Source: Diadema setosum
Taxonomy: Eukaryota > Echinodermata > Echinoidea > Diadematoida > Diadematidae
DNA length: 64,000 bases
Reading direction: 5' to 3'
Assembly (NCBI GenBank): GCA_033980235.1
Contig: CM067077.1
Span: 3,027,972 to 3,091,971 of the forward strand
In this document: piece after piece, positions 1-64,000 of the stretch
Layout: the number at the start of each line of letters is the position of its first letter
Numbering within the stretch: the stretch's first letter is position 1
Position numbers and translations under genes: made by a program
Notes under the pieces: generated by a model
Database searches by the model: none
Told to the model about the DNA's origin: nothing
Seen by the model: the letters and a program-made list of their open reading frames with translations, nothing else

Positions 1-279
1 GCACCACGGCACGTCCGCACCCTTCGACCTGCAAGAATAGAATTTGCGCCTGAGACTCTTACTCGTTGTCTCTATACTGCATAAAGAAAATAGACCCCCT
101 GATCTGATGTTTTGTTTACACGTGAACGGGTGCAGTATTTGAACAGTTTGATCGGTTTGCGTTCATTTAATCACTGGATATGACCCATCTCATCAATCAG
201 TCAAAGACGCTGTTTCTTAAATCCACATTTCCCTTGTTGTACATAGTATTTATCATTCTTTCAGAATCTCCCGACGTAG

Positions 280-418
280 GAGTTGCGTCAGTGTGCATTG
301 CCATGCTTGTAGATCGAGGTTTGCTGGACTACAACAAACCAGTCGCCCTCTATTGGCCGGAATTCGCACAGAAGGGCAGAGAGAGGATTACCGTCAAAGA
401 CAAATGATGAAGCATGAG
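280..418 (+). pseudogene. Beta-lactamase-like gene, visible exon 1 (frameshifted)
   Basis: The segment VASVCIAMLVDRGLLDY followed by KPVALYWPEFAQ and ERITVK matches the helix after the catalytic SxxK of metazoan LACT-type serine beta-lactamase-like proteins (S12 family). The SxxK itself would end the previous exon, which I could not find in bases 1-279. I chose the acceptor ending at 279 because a preceding phase-1 G would give the expected Gly; an AG at 264 is the alternative. After ITVK the frame runs into TGA, but two bases later it reads QMMKHE, which joins in phase 0 to AGL of the next exon. The 139-bp length is two bases too long for those phases, so a 2-nt insertion near 400 breaks the frame. 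The donor at 419 (GTCATT) is weak. Confidence 0.75.
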
Positions 419-471
419 GTCATTAAACTTTATATATATGTGTGTGTGTGCGTGTGTGTGTGTGTGTGCGC

Positions 472-504
<33 letters not shown>

Positions 505-2114
505 CCTGAAGGGCCTGATGCAAAATACGTAACAGAAATCTAGTGTCTACAATCGATGTCACGTACCCATGTATATCATAGATATCAATTACTTCTAACA
601 CGCTGAAACATTGAACTCCCGTCATGTGTGTCAGATGATAGAGTAGCATGTTTTAGTGTATTATAATTTTATGCTATATCTATTTCATTAGGGGTGGGGG
701 TCAGCGGATTTTTTTTTTTTTTTTTTTTGTATTAAGGTTCCTTGACGCCGGACAAAAGATGTTTCTTGACACTAAACTTAGAAAACACTTCCAGTGCACT
801 TAACTTAATTGTCTTGCCTAAGAATCCCGTTTCCTGATGCAAGTAAGCAAGCAAGCAAGCAAGCAAATCAACAAACTAAATTCCGAACATAAAAAAATTA
901 AAGGAGCGAAAAAAAAAAGATTTTCTCGTATGTTGGCACGTCTCCGCCGGGCAGTGTCCAAATCCGTAGTTTCAGGAAACAATCAAGTTTCCTAAACTTC
1001 CTGTTTTTATCTGCATGATATACGATTCAAACTAATAAACAATACCGAACATTTGTAAGTTTAATGGAACAGCAAAATGATATATTTGAAACACTCAATC
1101 ACAAATGTAATAAAATAACTATGCAATTGAAAATAATAGGCCAGCTAGGCCCTGCGTTTCATAGAAATGTCTTTAGGCCTCACGCTCCTAATTCAACTCG
1201 CGCATTGCCTACCGGGAAGGCAGTACAAAGATGAGGTAATGTTATTTTTTACCAAAAAAATCATTAAAAATCAGTCAAGTGAAAAATTGCCACTTTTGGT
1301 AGTGTTTGACATTGCTTGAGGACAGGAGCTTCTGCAGGTTATGAAGAAGTTGAATGAATCAGGGCTTTTGTATTTTTAATGATTTTTTATTGATGTATGA
1401 GGTAATTTGCTATTTTTATCATTTTTGAGAATGACTGGATGACTAGTCTCGTATGGAGGCTCTTAACTTTTTTTAGAGCTGGACAACATCCCAAAATATG
1501 TTGTTTGCTTGAAAGCAGATAAAATTTCCCTTCATCTGCTTCAATTAAAAAAAATTCTATGATTCGATTGATTTTTTATGATTCATGGAATATGCTGCAT
1601 TTAACACAGGTTTATATGGGAGCCCGGAAAAGGAGCGTGAGGCCTTTAAAGTTACGCACAAATTTACGAACGACAGGAATATGGCAAGCCAGGCGAGTTT
1701 CCTTATCATTGTGATTTTCAATAGCTAAATTTGAAATTTGCGGATGATAATGATTATTCCTACATGTTAAAACATGTTTTTAGTTATAGTGATTTTTGCC
1801 CCAATGAGATGAACTATAGGTGTAATCGTTATCACATACACGCAGGTGTACAGTCGTACTTTGTCAAAACGTAAGGGGGAAATGTGTACACATATTTGTA
1901 CTTCATATTCCATTCGTTCGTAAAGTCATGCGCAACTTTATGAACATATTCATGGAACGGAGCACTAGATTGTATAAGGTAGGTCGTATTGATCTTTCTA
2001 CTGTATCACATTCTAATGATTTAACCAATACTTAATTACGTGGATGAATTAAACAAATGGCATGTATGAAATTCGTGATGACGTATGATTAAAGTGGTTT
2101 CACCCATCCTTCAG
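419..2114 (+). other. Intron of the beta-lactamase-like gene
   Basis: AT-rich noncoding DNA. It contains the (TG)n tract at 433-504, a T-run at 710-728, and a short AAGC tetranucleotide repeat near 841-866. I see no further exon. Confidence 0.5.
433..504. repeat. (TG)n microsatellite
   Basis: Long alternating TG run with a few CG and TT interruptions, just inside the donor side of the intron after visible exon 1. Confidence 0.95.
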
Positions 2115-2346
2115 GCGGGGCTTGCCGTATCCGCACCACCTGGTTTGAGCCTGGACTTCCTATAAGACGTTGCCAAGGCGGGTGAACTCAAGGCAAGAAC
2201 AGGGCCACAATGGGAGTATGATGGCTATACCCATGGTTACCATGGTTTCACATTTGGACCACTAGCCAATTAGTTTTTGCGGCGAGTTGACCCTCAACAT
2301 CGAACTCTGGGACAGTTTTTCAAAAATGAGATAGCAGAACCTTTCG
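2115..2346 (+). pseudogene. Beta-lactamase-like gene, visible exon 2 (two in-frame stops)
   Basis: Reads AGL, then GPQWEYDGYTHGYHGFTFGP, LLRRVDPQ-like sequence, HRTLGQFFKNEIAEPFG: the PxWxPGtxxGYHxxTxG block and following helix of S12/LACT proteins. The YHG triplet sits where S12 enzymes carry the Tyr-x-Asn/His motif. TAA at 2163-2165 and TAG at 2271-2273 interrupt an otherwise continuous frame. Both can be explained by one C-to-T change in a Gln codon (CAA, CAG). The acceptor is CAG at 2112-2114 and the donor GTAATG starts at 2347, leaving phase 1 that matches the next exon. Confidence 0.85.
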
Positions 2347-2615
2347 GTAATGTCGATTTTGAAATAAGGTTCGTTATTCTAAAGGTTCGCTATTGCGAAA
2401 ATGAAATAAGGTTCGTCAATTCCAACACGCAAAATATAAAAAAAAGTGCCTACTAACAAACCCTCAGAATTTCTAGCCTTTATTTCTGTTTCCTTTTCAG
2501 ATTAACGAACGTTCGGAATAACGAACCTCGTTTAATTTTCTGAACAACGAACCTTCGGAATTACATTTTCTTTATTTCATTTAGAGAATGACGAATCATC
2601 GGAATAATGCAACTG
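2347..2615. repeat. Inverted GGTTCGTTATTC / GAATAACGAACC element
   Basis: The motif GGTTCGTTATTC and its complement recur several times between 2365 and 2600, with CGAACCTTCGGAAT variants, giving an imperfect foldable element that begins directly at the donor of visible exon 2. Probably a degraded non-autonomous DNA element. Boundaries are approximate. Confidence 0.55.
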
Positions 2616-3076
2616 CAACCGAGGAAATTAATGAGGGCGAAGAACAGTATGCCGTGCATGATACAAAAAAGAAAAGAAAACAAGACTAGTAAAAAACTAA
2701 AAGACAATGAAAAAGAAAGGGAGGTTTATGGTGTTTGTAGCCAGCTGCATGTATTATAAGAAAATGCTGTCCTATAGCTCATTATATCATATCTCTGAGA
2801 TGAAAAAGGTCTTTCGTGATTTCCCGCTGCCATTTGCGCCAAATTCCCCATTGTGCAGTAGACGTACGTAAATGCGATCGCGTTTCATACCTATAGTTAA
2901 GTCCTCGGGATTCATTCACTAATCAAACTTTAATCTAGGCCTATATATGTTTTTGTAATTCCTGGCATTGAAAAGTACAATGTCTATAATTATGCCTTCA
3001 CAAGCACACGCGCACCCTCTCTCCCATACATGCACAATTCTTGATGGTCCGTACCCGTAATTATATTTTCTTGCAG

Positions 3077-3241
3077 GCATATATTTCCACATCGGTCTTC
3101 CATTCGAAAGGAACCACCGTGTAGCCCGTCTTCTCGTCGACCGTCGCCCGATGTTTTTACAATTCCTGGACAGTATACAAATCTCGGCTGGAAGACAAAC
3201 TATACGTCATATGATAAACTAGAACGCCATTGGAAATATGA
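3077..3241 (+). pseudogene. Beta-lactamase-like gene, visible exon 3 (frameshifted)
   Basis: The phase-1 G from the previous exon plus GC completes Gly, and the frame then reads IYFHIGLPFERNHRVARL, the YFHIGLP...HRVARL segment of LACT-type proteins. That frame later meets TAG. A shift of one base near 3130 opens another frame ending GQYTNLGWKTN...LERHWKYE. The exon then leaves at GA|GTAATG (3241/3242) in phase 2, matching the next exon. The 165-bp length is one base short for these phases, so a single-base deletion is the simplest reading. Confidence 0.7.
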
Positions 3242-3354
3242 GTAATGCAAACTAAATGGAAGATGTGAGTAGGGAGAATGTAGACTGAAAGTATAAATTT
3301 GCGGAAGACACAAACACACATTATGTATTGTTGCAAACCCTGCTGGCAAGAACA

Positions 3355-4268
3355 CAGTGTCCCAGAGTGTCAGAAACACAGTGTTAAACACAGTGAAAAC
3401 ACAGTGTAAAATCTCTTTACACGGTTAGTTCGAGCATTTTAACAGTTTGAACACATTGTGAATAATCAATTCACAGTGTGAAACAAAGCATTACTACGTG
3501 AACACTGAGAAAAAAAAACACTGTGTGAAATCATCTTAACTCTGTTAGATTCGAGCATTTTGACATTATTAGTCGACTATGTGAGCACACTGTGGAACAG
3601 TGTTCTTTGCAGTAGGGAAGGTCAACGATTTGCGGTTTGTTTACAAGCGTTGTTTGCCCTTGTTAGTTTTTCTCACTCCATTCTACTGTTCTCTAAAAGT
3701 TGACGACAGATCGTATAGCAAGTTACGAAATGTATATTTCAGAAATCTGAATTGGGCGTACGTGCCACAATTACATATAAGATAGGAGTAGTTTACTAAA
3801 ACTTTAGATTATCAGGCTGCAGCCCCATCTCATCCTATGAGGAAACCTTCGTATTTTTACTGCTTGTTCTTCCGTCAAATCTCTCTTTTCTCTGCAGGAT
3901 AGCCGTGCTGGAAAGTTGTACACAGTGTTCCACAACGTGAAACATTATGTGAAACGCAGTGTTAGAACACTGTGTGCACACAGTGTGAAATTTCTTCAAA
4001 TTATTAAATTCGAACATTTTAACACTGAAAACACAATGTGAAATCTCTTCACCCCGTTAAATTCGAGCGTTTAACATTGCGAACACATTGTGGATCATCA
4101 AGTCACAGTGTGAAACAGAACATTACTATGTGAACACAGAGTGAAAAACAAGACCACAATGTGAAAATTATCTTCACACTACTAAATTCGAGAGTTTTCA
4201 CGCATCAGACAATATGAAAAACATTCTGAACACACTGTGGGACAATGTGTTATTTACAGTAGGGTATT
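3355..4268. repeat. Diverged direct duplication rich in CACAGTGTG motifs
   Basis: Two related blocks, about 3355-3615 and 3940-4268, share the order CACAGTGTGAAA, TTCGAGCATTTTAACA, GAACACATTGTG, ACTATGTGAACACA and CTGTGG...CAGTAGGG. CACTGTG/CACAGTG occurs on both strands, so the DNA is rich in short palindromes. It is intronic between visible exons 3 and 4; no coding potential was seen. Confidence 0.6.
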
Positions 4269-4603
4269 GTGCTACCGAAGGTCTCAATTACTCAAAACAG
4301 TTGCGTACACTGTGAATACAACGTGTACATACCAATTGATGTCTTTCTCATTTCAGTGAAACATGTACCGTTCTGTTGACTTATACATATATACTGATAG
4401 AGAGTGCTCCACGTTAGCCTTGCACTTTAGCCAGGATAAGAGAACTAATCTTTCCGTCGACTTTAAAAGTATGAAGAAAGTAATTTGCATGTAATACCAA
4501 CTTTGGAGAGGTGCGCCTAACTATAATTCCACGAAGTATGCATTCACATCCACACACGCTCTTCTGTTCGTTGCATTATAAAATTTTGTGTTGTTTTTGA
4601 CAG

Positions 4604-4667
4604 TTGTTACAGAGCCATAGAATTGTCGTCAGTAAATGGGATCGGGTCTGCGGCTGGTCTTGCAAAG
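4604..4667 (+). pseudogene. Beta-lactamase-like gene, visible exon 4 (intact)
   Basis: Encodes YRAIELSSVNGIGSAAGLAK, the RRAIELPSxNGIGTAxxLAK signature of LACT/S12 proteins. The acceptor CAG ends at 4603 and the donor GTAATG starts at 4668. It begins with one base that completes a codon and ends in phase 0, consistent with both neighbours. No lesion was seen; it is called pseudogene only because upstream exons are broken. Confidence 0.8.
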
Positions 4668-5460
4668 GTAATGATGGCGACTAATGACTGGAATCATTAT
4701 TATTCACTATAATGTTGTCATGATTTTGATAAGGGAAATGATAACCATATCCTCCTGCTAATTATGATAATGATACTCATTTGCATTAATTGGTGGTAAA
4801 AAAACAGATAATGCCTTTAAGAGATTTGTATTCGTTGTGAAGTCTTCAGGATGTATTTCAAGTCTGCGATCGTTATCTACTGCTTGCATGGTGTTATTTG
4901 CGATTTGTCGTGATTTGGCCAGCTGGCTTTCGATACACGAAATTCCCTGCCAAAATGATCACTAGTCTTGATGGAATGTTTGATTACAAGGGGAAAGAAC
5001 GCATAATATTCATTCAGGATTGCCCGGGTCCGATACTAATCCCTGTCATGCCTGCGGTATTTGACAAACATTCTCCAAAGCGAATAAAAAGAAAAATAGA
5101 ACGAGCGAATAGAGAGAGCAAGTTCTATCAAAAGCAGACATAATATTGTCCCCTTATAGCACTGAACGCGCCATCATGTCAGGAAATGTAAAATCATAAT
5201 CAACATTTATGTCTCATTAACACCACCTGTCTATCAAGTTTTGATGCTTCTACTACGATTTACCTAATATTGTGTACCTTAAGCTTCTCCACTTGCACTC
5301 GCAAGGTATAACTCAGACTTATAGTAGGTGGATATTAATTTGATCGAGTGACTCAACTATACAATGTATATGAATCTCATATCTGCTCCATTTCAAGCTT
5401 TGAATCTAAACACATAGTGATGTGTATAATTATGTCAATGTCATGACGTTTTGTTTTCAG
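4668..5460 (+). other. Intron of the beta-lactamase-like gene
   Basis: An open frame at 4898-5143 has no resemblance I recognise and no splice context that fits the gene, so I treat the stretch as noncoding intron. Confidence 0.5.
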
Positions 5461-5628
5461 CTCTATGGAATACTTTCATCTGCTGGCATAGACCCAGTTA
5501 CTAACAAAACTCTGCTGTCGAAGGAGAGAATCAACGATTTTCTGAATTTCGAACCTCCTTCTGTCGACAGAACTCTCGGCATTCCTCTTTCCTTCAGTCG
5601 CGGGATGATCAAAATTGATAAGTTTGTT
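5461..5628 (+). pseudogene. Beta-lactamase-like gene, visible exon 5 (intact)
   Basis: A 168-bp phase-0 exon starting LYGILSSAGIDPVTNKTLLS after TTTTCAG and ending at a good donor, GTGAGT (5629). It continues the LAKLYG segment of the previous exon and carries the conserved GxxLLS and FSRGM stretches of LACT-type proteins. The reading frame is open. Confidence 0.82.
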
Positions 5629-5706
5629 GTGAGTGGTCAATCAGTTCGTATCGTATAGCAAATGACTTACGCTACTTATTTGCTAGTTTCTTGCTTGAAC
5701 ATAATA

Positions 5707-5850
5707 GGGAGCTTTAGATTTTAGACGCGCGGACGTCCAAAGGAAAAAAACAAACATGGTCGTGCGTGCGCAGTAACTTGCGCTACTGCGCACGCTCAGA
5801 CCACGTTTTTTTCTCTTTGAACGTCCGCGCGTCTAAAATCTAAAGCTCCC
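5707..5850. mobile_element. Palindromic MITE with TA target duplication
   Basis: The ends GGGAGCTTTAGATTTTAGAC and its reverse complement form long inverted repeats that include ACGCGCGGACGT. The 144-bp element folds almost end to end with a GC-rich centre (GTGCGTGCGCAG). TA flanks both sides (5705-5706 and 5851-5852), as for Tc1/mariner-type insertion. It lies in the intron before the last beta-lactamase-like exon. Confidence 0.88.
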
Positions 5851-6594
5851 TATATTATCCCCCAGAGTGACTAAATTTTGTCGACTATTAATAGTAATAC
5901 TGTATATACGCCTTATGTATTTCGTTGATATCTATCGTTTGCATTAGTTTGTACGCTTTTCCATACATTGGTTCGTCAAAGTTGGGACATACTTCAGCTT
6001 TAATAATGTAGGTTAGCCTTCAGGTGGACAGTTTGTCTCAGATGGCCATTGTGCATACAGTATCAAGGCCCTCAGCGCTGGTATTTGATAAGATAGAGAA
6101 ATGGGATAAGAATTACAAAACACATGTATTCAGAAGGTCTTAATAGAATGTCATAATTATGTGTTTGTTTTATTTCGTACTCATTATATTCTCTGTAATC
6201 ACGTTCGATTGATATACAGGGAATAAAGCTAAAACATTGTGCTTTGGAGGTGCGGGTATCACAAATGAGTGTTTTTTAAAAGAAGTTTAGTGTTCATTAT
6301 GTTCATGGATATAGGAATATCAACTGAATCTGGAACCTGATTACGAGAGGTATTGGCAAACACCTTGAGTAGCCTATTTGTTCTCCATGGAGTACACAAG
6401 AACATTCTGGTTACAAAGACTGTATGTATAACATAGCAATTTGATGAACATAATGCATACGTGTAAGAACTATTATTTCATAATTATTTCTAAACGTACA
6501 TCCAGGATCGGATTAATACCTGCGCTTGTAATACCTATAATGAGTTTTACTGATTTCTCTTATAGACTAGCCTGATTTACTCTTCTTTTTGTAG

Positions 6595-6780
6595 GACGGA
6601 GTGACAATGTTTGGGCACCCAGGAGCTGGCGGACAACACGGCTGTGCAGACCCGGGGCATCAGGTTGGATTCGCCTACCTCAGTAGCTCCATGCTTCCAT
6701 ACCTTCTGGGTGAAGATCCTCGGTCTAACCAGCTCGTTCAGAGTCTTTACAGATGTGTTCAAAAACTTGAAAATCAGTAA
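6595..6780 (+). pseudogene. Beta-lactamase-like gene, last exon with the HxG motif
   Basis: The acceptor TTTGTAG ends at 6594. The frame reads FGHPGAGGQHGCADP, then VGFAYLSSSM, and ends with TAA at 6778-6780. GHPGAGG is the third catalytic motif (Lys/His-x-Gly) of S12 proteins. The frame is intact and phase 0 with the previous exon. TAA is clearly a normal stop here, which argues against a recoded Gln at the upstream stops. The gene was probably inactivated recently, since its 3' exons show no decay. Confidence 0.85.
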
Positions 6781-6904
6781 TTTCTCATGTTTACAGTTTA
6801 CAACAAACAATACTTTCTTTTTTTCTTAAACTGATCAAGCTGTTTTGTACATATTCCGGTTTATAGTGACCTCGCCTACAGCCACTCTCTCTATTTTCCA
6901 ATTG

Positions 6905-8375
6905 GCCCACTGGCAAATCGTCTATTACTGATTCGTCTAATACTCATTTGGTCTACAACTTGTTTTGTCTAGTACACATATTGTCTAATAGTCACTTTGC
7001 CCACTACCCGTACTGTCTAATACCCAACTCGTCTAAGGAGCATTTCGTCTACTGAGCAATTGATCTAATAACCAAGTCGTCTATACTCACAATGTCTACT
7101 TGTCATGTCGTCTAATATCCATTTCGCCTACTGCCACTTTGTCTACTCCCACCTCGTCTACAAGTCATCTCGTCTACATTCACTTTATCTAGTTATCATA
7201 TCGTCCAACCCTTAGTTCGTCTATACCCAACATGGTCTATACCCATCTGGTCTACACCCAACTGGTCTACTCCCAACTGGTCTACACCCAACTGATCTAT
7301 ACCCAATTGGTCTACTCCCAACTGGTCTACTCCCATCTGGTCTACTCCCAACTCGTCTACTCCCAACTCGTCTATACCCAATATTGGTCTACTCCCAACT
7401 GGTATACTCTCAACAATTTACCCAAACTGATCAGTCCCATCTGGTCATGCTAATAATGAATATACCGCTTTGTCAAGTGTCCAGTCCGTCTCACTGTCAC
7501 AAACTATTCATAACCCTGCCCTGGTACAAAAATCAATAATATAGTCTATTCTTTAAAGTTGTTAATTATTCCACACATGCTGAATATAAAGACATATCAG
7601 TGGTGAGACACGACTATCCTTACAGTCAACATCCTGGCCGTAAAATAACTAAATAATAATAAACTAGCTCAGCTACAATCCTCCATCATAAACGAATATT
7701 ATAAAAAGTAATAAAATTGTCATAATTACAACAAAAAATTGAACCAAATGGGGCACCAAGAGTGTTCAACCTATTTCAATGGGAAAGGAAACTGGATGAA
7801 GTAGACTTAAGTAAGGAGTTTGGAGTAGACAAAAAAAAAAAAAACTACTATAACAAGTAGACCAGTTGGGAGTAGACGAGTTGGGAGTATAGACCAGTTG
7901 GGTGTAGACGAGTTGGGAGTAGACCAGTTGGGAGTAGACCAGTTGAGAGTAGACCAGTTGGGAGTAGACCAGTTGGGAGTAGACCAGTTGGGTGTAGACC
8001 AGTTGGGAGTAGACCAGTTGGGAGTAGCTAGACCAGTTGGGAGTAGACTAACTGGTTATTAGACTAATTGAGTATTAGACAAGGTGGATGTAGACCAATT
8101 GGTTATTAGACAAAATGAGCTGTAGACTATTTCATTCATAGACCTAATGATTAATAGACGAAATGGTCAATAGACATAATGGGTATTAGACGAACTGTGA
8201 CTTAATAGACAAATTGGACATTAGATAAAATAGCTAGTAGACGAAATGACAATTAGACTAATTGGCATTTAGACAAAATGGTTGGTAGACGAGTTGGTAG
8301 TAGACGAAGCGAGTTTAGACGAGATGGCACTAGACTAGGTGAACAGTGGACAGTGTGGTTGTAGACCAGGTGCCA
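6905..8375. mobile_element. TU-like foldback element made of 15-bp repeats
   Basis: The left arm (about 6905-7455) is a tandem array of a 15-bp unit like CTGGTCTACTCCCAA. The right arm (about 7855-8375) is the same array in reverse complement (AGACCAGTTGGGAGT). Units near the centre are nearly identical; toward both outer ends they diverge (TCGTCTAATACCCAA types). A spacer of about 400 bp separates the arms. Arms of 15-bp tandem repeats in inverted orientation match what is known of echinoid TU foldback transposons. Open frames such as LVYTQLVYSQ are artefacts of the repeat. Confidence 0.82.
7456..7854. other. Central spacer of the TU-like element
   Basis: Non-repetitive AT-rich spacer between the inverted arms, with no ORF of note; an A-run at 7831-7843 borders the right arm. 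Confidence 0.5.
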
Positions 8376-9166
8376 GTTTACCCATATTCCATTCATAATA
8401 AATGAAATATTTCACAGCGTAATAATTAGCCAACCTAAATGCAATATTGGAGACAACTTATCTTCAAGCAAACGTTCATAAGTACTGACTACGTAAACCC
8501 ATTTCTTTGTGAACATCTTAAGGAAATCAAGTGGCCTCAATCTGCAGGACGAATTTCTCTTAAACAATTCTAAACAAACAAAAACAATATTATTATCATA
8601 TAATGAGCTTCAGAAAACAATGTTTACATAAGCTGCTTTGTGATTATATAGTTGAAATATTTACATGAAAGAAAGAATACACTGTACAACATTTTTCAAA
8701 GCGTTGCGACGAGCACGTATAAAGGCGTACATTGGATCATAATGATTCTTTTGAATAAACAAAAAAAAATCGTGATGTTTATTCAGTTGCGTGAAAGAAA
8801 AGGACATACACGTAACGAAAATGAGTTCATTTAGAAGTTATAAGAAGTACATTCATCACAACTTTCTGTAAGTGCAAACTGGGATGTACACTTGAGAAAA
8901 GACCGCAGAAATCCCACACTTCTCTATACAAAAAGAACAAACAATGAAGGGAAGGGATGGAAAAAGGGTCGTTGTAATTATATCTTAAAACGTTTTGATA
9001 TTGGTAATTTTATTACGGTATCTGAATATCTCCAAATTGTATGAACCATGAAAGGTGTCTCTGAAGGATATGCAAATGAAAATGCCACTTACATAAATTA
9101 GATTACAATAAAAGTAACTGTAGCGATCCGAGGAAGGTAACAATGAAATATCGTTGAAGTATTAAA
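8376..9166. other. Noncoding stretch
   Basis: AT-rich DNA without a recognisable gene or repeat. Confidence 0.4.
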
Positions 9167-9777
9167 GGGGAAATCCAGTCCAAGTATCATTTGGAAAGAG
9201 CAAAATATTACGAGTTCAACGGTGTAGATTTGATAGAAATCGGATGAAAAATAAGGAGGTTATGACATCTAGAAGTTTCGCTTTTTTTTGGGGGGGGGGG
9301 GGTGGGGGCAGTTCATCAACAATCAATATAAATATGCAAATGGCAAAGTGACCATGTCATGTTCTTACAACCTATCCTATGTTTTGTACATAAAATTTTG
9401 AAATTTGTAATTTTTCATTCAAACGCAATTATGCCCGAGGCTCAAATCCTCATACCTCTATTAAACTGATCACTACTCTGAAGCTATTCAACCATGAGTA
9501 ACGTCATGTTTCAGACTTCAATGACAGAAACATTGACTTTTTTCATTTTTTTTTTAGGTACACGTTCAATGGAAAATTGTTAGGGTAAAACATGGTTAGT
9601 TCACTCAATTGCATATTCATACCTACTGTACAAGAACTGTTTTGGAGAAATTATCAAAATTGAAAATTTCATAACATTTCTTATTTTTCATCCGATTTCA
9701 TTCAAATTCTTAACGTTGAACTCGTAAAATCTTATTCTTTTTTTTTATCAGACTAACTTATATTTGGACTAGATATC
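9167..9777. mobile_element. Inverted-repeat element of about 610 bp
   Basis: The left end (AGTCCAAGTATC, TACGAGTTCAACG, GAAATCGGATGAAAAATAAG) recurs in reverse complement at the right end (CTTATTTTTCATCCGATTTC, CGTTGAACTCGTAAAATCTT, TTTGGACT). Arms are about 120 bp and diverged; the middle holds a G-run at 9289-9307 and no ORF. Most likely a non-autonomous DNA transposon. No clear target duplication. Confidence 0.72.
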
Positions 9778-11212
9778 AGTCAGGTTTCATCCTGTCTGCC
9801 TGTGTGCATGTGTGTTAATTCATTTTGAATGCAGAACCTAACACCGTCCCTCTACCATAGTGGTCCTATCTATATATCGGAGAGAGTTTCACCGTATCTA
9901 CCGAGATAAATGCACGCATCAAATCACAGAGTGCCCATATAACACGCTAACATTTCGGAGTGATAGTACAAGTACTAGACGCCATATATTCGCAGTAACG
10001 TAACAATAACGTGACCCCGCGATAATAACATGCTTTTCTGGCATTCGACATGGCACACTCCTGAATTCCAGAGAACAAAATAAACATTACCTCCTACGGG
10101 GATGAGATGTCATTTCCCGAAACACCAGCAACCGCTTCAGCAGTATAAAATCGATCTTGAATTGCATTTTCTCGCGCTAAAAATGAGTCTGTAAATTTAT
10201 CAAAACTAAAACACAAAACCCAAATAAAGCTGCAAACAGCAATTCAACTGATTTGCGTTATTGCCACATGTAAATATAAAGGTACATGGATTATATGATA
10301 TACAATGAACATGTATAATTACAGTGGTAACATTATGCCGATGAACAGGATGTTTGTTTATGTCATGTTTGGAACGTATTATGGGTGACACAATGATGAC
10401 AAAATAATGATGTCGCAGGTTGCCGGATATATCAGCTTTATTGGTGTGCAAAATCCGCTGGAATTATGTATAGGAATAAACAGACGGAAGGGTGTGGGAT
10501 AGGATGGAATATGAAGTGAGATAACAAGCTATGGAATAAATAAAATGAAAATTGGAATGGACGCGATTGAGCCTGATATTCTGAAACATATATTTCACGA
10601 TTACAAAATATTGATTAATGGAAGATGCATCTCAAGAAGACACAATATAGCACCTTTTGACGATTATATAATAATGAAATGATGGAGGATATATCTTAAG
10701 TAGACAACATATAACACAGTGTAACCAACCAGCGGGAATAAACTTCATGTTTCTTTGTGTAATTGACTCAGTACAGTGTACTTGATTGGCAGATGGGCAT
10801 GATGGGTGGGTGTTATTTTTTATTTATTTATTTATTTATTTATTTTTTTTTTTTTTGGTGGTGAGGCTAACTGTTAGTTCGTATAGTTTTAGCTTTCGGC
10901 CCGAATCCCTCAACAGGGTCTGACGCTAGAAATACAATGTCTTGTGACAGTGATATTTTCAGTAATGTCTATGCAACAAGTATGCCATTCATAGTGTATA
11001 TAATAATAAAAAAATAAAAAACACAAGCATTCGGATAGTGTAATGTAGAAAGTCATACTTGCATGTTGTGATGACCTGCGTTGGGTTAGGCTATTGGCCA
11101 TCCGTCGTGGCATGTGGTTAAACTGATCAGTGTCTGCTTTGTGTTGTGTTAGGGTGGAGAGAGAGAGAGAGCGTGTGTGTGTGTGTGTGTGTGTTTGTGT
11201 GTGTTATATACA

Positions 11213-11252
<40 letters not shown>

Positions 11253-11300
11253 TTGGTGATTCTATCCTTCTATGAAGAGTGCTCGATATCCTCAAAGGAA
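9778..11300. other. Noncoding stretch with microsatellites
   Basis: No gene recognised. Contains a (TTTA)n tract at about 10815-10842, (GA)n at 11156-11172, (TG)n at 11172-11205 and (TA)n at 11215-11247. Confidence 0.5.
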
Positions 11301-11307
11301 GAGCTTT

Positions 11308-11385
11308 AGACAGAAGTATTGGAACAAGTTCACTTGGTTGAACCTATACTGTCAACCGAGTGAACTTGTTCCAATACTTCTGTCT
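11308..11385. repeat. Hairpin flanked by TA microsatellites
   Basis: AGACAGAAGTATTGGAACAA...CACTTGGTTG at 11308-11340 is repeated in reverse complement at 11351-11385, with a loop of about 10 bp. (TA)n tracts flank it at 11215-11247 and 11394-11432, so the whole block is roughly palindromic. One mismatch near the loop. Confidence 0.85.
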
Positions 11386-11391
11386 GTTATA

Positions 11392-11434
<43 letters not shown>

Positions 11435-11838
11435 CATACTTGCCTAAATGGACCTATACATATATCAATATAGGGACCTATAACAAGATCAGCTTTTTAG
11501 TAGGTCCGTCACATTATATTTGTAAAATTGTCTTCTCTTATATTCTTTGTAATTACGACGCAATGTCTCGTCTTATGTTCAGTCGATTGTATCATGTTAT
11601 TTGAGTTTGAGATGTAGAACAATAAAATTAAATCAATCAAAGGTCAGCAAATAAAAAATAAAAAAAAATACATGTACCCGCTGAATCTAGTTACGCCTAC
11701 CGCTCCTCTAAACTTACGTCTATATGAGGATTGTATTATATATTTGACATTACCACTGAACAATGCAAAAGACACATTTGAAATAATAACACACATAGGG
11801 AAACATAAAATGTGGATATGCACATCATGTGATTTAAC
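11386..11838. other. (TA)n tract and AT-rich noncoding DNA
   Basis: (TA)n at 11394-11432, then AT-rich sequence with AATAAAATTAAATC near 11620 that could be a LINE-like 3' end; not assignable. Confidence 0.35.
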
Positions 11839-12791
11839 ACATTTGTTTATTTTGTATTTCCACTGAGCTAATAATCATTATCAATCACTAATCATTCATG
11901 ACATTAAAGTGAAAGAAATGATAACGTATTGAAATGTCAAAAGCACAATTAAGATACACATGTACGTGTAAAGGAATAATTATTTACACATGTTCTGCAA
12001 AGAATGCAAGGGGCTGTTTCTTAATTTATCCAAACGGAAATAGATACACACATGCACACGCGGTTTTATTTGCCACTTAAACTTACATCAAAGAAGTAAA
12101 ACCAGGGGATCAAGAACTCAATTTGATAAATACGGTGACCGCATGGTCTATAGGCTGACTTTAATTCACATGTAGCATTAACAAAAATTATGAAGAGTTA
12201 CAACTTACAATATTCCTTTTTTCCAAATAGATGGATAGTACATGTTTTACACACTGCATGATATTTCCAGATAAAGTACATGACTATGTGCATGTACTGT
12301 ATGCGCTGTAATCAATCATACCGAGAATATAGAGATTGCTGATTCAAATTAAAGATCTTTGATCAGCATTCAGTAATGTACACTGACAAGTGTGAGTCTT
12401 ACTTCCAAATGAGACTTGAGCGTGGCTGTTTTTACAGCTGAGGTTTCAGTGAGTGTATGGATAGCTATACACAATACCATAAACACAGTAAATAGACTGG
12501 TAGACTGATTATGTATACAGAAGTCAAAGACAAAACAAGAACACACTGGCTGCATTCTTGGTTTACAAAATATAGAAAAAATAATTAAACAATATTAAAA
12601 AAAAACTGAATCGGTTAAATCAAAACCAGTTGACCACAACATAATTATGTGCAAAAGATGTATTACTACATGCTACTATGGTATACTCTATTGGATAATG
12701 GGATTATACAGTTTCAATTTTCCCCAACATACGATCAAAGTGAAATGCACTCAATAATGTAATCTACATAAATAATATGCGCGATATATCA

Positions 12792-12950
12792 GGGGCCCGT
12801 TGCATAAAAGTTACAATTATGGTAACTTTGCCATCCAATGGTAACTTCCATGGAATTCTTGATTTTGATTGGCTGTTGAGTATTGTTGCCATGGTAGTTA
12901 CCACTGGATGGCAAAGTTACCATAATTGTAACTTTTATGCAACGGGCCCC
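12792..12950. mobile_element. Palindromic MITE, GGGGCCCGTTGCATAAAAG type
   Basis: The ends GGGGCCCGTTGCATAAAAGT and its reverse complement border a 159-bp element whose arms continue through TACAATTATGGTAACTTTGC. It is absent at the matching points of copies B (about 19950) and C (about 24000), so it entered copy A after duplication. A TTGCCATGGTAGTTAC segment lies in the loop region. Confidence 0.88.
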
Positions 12951-14187
12951 AGGAAACTATTCTCCTGTTACAATGTACAATGGTTACAGTATGACGACAA
13001 AAAAGACCATGTGATACTCAGTACAGTAACCTATATTCGCATAGGAGGGAAATTCGTAAAATGCTATTCCAGTTTGTTAACGTATGTTGATAAACAGTCA
13101 TGACTACGTTTGATTGAAATTCCTTACACGGGATCAAGTCCGTCATTGGAAGGCGTCCCGTGTGTTTCCATCCAGGGTATACGCAAGGCACTTCATAGTC
13201 ACGTCTTTGTCAAGCTATAAAAACACGATCCTGCCCCTCCATCAGACATGTCAGATATCGAATTTGCATTGATTGTACATGTATCACAGTGGCTACCATA
13301 TAAAAATGGGTGAACAAACCACAGTGTATACTGCACATCGTTCCCTCGTGGTGTCATCCTATATCGTAGAGGGAATTAGCTGGAGCACTCATGTTTAGAT
13401 AATGAGCTTGGAGATTTCGTATATGTATTGGGGGAAATGTATTGAATTGCACTACATGTATCTACTTTTAATTCAGTCATTCCACTGTTCCCTAGTAAAA
13501 TAATTGTTCTACATGACTATAATGGCACAAAAATCCGATTATTATGCATTTAATGATAAAATACGTTTGTATACGAATGATCATACAATGGCTATTTTAC
13601 ATGCTATCAACACAAGCTATAACACACAGAATAGAAATCTATAATGCACTACACTACAAACGTGTAAAAAATATTCAATCAAGTACAACAACATACAAAA
13701 ATTATGTTTCATAATTGTGTTCGGCTGAGATATTATTGACGTTTGATGCCATTCATCAACATTGTTTTATTTACAATTTGGAATCATGCAAAAATACACT
13801 ACAATAAGCCTCACGTGATGGTAGAAGTTAGGCTATGTGTTTACATTGGTTACATTGCTTAAAATCTGATTAAATAATGTTCCACCCTTATGAGGATTTT
13901 CACAAACCATTTTGACTCACAACCAGCAATTCACCAAATCAAAATTCGTTTACATTCTTCATTCTTTAATATACCTCGTTAACAACACACGGAGAGATAT
14001 TTTCAGCATGATGTACAACAGCGCTAAAACATCAAATCACATCATACATCAAATTTAATAGTAGACGGCGAGTTGTAATGTTCTTAAAATTTTCTGTAGA
14101 TTTTGATTTTTTGTGCTATTTCCCCTATTTTGGGGGTGCTGAACACGAATCCACTTGTTGCCATTTTTCTAACCGACGTTTTCACCC

Positions 14188-14201
14188 GTTGCCATGGCAA
14201 C
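14188..14201. promoter_or_regulatory. Perfect RFX X-box palindrome
   Basis: GTTGCCATGGCAAC, an exact 14-bp palindrome identical to the symmetrical RFX consensus. Binding is not shown. Confidence 0.5.
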
Positions 14202-14699
14202 ACATTATTTTCCTTTAAAGAACATGTATTCTTCATTAAACATCATAAAAACATGATGTAAACACCAAAATATGTCATTATAAATCCTTTTTAATCAGAC
14301 TTGAGAAAGAATACAATTTTCATAATGTCATGGTTACCTTATAGCAATGACGGTTACCATGGCAACAACTATTTATAGAGAAAAAATCATATTTTTCATG
14401 AAAAAGCAAGAAAACATGACAAGATTGAGTGGAATATTTATCATAAATTACTATCTAGATTATCAGCTTATTTTTCCACTACCAGTATGTTCATTTCACA
14501 TCATTTTCGTTACTATAGCAACAACATGACAAAAGCTGCCTTTTAAAGAAAAATAAGCATTGCGATTGAAAGAAAAGCAAGAATACGTACATAGATGATA
14601 AATTTCTGTACAGTGAGTTTTTTTGAGCTATTTCCTTTATTTTGTCGGTGCCAAACACGAATCGACCTATTGCCATATTTCTAAATGACATCTTTAGCC

Positions 14700-14713
14700 G
14701 TTGCCATGGCAAC
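14700..14713. promoter_or_regulatory. Perfect RFX X-box palindrome
   Basis: A second exact GTTGCCATGGCAAC, 512 bp from the first, in the next internal repeat of the left arm. Confidence 0.5.
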
Positions 14714-17308
14714 AAATTATTTTCTTTGAAATAACATGTATTCTTCATCAAACATCACAAACGCATGCTAAAAACACCAAAATAAGTCCATATAAACACA
14801 TTGATAAACGTATCTCGCTTCAATCAAATTAAAAATCACAATTTCCGACTGTCACAGCAACCTCATAGCAATGACGGTTGCCATGGTAACAGCTAATTTT
14901 TAGAAGAAAATGATTGTTTTCATATAAAAGCATGAAAAGATGAAAAGTTTGAGTAGCATACTCATTACAAATTGCTATGATAATTATCAGCTTTTTTCAC
15001 TACGTTCATGCCACATTATTATCGTTGCTATGGCAACAACTTTTTTCCCTAGAAAGGAGAAGTACCCCAGTAAAAGAAAAACTAGATAGATAAATAATAA
15101 ATTTTTGTAGAGTTTAATTTTTCGGCCTTTTTTTTTTTTTTTTACTCTTTTGGGAATGCTGAAAAGGAATCCACCCATGGCCACTTTTCTAAATGATATC
15201 TTCAGCCGTTACCATGGCAACAAATTATTTTCTTTAAAAGAAAATGTGTTTTTCATTAACATCATAAAAACATGTTGTTAAGGCCAAAATATGTCATCAT
15301 ATACATTTTTCCTCAATTAATAAAAACAATCCTTTTTTTTCAATTACATTGATACCTCATAGCAATGACAGTTGCCATAGTAACAATTCTTAAAAAGAAA
15401 ATACTGATATTTTAATGAAAAAATTGAAAGAATGACGAGATTGAGTACCATATTCATTACAAATTACTATCAGCTTTTGTTTTCACAACGTTCATTCCAC
15501 ATTTCTGTTGCCATAGCAATAACATGAGAAAAATGTTTTTTTAAGGATTAAAGTTCTATAGCAATCTGTTAGAAATTACTATAGAGGAGGTATCATAGTC
15601 ATTTAAGGTTATCAAATGTCTTGGAGACATATGTCTTGGAAACATTAATGCTGAAACAGAGTACATCATGACGAGAAAATTGGAACTTTTGGGAGGTTTT
15701 TAGACATTTGTATTGCTTATTATTTGTATTTTATGTTTCCTGGGTATATCTATAGTTTTAAAAAAAAATCTATTCCTTAACATGTTGCGATATAGGAACA
15801 GAAATGATGTGAACAGAATTATATATGGCTGATAGTCTTGCTCATTTGTAATACTTCAAAAGTTAAGCCATAATTTCACATTTTTTCTTGAAGATTTTTT
15901 TTTCTACAAAAATTGATGCATTTCCATGGCAACCATGTTAAATATTAACCATTATTTCGGATATTTAAGGTTTTAACGGTGCAATGTGATCAGAAATTCA
16001 GGAAGCTGACTAAACTTTTGTGTTTTTACTTATTTGTTTTTTGTTTAGTGTATTCTTTCCTTCTTTATCTGAGTAACGTTAATTTTTTCTTTAAAAAGCA
16101 GTTTTCTCATGTTAATTTTATAGCAACAAGAACGAAGTGGGATGACTATAGTGAAAAAAAAGAACTGACAGTAATTTGTTATAAATATGTTACCCAGTCT
16201 TGTCATCTTTTATGTTTTTCATAATAAATTGTTATTACCATGACAACTGTCATTGCTATGAGGTAACCATGAAATTGAAAAATCGTGATGTTTACTAAAT
16301 TAAAGAGACATGTTTATCTTGACACATTTTGGTGTTAACAACATGTTTTCATAATGTTTAAAGAAGAACAAATGTTCTTTTAAAGAAAATAATTTGCCAT
16401 GGCAACGGCTAAAGATGTCAATTAGAAATATGGCAACAGGTGGATTCGTGTACGGCACTCCCAAAATAAGAGAAAGAACACAAAAAAATCTAACTCTTAC
16501 AGAAATGTATTATCTACGGATTTACTTCATTCTTACTTTCCTGTTAATTGAAATACCTATTTTTTCCTTTAAAAGGCAGTTTTTGTCATGTTGTTGCTAT
16601 AGCAACGAAAAGGAAGTGAAATGAACATAATGGGAAAGAGGTGATAGTCATGATAGTAGTTAGTAATCAATATTCCACCCGATCTTGTCACATTTTCTTG
16701 CTTTTTCATGAAAGTATCACTACTTTCTTTAAAATAGTTGTTACCATGGCAACCATCTTTGCTATGAGGTAACCATGGCATTATAAAAATTGTGATTTTT
16801 AATTTGATTGAAGAGATGTTTAGACTGACTTATTTTGGTGTTTACTGCATGTTTTTATGATGTTTTTGATAAAGAATACACGTTCTTTTAAAGGTAATAA
16901 TTAAAAATTAAAATATAATTATAATAAACAAAAATTGATCATTTATTTATCTAGTTTTTCTTTTAATGGGATACTTCTTCTTTCTAGAGAAAAAAGTTGT
17001 TGCCATAGCAACGATAATAATGTGGCATGAACGTAGTGAAAAAAGCTGATAATTATCATAGCAATTTGTAATGAGTATGCTACTCAAACTTTCCATCTTT
17101 TCATGCTTTTTGATGAAAAAATCATTTTCTTTTAAAAATAGCTGTTACCATGGCAACCGTTATTGCTATGAGGTTGCTGTGACAGTCGGAAATTGTGATT
17201 TTTAATTTGATTGAAGCGTGATACGTTTATATTGACTTATTTTGGTGTTTTTAGCATGCGTTTGTGATGTTTAATGAAGAATACATGTTATTTCAAAGAA
17301 AATAATTT

Positions 17309-17322
17309 GTTGCCATGGCAAC
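17309..17322. promoter_or_regulatory. Perfect RFX X-box palindrome
   Basis: Exact GTTGCCATGGCAAC in the right arm, the mirror partner of the site at 14700. Confidence 0.5.
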
Positions 17323-17813
17323 GGCTAAAGATGTCATTTAGAAATATGGCAACAGGTCGATTTGTGTTTGGCACCGACAAAATAAAGGAAATAGCTCAAA
17401 AAATCTCACTACACAGAAATTTATCATCTATGGACGTATTCTTGCTTTTCTTTCAATCGCAATGCTTATTTTTCTTTAAAAGGCAGCTTTTGTCATGTTG
17501 TTGCTATAGCAACGAAAATGATGTGAAATTAATATAGTGGAAAAATAAGTTGATAATCTAGATAGTAATTTATGATAAATATTCCACTCAATCTTGTCAT
17601 GTTTTCTTGCTTTTTCATGAAAAATATGATTTTTCTTTATAAGTAGTTGTTGCCATGGTAACCGTCATTGCTATAAGGTAACCATGACATTATGAAAATT
17701 GTATTCTTTCTCAAGTCTGATTAAAAAGGATTTATAATGACATATTTTGGTGTTTACATCATGTTTTTATGATTTTTAATGAAGAATACATGTTCTTTTA
17801 AGGAAAATAATGT

Positions 17814-17827
17814 GTTGCCATGGCAAC
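17814..17827. promoter_or_regulatory. Perfect RFX X-box palindrome
   Basis: Exact GTTGCCATGGCAAC in the right arm, the mirror partner of the site at 14188. Confidence 0.5.
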
Positions 17828-19545
17828 GGGTGAAGACGTCGGTTAGAAAAATGGCAACAAGTGGATTCGTGTTCAGCACCCCCAAAATAGGGGAAATAGC
17901 ACAAAAAGTCAAAATCTACAGAAAATTTTAAGAACACCCCAATATTGTGACAACTCGCCGTCTACTATAAGTCACATCATATTTACATAATGCAATTACA
18001 ACATAGGCCTCACCTAAACAAGAAGGAAACAACAGCATTAATCATTATTTCACAAGCACACTTCTGTTTAAATTTCTAGTAAGAAAGTAATCAAGTCAAC
18101 GTTTCCATTCCTTCCTACAAATATAATTCTCTTCTCTAAAAAAGTTCATGTTAACGATTTCAAAAGTACAATGCATCATCTCTGATATTCTATCACACCC
18201 TGAAATATGAAATCTACACATACACCATGCAAATAAAACTATTTTATTGAATATGAACAAGAGAGCATTGCTAGCTATGGTTTTTTACCAAATGAAGTCC
18301 GCATCAATCAGTCCTAATTCACAGACAATTCACATTTGCATTACGTCTTTCCTTTGTCCTCCCATTCGGCGGACTTCTATATTCATACTCATATCGCTAA
18401 ATGACCACAAATAGAAATGTGTATACCGCCTAACGATGCATTATGTATCACAAGCTAGTAAATTAGACAAAGAAAACATATTCATTCCATGTTACAATGG
18501 TGTTACGATTAGCTGCACTTTTACGAGTTGCTCTGTTGTCATATTCTTCATATTCATCATGTTTTATATTTTCTCTCACCACATTCCCTCTTGCTGTCTG
18601 AAGAGAGAGGAAGTCATACAAATTCGATAACAAATTACGTTCAAAACCTTAACAGAAAATTGTTCTATTTACGCATTTTGACATAAAAATTACAAAATGT
18701 TTCCACTATACATGTATATGAGTATACCGAATAGACAATAAGAAGGTAATTACAACTTGCGAAAAGACCGCATTCCACCTTTCACTTCAATTTCAACTGA
18801 TATATAGTCATTGCAGAATGATATCAGTTACTGAAATCTATTGTTTTCACTTTTGAATCATACATAATACATTATATCAACATCATGAAAGTGGAAAACA
18901 TATTCAAATAACCCTAGGCATAATCATGCTTACATTGTGTAGAAGAATGTGAAATTCTATGGGCTATAATTTCTCGGTGTTTGCTTATCAGCTTAGTGAG
19001 TCAGAACTTTAACCAAAATCTGTAGATCACAATTTACAAGTGTCAGCCACATCACCAGTTTGACTTTATAAAATACACTGTCTAGTGCAAAAACCTACAT
19101 TTACTTGCACCAAAGGGGGAGATATTCTAAACATATTCAATGGTGTCTTTAACTTGACACATGTTCAGTTGTAACTATATAACATTATTTGCATAACAAA
19201 GAGAAATAGCAAAACATATTATACATGTACAAGTGACTCAAATAGACCATAATGAAATGATCTCCAATTCCATGCATAATGCATTAGACACTTTGGATTG
19301 ACAGAGCAGCAGAGATGTGAGAGAGTCATTATTAACACAAACAGTGGGATGACGTACAGTGTACCTCCAATAATCAAATGCAGCCACTTTCAATATCCAT
19401 CCATTCTTCCAAATAACACACAGTACAGTAATAAGTGCACTGAAATAAACATTTCTGCAGAAATAGAGATATAGGTATAATGAATGATTGTTTATATATT
19501 GCGGCCATGACGCTTTTAGAAATTTACACCTATACTTTAGTATAA

Positions 19546-22500
19546 GTCTGAGTTTTACTTTCAAATAACACTTGAGCATAGCTGTTTTAACTAGTGAGTT
19601 TTCAGTGATTGTATGAATAGCAATGCACAATACCATAAACACAGTAAATAGACTGGTAGACTGATTATGTATACAGAAGTCATAGACAAAACAAGAACAC
19701 ATTGGCTACATTCTTGGTTTACAAAATATAGAGAAAGTCATAAAACAATAATATCACGGAAAAAAAAACTGATTCGGTTAATAATCAAAACCAGATGACC
19801 ACATCATATATTATGATCAAAAGATTTATTACTACGAGCTACTACGCTACATTCTCTTGAATAATGGGAGTATGCATTTTCATCGTTTTCACAACATACG
19901 ATCAAAGTGACTACATGTATAAATGCACTCAATTTGTAATACACAGATATGCGCGATATAAGGACATAAAATCTCCTGTTATAATGAACAATGGTTACAG
20001 TATGTCGATAAAAAGTGATACATTCAGTCATATTCGCATACAAGGGAAATTCCTAAAATGCTAACCAGTTTGTTGAAGTATACTGATAAACAGTCATAAT
20101 GACCGTGTTTGAGTTAAATTTTTTATACGAGATCAAGTCCGTCTTGCAGGGCGTCCTGTGTGTTTCTTTCCGTGGCATAATAAGGCATGCACTTCATAGT
20201 CATGAGTTTGTCAAACTATAAAAACACCCTCCTGTCCCTCCATCAGATATTGAATTTGAATTGATTGTATCACCATGGCTACTATAAAATAGTGGTTGAA
20301 CAAACTAATACACATTGGTTTAATATCCGCATCGTTCACTCATGGTGTCATCCCACACGTATATCGTAGAGGTGCTCCGAAGGTAATTAGCTGGAGCAGT
20401 CTTGTTTAATGAGCTTAGTGATTGCGTATTACTACATGTACTGGGAAAATGTATTATTGAATTGCATTATTTACTCTTGATTTAGTCATTCTACTGTTCC
20501 CTATTGAAATAATTATTACGCATGACTATGACTGAAAAAAAAACCCGATTATAATGCGTTCAATGATAGAACTTTTATATACAAATGAGCATACAATGGC
20601 TATTTTAGATGCTATCAACACAAAGCGATGAACATGTAGAATAGAAATCTATAGTGTACTACTTTACAAACGTGTAGAAAATTATTCAATCAATTACAGC
20701 AATATATATACAAAAAGGATGTTTCATTCTGTTTTCGGCTGAGATATAATCATTGACATTTGATATCACTTATCAACATTGTTTTTGTTTACAATTTGGA
20801 ATCATGTAAAATACACTACAATGAATCTCACGTGATGGAACAAGGTAGGCTAAGTTTACATTGGATACATTGCTTAAATTCATATGATAATTGCTTACCC
20901 TTGTGACGATTTTCACAAAACACTTTAAATCATGACAAGTAATTCACCAAATCAAAATTCATTTACATTTTTTATATACCTCTTTAACCTAGCAGACACA
21001 CGGAGAGATATTCTCAGCATGATGTCCGATTGTTCTATAACATCAAACCTCTCGTAACTTCACATTTACATAATATACAACACAGTCCTCGAATGTACAA
21101 GAAGGAAATGAATTAATGCATTAATCATCATTTCCATAACACATTCTGCTTAAATTTCTAGCAAGACTGTAATAAAGTGCAACGTTTCCATTCTATCCTT
21201 CAAATACAATTATCTTCTCTTGCTAAAAGCTCATGGTGACGATTTGACGAGTACAATGCATCATCTCTGATATTCTATCACAGCCAGAAATATGAAATCT
21301 ACGAAAAAAAATATGAAAAAAGAGTGTTATTAAAAGTAAGCAAGAGGACATTACTAGCTCTGGGTTTTATCAAATGAATTCAGGATCAGTCTGTCCTATT
21401 CGGCGGACTTCTAAAATTCAGACTCATATCGCTACATGATGATGATGATGATGATGATCCACAGCATTTGTATAGCGCCATATATCTGTCACAGAAACAT
21501 TCAAAGGCGCAGACTGATCACAAATAAAAATGTGTATACCGCTAAATGATACATGTATGTATCACAATCTGGAATTATACAAAGAAGAATAACTTAATAC
21601 CATGTCACATTGGTGCTACGATCACCTCCACTTCAAGTTGGTATCATTGCCGCATACTTCAATTTCTTGCATTTTCTATTACCAAATTTCCCTCTTGCTG
21701 TCGTTGAGAGAGAAAGTTATACAAATTATATTACAAATTACATTCACTCAAGCAACATTAATCCAAATCTTTTGCAGTAGATTAATATGCTATTTACATA
21801 TTTTGATATAAACTTACAAAATACTTCCACTATATATTATGAGAACAACGCATAGACAATGAGAAGACAATAACAACTTCCGAAAAGAGCATGTTTCACT
21901 TCTCAGCTCAGTTTTTTAACGATACATATTCATTGCACATTAATATCAGTTATTGATATTTTAAGTTTTGAATCATACAAAATACATTATATCGACATCA
22001 TGAAAATGGAAAACATATTCAAATTACCCTAGGCATATCATGCATACATTGTGTAGAAGAATGTGAAATTCTATGGGCTATAATTTCTCAGTGTTTGCTT
22101 ATCAGCTTACAGTGAGTCAGAACTTTCAACAAAATCTTTAGATCACAATTTACAAGTGTCATCCACATCACCAGTTTGACTTTATAAAATGCACTGTCTA
22201 GTGCAAAAACCTACATTTACTTGCACCAAAGGAGGAGATATTCTAAACATATTCAATGGTGTCTTTAACTTGACACATGTACAGTTGTAACTATATAACA
22301 TTATTTGCATAACAAAGAGAAATAGCAAAACATATACATGTACTAGTGACTCAAATAGACCATAATGAAATGATCTCCAATTCCATACATAATGCATTAG
22401 ACACTCTGGATTGACAAAGCAGCAGAGATGTGAGAGAGCCATTATTAACAAAAACAGTGGGATGACGTACAGTGTACCTCCAATAATCAAATGCAGCCAC

Positions 22501-23044
22501 TTTCAGTATCCATCCATTCATCCAAATAACACACAGTACAGTAATAAGTGCATTGAAATAAACATTTCTGTAGAAGTAGAGATATAGGTATAATGAATGA
22601 TTGTTTATATATTGCAGTCATGATGCTTTTAGAAATTTACACCTATACTTGTGTAAACTTAAAGTACCAGCATGAACGCGTACGTGTATGATTTGATTAT
22701 ATGCATCCAGTCATAGTTGTTTACTTTTTATTTAAAGAAGTACACAATCTTCAGACAAAAAATACACATTACCATTCTCCACAGAACAAAGCTACAGAGT
22801 AAACTGAATGGTCGGAGTCTGAATGGTTGGAGTTTGCATTATATGCCAATAACAATATGTGACATGACAACACCTTTAAATGTCAAAAAAGAAAACTAGC
22901 ATATTCACAGAGTGAAAACTTATCAGATTACAATATAGTTTACAACCTGGCATGTAGTATGTGCATTGCAAGTACGTGTATACTGTACAAGAGAATAATA
23001 CAAAGTGTTCCATTTCAAACTTCCATCTACAACTCTGCATTCAG
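19546..23044. repeat. Tandem segmental duplication, copy B
   Basis: Starts abruptly at a point matching about 12385 of copy A and ends where copy C begins. It carries uninterrupted sequence at the positions of the palindromic insertions in copy A. Shared landmarks include GAGCACTC/GAGCAGTC TTGTTTA near 20400 and GGGCTATAATTTCTC near 22075. A (GAT)n tract lies at 21437-21457. The 154-codon minus ORF at 19238-19702 spans the A/B junction and is not credible as a gene. Confidence 0.85.
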
Positions 23045-26000
23045 ACATTTGTTTATTTTGTATTTCCACTAAGCTAATATCAATCACAAATCATTCATGG
23101 CATTAAAGTGAAATGAATGATAACGTATTGAAATGTCAAAAGCACAATGAAGATATACATGTAGGCTACGTGTAAAGAAATAATTATTTACACATGTTCT
23201 GCAGAGAATGCAAGGGGCTGTTTCTTAATTTATCCAAACGGAAATAGATATACACACATACACACACGCGTTTGTTTGTTTTTCTTTTTGCCACTTAAAC
23301 TTACATCAAAGAAGTAAAACCAGGAGAGCAAGAACTTAATTTGATAAATACAGTGCCCGTATAGTCTATTTTGGTCTGACTTTAATTCACATGTAGCGCT
23401 AACCGAAATTATGAAGAGTTACAACTAGGTTTCCTTTTTTTTTTTCCAAATAGATGGATAGTATTACACACTGCATGATGAAGTACATGACTATGTACAT
23501 GTATTGTGCACCGTAATACTCGTATATTCAATCGTCCCAAGAACAGAGATTGCTGATTCAAATTAAAGATCTTTGATCAGCATTCAGTGATCTAATCTGA
23601 CAATTCTAAGTCTTACTTTCTATATAGAACTTGAGCATGGCTGTTTCAACTAGTGTAGTGTCAGTGATTGTATGGATAGCTATACACAATACCATAAACG
23701 CAGTAAATAGACTGGTAGACTGAATATGTATACTGTAGTCATAGACAAAACAAGAATACTTTGGCTACATTCTTGGTTTACTAAATATAGAAAAAATAAA
23801 AAATCAATAATATCACCAAAAAAAAAAAAGGAATCGGTCAATAATCAAAACCAGTTGACCACAACAAATATGTTAGAAAGATTTATTACTACAAGCTACT
23901 CGTTATATTCTATTGAATAATGGGAGTATGCAGTTTCGATCAAAGTGACTTTGTATAAATGCACTCAATTTGTAATCTACACAAATATACGCTATATAAG
24001 GGCATATAATCACCAGTTACAATGTACAATGGTAATACAGTATGCCGCTAAAAAGTGATAAAGTCATTCATATTCGCATAGAAGGGAAATTCCTAAAATG
24101 CTTACCACTTCCCTAAAGTATGCTGATAAACAGTCATGGCCATGTTTGAGTAAAATTCCTTACACGAGATCAAGTCCGTCACAGGAAGGCGTCCTGTGTG
24201 TTTCAATCCATTTGCATAGTAAGGCATGCACTTCATAGTTACGTCTTCGTCAAGCTATAAAAACACGTTCCTGCCCTTTCATCAGATATCAAATTTGAAT
24301 TGATTGTATCACAGTGGCTACTATAGAAAAATGGGTGAAGAAACCACAGTGTACTACAAATTAGTTGAATGTCCGCATCGTTCACTCGTGGTGTCAATCC
24401 TTTATCGCAGAGATGTCACGAAGGAGATTAGCTGGAGCACTCTTGTTTAGATAATGAGCTTGGGGATTGCGTATATGTACTGGGAAAATGTATTGAATTG
24501 CACCATCTACTCTTAATTCAGTCATGCCACTGTTCCCTAATAAATAATTATTCTACCTGATTATAATGGCACAAAAAAATCGATTATTATGCATTCAATA
24601 ATAAAGATACATTTGTATATAGACGAATGAGCATAATAATGGTTATTTTAGATGCTATCAACACAAAGCTATATACAAAATAGAAATCTATAATGCACTA
24701 TACTACAAACGTGTAAAAAATATTCATCAATTACAGCAACATACAAAGAGTATGTTTCATAATTGTTTTCGGCTGAGATATTATTGACGTTTGATACCAT
24801 ATATCAACATTGTTGTTATTTTCAATTTGGAATCATGTAAAACACATTACAATGAACCTCACGTGATTGTTATGGTACAAGGTAGGCTATGTGTTTACAT
24901 TGGTTACTTGAAATCTGATTCAACAATTGTTCACTCTTGTGAGGATTTCACAAACCATTTTCACTCATAACGAGCAATTCACCAAATCAAAATTCGTTTA
25001 CATTCTTCTTTTTGATATACAGTGCACCACGTTAACGACACCAGAGAGATATTTTCAGCATAATTTACAACAGCGCTAAAACATCAAAATAAGTCACATC
25101 ATATTAACATAATGTACAACATAGTCCTCAATTAAACAAGAAGGGAACGACAGGAATTATCATTTTTTCACAAACACATTTCTGTTTAAATTCATAGTGA
25201 GACTGTAATAAAGTGCAACGTTTCCATTCTATCGTACACATATGATTCTCTTTTCAAGCTAAAAGTTCATGGTAACGATTTCCCGAGTTCAATACATCAT
25301 TTCTGATATTCTATCACAGCCTGAAATATGAAATCTTCATACACCGTGCAAATAAAACTGTTTTATTGGTTTTTACTAAATGAAGTCATCATAAGCCGAT
25401 CCTAATTTACAGACATTTCACATTTGCATTACGTCTTTCCTGTGTGCTTCCAGTCGGCAGACTTCTATATTCATACTTATATCGCTAAATGATCACAAGA
25501 AGTTTAATAAAGATGTGTGGACCGCCAAAAGATACACGTATGTATCACAATCTTGTAAAATATACGAAGAACAAAATCCTCATTCCACGCAACAATGGTG
25601 TTACGATTAACTGCACTTTAGAATTGCTCTGTTGTCATATTCTTCATATCATCATGTTCATAATTTCTGTTATCAACACATTCTCCCTTGCTGTCTAAGA
25701 AAGATGAAGTCATGCAAAGTAGATAACAAATTACATCCAAAACCTTAACAGAATATTGCGCTATTTACACATTTCGACATGAAACTTACAAAATGCTTCC
25801 ACTATTATGAGAATAACGAATAGACGATAGGAAGGTAATTACAACTTGCGAAAAGAGCGTATCACATCTTTCACTTCAATTTCAACTGATAAATAGTCAT
25901 TGCAGATTGCTATCAGTTATCGATATGTATTGTTTTCAGTTTTGAATCATACAAAATACAATATATCAACATCATGAAAATGAAAAACTTACAAGTATCC

Positions 26001-26870
26001 AAGTTACCCCAGGCATACGATGATAACAATGTGTATAATTTTGCGAAATTCCATGGGCTATAATTTCTCAGTGTTTGCTCACCACATTGACTTTATAAGA
26101 TACACTGTCTGATAATTGTGCAAAACCTACACGAATTAATTGTATCAAATAGATATTCTTAACATATACAATGGTGTCTTTAACTTGCATAACTATATAG
26201 TATAATTTGCACAACAAAGAAATATAATTACGAAACACATAACTTAAAATATACCATTCAAAGATCTCCAATTTCATAATAACGCATTAGACACTCTGCA
26301 TTGATAGAGCAGCACAGTTGTGAAAGAATCATTATTGACATAAACATTTAGAGAAAGTACAATGTGCCACCAGTGAACACATGCAGCCATTATCAGCATC
26401 CATACATACATCCAAATAACACACAGTACAATAATAGTTGACGCAAGGTGATTTACTGTACTTTTTTTTTCATATACTCCACAAGATATGAAATTTGATT
26501 GCACTGAAATAAACATTTCTGTAGAAGTAGAGAATATTAGGTGTAAAGAATAGCCGTTCACAAATTGCGGTCATGATAGTTTTACAAAGTCACTCCTTTA
26601 CCTGTATGCTGGTGCAGCGAAGAATAAACGCACGTAATCATTCCCAACAGAACAGAGTAGAGTTGGAAATAAACATATGAATGGTTGGAAGGTGCATTAC
26701 AGTGAATATCATTGCATCGCCTGAAAACACCATATCTGACAGACTTGCATTTTATAGTGAAAACGTATCAGGATAAAACAGATAATTTCAAGTACGAGTA
26801 TGATGTGGGTGACAATGAAAGAAAGTGCTCCTTTTAAAGCGTGCATCTATCAGCTCTGCATTTGACATAC
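23045..26870. repeat. Tandem segmental duplication, copy C (most complete)
   Basis: About 3.8 kb covering all parts seen in A and B. No ORF is conserved with the other copies, no RNA gene is recognised, and TACATGTA-like motifs are frequent in all copies. Confidence 0.8.
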
Positions 26871-27075
26871 ATGTATGAAACATGCATCATTCAACACAAG
26901 CACATGAAATTGTCTGAAATCATTTTCCTCTGAAAACATATGACACTATTAGCATACACAGCCGGAGCCACATTTTAGATTGTGGGGCGGGCCACTTTAT
27001 CATTTCCGGTGTCACTTCCGGGTTTATCAGCTTAGAAGCAAAAAACAAACAAACAACCCCCCCACAAAAAAAAAA

Positions 27076-27120
<45 letters not shown>

Positions 27121-28011
27121 CCTTCAGTGCAACTTTCCAGCCTCACTTCCGAGTTTCTCCATCTACCCGGACCCCCGGTTCCACCGGCCCTGACACATCC
27201 CCAGTAAACACTACATACATAGTAAGTTCATTCTCATGCTCAACACAAATTATGAAACAGGGACCATGTTTTCACCTAGGAGAATGAAACAATAACAAGA
27301 GTTTTGACAATTTACATAGGTCTGAGGTCTAATCTGATTCTGTGTTCAAAGAGAGCACAGCGGTGGCAATATCCTGGAACCAAGTCAAACATCATTGCAG
27401 AAAAGCCGAACACAGAGTCTTGATTTGTCTTGGTTTGAATAATTCAACATCAAACCATCACATCCAACATATAACTTGTTTTGAGCACATTTTTTCTTTT
27501 CTTTGCTTCTTTTTTTTTTACCGACATAAGACAATCGTCAACAAATGATTAACTGTAAACATATCAAACCACAATTGATAACAATCATACTGGGCAATGT
27601 AAATTTCCATAAAACAACTGATTACACACAATGATAGCACATACATTACAAAGAATATCTTTACATCTTAGGATATAATAATACTCAAAATAAATAAAGA
27701 AATAAAAGATTCTGGCCAACATCGGATGCAGGATTGTCACAAGCTGGTGTATTACCAATGTTCACTTAATAGATCAACTGTAGAACGTCTGTCCGATACA
27801 GCAATGTCCGTGGCGAGATTCTGTCTACGTCGTTGATTTTCAACACTCCCACCACTTTAACTCTGAAAGTTTGTATTCAAGCAAAATGAAAATGATTAGA
27901 GGTGTTCCAACATATAACAGTATGCGCATTGTCATCTATAAAAACAAAAAACAAACAAACAAACAAACAAACAAACAAACTTAATACTGCATACAATTTG
28001 TAGCCAGTGGC
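26871..28011. other. Noncoding stretch with (CAA)n and (CAAA)n tracts
   Basis: (CAA)n at 27078-27120 and (CAAA)n at 27945-27979. The open frames here (poly-Gln, CLFVCLFVCLF) are microsatellite artefacts. Confidence 0.5.
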
Positions 28012-28177
28012 GGATCCAAAGGGGCGCACCTGGCACGCTCCACCTCTGTGTTTGTTGTTGAAACAACAGAAATAAAAAGAAAAAAAAAATGAAATGAAAC
28101 CCGGAAGTAGCATCAGATAAAGCTGTTTGCGCCCCCAACCCCCACCCCTTTACGTAATGCCTGGATCCACCTCTGTA
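28012..28177. mobile_element. hAT-like MITE, degraded
   Basis: The left end CAGTGGCGGATCCAAAGGGG and right end CCTTTACG...TGGATCCACCTCTG are imperfect inverted repeats. CAGTGG termini suggest a hAT-type non-autonomous element. No clear 8-bp target duplication. Confidence 0.6.
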
Positions 28178-28512
28178 TATCTGTCTTTCATCTCTGATTT
28201 CTTACCGTGAATTATATCTGAGATTTGAGCACAATATTGTGGACAATTTCACACATAATCTCCATCTTGTCTAGCAATCTTATTAGCAGAGTTTGCATTG
28301 GGGTTAAAATCAGAGACTGATGAACCATAAGAGCTGAATACTATTAAACGAACAATACAAAGAGATGTTAAATATGGTCTGCAGGGGGAAAGAATGAAGT
28401 CTTCTTTGAGAACCTATGATCTACTGAGGGCATTCAGGGATTTTTACAAATTGTCTTTATGTGGAGACTTCATAGATCATACCTAAATTGGTGAGCCCTG
28501 AACGATTTCTAG

Positions 28513-28548
28513 CGCGCGCGCGCGCGCACACACACACACACACACAAG
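28513..28548. repeat. (CG)n(CA)n microsatellite
   Basis: A compound GCGCGC...CACACA run, prone to Z-DNA, in otherwise featureless DNA from 28180 to 28980. Confidence 0.9.
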
Positions 28549-28986
28549 GATTCACTTGGTTACGTTAGAATTTAGACTGAATACAGCAGCACAAAGCAAA
28601 CACATACATATTCTAAATTTGTTTGATATCCCACTTGCACCTGTATTTTTCTGATGCAGTACTGAATTACATGGTGATGATAGTTAGTCTGTGATATCAA
28701 CATTAGATGCAAAGCACCTGAGTCATTGTATCCTAAAGTCTGACTTCTTTTTCAATATTTATACTGACACTTTCTACTCAGCAGTTACAGGTGACATTGA
28801 AAAAAAAAATCATTTGCATAAAGCTCTCTATGAATTATTGTGACAACACATTAAAAAACAAATTCTCAAATAGACCAAAGTTTTAGCTGGCACATGTCAT
28901 GACTAAAACACTTTGTGCTCTTTTTTTTTTTTTACTATATGCCCGAGTACACAAATGCACACACACAAACATGTAATTGAGTATCT

Positions 28987-29468
28987 GAATATAAGAACGA
29001 CCCAAGTTCATGGAAGGCCATTTCGAGTAAACTTAAAAAAAAAAAAAATCATATCTTTTCTATTTGTCCAATAATATTCTATTCAACTGTGATGGGAAGG
29101 CAACATTGTATATACACATTAGAACATATATCATTATGACAATTAACATTTACATTAATTGTGGAGAGGTCACTTCATGCGATGAACTTGGGTCGTTCTT
29201 CGAATCATAATAAACAGGATAGGCTGCTATATGAGATGAGAGAAGCGATGAGAGAGGGCGCTAAAATATGAATGTAAAAATGACCCAAGTCCTGGACTTG
29301 GGTCATTCTTACATTAATATAAGATTTCACTCATTCATTTCAGGCACTTCCGGGGGTAATTAGGATTTATCACTCATACACAAGATGAATCCATGCATAA
29401 GCTTCAATTTCCCATGTCAAACTGAATTTGACCAAAAATTACACTTACTTGGGTTGTTCTTATATTCA
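28987..29468. mobile_element. Non-autonomous DNA element, copy 1
   Basis: Ends TGAATATAAGAACGACCCAA and its near-complement TTGGGTTGTTCTTATATTCA. The body contains GACTTGGGTCATTCTTAC, so the end motif also recurs internally. A second copy in the opposite orientation lies at 46350-46840. No ORF. Confidence 0.85.
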
Positions 29469-29739
29469 GATCTTCAATTGTATGCATACACATTTACATT
29501 TAGGGGAGTGGTTTTGTGAATATCTAAATCAATTTGCCTGAAGGAAGCAGATATGATGGGGAAAAATAGTTCGAAGATGATGATAAATACAGATTGCACA
29601 GAATTGCATTTGGTATAATACTACATCTACAGAGCGTATAGAAAAAAAGTAGTCACCCAGCTTTGGAGGGCTCCCATTTCATAATTGTCACTAATCGAGA
29701 GTGCAGTGGTGGTTGTGAAGAAAGAAGAAGTCTTCCTCT

Positions 29740-31735
29740 TACCTGGTTATGTTGACAAATGCCTTGAGTGATTGAGCACATGAACTTTAGAGACAACAAT
29801 GACAAATTGCACTTTTCCAAGTTTGAGTGTCACATGAAGGAATAATGAAGTCTCATTGATGAATAGATGAGATCTGTCAATAAAAGTGACCAAATTAACA
29901 GGCCGGCCTGTTTGAATGCAGATTTGTGTTTGGGGTTGTCCTAACCTTTTATGGTCCATAACCTCCAACATGGCCGCCGTTGTAGAAAACTTGGTCACTC
30001 TCACAAAGGGTAACTCATCATCCATTTTTTCTCTTCATATTTAAGACATGGTTTGTGCTGCAAGGTATAAGTTGAGTATGAACATAGAAAAATGGACTGT
30101 GTTGGTTGGCCTAAGTGGGAGTAACGACGTTATTGGACAGATGGCCATGTTAAAGGTTGTGGACCACAAAAATAACTAGAAATGTCGCTATGGCAACTGA
30201 TGCCTCCGCCATAACGCATGATTCTCCCAATAGGCGTATAGTACAATGTCTTCACAATGTGTGATCCATGACAGTTTCACATAACTGGCAAAATATTGAA
30301 ATTACAGGTTTGTCAGAAATGTCTTGAACAGGGTTTGCTTTAATTTTCTAAGAGTGCAGGTACACATATTTGGGGAATTGAGAATTTTTACTTGAATTCT
30401 GACAGACCTTTTTATAAGTTTATGCATTGAGTAATTTCCAAGGTATGAAGAAAGTGTGTAATGACGGTACAAAATGATTTTTTTTTTTTTTTTTTGGGGG
30501 GGGGGGCATTGAAACGTGGTCTTTGACCCTTAACCGTTGACCTTCAGGCTAGAAATTTCCCAGAGAATCTCCATTAGGTAATGCATGTATTAAGTTTTTA
30601 AACTAATAATGCAAGCATTGCATATACTAGTATATGAGGGAAATAGTAACATTTTGAGGAGATGACCTTGACCTTTGACCCCTGACTATGGACCCATGAC
30701 CCCTAAATTCCCTAGATAATCCCTGCCAGTCAGTACATGCGTATGTACCAAGTTCCACGAAGATACATTGAACCATTTGCGAGAAAAGCGATATTGCATT
30801 ATTTTAACATAACCTTTGACCTTTTGACCTTTGACCTTATGACATGAAACTCTCTCTGGAGAATCTTTACGCAGTGGTACATGTCCACACCAAGTTTCAA
30901 GAAAATACCTTCGGGCATTGCATAGATATGGGGGAAATTGCAACATTTGTAGCATTTGACCTTGACCTTTTGACCTTTGACCTCTTGCCAATGTCACTAA
31001 AATCTACTCAACTAATTGTCCCATCATACATCATCCTTGGACCAAGTTTGGTGAATGCTGCTTCATCCAGTTTTGAGTTATGACGTAAACAGATAAATTT
31101 TAGGATTTGACCTTGATCTTTGACCTTTGACCTCTGTCCGATTTTACTGAAAAACTAATCAAGTAATTGTCCCATCATACATCATCCTCCAACAAAGTTT
31201 GGTGAAATTTGCTCTATCCAGTCTTGAGTTATCGCGTAAACGGATACAATTTCATGATTTGACCTTGACCTTTTACCTTTGACCTTTGGCCGATTTCACC
31301 AAAAATCTAATCAAATAATTGCCCCATCATACTTCATACTTGGACCAAGTTTGGTAAAATTCCAGTGAATATTACTCAAGTTATCGCGTAAACGAAAGCG
31401 GACGGACGTACGTACGTACGGACGTACGGACGGACGGACAACCCGAAAACATAATGCCTCCGGCACCACTTCGTGGCGGAGGCATAAAAACATTTTAGAA
31501 GGAACACTAAACACAAAACTGCATTCGGACAGGCAGGCCTGTTTACTTGGTAACTTTCATTGACAGATCTCATCCCTTCAGTGAGACTTGCATTGTTTCT
31601 TCATGTGACACTCAACCTTGGAAAAAGAGCAATTTGTCATTATTGGCTTTAAAGTTCATGTGCTCGTCATGCATGACATTAATTTTGTCAACATAGTTAG
31701 GTATTGATGAAAAGAGGAAGAATTCCTCTTTCCTC
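29740..31735. mobile_element. 2-kb inverted-repeat element with nested insertion
   Basis: About 200 bp at 29740-29945 (GACAAATTGCACTTTTCCAA, TGTCACATGAAGGAATAATG, CAGGCCGGCCTGTTTG) recurs in reverse complement at 31500-31735 with noticeable divergence. Between the arms sits a second element at about 30190-31490. A 92-codon minus ORF inside the left arm resembles nothing I know. Confidence 0.72.
30190..31490. mobile_element. Nested element with 150-bp tandem units and TGCCTCCGCC ends
   Basis: The left end TGCCTCCGCCATAACGC and right end GGCGGAGGCAT are inverted; just inside the right end GCCTCCGGCACCACTTCGTG and following bases can form a hairpin. Five units spaced about 150 bp (30664, 30808, 30956, 31108, 31258) each start with GACCTTGACCTTTTGACCTTTGACC-like sequence and carry CCCATCATACATCATCC and AAGTTTGGTGAA. 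A GGACGGACGTAC minisatellite lies at 31401-31440. Confidence 0.75.
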
Positions 31736-31843
31736 ACAATTAACATTATGCTCTCCATAGGTGACACGTATGAAATGGTAGCCATCCAAAGTTGGATTAC
31801 CTTTTTTTTATATACACATTAGCATATTAACTGGGATGCATAC

Positions 31844-31941
31844 CTCGTTCTCCGTGCTCAACTGAAATGAGAAGCCTCCCTTCTGCGTTGACTTCTCTGC
31901 AAAATGGGTCAAGATCCACTGAGGTATTACACCTGATCAGC
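31844..31941 (-). CDS. LRR gene, 98-bp 3' exon
   Basis: On the minus strand the acceptor TTATTTCAG is followed by G|CTGATCAGG; G completes the Ser codon of the previous exon (phase 2). It encodes LIRCNTSVDLDPFCREV and then RLLISVEHGER. It ends at GAG|GTATGC. If that donor is not used, the frame reads GMHPS and stops at 31827, so this could be the last coding exon. No conserved domain recognised; it follows the LRR C-terminal segment directly. Confidence 0.7.
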
Positions 31942-32748
31942 CTGAAATAAGACAAACAAAGAAACAACAACAAAAGCAATGTGTACATTGATTCGAGTGA
32001 TGCTGGGTATTTATGATAAGGCAAACAGTATCTAGCCGGCGAGTCATTATTGATGTTCTCGTTTAACTGCTCCATAACACTATGCATCACATACATGTAC
32101 CTATATCAATATTCATTGGCGATCTCTCTCTTGTTCATGTATGCTCTTGTCTTGCCTGATAACAACATTTTTTTTTTCTAAGGCGAAAACCAGTCTCTTC
32201 CCAAAGAAACAAACAAAAGTTCACACCTTTCCAGCTACATGGGTCTTGATTAAAGGAACTCTATTTGAAGGAACACATGCAACATCGCGATTTCTCTGTA
32301 GTTTCTTTACTACATAAAAGATATGTTAGAATGCAATACGAATTCTGACTTTTTATATCCTATTCCCTTAGTCATTCCTCCACAGAAAGTGACGTACTCC
32401 ATTCAAAATTAAGTAAGACAGAATTCTCTGGAACATAATAACATATAAAATTTGTGCTTAATTTTCAGATCAGACTTCAAAAGGGGAATTGATATCTATA
32501 ATAAAACACAAGTGATATCCAACGATGCAAGTTTGAGCAAATGTATAAATAGTTAGAGGAATACAACTTTAACAAAGCTATATCGTGTATACATATTTCT
32601 TGGAAATTGACAAATTGACATCTTTTGCGTTATGCATGCTCTGTATTTCATTTCACCCTTCTGTGGGATGGATAGTAATTACAGTTGAAGTCAAGTGAAT
32701 AAAGTGCATGAAAGTAAGCTTGAGATACTAGGTTTTATTAAAACTTAC
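31942..32748 (-). other. Intron between 3' exons of the LRR gene
   Basis: AT-rich DNA with no recognised repeat or ORF of note. Confidence 0.6.
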
Positions 32749-33104
32749 GATACATGCTTGAGATGAGGGTAAGAGCTCAGAGATCTGATCAATTCCTGGG
32801 CTTCTTCATTGCCCACATACCCGTCCGTCACAGACAGCCTAGTTACTGTAGGTGGTGCGAGTAAGGACTGGCGTAAATAACCGTTGCTTACAACACTTGA
32901 TATGTTACCCTGCAGGTTGAGCTCCAAGTTGTGAGAATAGAGCGGCCACGCATTGTCTATGTATGAGGAAGAGCTTTCATCTTCTATGTAAACAGAGACC
33001 TTCTCCACATTGGGGCACAGGGAGACCACATTTAGCTGTTTGAGAAGTGAGAGGAATTTGAGATCTCCACCAAGATGAACGATAGGACTCCTCACAAAGC
33101 CACT
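32749..33104 (-). CDS. LRR gene, 356-bp exon (C-terminal LRR-like domain)
   Basis: The acceptor TTTTCTTCAG opens a phase-0 frame SGFVRSPIVHLGG..., with LNVVSLCPNVEKVSVYIEDE, LELNLQGNISSV, TVTRLSVTDGYVG and ending SSYPHLKHVS at ATC|GTAAGT (phase 2). The LxxVxxCPNVEKVSVYI, LELNLQG and VTRLSVTDG stretches look like irregular LRRs, as in the C-terminal region of echinoderm NLR-type receptors. Phase and phrase (HLKHVS-LIRC) fit the next exon. Confidence 0.78.
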
Positions 33105-34579
33105 CTGAAGAAAAGTAAGGAAAAAAGATGAGAAGAATGGATGTGCTTACATGCACTCACTGCTGCTTTAGTCACAGGTCTCATAATGAGATGGCAGTTA
33201 GAACGATATTTTTTTTTTTGAATTTTATACATTTGTAGTCGTAAATTTTGTCATTTCAAAGAAAATGTGAAAAAAACAATGTAAGCATTGCATAAAACTA
33301 TAGCCTAATTATATAAACGATTCGTATCAATGCATTGGCACAAAAATACCAAAAAAAAAAATACAAAAATACATGCTCCCATTAAACCTATGTCACAATT
33401 AACTGTGTACTATTTTGTTTGTGTCTACACCTCGGACTAAAAATGACGAGAAATTACAGCCTTTACCCATAGTGCTTTGATAGTCACAGGAACACAAAGC
33501 AAATCAATGTCTAGAAACACACGTTTATCATACAAAATGTCAGTTACCTTCACAATCGTGATAGTGATAGGTTGTATGAGAGGCAGCATCATTCATTATT
33601 TCTTTACTCTTTACCAATCCTGCTTTATTCTCGCTGAAAAGAGTCATGTGATAGGAAAATCAACTGGATGAACGTTCGTTTTATCACGATAAAACGAACG
33701 TTCATCCACCTGCTTTATTCTGTTTGAAATCTTAACTAGGAAAAGTGTAGTACGACAAATGACTGACTATAGTTTTGCCTATCCTTGATAATTACCTGCA
33801 AATTAAATGAGATTCACAGAAAACGTTTGAGGAAGACCTAATAGTGAAATGTTTATCACTTGTACAAAAGAAAAAGGTACGAAAAGTATAAGTTACGAAA
33901 GTGGGTATACCACGTTACCAATCTTTCCCAACCTGCCCTTCTCATTCCCTTATCGAGGACTGTCGGAAGTATATTCAGCAATGATCATGAATTTTAATGG
34001 GCACTCGTGTTTCAAATACTATGAATAACAAATCATTCAGATCCACATACACTTCTACAATGTGATAATCTTTTCAAACTCTTTTGTTTTCAGCGCTACG
34101 CCTGAATAACATAAAATAAAATGGAAAATTCATTCAAACCAGACATCCTGCATTTCCCGTCATAAATATTGCGTTAGCGGCCTATGCACGGGCACCCGAC
34201 GGTATGAAGTGCACATGTAATTTCTAAACACTTGTTACGCATGTAGGCCTACTTAATGGGTGGTAATTGTCATCACTATAAAGACTTTCTGTTCCTGCTC
34301 TGTATTCATGTCACCCTTTGCACACCAGCGTTATATGGATGGTGATCACAAAGGAAAAATGAGTCCTTTCTTCCTCACTAATGACAGCATATTGACTTTA
34401 TCATAGAATTTATATTTGTTGAAAGTCAAAGGTAAATACATCCATTTTCCTGATCTTTATCAAGGCACATGGGAGCAGCATTGATATACGCAGATAAAGT
34501 CAGTTTTGGAAAAGTGCATGCAAGATTCTAGTTGTTGTTCTTAAGGAAGAAGAGAAAGAGAGAAAATTCTAGAACAAAC
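33105..34579 (-). other. Intron of the LRR gene
   Basis: AT-rich; contains a perfect 44-bp hairpin at 33665-33708; otherwise nothing recognised. Confidence 0.6.
33665..33708. repeat. Perfect 44-bp palindromic hairpin
   Basis: TGGATGAACGTTCGTTTTAT C, a 2-bp loop, then the exact reverse complement ending ACGTTCATCCA. No element boundaries or target duplication visible. Confidence 0.9.
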
Positions 34580-34627
34580 CTCATTTTCAGCTTCTTCCTT
34601 GTTGCTTCCCAGACGTGACATGGAAAT
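34580..34627 (-). CDS. LRR gene, 48-bp exon
   Basis: On the minus strand, after CTTCAG, a phase-0 exon encodes ISMSRLGSNKEEAENE and ends at GAG|GTTTGT. Both ends are phase 0, compatible with the 108-bp exon upstream and the 356-bp exon downstream. Short and Glu-rich, likely a linker. Not recognised as a domain. Confidence 0.5.
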
Positions 34628-35972
34628 CTGAAGTTCAGATTAAAGTAGCAAAATCAAATATTGTTCTCACATTAACAGCAATCAAATTAAAATACCGTCA
34701 GCTAAAGTATATCAATGTTGATCTTATCACAACCATACAATCAAAATGTTATAAACAGTGTTGCAATACCTGACAGATTGAGCAACAACTTTGTTTAGGG
34801 AAAAGGTGAAGATGGAGCAGGGAAAGGAAGAGGCAAATAAGAGGAAAGAGAACGAGATATATGAACAGCTACCGAGTGGGGTGGAAGGTTGACGAACATC
34901 TCCTTACATTACATTACCATTGTAGTAGCAAAAGAAAAAAATGAGGAAGATAACATAATCAGGCAATAAGGAATAGCATTGGCACTTGAATCTCATTATC
35001 TGAACCAATTATTCTTATATAATATATAAACGTTAATTTAGACCCCCACTTTAATTCATGCACTTTTACAGAAAACAGCTAACCTCCAAGTAAACTGATG
35101 CTGAAATACCATACGCTGAAGTATTTAAGTAGTAAAGACTACAACAAAGCACACATGAATATCACTGTTGTATCAAACTAGCTTGAGTGGCCTTCTTGGC
35201 GATGGCTAAGTATGAATCTATTTCGCTATGTCCCTTCTAGGGAAAATCACAGAATCTAGCTTAGTAAACTACATTTGATAATACTCTCTTGCACCTGTCA
35301 GTGTCGAAAGTGAAGTATGGTGGGCAGCAAATATGCTTGCATCTGTCAATAGTGCCAGGGTATTGTGTATAATTACTCAGACAAGACTAGACGCGCGTCT
35401 TGGTACTGATTTAGTAGCATTCAATCCGTCTTTTAAATTGTGAACATCTTCATCCAGTAAACTATTGGTTCGTTGTAGGTCCATGGTTCAAGCAAATTTA
35501 AAAAGAACATTATGTTAAGAGTGAGCAGGATAGTCATTTTCCTCCACAGTTGAAGTACAAGACAGTGAAGTAGAGGTGAAGTACAATAATGTAGCTGCAC
35601 CTCCTTCGAAATCTTTAAGAAAAAGTTGCAGCTCATTATTAGAAAGCTCCGATGAGTTTCTGTTTTGTTTTTAGCTGCACATACAAAATTATAGAGGACT
35701 TTTAACTGCATAATGGGCATTCAGCACTTGACAAGCACAAGGTACGATAATACGCCAGCGGCGGACTGTACAAGACGGAAAGAAGAAGAAGAAGAGAAGA
35801 AGAATTACTTGGAAAATGAATATTGTTCATAAAGCTATATAAATTATGTACATGTAAAAGAAACATTGCCAGTCCAGCTACAGTCACAAAAGGTCCGACG
35901 AATATCTCACTGCAGATGGATCTCACGGCCTGAAGCAAACCCGATTTCCTTGTAAAATTTCTTCAAACTTAC
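34628..35972 (-). other. Intron of the LRR gene
   Basis: No recognised repeat or further exon; the short minus ORFs at 35433-35938 lack support. Confidence 0.45.
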
Positions 35973-36080
35973 CTCGTTCCTAACATCTCCAACAGTAAGG
36001 GAACTCAGACATGGTAGATGTAAAACGGAGTGAAGAATACTAGCCGACATGGAAGCTCCGAACAGTTCCATTCGCTGGAT
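35973..36080 (-). CDS. LRR gene, 108-bp exon with an LRR-like unit
   Basis: Acceptor GATTAG, then IQRMELFGASMSASILHSVL and HLPCLSSLTVGDVRNE, ending at GAG|GTAAGT. The frame is phase 0 at both ends. The IQRMELFGA...LPCLSSLTVGDV pattern is the same RI-like LRR layout as the 168-bp exons, strongly diverged. It appears to be the transition from the homogenised array to the C-terminal region. Confidence 0.68.
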
Positions 36081-36907
36081 CTAATCAAGGATCAAAATCA
36101 ATGTAGTGCTGATCGTGTAAGAAGTTACTGCCAGTAAAATCTCGATTACATAATAGGAATAGGAAATTTGGCACTTTGTGGTGCTTGATAATTCCACAGA
36201 TGATACCTTATATTTTACTCATATTCTGGTATTTTCCTTTGCACAAGAAAAAAAAAGAAACCAGTACAACTGAATAAGTCTTTAGTATTTGTCTCATTTT
36301 ATGTTTTATTCTAAAAAGCAGGGGAAATGTTACGTCCGCCACAGTGGTTAATTGACTGGAGCTTTGCAGAAATATATGAGGAAGAAAAATGATAGTATGG
36401 GAAAAGATTAATATATCCTTTTGATTCCGACAGAAATGCACATATTTGATTAGAGATTGCAAGAGGAGGGTACGAACATTTTTAACACTTAATTCTGGGG
36501 GCAGTGGGCTTTTAAGGCAAAAAAAAAAAGAAACAAAAACAAATAAACACACAATATGACCTGCTACCTCATGCAATTACGTCATTGTCTATGATACAAC
36601 TGTTCTGAAAACTAGAAAAACGTTTGAAAGAAATGAGCTGAAGTAAATTAAAAAAAAAATGAGACAACCCTGCCTCTCATGCTGCTGCAGGACGAATGCA
36701 GAAAATGTCGTGAGAATAGTGATAACAAACAATCATCTTTAGTGTCATTAGCTTCCCTTTATCCCTGAGAGTTAAATACATTGGGTAAACTATGAGGTGA
36801 TACACTTTTGGGTGAGATGGGTCTAGAGGTTTCTAACGTTTTTTCGATGATTATTTCTTGAGATAATAAGAAACCTCCTATAAAATATGAAAGAGTATAT
36901 AATTCTG
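36081..36907 (-). other. Intron and unassigned sequence
   Basis: A-rich runs and no recognised element. The frame entering from the partial exon continues open to 36759 but looks unlike LRR sequence. Confidence 0.4.
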
Positions 36908-36989
36908 GCATGGTGCAGATACTCTTGGCGTAAGACTCTGATGCAGCAGGGGAGATGTCAGGTCTGCCGTCGTGTGTTATTGATTGAAG
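36908..36989 (-). pseudogene. Truncated LRR array exon (first LRR only)
   Basis: Starts like the other array exons (LQSITH, PDISPAASESYAKSICTMP) and then diverges abruptly at about 36908, with no second LRR and no GTATAT donor. The frame stays open into unrelated residues (YTLSYFIGGF) until a stop at 36759. Either a deletion product or an alternative C-terminus; I favour truncation. Confidence 0.65.
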
Positions 36990-37067
36990 CTTTGCAGCAA
37001 CATAATATAAGGAATACATTAATTATATATAACCCTTACAAAAATATATGACCACATAAATCCACTT

Positions 37068-37878
37068 CTCCAATTCCCTCACTGGCTCCCCATACATAAA
37101 CGTATTAGCTTTAAAGTCCTCCTTATTGTTTGCAAGATATGTAATAATCTTGCCCATCATTTCTTAAAGGTCCAGTTTACCTTTGGGAGCAGTGATTTCA
37201 AAAATGTTCCCGATATCACATTTGATGCATGATGTGTAGGTCTGTTGTGTCATAAAACATCCTACCATATGAAATATTTGCAATAAAACCTAAAATATAA
37301 GGAGATATCAGGGTTTTTCTCAATAAACCGTAACTGTATACGGTTTAGTCTGGAAACATTCTTATTATAACTATTGTTCACATTTTGTGTATTTAACAAC
37401 ACTTAACATCGATTATACGGATTCAAATTTCGACAGTGGTTGTTTCTATCCCTAACTCACATTTTAGAACTATTTTAAAGCACTAATGCTTTCATCTGCA
37501 AATGGTAAATTATGCCTTTAAAGATTTGATTTCCCTTCTGCTCATTCACTTCAACCCGTTCTCTCCCTTCTTCCTCCACTCTCGAGTTATCACGTGGTCC
37601 CAGCGTCGTCTACGATGATAGGGCTTTTTCTGGTATTTCCCCATCTCTTTGCAATAAACTCCCTATCTAATTTATATTCGTAAAGAAAGTGTTGACCAAA
37701 TTAATATCATTGTTGAAAACTTATGTACTCAATCCTTTGTCTGTTCTTGTTGTTGATGCTGCTGTTGTTATATCATATGCACACAACGCTGTATCTTACC
37801 TCATTTTTCCGGATTAATGCACTTAAGAAACATCAGTACATGTATTACGCGCTATATAAGGAATCGACTTTATTGTCA
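37068..37878 (+). mobile_element. CR1/Jockey-like LINE tail in LRR intron
   Basis: Fragment of a LINE ORF2 C-terminus plus 3' UTR on the plus strand, with the terminal GCGCTATATAAGGAATC motif. Interrupted by the 348-bp MITE at 37170-37517. Confidence 0.7.
37170..37517. mobile_element. MITE with TTAAAG target duplication
   Basis: The ends GTCCAGTTTACC and GGTAAATTATGCC are imperfect inverted repeats, flanked by TTAAAG at 37164-37169 and 37518-37523. Other copies of the LINE tail read CTTAAAGATTTGATTTC without interruption, so the empty site is known. Confidence 0.8.
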
Positions 37879-38355
37879 TTAATAATACATGCTATATAAA
37901 CGTAAAGCGCATCAAAACACATGCTTGTATATGCGCTGTACAATTCAGATACAAATACAAACAAACAAATGAATTACAAGTATAACAATCAATCTAATAT
38001 ATACAATAATTAACAAAAAGAGGTTATGAATATTCATCTTGATAATGGAAGACGAAAAAAAAAAAACAGGTTTTCTCTCCATTCCTTTATCATCTCATTC
38101 GCATTACGTGATCGTGTCCTATATAAACCTGTCATGAACCTATAGAGGTGAAAACTATATGCCTAAGCATGAAATACTTTGCTAAGACTATGTAACATGG
38201 AAAGAAACAAACTATTCTTTTTAGTCCGACACGGCGAAATATCGTTTAGTATCTCAATCACGTGTTTATTTAGTTGTTTGTTTTTTGTGTTTTTTTGATT
38301 GCAGGAAGGTTTCCCATGCATTGAAAACCAAATGAAGTAAAGAAGATGCATATAC

Positions 38356-38523
38356 CTTCGCTCCTGCTGCCGATGTACAGAGGGCAAGAAAGAAATCGTC
38401 TGCTATCTTGACATCCTTTAGATATAGAGTCTGAAGGTTTGGCATGGTGCAGATACTCTTGGCGTAAGCCTCTGATGCAGCAGGGGAGATGTCAGGTCCT
38501 CGCCAGTGTTCTATTGATTGGAG
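38356..38523 (-). CDS. LRR array exon, 168 bp (two LRRs)
   Basis: 56 residues, phase 0 at both ends, from LQSIEHWRGPDISPAASEAY to DDFFLALCTSAAGAK; acceptor ...GTTAAG, donor AAG|GTATAT. Concave positions are E5, W7-R8 and Y34, K36-D37. Frame intact. Confidence 0.88.
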
Positions 38524-38599
38524 CTTAACATCAAAATAACATAAGGAATACATTAATGATATGACCATTACAAAAAGATATGACCACATTACTCCAGTT

Positions 38600-38841
38600 C
38601 TCCAATCCCCCCAATGGCTCCCCATAAATAAACGTATCAGCTTTAAATCCTCCTTATTGTTTACAAGATATGTAATAATCTTGCCCATCTTTTCTTAAAG
38701 ATTTGATTTCCTTCTGCTCATCCACTTCAACCCGTTCTCTCCGTTCTTCCTTCACTCTCCAGTTATCACGTGGTCCCCGCACCTATACCCTCAGCGGCTA
38801 CCGGTGATAGGGCTTTTTCTGTTATTTCCCCATCTCTCTGC

Positions 38842-38874
<33 letters not shown>

Positions 38875-39078
38875 ATCTACATTCGTAATTAAGTGTTGAC
38901 AAGTTCAAATCATTATCAAAAACTTATCTGTTTACTCAATCCTAATTTTGTTGCTTTTGTTGTTGCTATTGTTATATCATATGCACATGATGCTGTTTCT
39001 TACCTCATTTTTTTCCGGATTAATGTGCTTATAAACGTCAGCATTACGCGCTATATAAGGAATCAACTTTAGTGTCAT
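38600..39078 (+). mobile_element. CR1/Jockey-like LINE tail in LRR intron
   Basis: Plus-strand ORF2 C-terminal remnant and 3' UTR ending in GCGCTATATAAGGAATCAAC, opposite in direction to the host gene. An A-run (38841-38869) interrupts it. Confidence 0.72.
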
Positions 39079-39531
39079 CAATAATAAATGCTACATTCAT
39101 AACGCGCATCAAAAAACACATGCTTCTATAATTATGCGCTGTACAATTTAGATACAAAATACAAACAAATAAATGAATAACAAGTATAACGATCAATCTA
39201 ATACATTCAGTAATTCACAAAAAGGGGTTATGGATATTCTTCTTAATGATGGAAGATGGAAAAAGCGGATTTTCTTGTCATTTCTTCATCATCTCATTCG
39301 CATTAAGTGATCGTGTCCCATATCAACCTGTCAAAGGTGAACCACTTTGCTAAGACTATGTAACATGGAAAGAAACAGATATTCTTTTTTAGACCAACAC
39401 GGCGAAATATCGTTTAGTATCTCAATCACGTGTTTATTTAGTTGTTTGTTTGTGGTTTTTTTTTTTTTGTTTAATTGCAGGAAGGTTTCCCATGCATTGG
39501 AAATCAAATAAAGCAAAGAAGATGCATATAC

Positions 39532-39699
39532 CTTTGCTCCTGCTGCTGATGTAACAAGGGCAAGAAAGAAATCGTCTGCTATCTTGACATCGACAAGCTC
39601 TAACGTCTGAAGGTTTGGCATGGTGCAGATACTCTTGGCGTAAGCCTCTGATGCAGCAGGGGAGATGTCAGGTCCAGCACTGTGTGTTATTGATTGAAG
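39532..39699 (-). CDS. LRR array exon, 168 bp (two LRRs)
   Basis: LQSITHSAGPDISPAASEAY ... TLELVDVKIADDFF ... VTSAAGAK, 56 residues, phase 0-0, acceptor GGCAAAG, donor AAG|GTATAT. The cleanest match to the array consensus; a good reference copy. Confidence 0.9.
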
Positions 39700-40167
39700 C
39701 TTTGCCGCAAAATAAAAAAGGAATACATTAATGATATGACCATTACAAAAAGATATGACCACATTACTCTGACAAGTTCTCCTATTCCCTCACTGGCTCC
39801 CCAAATATAAACGTATCAGCTTTAAAAATCCTCCTTATTGTTTGCAAGATATGTAATGATCTTTTCTTAAAGATTTGATATCCTTCTGCTCATCAACTTC
39901 AACCCGTTCTCTCCGTTCTTCCTCACTCTCCAGTTATCACGTGGTCCCCGCATATACCCGCAGCGGCTACGGTGATAGGGCTTTTTGGTTATTTTCCCAT
40001 CTCTTTGCAATAAACTCCCTGTTTGCAGACTATTCTTTTTAGTTCAACATGGCGAAAACATTGGTTAGAGTATCTGAATCACGAGTTTGTTTGTTTGTTC
40101 GGTTTTTTTTTTTAAATTGCAGGAAGGTTTCCCATGCATTGGAAACCAAATGAAGAAAAGAAGATAC

Positions 40168-41140
40168 ATTCGTTCCTGCAGCTGATGTAACAAGGGCAAG
40201 AAAGAAATCGTCTGCTATCTTGACATTGACAAGCTCTAACGTCTTAACTCTAAAAAGACTGGGCTATTTTGGTAGCTCGAAAGACTGAGGGGGGAGGGGG
40301 GCTAAAAGCCCCCCCCCCCCCCCCCCCTTAAGATCTCGGCCGTGGATTCCGCGATGATTGCCACGCAAATTTGCACAATGGTAGTGTGCGATGTAATCTA
40401 CTGTACAAGATAGTATATCTAAATTTTCCAAAATGGTCTTCTTTATTGTTATTTTGATTAATTATGCTAATTTATGCGAGAAATCAGACTCTTTGATATA
40501 AATCAGTAAATAAAACTCAAGAAGTGCTCATTTTGGGTCTAATTATTCTTTGTGGCATTCTTAGCAAATGTACTCAAAAAAAAAAATCGGTACCAAAATT
40601 AATTTCTTATTCATTTTATTGTTTCATGAATTTCTTATGTATTTCTTTGTTTTTTAACCTTTTTTTTTCTTTTTTCTTTTAAAAAAATTTGTGGCAGACA
40701 TTTTTTGAAGCATAAAACTACAAAAATAAATTAATTTTAGCCATTGAGAGTAAAAATAAGCATATTTATATGAACCAGGTGGAAAAAAAAAACTCAATTT
40801 GCATTGACTTTGTACACAAAATCACATTTTGAGCCATTTTTGTAGGCCTCACGCGCATGTACATAAAGTTATGTAACTTCAGAACCGTACCCCCGGGCGT
40901 CACAAATTTGGTGTCAAAATGTGCGGGAAACTCGAAAAAAAAAAGTCATAGAGCATCGCGGCGAGAGCATTGCGTGTTGCGGAGTAATCGCGCGAAATGT
41001 CGGGGGGGGGGGGGTCTTTTAGCCCCCCCCCCCCCCGTCTTTTTAGGGTTAAGGTTTGGCATGGTGCAGATACTCTTGAAGTAGGACTCTGATGCAGCAG
41101 GGGAGATGTCAGGTCCATCATGGTGTGTTATTGATTGAAG
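40168..41140 (-). pseudogene. LRR array exon split by piggyBac-like insertion (copy 1)
   Basis: The 5' half (41053-41140) encodes LQSITHHDGPDISPAASESY and CTMPN; the 3' half (40168-40247) encodes TLELVNVKIADDFF...TSAAGTN. Removing the 801-bp element and one 4-bp TTAA leaves exactly 168 bp. Reading through from the 5' half hits a stop inside the element. The donor is also altered, AAT|GTATCT instead of AAG|GTATAT. Confidence 0.88.
40248..41048. mobile_element. piggyBac-like MITE, copy 1
   Basis: TTAA at 40244-40247 and 41049-41052; ends CTCTAAAAAGAC and GTCTTTTTAGGG. Subterminal G-run/C-run pairs occur near both ends. No transposase ORF. TTAA duplication with CCCTAAAAAGAC-type ends is the piggyBac pattern. 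Confidence 0.85.
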
Positions 41141-41217
41141 CTTGGCAGCAACAAAATATAAGCAATACATTAATGATATGACCCTAACAACAAGATATGA
41201 CCACATTCCTCTAGTTC

Positions 41218-41424
41218 TCTAATCCCCCCACTGGTTCCCCATACACCAACGTATCAGCTTTAAAATCCTCCTTATTGTTTACAAGATATGTAATAATCTT
41301 GCCCATCTTTTCTTAAAGATTTGATTTCCTTCTGCTCATCCACTTCAACCCGTTCTCTCCGTTCTTCCTCACTCTCCAGTTATCACGTGGTCCCCGCATA
41401 TACCCGCAGCGGCTACGGTGATAG
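41218..41424 (+). mobile_element. LINE tail, 5' piece, broken by the 6.6-kb element
   Basis: The frame reads SFCSSTSTRSLRSSSLSSYH as in the other tails and resumes at 48033 after the foldback element. Confidence 0.7.
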
Positions 41425-42350
41425 TAGTCCAGCGGATATAGAAAAAATCATGCACTTTATGGTAAAAGCACCATACTTGGTACACATGTACATGATGCCA
41501 ATATAAGTCATTTGTGATATGGAAGCCACTCTGATTCTCCCTTTGGCGGCCATGGCGGCCATTTTTCAAAATGGCCGCCATATGATATAGCAATGCTGCG
41601 TATTTTGGACACTATAAGTCCGATTGTCATGATTCTTGTACCAAAGTATAGGTTTTGAGGGTCAAGGATTCCAATAGAATAATTTTTGAGTGGATAAAAC
41701 CATGGCAACTTACTTCTTGGTGGCCATTTTGAAAAAATATGGCCACCATGTTAGATAAAAACATATCCTTAAAACGTATGGACAAAGGGTCATGACTCTG
41801 GTACCAACATATATGTTTTGGGGTCAAGGATTCCCATAAATTCAACTGTAAGTGAATATGAATCGCTTCATCCTACGTTTTGGCGGCCATTTTAATGAAT
41901 ATGGCTGCCATACATAGAAAATGAATATTGTATATCTTCGGACTCAAAAGATATATAATCACGATTCAAGTGTAAAAGCATAGTTTTGGGTGAAGGTTTT
42001 CAATTTAATGTTTTAGCAAAGTGAATAGGTTCATCACATCCTTTGTTTTGGCGGCCATCTGATAAATATGGCCTCCCTCCAGTTATATAGCGTACGAGTG
42101 TTATGAAAGCGGGATGCCCATTGTCGATTGATTCTGGTGTAAACGTTTGTTTTAGAGTTCAACAATTACTTGTTCACTCATTTTCAGTATTCTAATGTGG
42201 AACATCTGGGCATAGTTGACTTTGGAAGCATTTTGGAAAATATGCTCAACTTCCTTTATAGGATTTCTGTGTGTACAGTATGTGAAAAACATGATCTTCA
42301 CAATTTCATGTCTGAAGTACATATTTCTTAAGATTACACAGTTTCTAGAA

Positions 42351-42600
42351 ATGAAGAGTTTGTTTGCAAAAACCGATAAGTCCATATTTGCCAAATGGAG
42401 ATATTTGCGATTAAAGGTCAAGAAAAATAAAGAGAATAATACGAAAATTTTTGCTTCTTTTCACCACAACTTCAAAAATGTACCCTTATGTGTAGTGACC
42501 AATATATCATTTAAAAGGTATTATTTTGTACTTTATGACAGAGACCGTACTTCAAAATCTTCAAAAATGGACTTATCGGTTTTTGCGAACAAACTCTTCA
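42351..42600. mobile_element. 250-bp MITE, GAAGAGTTTGTTTGCAAAAA type, copy 1
   Basis: Inverted ends of GAAGAGTTTGTTTGC and AACCGATAAGTCCAT with a short body; a second copy is at 62956-63210. The ORF NKLFISRN... here is the repeat itself. Confidence 0.85.
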
Positions 42601-43351
42601 AATATAGACTCTCGCTTTCTCTGGTCCCTGGACCATGGAGTGAAAATCATAGTTTCCAACCAAAAATATAGTTCAAGTTCAATCATAGTTTATTTCCAAT
42701 CAACGAAAATCAAAACGTAATACAAAGTATACATATCATAAAATGATATTGTCTACACTTTTACAAAAGGTTCATGTAATATACGAAATAAATTATATAC
42801 ATCAACATATGTACAATAATCAGAAGGAACGATGCGTATACATGTATACTTCGCGAGCTTTCAGAAAATAACTTCAATTTTGGAAAATAGCGATCCACAA
42901 AAAAGCTAAGCTTGTAGGACGTGGATCCCTAGATAATTGATGAGTAAGCAATATATTATTCAAGTTTGTTTTATTATTTTCTTACAGCATTTATATTGAA
43001 TATAGATTACTTAAGTCGTTTGTAAAAATATAGCTATACGCTGGCTTCGACAATAATAGGAAATAAGTATCAATGCTAATGCCCAGACGGTGTTCATTGA
43101 ACTGGTGTACCGAGAAAATATAAGAAGGACGACACACTCGTACAGACATTCAGTTACCCACACACATATACGACGCGAGACAGTACCGAGAAGAGAGAAG
43201 ACGGTGACAATACAAGTCTACGAGGACAAAGACAGGAAGGAAGAGGAAAGAAGAATAAAGAGAGAAGAGAGGTCTGCATACAGAACACGCCAAGTGCTGC
43301 GACATCAGGACAGGTGAAACCTCAAGCATGAATTAAAACAATTAATTCAGA

Positions 43352-44703
43352 TTATCTAGAATTATAAGTAGATAACAAATGTTTTCTGAATTTGTATTTA
43401 AATGTGAGGAATGAGGGTGAGTCTTTTAAGCTATTATCTAGATTATTCCAAAGTCTGGGTCCGGTATACATAAAGGTATTTTGGGCATGTACGGTTCTCA
43501 TGAATGGAAGATGGAATTCGTTGGATCGTCGCGTAGGATAGTTATGTACATGACTGTTTCGATGAAAAGAGTCGTGAAATATTTTGGGTAAAAAGTTGCT
43601 GTTATAATTAAACATGAACTGACCAAGTTGAAACACATACAAATCTTTTATTTTTAGTATTTCATGGTAAAAAAAACAAAGGATCTGTATGTTCTCGTGT
43701 AGTTAGGTTAAAAACAGTTCTGAGCGCTTTCTTTTGCAATAAAAAAAGTTTATCAAGTAATATCTGATATGTATTACCCCAAGCAAGAATCCCGTAGTTT
43801 AGATACGGTAGTATCAAACTAGAGTAAAGAGTTAATAATGCATATGAAGGAAGATAATATTTTAATCTGTTCATTACGCCAATGTTTCGTGAAATAGTTT
43901 TACATATGCTATCAATATGATTCCTCCATGAAAGCTTGTTATCAACGCAAACACCAAGAAATTTAAAAGTAGAAACTTCTTCTAGGGGAGTAGTATCAAA
44001 TGATATATTTCCCGGGAGGCTATCTAAAGAGTTACTAAAAAGCATAAATTTTGTTTTTTGAATATTAAGTGACAATTTATTTGCGTATATCCATTGTATA
44101 ACCTTTTTTCAGTTCTTCGTTTACTGTTCTTGCTAAGATATTTGGGTCGGGATGGGAAAAGAAAAGGTTAGAGTCATCCGCGAATAATATGAATGATAGT
44201 TTCTCCGAGGATCTATGAAAATCATTGATATAAATAATGAATAACAACGGACCTAGTAAGCTCCCTTGTGGGACACCACATGTTATCGTTTTATTTTGAG
44301 AATCAAAGCCATTGACATGTACAAATTGGGATCTATTTGATAGGTAACTCGTGAACCACTCCAAGGCCTTTCCACGTATGCCATAATGGGATAATTTTGC
44401 GAGAAGTATTCCATGGTTAATCGTGTCAAAGGCCTTGGAGAAGTCCAAGAAGATACCTATCGTGTGTGAAAATGTGTCAAGTGCGTGTGTGACTTTGTCG
44501 ATAAGGGCGAGTAATGCGTGTGTTGTGCTGTGGTTTTCCCTGAATCCAAATTGAAAATTTGAAAATATGTCACAGGTTTTAAGAAAACGTACTGTCCGGA
44601 ACCAAAAATATAATACATCTGTTTTCTTTGGAAATATGACACTAAGTGTGAGAAAACTTCTAAAACTTATTGAGTCACTTTCATACATCAAATGTAAACA
44701 CAC
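43352..44703 (-). pseudogene. Dead non-LTR retrotransposon, reverse transcriptase
   Basis: Minus-strand fragments: FGFRENHSTTHALL, FLDFSKAFDTINH, CGVPQGSLLGPLLFIIYIND and the FADD catalytic motif (RT palm) at 44077-44703; NIQKTKFMLF and STFKFLGVCVDNKLSW (thumb) at 43662-44075; and the typical C-terminal HNYPTRRSNEF...GPRLWNNL...FKYKFRKHLL at 43352-43642. Frameshifts lie near 44105 and 43665, both in short homopolymer runs. It is 5' truncated (no endonuclease seen), of Jockey/CR1-like type. Confidence 0.88.
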
Positions 44704-44779
44704 TACAATTATGTATGTCTGTAAAATCCATGATTGACCAGGCTGTTCTGATACTTACAACTTCACTGAATGTTATACA

Positions 44780-45082
44780 TCAAGTGATAAAGTAAATATA
44801 ATAGGTATTATACATTGTATGATACATCTTTATAGGTTGACATCTAATTGTCATTTGCAGCGTAGTGGGTAAAGAATCGGCCTCATGAAAACAAATCAGA
44901 TCTTCTGCCAAAGTTTTGTATCCCATACCAACATCATTTCTTATATATAGACAAAGCTGGACATGATAGGTTTTTTTTTGTGTGTCATCATCTTGACATA
45001 TGAATATGATGTACTTGGTCCAATCTGTTTCTTTCCTGGGAGCTGGTTTCTCGGTTGAAATGGGCTTTGCTTTTGAAGCCAT
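44780..45082 (-). pseudogene. Fragment of a repeat-borne hypothetical protein
   Basis: A 100-codon minus ORF, MASKAKPISTEKPAPRKETD then DWTKYIIFICQDDD and GMGYKTLAEDLICFHEADSL. It resembles, from memory, the N-terminus of unannotated proteins common in repeats of marine animals (DW...CIICQ...GYKTLAE). The Cys pattern is degraded. Function unknown. Confidence 0.35.
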
Positions 45083-46290
45083 GTTATCCTACAATTAAAT
45101 CCAATTACCAATTACTTAAAAAGATAACATTTTGATGTAAATGTGCTTCACAAAGGTAAAGCAAAAAACTTATGTGTACATTTTTTTTCTAGAAATGTGA
45201 CAAACATTTTTGTTAAATGGATTTGTGCTTGTGAATTTGACCTGTTGATGTATTTGTAAAGAACAAGAACAAGGAAATATCAAATTATCTGTTTCTGTGT
45301 GTAGTTCTACTCTGAATACATTTCATGTTATAGTTGATTTATACATTGATTTTTATCAATGATTTTAGCCTCTTGAACTGAATTTTACATTACCCAAACC
45401 CCAAAGAAATTATACAAATTATTTGATGCATTTGCCATTCTCATATGGAATAAGGACTAAGGTTTCATAGTTCAAAAGCAACTTCTACAGGTAAATGGAC
45501 GATGGGCATTTCAACGCAATTTTATAACGTAACAGCGCCCATCCAAAATATAAACTACAAGAATAATTATGCTAATTTATGAATTTAAGGAAAACCTCAA
45601 TGAAATACAAATTTTGGGGTTCATAATTATTGGAAGATAAAACTGCAGAATAAAATATTCAGTATTTCGATCTTTCTACTTACCGGCACCAGTAGAAATA
45701 CTGAAGACGTTCTCTAAAGCGCACCTGCATCTACATAATTATGCATTAACGTTCATCACCGCCCATCAATGGATGATCAGGAACAATCATTGTTTTGGAT
45801 TGTCAGAGCTCATTTGATTCCTTTATATGATTCCTTATAATTTTGTGTAAGAGTTTTGACAAGGTCATACTATGAAATAATGAACAAGGACTGAGAACTT
45901 CAGAAATCAATAGGTCTTGTATAAGACTGCAATAATCATCTTTTTGTGACTGAAAACTATGACAGTACACTTATTGTACCCTCCTGTCTTTGCATCCAAA
46001 TTGGGGGGGGGGGGGGGGGGAGTCTTCTATTCCATTCTCACCATTTACTCTACCGAACTGATATTCAACATAATTATCTTTATAGTATTCCAGGTATGCA
46101 ACAATTGTACTTATTTGATGTTCAATACCTATACTTGAATAGTGAATGTGATAGAGGTATGGTCAATCAACAACATTCAATGAACAATAAAGAACTAAAC
46201 GCTGCACCAACAAATGAGGTTCATTTGCCAATAATAGGTGAACGATTCTTGTCAATGGGACAATACATATGGCAAGTGAGGGTGCATGAT
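45083..46290. other. Unassigned interior of the 6.6-kb element
   Basis: AT-rich, with a G-run at 46003-46020 and no ORF I trust. Confidence 0.4.
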
Positions 46291-46296
46291 TATATA

Positions 46297-46297
46297 A

Positions 46298-46341
<44 letters not shown>
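46297..46341. repeat. (TA)n microsatellite
   Basis: Alternating TA run next to the MITE that follows. Confidence 0.95.
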
Positions 46342-46345
<4 letters not shown>

Positions 46346-46349
46346 GACC

Positions 46350-46840
46350 TGAATATAAGAACGACCCAAGTCCAATTTTTGGCCAAATTCAGTTTGACAT
46401 GGGAAATTGTAGCTTATGCAAGGACTCATCTTGTGTATAAATGATAAATCCTAATTACCCCCGGAAGTGCCTGAAATGAATGAGTTAAATCTTATATTAA
46501 TGTAAGAATGAAGGACTTGGGTCATTCTTACATTCATATAATAGCGCCCTCTCTCATCCTTCTCTCATCTCTATAGCAGAATATCATGTATATGAATCAA
46601 AGAACGACCCAAGTCCATATGAATCAAAGAACGACCCAAGTCCACCACACAAAATGGCCTCTCCACAATTGATGTAAATGTTAATTGTCATAATAGTATA
46701 TGTTTTAATTTGAATATACAATGTTGCCTTCCCATCACAGTTAAATAGAATATTATTGGACAAATAAAAAAGATATAAAGTTTTTTTTTTAGTTTACTCG
46801 CGATGGTCTTCCATGGACTTGGGTCGTTCTTATATTCATA
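46350..46840. mobile_element. Non-autonomous DNA element, copy 2
   Basis: Inverted relative to the copy at 28987: starts TGAATATAAGAACGACCCAA and ends ACTTGGGTCGTTCTTATATT CA. It contains two adjacent GAATCAAAGAACGACCCAAG repeats near 46595-46640, an internal amplification of the end motif. Confidence 0.85.
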
Positions 46841-47340
46841 TACTCATATATATATATATATGGTGGCCCCTCAGAAAACGGAAACGAATATATTTTTTTT
46901 CAAAACCAAAATGAAATTGTCCAATTTGGTTGAGTACGTACTTTTCTTTCTAAACATGTTTTTGTTGATCATTGAATTAATTTCTTACTTTATTTCATCA
47001 AAGCTCAGCAACGGAGACTACCCAACAATTGAAGGTGAATTTTCGACAATAATCCTATTCAAGCATTCCACATTGTGATATGCGGCCTCAATTCTTTGTT
47101 AGTCTCCCAAGGCAGTGGCTTTTGTTCGATGCTGAAATTTGTTGAATTGAGCTAAGAAATTTACACTCGACCCGTCTTTACAAAAACATCTGTAGAATAA
47201 AAAATACTCTACCAAATAGAATAATTTTGGTGTCATTCTTCTTCTAGATAGATTCTCTATAACTTTATGTCATTCATTTTTGCATAAAGTAATGCAAATG
47301 TGCAAATTATTTGCAAAAACTCGCGTTTCCATTAATTCTA
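46841..47340. other. Unassigned interior of the 6.6-kb element
   Basis: Short (TA)n at 46847-46861 and AT-rich DNA; (TG)n at 47357-47391 follows. Confidence 0.4.
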
Positions 47341-48221
47341 GGCCACACTGTATATAATGTGTGTGTGCGTGTGTGCGTGTGTGTGTGTGTATGCATACTC
47401 TATGTAGTGCGGCAGTCATATTTATCGAAATGGACCTGAAAATAAGATGTGTTAGTTCTATTCATCAGCAAATGCTTGTTTAAAATCATTGACCCCCATT
47501 AGTTTCAAAGACGAACAGTATAGTATATATTGCGGTGGCCATGTTTTAAAATGGCAGCCAAAATATAGGATGTGATGGTTCTACACGAAAAGATGTATCC
47601 ATTTAAATAATTGAACCTCAAAAACATATTATTATTGTACCAGAATCATAAAGATGCATCCATTGGTTTTAAAGATGTATGAATAGAATGTAGAGCGGCA
47701 GCCATGCTTTTTTTCAAAATGGCCGCTAATAAGTAGGTTGCCATGGTTTTATCCTCTCAAAAATTATTTTATTGGAATCCTTGACCCTCAAAACCTATAC
47801 TTTGGTACAAGAATCACGACAATCGGACTTGTAGTCTCCAAAATACACAGCATTGCTAAATCACATGGCGGCCATTTTGAAAAATGGCCGCCACGGCCGC
47901 CACAGGCAGAATCAGAGTGGCTTCCATATCAGAAATGACTTGTATTGGCATCATGTACACATGTACCAAGTATGGTGCTTTTACCATAATGTGCATGATT
48001 CACCCTATATGTGTTCTATATCCGCTGGACTATAGGGCTTTTTGGTTATTTCCCCATCTCTTTGCAATAAACTCCCTGTTTGCAGACTATCCTTTTTAGT
48101 TCAACACGGCGAAAACATTGGTTAGAGTATCTGAATTACGAGTTTGTTTGTTTGTTCGGTTTTTTTTTAATTGCAGGAAGGTTTCCCATGCATTGGAAAC
48201 CAAATGAAGAAAAGAAGATAC

Positions 48222-49160
48222 ATTCGTTCCTGCAGCTGATGTAACAAGGGCAAGAAAGAAATCGTCTGCTATCTTGACATTGTCAAGCTCTAACGTCTTA
48301 ACTCTAAAAAGACTGGGCTATTTTGGTAGCTCGAAAGACTGAGGGGGGGGGGGGCTAATAGCCCCCCCCCCCCCTTAAGATCTCGGCCGTGTGTGCGATG
48401 TGTAGTGTCCGATGTAATCTACTGTACAAGATAGTATATCTAAATTTTCCAAAATGGTCTTCTTTATTGTTATTTTGATTAATTATGCTAATTTATGCGA
48501 GAAATCAGACTCTTTGATATAAATCAGTAAATAAAGCTCAAGAAGTGCTCATTTTGGGTCTAATTATTCTTTGTGGCATTCTTAGCAAATGTACTCACAA
48601 AAAAAATTCGGTACCAAAATTAATTTCTTATTCATTTTATTGTTTCATGAATTTCTTATGTATTTCTTTGTTTTAAACCTTTTGGCTTTTTCTTTTTTCT
48701 TTTAACAAAATTTGTGGCAGACATTTTTTGAAGCATAAAACTACAAAAATAAATAAATTTTAGCCATTGAGAGTAAAAATAAGCATATTTATATGAACCA
48801 GGTGAAAAAAAAAACAAACTAAATTTGCATTGACTTTGTACACAAAATCACATTTTGAGCCATTTTCGGCCTCACGCGCATGTACATAAAGTTATGTAAC
48901 TTCAGAACCGTACCCCCGGGCGTCACAAATTTGGTGTCAAAATGTGCGGGAAACTCGAAAAAAAAAAGTCATAGAGCATCGCGGCGAGAGCATTGCGTGT
49001 TGCGGAGTAATCGCGCGAAATGTCGGGGGGGGGGTCTTTTAGCCCCCCCCCCCCCCGTCTTTTTAGGGTTAAGGTTTGGCATGGTGCAGATACTCTTGAC
49101 GTAGGACTCTGATGCAGCAGGGGAGATGTCAGGTCCATCATGGTGCGTTATTGATTGAAG
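48222..49160 (-). pseudogene. LRR array exon split by piggyBac-like insertion (copy 2)
   Basis: Same arrangement as copy 1: 5' half LQSITHHDGPDISPAASESY, 3' half TLELDNVKIADDFF. Removing the 767-bp element plus one TTAA leaves 168 bp. The donor is the same altered AAT|GTATCT. Shared insertion point and shared lesion imply duplication of an already disrupted module. Confidence 0.88.
48302..49068. mobile_element. piggyBac-like MITE, copy 2
   Basis: TTAA at 48298-48301 and 49069-49072; CTCTAAAAAGAC left end, GTCTTTTTAGGG right end. Differs from copy 1 by small deletions. Confidence 0.85.
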
Positions 49161-49238
49161 CTTTGCAGCAACAAAATATAAGCAATACATTAATGATATG
49201 ACCCTTACAACAAGATATGACCACAATTACTCTAGTTC

Positions 49239-49690
49239 TCTAATCCCCCCACTGGTTCCCCATACACCAACGTATCTGCTTTAAAATCCTCCTTATTGTT
49301 TACAAGATATGTTATAATCTTGCCCATCTTTTCTTAAAGATTTGATTTCCTTCTGCTCATCCACTTCAACCCGTTCTCTCCGTTCTTCCTCACTCTCCAG
49401 TTATCACGTGGTCCCCGCATATACCCGCAGCGGCTACGGTGATAGGGCTTTTTGGTTATTTCCCCATCTCTTTGCAATAAACTCCCTATTTACATTCGTA
49501 ATGGAAAAGTTGATAAGTTCAAATCATTGTTGGAAACTAATCTGTTTACTCAACCCTAATTTTGTTGTTCTTGTTGTTGCTATTGTTATATCATATGCAC
49601 TTAATAATGTTTCTTACCTCATTTCTTTCCGGATTAATGTGCTTAGAAATGTCAGCACTACGCGCTATATAAGTAATCAAGTTTAGTGTC
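49239..49690 (+). mobile_element. CR1/Jockey-like LINE tail in LRR intron
   Basis: Frame SFCSSTSTRSLRSSSLSSYH, then the GCGCTATATAAGTAATCAAG end. Contains the uninterrupted GATAGGGCTTTTTGG that is the empty site for the 6.6-kb element. Confidence 0.75.
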
Positions 49691-50135
49691 ATCAATAATA
49701 AATGCTAAATCCATAAAGCTTATCATAACGCATGCTTTTATGTGCGCTGTACAATGGAGATACAAAATATAAACAAACAAATGAATGACAAGTATAACAA
49801 TCAATCTAATACATACAATAATTAACAAAAAGGGGTTATGAATATTCATCTTGATGATGGAAGACGGAAAAACAGGTTTTCTTTTCATCCCTTCATCATC
49901 TCATTCGCATTACGTGATCGTGTTCCATATCAACCTGTCATAAACGTATAAAGGTGAAAACTACAAACATGAAATACTTTGCTAAGACTATGTAACATAG
50001 AAAGAAACAGACTATTCTTTTTAGTTCAACACGGCGAAAACATTGGTTAGTATCTGAATTACGAGTGTGTTTGTTTGTTCGTTTTTTTAAATTGCAGGAA
50101 GTTTTCCATGCATTGGAAACCAAATGAAGAAAAGA

Positions 50136-50680
50136 AGATACAAGAGGACCTTGGGAGAGCTACACTGCATTGACGGCCAGCGCATGCACACACAAACATC
50201 TTATCCGTTCGTGGATTTGAATTTGTTCGCATGTGATGTGTGCGTATGCGCTGGCCGTAGTAATCAGTGTATGTGGCTCTCCCAAGGTCCTCTCGACCGA
50301 GTCACATTCAGTCATCAATTCGAACAGAAAGGGACTATTGGCAGAACCAAACGTTGCCCGAAGCCTGTTTCCAAGACCTCAACTTAATTGGTAAGTCTTC
50401 AAATTGAAGAATTTTTTGGATTTTAAGTTGATATTACCCGCGATACTAAATCTGTCATGATCCTGAATGCTACAATGCGAAGCCCCATTACGCTATGCGT
50501 ATGGGGCTGAGGGTCGCTATGCGTATGGGGCTGCTGGTCGCAGTTAATTGCATGATTACTAAGAAATGAGAGCACTTTGGGGCGAGTACATCTCACAGTG
50601 TTAGTTATTTGAAAGGTACTTTAACCTGAAACACAGAAATTCAGGGAAACTTTTGAGGTACCAAAACTTTTTATTATCTT
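50136..50680. other. Unrelated sequence in place of an LRR array exon
   Basis: Flanking intron sequence on both sides is that of the array (AAGAAAAGAAGATACA on the left, AATGATATGACCCTTACAAC on the right), but the exon and its splice sites are absent. The insert contains a 151-bp inverted-repeat element (50143-50293), then unique DNA with a repeated CGCTATGCGTATGGGGCTG motif at 50493-50532. A plus-strand frame near 50290-50386 is not recognised. Confidence 0.75.
50143..50293. repeat. Inverted-repeat element AGAGGACCTTGGGAGAGC
   Basis: The ends AGAGGACCTTGGGAGAGC and GCTCTCCCAAGGTCCTCT are exact complements; GGCCAGCGCATGCACAC and GTGCGTATGCGCTGGCC continue the arms. MITE-like; no clear target duplication. 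Confidence 0.8.
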
Positions 50681-51619
50681 TAATGATATGACCCTTACAA
50701 CAAGATATGACCACATTTCTCCAATCCCCACACTGGTTCCCCATACATCAACGTATCAGCTTTAAAATCCTCCTTATTGTTTACAAGATATGTTATAATC
50801 TTGCCCATCTTTTCTTAAAGATTTGATTTCCTTCTGCTCATCCACTTCAACCCGTTCTCTCCGTTCTTCCTCACTCTCCAGTTATCACGTGGTCCCCGCA
50901 TATACCCGCAGCGGCTACGGTGATAGGGCTTTTTGGTTATTTCCCCATCTCTTTGCAATAAACTCCCTGTTTACATTCGTAATGGAAAAGTTGATAAGTT
51001 CAAATAATTGTTGAAAACTAATCGGTTTACTCAACCCTAATTTTGTTGTTCTTGTTGTTGCTATTGTTATATCATATGCACTTAATAATGTTTCTTACCT
51101 CATTTCTTTCCGGATTAATGCGCTTAGAAACGTCAGCATTACGCGCTATATAAGTAATCAAGTTTAGTGTCATCAATAATAAATGCTACATCCATAAAGG
51201 TTATCATAACGCATGCTTTTATGTGCGCTGTACAATGGAGATACAAAATATAAACAAACAAATGAATGACAAGTATAACAATCAATCTAATACAAACAAT
51301 AATTAACAAAGAGGGGTTATGAATATTCAACTTGATGATGGAAGACGGAAAAACAGGTTTTCTTTTCATCCCTTCATCAGCTCATTCGCATTACGTGATT
51401 GTGTTCTATATCAACCTGTCATAAACGTATAAAGGTGAAAACTATAAACATGAAATACTTTGCTAAGACTATGTAACATGGAAAGAAACTGACTATTCTT
51501 TTTAGTTCAACACGGCGAAAACATTGGTTAGTATATGAATTACGAGTTTGTTTGTTCGTTTTTTTAAATTGCAGGAGGGTTTCCCATGCATTGGAAACCG
51601 AATGAAGAAAAGAAGATAC

Positions 51620-52605
51620 ATTCGTTCCTGCAGCTGATGTAACAAGGGCAAGAAAGAAATCGTCTGCTATCTTGACATTGACAAGCTCTAACATCTTAAC
51701 CCTAAAAAGACTGGGCTATTTTGGTAGCTCGAAAGACTGAGGGGGGGGGGGGGGGGGGGGGCTAAATGCCCCCCCTTAAGATCTCGGCCGTGGATTCCGC
51801 GATTGCCACGCAAATTTGCACAATGGTAGTGTGCGATGTAATCTACTGTACAAGATAGTATATCTAAATTTTCCAAAATGGTCTTCTTTATTTATTTTGA
51901 TTAATTATGCTAATTTATGCGAGAAATCAGACTCTTTGATATAAATCAGTAAATAAAGCTCAAGAAGTGCTCATTTTGGGTCTAATTATTCTTTGTGGCA
52001 TTCTTAGCAAATGTACTCGAAAAAAAAAATCCTTATCAAAATTAATTTCTTATTCATTTTATTGTTTCATGAATTTCTTATGTATTTCTTTGTTTTTTAA
52101 CCTTTTTTTTCTTTCTTTCTTTTAAAAAAATTTGTGGCAGACATTTTTTGAAGCATAAAACTCCAAAAATAAATTTTAGCCATTGAGAGTAAAAATAAGC
52201 ATATTTATATGAAACAGGTGAAAAAAAAATAAGCATATTTATATGAACCAGGTGAAAAAAAAAAACTCAATTTGCATTGACTTTGTACACAAAATCACAT
52301 TTTGAGCCATTTTCGGCCTCACGCGCATGTACATAAAGTTATGTAACTTCAGAACCGTACCCCCGGGCGTCACAAATTTGGTGTCAAAATGTGCGGGAAA
52401 CTCGAAAAAAAAAGTCATAGAGCATCGCGGCGAGAGCATTGCGTGTTGCGGAGTAATCGCGCGAAATGTCGGGGGGGGGGGGGACGGCTTTTAGCCCCCC
52501 CGTCTTTTTAGGGTTAAGGTTTGGCATGGTGCAGATACTCTTGACGTAGGACTCTGATGCAGCAGGGGAGATGTCAGGTCCATCATGGTGCGTTATTGAT
52601 TGAAG
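51620..52605 (-). pseudogene. LRR array exon split by piggyBac-like insertion (copy 3)
   Basis: 5' half LQSITHHDGPDISPAASESY, 3' half LELVNVKIADDFF...TSAAGTN with the same altered donor. Removing the 814-bp element plus one TTAA leaves 168 bp. Third member of the disrupted block. Confidence 0.88.
51700..52513. mobile_element. piggyBac-like MITE, copy 3 (perfect 12-bp ends)
   Basis: TTAA at 51696-51699 and 52514-52517; CCCTAAAAAGAC and GTCTTTTTAGGG are exact inverted repeats. Contains a short direct duplication of AAGCATATTTATATGAA at about 52196-52246. Confidence 0.88.
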
Positions 52606-53594
52606 CTTTGCAGCAACAAAATATAAGCAATACATTAATGATATGACCCTTACAACAAGATATGACCACATTACTCTAGTTCTCCAATCCCCCCACTGGT
52701 TCCCCATACACCAACGTATCTGCTTTAAAATCCTCCTTATTGTTTACAAGATATATTATAATCTTGCCCATCTTTTCTTAAAGATTTGATTTCCTTCTGC
52801 TCATCCACTTCAACCCGTTCTCTCCGTTCTCCCTCACTCTCCAGTTATCACGTGGTCCCCGCACCTATACCCGCAGCGGCTACGGTGATAGGGCTTTTTG
52901 GTTATTTCCCCATCTCTTTGCAATAAACTCCCTATTTACATTCGTAATGGAAAAGTTGATAAGTTCAAATCATTGTTGAAAACTAATCTGTTTACTCAAC
53001 CCTAATTTTGTTGTTCTTGTTGTTGCTATTGTTATATCATATGCACTTGATAATGTTTCTTACCTCATTTCTTTCCGAATTAATGCGCTTAGAAACGTCA
53101 GCATTACGCGCTATATAAGTAATCAAGTTTAGGGTCATCAATAATAAATGCTACATCCATAAAGCTTATCATAACGCATGCTTTTATGTGCGCTGTACAA
53201 TGGAGATACAAAATATAAACAAACAAATGAATGACAAGTATAACAATCAATCTAATACATACAATAATTAACAAAAAGGGGTTATGAATATCTATCTTCA
53301 TGATGGAAGACGGAAAAACAGGTTTTCTTTTCATCCCTTCATCATCTCATTCGCATTACGTGATTGTGTCCCATATCAACCTGTCATAAACGTATAAAGG
53401 TGAAAACTAAAAACATGAAATACTTTGCTAAGACTATGTAACATGGAAAGAAACAGACTATTCTTTTTAGCTCAACATGGCGAAAACATTGGTTAGTATC
53501 TCAATTACGAGTTTGTTTGTTTGTTTGTTTGTTTTTATTGCAGGAAGGTTTCCCATGCATATGAAATCAAATAAAGCAAAGAAGATGCATATAC

Positions 53595-53762
53595 CTTTGC
53601 TCCTGCTGCTGATGTAACAAGGGCAAAAAAGAAATCGTCTGCTATCTTGACTTTGTAAAGCTGTAACGTCTCAAGGTTTGGCATGGTGCAGATACTCTTG
53701 GCGTAAGCCTCTGATACAGCACGGGAGATGTCAGGTCCCTTCTGGTGAGTTATTGATTGAAG
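53595..53762 (-). CDS. LRR array exon, 168 bp (two LRRs)
   Basis: LQSITHQKGPDISRAVSEAY ... NLETLQLYKVKIADDFFFAL VTSAAGAK, phase 0-0, donor AAG|GTATAT. Concave residues Q7-K8 and Q34, Y36-K37. Frame intact. Confidence 0.88.
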
Positions 53763-54409
53763 CTTTGCAGCAAAATAAAAATAAGGAATACATTAATGAT
53801 ATGACCATTACAAAAAGATATGGATTTTTTTTTCTGTTATTTCCCCATCTCTTTGCAAGAAAAAACTCCCTATCTCTATTCGTAATTAAAGTGTTGATCA
53901 AGTTCAAATCATTGTTGAAAACTTATCTGTTTATTCAATCCTAATTTTTTTTTTGTTCTTGTTGTTGCTATTGTTATATCGTATGCACATGATGCTGGTA
54001 CTTTATACCTCATTTCTTTCGGGATTAAAGCTCTTAGAAACGTCAGCATTACGCGCTATATAAGGAATCAACTTTAGTGTCATCAATAATAAATGCTACA
54101 TTCATAAAGCGCATCAAAAACACACGCTTCTTTAATTATGCTCTGTACAATTCATATACAAGATACAAACAAACAAATGAATAACAAGTATAACAACCAA
54201 TCTCATACATACAATAATTAACAAAAAGGGGTTATGAATATTCATCTTGATGATGGAAGACGGAAAAACAGGTTTTCTTTCCATTCCTTTATCATTTCAT
54301 TCGCATTACATGATCGTGTCCTATATCAACCTGTCATAAACGTATAAAAGGTGAAAACTATAAGTATGAAATACTTTGCTAAGACTATGTAACATGGAAA
54401 GAAACCGAC

Positions 54410-54667
54410 GTGACCCGCTACAACAAAAGGATCCTAAAGTCGCTGACGGGTGAGCCGAGAAAATCGAGTTTGAAGTGAGATCACAAAAATCTGACAAAAC
54501 GTCGGATTTCTGTTTTTAACATAATCTTGTAGTATAATGTATCTTCTATCACCTGCCGAAATTTCGCAGCTAAATGATCAAAGGAAAGGCCTGAAAATAG
54601 CATTTTTCTGGGCCATGCTCGGCTCACCCGTCAGCGACTTTAGGATCCTTTTGTTGTAGCGGGTCAC
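54410..54667. mobile_element. 258-bp MITE, GTGACCCGCTACAACAAAAG ends
   Basis: The ends GTGACCCGCTACAACAAAAG and its exact reverse complement continue as GATCCTAAAGTCGCTGACGG and complement, about 50 bp per arm. Inserted in array intron sequence (GAAACNGAC|ATTCTTT). The short body shows no ORF. Confidence 0.88.
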
Positions 54668-54816
54668 ATTCTTTCTCCAACACGGCGAAAACATCGTTTA
54701 GTGTCTCAATCATCGGTTTGTTTGTTTGTTTGTTTGTTTGTTTTTGTGTTGTTTTTTTATTGCAGGAAGGTTTCCCATGCACTGGAAACAAAATGAAGCA
54801 AAGAAGATGCATATAC

Positions 54817-54984
54817 CTTCGATCCTGCTGCTGATGTACAGAGGGCAAGAAAGAAATCGTCTGCTATCTTGACATCGTTAAGCTCTAACGTCTGAAGGTT
54901 TGGCATGGTGCAGATACTCTTGGCGTAAGACTCTGATGCAGCAGGGGAGATGTCAGGTCTAGCACTGTGTGTTATTGATTGAAG
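54817..54984 (-). CDS. LRR array exon, 168 bp (two LRRs)
   Basis: LQSITHSARPDISPAASESY ... TLELNDVKIADDFFLAL CTSAAGSK; phase 0-0; donor AAG|GTATAT. The usual Gly9 is Arg. Frame intact. Confidence 0.88.
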
Positions 54985-55060
54985 CTTTGCCGCAAAATAA
55001 AAAAAAAAAGGAATACATTAATGATATGACCCTTACAAAAAGATATGACCACATTACTCT

Positions 55061-55530
55061 AGTTCTCCAATTCCCTCACTGGCTCCCCATACATAAACGT
55101 ATTAGCTTTAAAATCCTCCTTATTGTTTACAAGATATGTAATAATCTTGCCCATCTTTTCTTAAAGATTGGATTTCCCTTCTGCTCATCCACTTCAACCC
55201 GTTCTCTCCGTTCTTTCTCCACTCTCCAGTTATCACGTGGCCCCCGCAACTATACCCGCAGCGGCTTCGGTAATATGTTTTTTTTTTTCTGTTATTTCCC
55301 TACCTCTTTGCAATAAACTTCCTATCTATATTCGTAATGTAAGTGTTCACAAGTTCAAATCATTGTTGGAAACTTATCTGTTTACTCAATTCTAGTTTTG
55401 TTGTTGTTATTGCTGCTGTTGTTAAATCATATGCACATAACGCTGTACCTTACCTCATTTTTCCCCCGGATTATTGCGCTTAAAAACATCAGTATTACGC
55501 ACCATACAAGGAATCAACTTTAGTGTCATT
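55061..55530 (+). mobile_element. CR1/Jockey-like LINE tail, most readable copy
   Basis: The plus frame reads HWLPIHKRISFKILLIVYKI CNNLAHLFLK, then CSSTSTRSLRSF and, in another frame, CNKLPIYIRN and FKSLLETYLF: the C-terminal HWLPVxxRIxFKIL...RSLRSS...KSLLKTYLF block of Jockey/CR1-type ORF2. Several frameshifts. Confidence 0.8.
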
Positions 55531-55653
55531 ACTAATCTAGTGTACTTTCCTTAGACTATGTAATATGGCAATGCATTTAGAGAAACAAATTATTCTTTAT
55601 AATCCAACAGGGCGAAAACATCTTTTTGCATCTCAGTCATGCCTGTGTTTGTT

Positions 55654-55684
<31 letters not shown>

Positions 55685-55745
55685 GGTGTTTTATATTGCA
55701 GAAATATTTCCCAGTCATTGGAAATCAAGAAAAGAAAGAACATAC

Positions 55746-55913
55746 CTTTGCTCCTGCTGCTGATGTATCAAGGCCAAGAAAGAAATCGTCTGCTATCTTG
55801 ACATCGAAAAGCTGTAACCTCTGAAGGTTTGGCATGGTGCAGATACTCTTGGCGTAAGCCTCTGATGCAGCAGTGGAGATGTCAGGTCCAGCAATGTGTC
55901 TTATTGATTGAAG
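55746..55913 (-). CDS. LRR array exon, 168 bp (two LRRs)
   Basis: LQSIRHIAGPDISTAASEAY ... NLQRLQLFDVKIADDFFLGL DTSAAGAK; phase 0-0; donor AAG|GTATGT. Downstream intron start differs from the CTS/VTS-type copies (AAAGAAAAGAACATAC versus GAAGATGCATATAC region on the plus strand). Frame intact. Confidence 0.88.
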
Positions 55914-56770
55914 CTTTGCCGCAAAATAAAAAAAAAAGAATACATTAATGATATGACCATTACAAAAATATGACCACATCAATCCACTTCTCCAATTCCC
56001 TCAATGGCTAACCAAACATAAACGTATCAGCTTTAAAAATCCTCCTTATTGTGTACAAGATATGTAATAATCTTGCCCATCTTTTCTTAAACATTTGATT
56101 TCCTTCTGCTCATCAACTTCAACCCGTTCTCTCCGTTCTTTCTCCACTCTCCAGTTATCACGTGGTCCCCGCACCTATACCCGCAGCGGCTACGGTAATA
56201 TGGCTTTTTTTCTCTTATTTCCCCATCTCTTTGGAATAAACTCCCTATCTATATTCGTAATGAAAGTGCTGACTAGTTCAAAATTAATCATTGCGGGTTT
56301 TCTTTCCATCCCTTTATCATCTCATTCGCATTACATGATCGTGTCCCATATCAACCTGTCATAAACGTATAAAGGTGAAAACTATAAACATGAAATACTT
56401 TGCTAAGACTATGTAACATGGAAAGAAAAAACTATCTTTTTTAGTCCAACACGGCGAAATATCGTTTAGTATCTCAATCACGTGTTTATTTAGATGTTCG
56501 ATAGGGCTTTTTCTGGTATTTCCCCATCTCTTTGCAATAAACTCCCTATCTACATAATTATATTCGTAATGACAGTGTTGACAAGTTCAAATCATTGTTG
56601 AAAATTTATCTGTTAACTCAATCCTTATTTTGTTGTTGTTGTTGCTGCTGTTGTTATATTATACGCACATAATGCTGTACCTTAGCTCATTTTTTTTCCC
56701 GGATCAATGCGCTTAGAAACATCAGTATTACGTACCATGTAAGGAATCAACTTTATTGTCATTTATAATA

Positions 56771-57073
56771 CATGATACATTCATAAAGCGGATCAAAAAC
56801 ACATACTTCTATGTGCGTTGTATAATTCAGATAAACAATCAATATAATAGACATAATAATTAACCAATAAAAAGGTTATAAATATTCATCTTAATGATGG
56901 GAGACGGACAAAGCGGGTTATACATGATACATTCATAAAGCGGATCAAAAACACATACTTCTATGTGCGTTGTATAATTCAGATAAACAATCAATATAAT
57001 AGACATAATAATTAACCAATAAAAAGGTTATAAATATTCATCTTAATGATGGGAGACGGACAAAGCGGGTTTT
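56771..57073. repeat. Recent 152-bp tandem duplication in intron
   Basis: CATGATACATTCATAAAGCG through GGAGACGGACAAAGCGGGTT occurs twice back to back, starting at 56771 and 56923, with no difference that I see; the other introns hold one copy. Confidence 0.88.
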
Positions 57074-57354
57074 CTTTATATCCCTTCATCATCTCATTCG
57101 CATTACGTGATTGTGTCCCATATCAACCTGTCATATACGTAGAAAGGTGAAAACGATAAACATGGTAATACTTTGCTAAGACGATGTAACATGGAAAGAA
57201 ACAAACTATTCTTTTTAGTTCAACACGCCGAAAACATCGTTTAGTATCTCAATCACGTGTTTGTTTGTTTGTTTGTTTGTTTTGCGTTTTTTTTTTATTG
57301 CAGGAAGGTTTCCCATGCATTGGAAACCAAATGAAGCAAAGAAGATGCATATAC

Positions 57355-57522
57355 CTTCGATCCTGCTGCTGATGTACAGAGGGCAAGAAAGAAATCGTCT
57401 GCTATCTTCACATAGGCAAGGTCTAACGTCTTAAGGTTTGGCATGGTGCAGATACTCTTGGCGTAAGACTCTGATGCAGCAGGGGAGATGTCAGGTCCAG
57501 CACGGTGTCTTATTGTGTGAAG
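57355..57522 (-). CDS. LRR array exon, 168 bp (two LRRs)
   Basis: LHTIRHRAGPDISPAASESY ... NLKTLDLAYVKIADDFFLAL CTSAAGSK; phase 0-0. NLKT is encoded with TTAA at 57431-57434, the same spot occupied by the piggyBac-like elements in three other exons. Frame intact. Confidence 0.88.
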
Positions 57523-58682
57523 CTTTGCCGCAAAATAAAAAAAAAAGGAATACATTAATGATATGACCATTACGAAAATATGACCACATAAATGCACTTC
57601 TCCAATTCCCTCACTGGCTCCCCATACATAAACGTATTAGCTTTAAAATCCTCCTTATCGTTTACAAGATATGTAATAATCTTGCCCATCTTTTCTTAAA
57701 AATTTGATTTCATTCTGCTCATCAACTTCAGCCCGTTCTCTCCGTTCTTTCTCCACTCTCCAGTTATCACGAGGTCCCCGCACGTATACCCGCAGCGGCT
57801 ATGGTAATATGGCTTTTTTTCTCTTATTTCCCCATCTCTTTGCAATAAACTCCCTATCTATATTCGTAATGAAAGTGCTGACTAGTTCAAAATTAATCAT
57901 TGCGGGTTTTCTTTCCATCCCTTTATCATCTCATTGGCATTACATGATCGTGTCCCATATCAACCTGTCATAAACGTATAAAGGTGAAAACTATTTTTAA
58001 GCATGAAATACTTTGCTAAGACTATGTAACATGGAAAGAAAAAACTATTTTTTTTTAGTCCAACACGGCGAAATATCGTTTAGTATCTCAATCACGTGTT
58101 TATTTAGTTGTTCGATAGGGCTTTTTCTGGTATTTCCCCATCTCTTTGCAATAAACTCCCTATCTACATAATTATATTCGCAATGACAGCGTTCACAAGT
58201 TCAAATCATTGTTGAAAACTTATCTGTTAACTCAATCCTTATTTTCATTACAAAAATATGACCACATAAATCCACTTCTCCAATTCCCTCACTTATCTGT
58301 TTACTCAATCCTAACTTTGTTGTTGTTGTTGTTGCTGCTGCTGTTGTTATATCATATGCACATAATGCTGTACCTTAGCTCATTTTTTTTCCCCCGGATG
58401 AATGCCCTTAGAAACATCAGTATTACGCACCACATAAGAAATCAACTTTAGTGTCAGTACTTATCTATAGTATCTATTTATCTAGTACTTTCCTAAGACT
58501 GTGTAACATGGTAATGCATTTAGAGAAACAAACTATTCTTTATAATCCAACAGGGCGAAAACATTGTTTTGCATCTCAGTCATGCCTGTGTTTGTTCTTT
58601 TGTTTTTCTGTGTGTGTCTGTTTTATATTGCAGAAATATTTCCCAGTCATTGGAAATCAATTAAAGCACAGAAAGAACATAC

Positions 58683-58850
58683 CTTTGCTCCTACTGCTGA
58701 TGTATCAAGGGCAAAAAAGAAATCGTCTGCTATCTTGACATCGTAAAGCTCTAACGTCTGAAGGTTTGGCATGGTGCAGATACTCTTGGCGTAAGCCTTT
58801 GATGCAGCAGGGGAGATGTCAGGTCCATTCCTGTGTATTATTGATTGAAG
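58683..58850 (-). CDS. LRR array exon, 168 bp (two LRRs)
   Basis: LQSIIHRNGPDISPAASKAY ... TLELYDVKIADDFFFAL DTSAVGAK; phase 0-0; donor AAG|GTATGT. Frame intact. Confidence 0.88.
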
Positions 58851-59767
58851 CTTTGCAGCAACATAATATAAGGAATATATTATTGATATGACCATTAATA
58901 AATAAATATATAATAATCTTGCTCATATTTTCTTAAAGATTTGATTTCCTTCTGCTCATCCACTTCAACCCGTTCTCTCCGTTCTTCCTTCACTCTCCAG
59001 TTATCACGAGATCCTCGCATACCTATACCCGCAGCGGCTACTATGGTGATAGGGCTTTTTCGGTTACTACAGTATTTCCCCATCTCTTTGCAATAAACTC
59101 CCTATCTATATTCGTAATGGTAGTGTTGACCAAGTTCAAACCATTGTTGAAAACTTATCTGTTTACTCAATCCTAATTTTGTTATTGTTGTTGTTGATGT
59201 TGCTGTTATATCATATGCACATAATGCTGTATCTGTCCTCATTTTTTTTTCTCCGGATTAATGCACTTAGAAACATCAGTATTACGCGCTAAGGAATCAA
59301 CTTTAGTGTCATCAATAATAAATGCTACATTCATAAAGCTTATCATAACGCATGCTTTTATGTGCGCTGTACAATGGAGATACATAATATAAACAAACAA
59401 ATGAACAACAAGTATAACAATCAATCTAATACATACAATAATTAACAAAAAGGGTTATGAATAGTTATCTTCATGATGGAAAACGGAAAAAACGGGTTTT
59501 CTTTCCATCCCTTCATCATCTCATTTGCATTACGTGATCGTGTCCTATATCAACCTGTCATAAATGTAGAAAGGTGAAAACTATAAACATAAAATACTAT
59601 GCTAAAACTATGCAACATGGAAAGAAACAAACTACTAGTATTCTTTTTAGTCCAACATGGCGAAAACATCGTTTAGTATCTCAATCACGTGTTTGTTTGC
59701 TTGCTTGCTTTTTTAATTGCAGGAAGGTTTCCCCTGCATTGGAAACTAAATGAGGTAAAGAATTTAC

Positions 59768-59936
59768 CTTCGCTCCTGCTGCTGATGTAACAAGGGCAAG
59801 AAAAAAAAAAATCTGCTATTTTGACTTTGTATAGGTGTAACGTCTGAAGGTTTGGCATGGTGCAGATACTCTTGGGGTAGGACTCTGATACAACAGGGGA
59901 CATGTCAGGTCCGCAAAAGTGTGTTATTGATTGAAG
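59768..59936 (-). pseudogene. LRR array exon with +1 frameshift (169 bp)
   Basis: LQSITHFCGPDMSPVVSESY P... TLHLYKVKIAD, then an A-run on the plus strand (59801-59811, where intact copies read AAGAAAGAAATCG) adds one base and shifts the frame into SCPCYISSRSEG. The donor is also less regular (GTAAAT). Likely non-functional, or the run length is a sequencing error. Confidence 0.82.
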
Positions 59937-61227
59937 CTTTGCAGCAACAAAATATAAGGAATACATTAATAATATATTCCTTACAACAAGATATGACCAC
60001 ATTACTCCATGCAGTTCTCCAACCCCCCATTGGCTCCCCATACATCAACGTATCAGCTTTAAAGTTCTGCTTATTGTTTACGAGACATGAAATAAACTTG
60101 CTCCATCTTTTCTTAAAGATTGATTTCCTTCTGCTCATCCACTTCAACCCGTTCTCTCCGTTCTTCCTCCAGTCTCCAGTTATCACGTGGCCCTGCACCT
60201 ATACCCGCAGCGGCTACGGATATGGATATATGGCTTTTTTTTCTCTTATTTCCCCATCTCTTTGCAATAAACTCCCTATCTATATTCGTAATGAAAGTGC
60301 TGACTAGTTCAAAATTAATCATTGCGGGTTTTCTTTCCATCCCTTTATCATCTCATTGGCATTACATGATCGTGTCCCATATCAACCTGTCATAAACGTA
60401 TAAAGGTGAAAACTATAAACATTAAATACTTTGCTAAGACTATGTAACATGGAAAGAAACAAACTATTTTTTTAGTCCAACACGGCGAAATATCGTTTAG
60501 TATCTCAATCACGTGTTTATTTAGTTGTTCGATAGGGCTTTTTCTGGTATTTCCCCATCTCTTTGCAATAAACTCCTTATCTGTACATATATATTCGTAA
60601 TGAAAGTGTTGACAAGTTCAAACCATTGTTGAAAACTTATCTGTTTACTCAATCCTTATTTTGTTGTTGTTGTTGCTGCTGTTGTTATATCATACGCACA
60701 TAATGCTGTACCTTAGCTCATTTCCCCCCCCCCCCCCCGGATCAATGCGCTTAGAAACATCAGTATTACGTACCATGTAAGGAATCAACTTTATTGTCAT
60801 TTATAATACATGATACATTCATAAAGCGGATCAAAAACACATACTTCTATATGCGCTGTACAATTCAGATAAACAATCAATATAATAGACATAATAATTA
60901 ACCAAAAAAAAAAAGGTTATAAATATTCATCTTACTGATGGAAGACGGACAAAGCGGGTTTTCTTTATATCCCTTCATCATCTCATTCGCATTACGTGAT
61001 TGTGTCCCATATCAACCTGTCATATACGTAGAAAGGTGAAAACGATAAACATGGTAATACTTTGCTAAGACGATGTAACATGGAAAGAAACAAACTATTC
61101 TTTTTAGTTCAACACGGCGAAAATATTGGTTAGTATCTCAATTACGAGTTTGTTTGTTTGTTTGTTTTTATTGCAGGAAGTTTTCCCATGCATTGAAAAC
61201 TAAATGAAGCAAAGAAGATGCATATAC

Positions 61228-61395
61228 CTTTGCTCCTGCTGCTGATGTAACAAGGGCAAGAAAGAAATCGTCTGCTATCTTGACACCGTCAAGTTCTAAC
61301 GTCTGAAGGTTTGGCATGGTGCAGATACTCTTGGCGTAAGCCTCTGATGCAGCAGGGGAGATGTCAGGTCCAGCAAGGTGTCTTATTGTGTGAAG
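61228..61395 (-). CDS. LRR array exon, 168 bp (two LRRs)
   Basis: LHTIRHLAGPDISPAASEAY ... TLELDGVKIADDFFLAL VTSAAGAK; phase 0-0; donor AAG|GTATAT. Shares the LHTIRH start with the exon at 57355. Frame intact. Confidence 0.88.
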
Positions 61396-61469
61396 CTTTG
61401 CCGCAAAATAAAAAAAAAGGAATACATTAATGATATGACCATTACGAAAATATGACCACATAAATGCAC

Positions 61470-61936
61470 TTCTCCAATTCCCTCACTGGCTCCCCATATA
61501 TCAACGTATCAGCTTTAAAAATCCTCCTTATTGTTTACAAGATATGTAATAATCTTGCTTATCTTTTCTTAAAGATTTGATTTCATTCTGCTCATCCACT
61601 TCAGCCCGTTCTCTCCATTCTTTCTCCACTCTCCAGTTATCACGTGGCCCCCGCAACTATACCCGCAGCGGCTACGGCAATATGTTTTTTTTTTCTGTTA
61701 TTTCCCTACCTCTTTGCAATAAACTTCCTATCTATATTCGTAATGTAAGTGTTCACAAGTTCAAATCATTGTTGGAAACTTATCTGTTTACTCAATTCTA
61801 GTTTTGTTGTTGTTATTGCTGCTGTTGTTAAATCATATGCACATAATGCTGTACCTTACCTCATTTTTTCCCGGATTATTGCGCTTAAAAACATCAGTAT
61901 TACGCACCATACAAGGAATCAACTTTAGTGTCATTA
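61470..61936 (+). mobile_element. CR1/Jockey-like LINE tail in LRR intron
   Basis: Nearly identical to the tail at 55061-55530, including the CCGCAACTATACCCGCAGCG variant, showing that this intron type was copied within the array. Confidence 0.75.
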
Positions 61937-62147
61937 CTAGTCTAGTATCTACTTATCTAGTACTTTCCTATAAAGACTATGGCAATGCATTTAGAAAAAC
62001 AAATTATTCTTTATAATCCAACAGGGCGAAAACATCGTTTTGCATCTCAGTAATGCCTGTGTTTGTTTGTTTGTTTTTTCTGTGTGGGTGTTTTATATTG
62101 CAGAAATATTTCCCAGTCATTGGAAATCAAGCAAAGGAAGAACATAC

Positions 62148-62315
62148 CTTTGCTCCTGCTGCTGATGTATCAAGGGCAAAAAAGAAATCGTCTGCTATCT
62201 TGACTTTGTAAAGCTGTAACCTCTGAAGGTTTGGCATGGTGCAGATACTCTTGGCGTAAGACTCTGATACAGCAGGGGAGATGTCAGGTCCTACCTCGTG
62301 GTGTATTGATTGAAG
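62148..62315 (-). CDS. LRR array exon, 168 bp (two LRRs)
   Basis: LQSIHHEVGPDISPAVSESY ... NLQRLQLYKVKIADDFFFAL DTSAAGAK; phase 0-0; donor AAG|GTATGT. Frame intact. Confidence 0.88.
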
Positions 62316-62955
62316 CTTTGGCGCAAAATAAAAAAAGGAATACATTAATGATATGACCATTACCAAAATATGGCCACATAAATACACTTCTCCAATTCCC
62401 TCAATGGCTCCCCATACATAAACGTATCAGCTGTAAAAATCCTCCTTATTGTGTACAAGATATGTGATAATCTTGCCAATCTTTTCTTAAACATTTGATT
62501 TCCTTCTGCTCATCCACTTCAGCCCGTTCTCTCCGATCTTCCTCCAGTCTCCAGTTATCACGTGGCCCCCGCACCTATACCCGCAGCGGCTACGGCAATA
62601 TGGCTTTTTCTGTTATTTCCCCATCTCTTTGCAATAAACTCCCTATCTTTATTCGTAATGAAAGTGCTGACTAGTTCAAAATTAATCATTGCGGGTTTTC
62701 TTTCCATCCCTTTATCATCTCATTGGCATTACATGATCGTGTCCCATATCAACCTGTCATAAACGTATAAAGGTGAAAACTATAAACATGAAATACTTTG
62801 CTAAGACTATGTAACATGGAAAGAAACAAACTACTTTTTTTTTAGTCCAACGCGGCGAGATATAGTTTAGTATCTTAATCACGTGTTTATTTAGTTGTTC
62901 CATAGGGTTTTTTTTCTGGTATTTCCCCATCTCTTTGCTATAAACTCCCTATCTA

Positions 62956-63210
62956 CATATGAAGAGTTTGTTGCAAAAACCGATAAGTCCATATTTGCCA
63001 AATGGAGATATTTGCGATTAAAGGTCAAGAAAAATAAAGAGAATAATAAGAAAAATGTTGCTTCTTTTGACCGTAACTTCAAAAATGTACCTTTATATGT
63101 AGTGACCAATGTATCATTAAAAAGGTATTATTTTGTACTTTATGACAGAGATCGTACTTCAAAATCTTCAAAAATGGACTTATCGGTTTTTGCAAACAAA
63201 CTCTTCATAC
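62956..63210. mobile_element. 250-bp MITE, GAAGAGTTTGTTTGCAAAAA type, copy 2
   Basis: Same element as at 42351; ends ATGAAGAGTTTG and CAAACTCTTCAT flanked by ACAT on both sides. Inserted in the LINE tail of an array intron (CCCTATCTACAT|ATTCGTAATG in other copies). Confidence 0.85.
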
Positions 63211-63852
63211 ATATTCGTAATGACAGTGTTGACAAGTTCAAATCATTGTTGAAAACTTATCTGTTAACTCAATCCTTATTTTGTTGTTGTTGTTGCTGCT
63301 GTTGTTATATCATACGCACATAATGCTGTACCTTAGCTCATTTTTTTTCCCGGATCAATGCGCTTAGAAACATCAGTATTACGTACCATGTAAGGAATCA
63401 ACTTTATTGTCATTTATAATACATGATACATTCATAAAGCGGATCAAAAACACATGCTTCTATATGCGCTGTACAATTCAGATAAACAATCAATATAATA
63501 GACATAATAATTAACCCCAAAAAAAGGTTATAAATATTCATCTTAATGATGGAAGACGGACAAAGCGGGTTTTCTTTATACCCCTTCATCATCTCATTCG
63601 CATTACGTGATTGTGTCCCATATCAACCTGCCATATACGTAGAAAGGTGAAAACGATAAACATGGTAATACTTTGCTAAGACGATGTAACATGGAAAGAA
63701 ACAAACTATTCTTTTTAGTTCAACACGCCGAAAACATCGTTTAGTATCTCAATCACGTGTTTGTTTGTTTCTTTGTTTGTTTTGTGTTTTTTTTATTGCA
63801 GGAAGGTTTCAAATGCATTGGAAACCAAATGAAGCAAAGAAGATGCATATAC

Positions 63853-64000
63853 CTTCGATCCTGCTGCTGATGTACAGAGGGCAAGAAAGAAATCGTCTGC
63901 TATCTTGACATCGTCAAGCTGTAACTTCTGAAGGTTTGGCATGGTGCAGATACTCTTGGCGTAAGACTCTGATCCAGCAGGGGAGATGTCAGGTCCAGCA
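63853..64000 (-). CDS. LRR array exon, cut by the window edge
   Basis: 148 of an expected 168 bp: AGPDISPAGSESYAKSIC ... LQKLQLDDVKIADDFFLAL CTSAAGSK; donor AAG|GTATAT. The array continues beyond 64000, where the N-terminal part of the receptor is expected. Confidence 0.85.

Follow-up and report, generated by a model that had tools for sequence, protein, structure and literature searches.

Why do the exons of an LRR array remain almost identical over most of their length and yet differ strongly at a few codons? This question is raised by a 64,000-nucleotide stretch of Diadema setosum DNA (the window), in which a NACHT-LRR (NLR) gene on the minus strand is represented by its 3′ part. Each array exon comprises 168 nt in phase 0 and encodes two LRRs of the ribonuclease inhibitor (RI) type with 29 and 27 residues. 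Nine such exons lie whole within the window, each flanked by an AG acceptor and a GT donor and open throughout in phase 0 (62148–62315, encoding 56 residues; 61228–61395; 58683–58850; 57355–57522; 55746–55913; 54817–54984; 53595–53762; 39532–39699; and 38356–38523, the final intact copy of the array). The window edge cuts through a tenth intact exon (63853–64020), leaving 63853–64000 inside. Five further LRR exons are broken. The exon at 59769–59936 carries a frameshift at a poly-T run, the one at 36822–36989 is degenerate with no similarity past codon 28, and three are interrupted by an insertion, always directly after codon 30: 51623–52605, which harbors an inserted element (halves matched at 52513–52605 and 51623–51697), 48225–49160 (49068–49160 and 48225–48302) and 40171–41140 (41048–41140 and 40171–40248). 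The C-terminal part is encoded by exons at 35973–36080 (beginning IQR, ends placed by eye from AG and GT), 32749–33104 (matching P0017 at 67% over 129 aa) and 31844–31941 (70% over 30 aa), the ends of the latter two likewise placed by eye. All these features lie on the minus strand.

Homology to a NACHT NTPase domain belonging to the same gene is found at extended window coordinates 83001–81642, with 80–84% to the relative P0011, which matches PF05729 with 2.8e-23. P0011 also gives a Pfam Death hit under the curated cut-off (E 0.018), and the corresponding exon is located at 92202–91912. For P0011 and P0017, Pfam lists NACHT and not NB-ARC; some of the more distant relatives bear the PF00931 label alongside NACHT. 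A single LRR exon receives no Pfam call at the cut-off (LRR_2 E 0.059 and 0.11). LRR arrays of this kind also occur in relatives whose annotation includes a NACHT domain. Judged by the homology, the window gene is a member of an NLR family. The array is likely the half of this sea urchin gene that recognises ligands, and the complete layout would comprise a death-fold-like N-terminus, NACHT, many LRR-pair exons and a C-terminal tail. The first-pass annotation had compared the pattern to that of recognition receptors; family membership agrees with this, with ligand binding and pathogen recognition being putative. Since the NACHT exon of the window gene copy contains an internal deletion and a frameshift, this copy may be non-functional.

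The differences between exons had been proposed to cluster at codons 5, 7–8, 34 and 36–37, corresponding to x positions of the LxxLxLxx motif. Both proposals are borne out. Among the ten intact window exons, codons 5, 7, 8, 34, 36 and 37 account for 32 of a minimum of 52 nonsynonymous changes, and the ten motif x positions (2, 3, 5, 7, 8, 31, 32, 34, 36 and 37) for 38, a value matched by none of 200,000 random ten-column sets. In the 17 intact exons from other genes of the cluster, an out-of-sample set absent from the material of the first-pass annotation, the same six codons rank first to sixth (31 of 57 changes, permutation p ≤ 1e-5). While these six lead, variation is not limited to them: position 49 is clearly variable as well (D, V or C in the window, five residues over 31 exons), variation is moderate at positions 2, 3, 31 and 32, and some is seen at 14, 16, 18, 19 and 46. 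Within the window, the D state of position 49 occurs exclusively in exons 55746, 58683 and 62148, the trio that has one 3′ flank type in common, as read by eye. Of the residue pairs previously listed for codons 7–8, FC and HD stem from broken exons (59769–59936, frameshifted, and the insertion-split copies at 40973, 48993 and 52438).

Across 13 proteins of the wider Diadema family, columns 36, 7, 5 and 37 vary most, whereas columns 8 and 34 rank 11th and 13th, after 39, 11, 31, 46, 49 and 10. Tested protein by protein, the six columns do not exceed the rest significantly in P0006 (p 0.07) and P0012 (p 0.10). A comparison of 36 units from P0002, P0022 and P0028 with the 31 exons, which represent part of the cluster, revealed neither an exact unit nor a six-residue signature in common. 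Within the C19 array at 2.952–2.977 Mb, identical concave triplets recur in several exons.

An AF2 model of the relative P0002 reached a mean pLDDT of 89 and has ribonuclease inhibitor as its best structural match. The LRR domains of ribonuclease inhibitor and NLRPs are among the closest known systems; a PDB sequence search with P0002 returned nothing at E 0.01. The variable sites fall on the inner strands of this predicted solenoid, in line with the suggestion of an RI-like LRR pair with variable residues on its inner face. The six residues of successive units would tile one continuous binding face. P0011 was modelled poorly by AF2 (mean pLDDT 58), and its model was disregarded.

With the flanking introns serving as neutral controls, divergence per site amounts to about 0.10 (0.105) in the introns, 0.06 in the exon backbone and 0.45 (0.452) in the concave codons, which means that the concave codons have diverged about four times as far as the introns, whereas the rest of the exon lies below them. 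In 8 of 111 other-gene pairs the concave divergence is not above that of the introns. Concave and intron divergence are uncorrelated (Spearman 0.05) and, because the former does not track the latter, intron age makes a poor clock for a single exon. At the six concave codons synonymous divergence stays below nonsynonymous divergence, with a local dN/dS of 2.1–2.4. However, the local dS is raised as well (0.29–0.38, compared to 0.05–0.07 in the backbone), and the contrast between concave codons and backbone is for this reason not purely nonsynonymous. The backbone is near-fixed as claimed, but this extends to its synonymous sites. Since its dS is that low and its dN/dS is 0.8–0.9, the sameness of the backbone is due less to purifying selection than to homogenisation or a recent common ancestor.

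In a tree-based codon model, quoted here from the run on the backbone tree, omega is significantly above 1 both in the full set of 31 exons (p 0.0017) and in the 17 other-gene exons (p 0.00025), with a backbone omega of 0.87–1.30. This run supersedes one whose tree had been built with the concave codons included (31 exons; omega 7.5 at concave codons, 1.24 elsewhere). The proposal of diversifying selection is supported by a nonsynonymous excess over both introns and synonymous backbone sites, but when the codon model is restricted to the window gene, the result is not significant (p 0.075). The accompanying proposal of homogenisation gains support from signs of exchange: backbones are near-identical across the genes of the cluster, and the nearest neighbor by 5′ flank is also the nearest by 3′ flank in just 8 of 31 exons. 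Since flanks are mosaic in this manner, the computation indicates that exons or introns were exchanged among copies.

We consider it probable that the array represents an animal LRR form of the regime of concerted evolution and diversifying selection that has been described for fungal WD, ANK and TPR NLRs (PMC4986451), which would extend this regime to LRR receptors of an animal. A common backbone would be spread by unequal crossing-over and gene conversion, while changing targets, probably microbial ones, would exert the diversifying selection that retains new concave variants. The distribution of changes suggests a continuing pressure for change on the six-residue surface.

Mosaic flanks, uncorrelated intron and concave divergence and the raised dS at concave codons would also be expected if the concave codons were simply old, gene conversion having overwritten backbone and introns, and the concave face were under little selection at present. 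This is improbable, as conversion tracts would repeatedly have to leave two clusters untouched that lie within one exon at a distance of about 75 nt. Moreover, a far greater difference at concave sites (odds ratio 15.7) is already evident in the recent arrays P0002 and P0022, and synonymous differences between exons with the same residue are just modestly raised at concave codons (67/651, against 895/20409 elsewhere).

The partly broken copies provide a further control, which bears on targeted hypermutation or the replacement of short codon blocks, for instance the six nucleotides of codons 7–8, acting independently of selection. Such a process would fit the strong divergence of codons 7–8 at every codon position (0.63, 0.66 and 0.52) and the raised local dS. 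In a mostly broken sub-family of seven copies, five of them with a stop or frameshift, concave columns still change three times as often as backbone columns (0.44 versus 0.15 per column). However, random sets of seven intact exons show 1.38 changes per concave column, with a minimum of 0.78 in 2000 draws, at a similar level of backbone change, and of the 9 concave nucleotides of LRR1, 1, 1 and 0 are different in the three copies split by an insertion. The downstream flanks of the split copies aligned poorly and were left out, as were the flanks of the broken sub-family (0.232). Exons with the same residue, in addition, mostly use the same codon (codon 36: TAC 11/11, GAC 8/8; codon 37: GAT 22/22), and, as counted by hand, S and R at codon 7 account for 35 of the 67 cases in which exons with the same residue use different codons. 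Weakened by broken copies and codon usage, a selection-independent process is very improbable. That concave residues drift freely while purifying selection holds the backbone is hardly credible and was rejected: the variable sites are exposed motif positions and framework L, I, V and F residues are among the conserved ones, but drift should not outrun the neutral rate, which the fourfold excess over introns contradicts, and the backbone is not strongly constrained.

The preferred reading of concerted evolution with diversifying selection has its closest parallel in the NLR-like NWD family of Podospora (het-d, het-e). As described by Paoletti et al. (2007, PMC1805685), similar repeats are exchanged within and between these genes, four codons per WD repeat, located on the interaction face, are positively selected, 69 repeats contain 55 combinations, and fungal RIP is proposed as an added source of mutation. 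The same two features occur in Diadema, where mosaic flanks and near-identical backbones point to repeat exchange within and between genes and a few codons of the interaction face have dN above dS, except for the window gene alone in the codon model. RIP is not known from animals. In contrast to Diadema, where LRR pairs lie on separate exons, Podospora NWD proteins contain WD repeats and serve in allorecognition.

The highly variable NLRs of plants are NB-ARC receptors. According to PMC8226289, they likewise show high variability at the LxxLxLxx x positions of the LRR face, but between alleles and in one or two surface clusters rather than in repeated near-identical exons. Sea urchins possess very large NLR families, and the NLR-B30.2 genes of zebrafish resemble those of Diadema as a large animal family with repeated single-exon LRRs and gene conversion, as stated in PMC4852459. 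There, however, signs of positive selection are assigned to B30.2, the LRRs being not particularly variable, whereas in Diadema the LRRs carry the variability. The literature searched, from which subscription papers were mostly absent, contained no report of this pattern in Diadema; in the main texts of the two D. setosum genome papers (including PMC11066563), the word NLR is absent.

The sequence itself points to six residues per 56-residue exon as candidates for recognition, and the array offers naturally occurring concave-face variants on a shared scaffold, a library that could be used in binding tests. As all intact LRR-pair exons are phase 0-0 and interchangeable, the array might moreover be read combinatorially, through alternative splicing that skips or chooses exons. 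We regard this as unlikely; if true, one gene would give rise to many receptor surfaces per animal. Lamprey VLRs are receptors made by assembly, to which such a reading would be a splicing-based counterpart. Compatible with it, at the level of gene models, is a relative from D. antillarum with two isoforms in its annotation (P0005 and P0008), which differ by exactly 56 residues, corresponding to one unit.

The window spans C19:3027972-3091971. Its array is part of a cluster of roughly 0.9 Mb, since every match to a 24-base core of the LRR-pair exon (at least 46) lies on the minus strand of C19 between 2.44 and 3.35 Mb. Diadema is the source of 18 of the 19 protein matches to these exons. With 200 kb added outside the window, the layout of the minus-strand gene was derived by homology to P0011 and P0017 of D. 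antillarum; P0011 matches NACHT at E 2.8e-23, while its Death match falls short of the cut-off. In extended window coordinates, N-terminal exons (92966-92856 and 92202-91912) are followed by the NACHT exon (about 83001-81564), a cap LRR exon (81228-80974) and LRR-pair exons from 73987 to 36822; C-terminal exons lie near 36080-35973, 33104-32749 and 31941-31844, their ends being placed by eye. By our own criteria, this gene has 14 intact LRR-pair exons; the window contains nine of them entirely and a tenth in part. Since about 70 codons are missing from the NACHT exon and its frame is shifted, this gene copy may be dead or misassembled. In D. setosum, the annotation of the relative P0022 lists NACHT and LRR domains; this protein has 13 units.

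Within the nine intact window exons and the edge exon, codons 20 to 30 display no change, silent changes included, and codons 5, 7, 8, 34, 36 and 37 harbor many residues. NG86 estimates for these six concave codons are dN 0.91 and dS 0.41, compared to 0.056 and 0.066 for all others. As a tree-free lower bound, 32 of 52 nonsynonymous changes fall on the six codons, where the first-pass annotation had placed them, and 38 on the ten x positions of the LxxLxLxx motif, a count equalled by none of 200,000 random ten-codon sets. When the x-position pattern is slid along the exon, the maximum is found at zero shift (38) and the runner-up at 29, the repeat offset (31). Position 49, not listed in the first-pass annotation, is also variable.

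The same six codons, and exactly these, are the most variable in 17 intact exons from other cluster genes, which had never been available to the first-pass annotation (31 of 57 changes, p <= 1e-5). In 13 Diadema proteins, residue pairs differ in 0.58 at the six columns versus 0.20 elsewhere. The excess reaches p < 0.05 in 11 of them, the six columns of P0006 and P0012 not falling below 0.05; columns 8 and 34 rank just 11th and 13th in the mean over all 13. Four units of P0011 share an identical backbone and differ by 0.86 at the six columns. Between P0002 and P0022, near-identical D. setosum arrays representing tandem genes or haplotypes, 10 of 83 concave but 6 of 692 other residues differ (p 6e-7). 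Confirmed out of sample, the six-codon pattern in this expanded sea urchin NLR family is real.

Adjoining introns, alignable in part, served as neutral yardstick. Changes per column amount to 0.25 in the upstream intron, 0.16 in the backbone and 1.78 in concave codons (eight copies; p 2e-14), and to 0.26, 0.13 and 1.67, respectively, with the downstream intron (six copies). Pairwise divergence of intron, backbone and concave codons is 0.105, 0.058 and 0.452 within the window gene (concave above intron in 79 of 80 pairs), 0.104, 0.042 and 0.390 among other genes (103 of 111) and 0.132, 0.061 and 0.456 between both groups (all 192). Relaxed constraint, which predicts divergence no higher than neutral, is thereby rejected. 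Divergence above the neutral rate requires selection, hypermutation or a difference in age.

A sub-family of LRR-pair exons (SPVVSESYPKS...HLYK), including 59769-59936, occurs at seven places in the C19 stretches examined, five with a stop or frameshift. Selection and hypermutation were weighed by comparing these copies with sets of seven intact exons (2000 draws). Their concave columns carry 0.44 changes each, compared to 1.38 in intact exons (lowest draw 0.78), with backbone change alike. However, this is still threefold their own backbone (0.15), an excess which may predate breakage or reflect some local mutability. Where two exons share a residue, they usually share its codon too: codons differ in 67 of 651 same-residue pairs at concave sites versus 895 of 20409 elsewhere. 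Serine and arginine at codon 7 make up 35 of the 67 (our arithmetic), which looks like convergence. Nonetheless, NG86 estimates of local dS are elevated at concave codons. A codon model on the backbone tree, a kind of tree that recombination makes unreliable, yields a concave omega of 4.9 for all 31 exons (p 0.0017) and 10.9 for other-gene exons (p 0.00025); the window gene alone gives 3.2 at p 0.075. Away from these codons, omega is 0.87 to 1.30.

The exons at 57498 and 55889 diverge by 0.052 in their upstream introns and by 0.407, i.e. unrelated, in their downstream flanks; the nearest neighbour is the same by 5' and 3' flank in 8 of 31 exons. Concave and intron divergence show no correlation, and three split LRR-pair exons have a common insertion site. 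Together, these observations support exchange between exon copies; the same data leave the age of individual concave codons uncertain. The insertions, mobile-element-like with poly-G/C stretches, follow the same codon at 40171-41140, 48225-49160 and 51623-52605. This suggests a single insertion with subsequent duplication of the block.

A similar regime is described for the NWD family of Podospora, with positive selection on four codons per WD repeat and concerted evolution of repeats (PMC1805685); later work widened it to ANK and TPR repeats and found no LRR motifs in fungal NLRs (PMC4986451). Variability at LxxLxLxx x positions is a feature of plant hvNLRs (PMC8226289), as in the Diadema exons. 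Zebrafish LRRs, in contrast, are termed not particularly variable (PMC4852459), and no animal LRR case with such a pattern was found in the literature searched. Binding, function and expression of the Diadema array are what we infer.

Inside the array, a minus-strand reverse transcriptase ORF (44077-44754; RVT_1, E 2e-24) marks a retroelement fragment. Within an intron, 56768-57071 comprises two identical tandem copies of a 152-nt unit, with diverged copies (76-77%) at 60806 and 63419. A plus-strand ORF at 201-407 matches the beta-lactamase family (PF00144, E 1.4e-9) and may be an exon from an adjacent gene. The tandem arrays at 7226-7414 and 7856-8048, about 440 bases apart, have mutually reverse-complementary 15-nt units. 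In the neighbouring array at C19:2952200-2978199 (L029-L031), which looks recently expanded, the same concave triplets recur in several exons, and three additional residues follow codon 9 in six of them.
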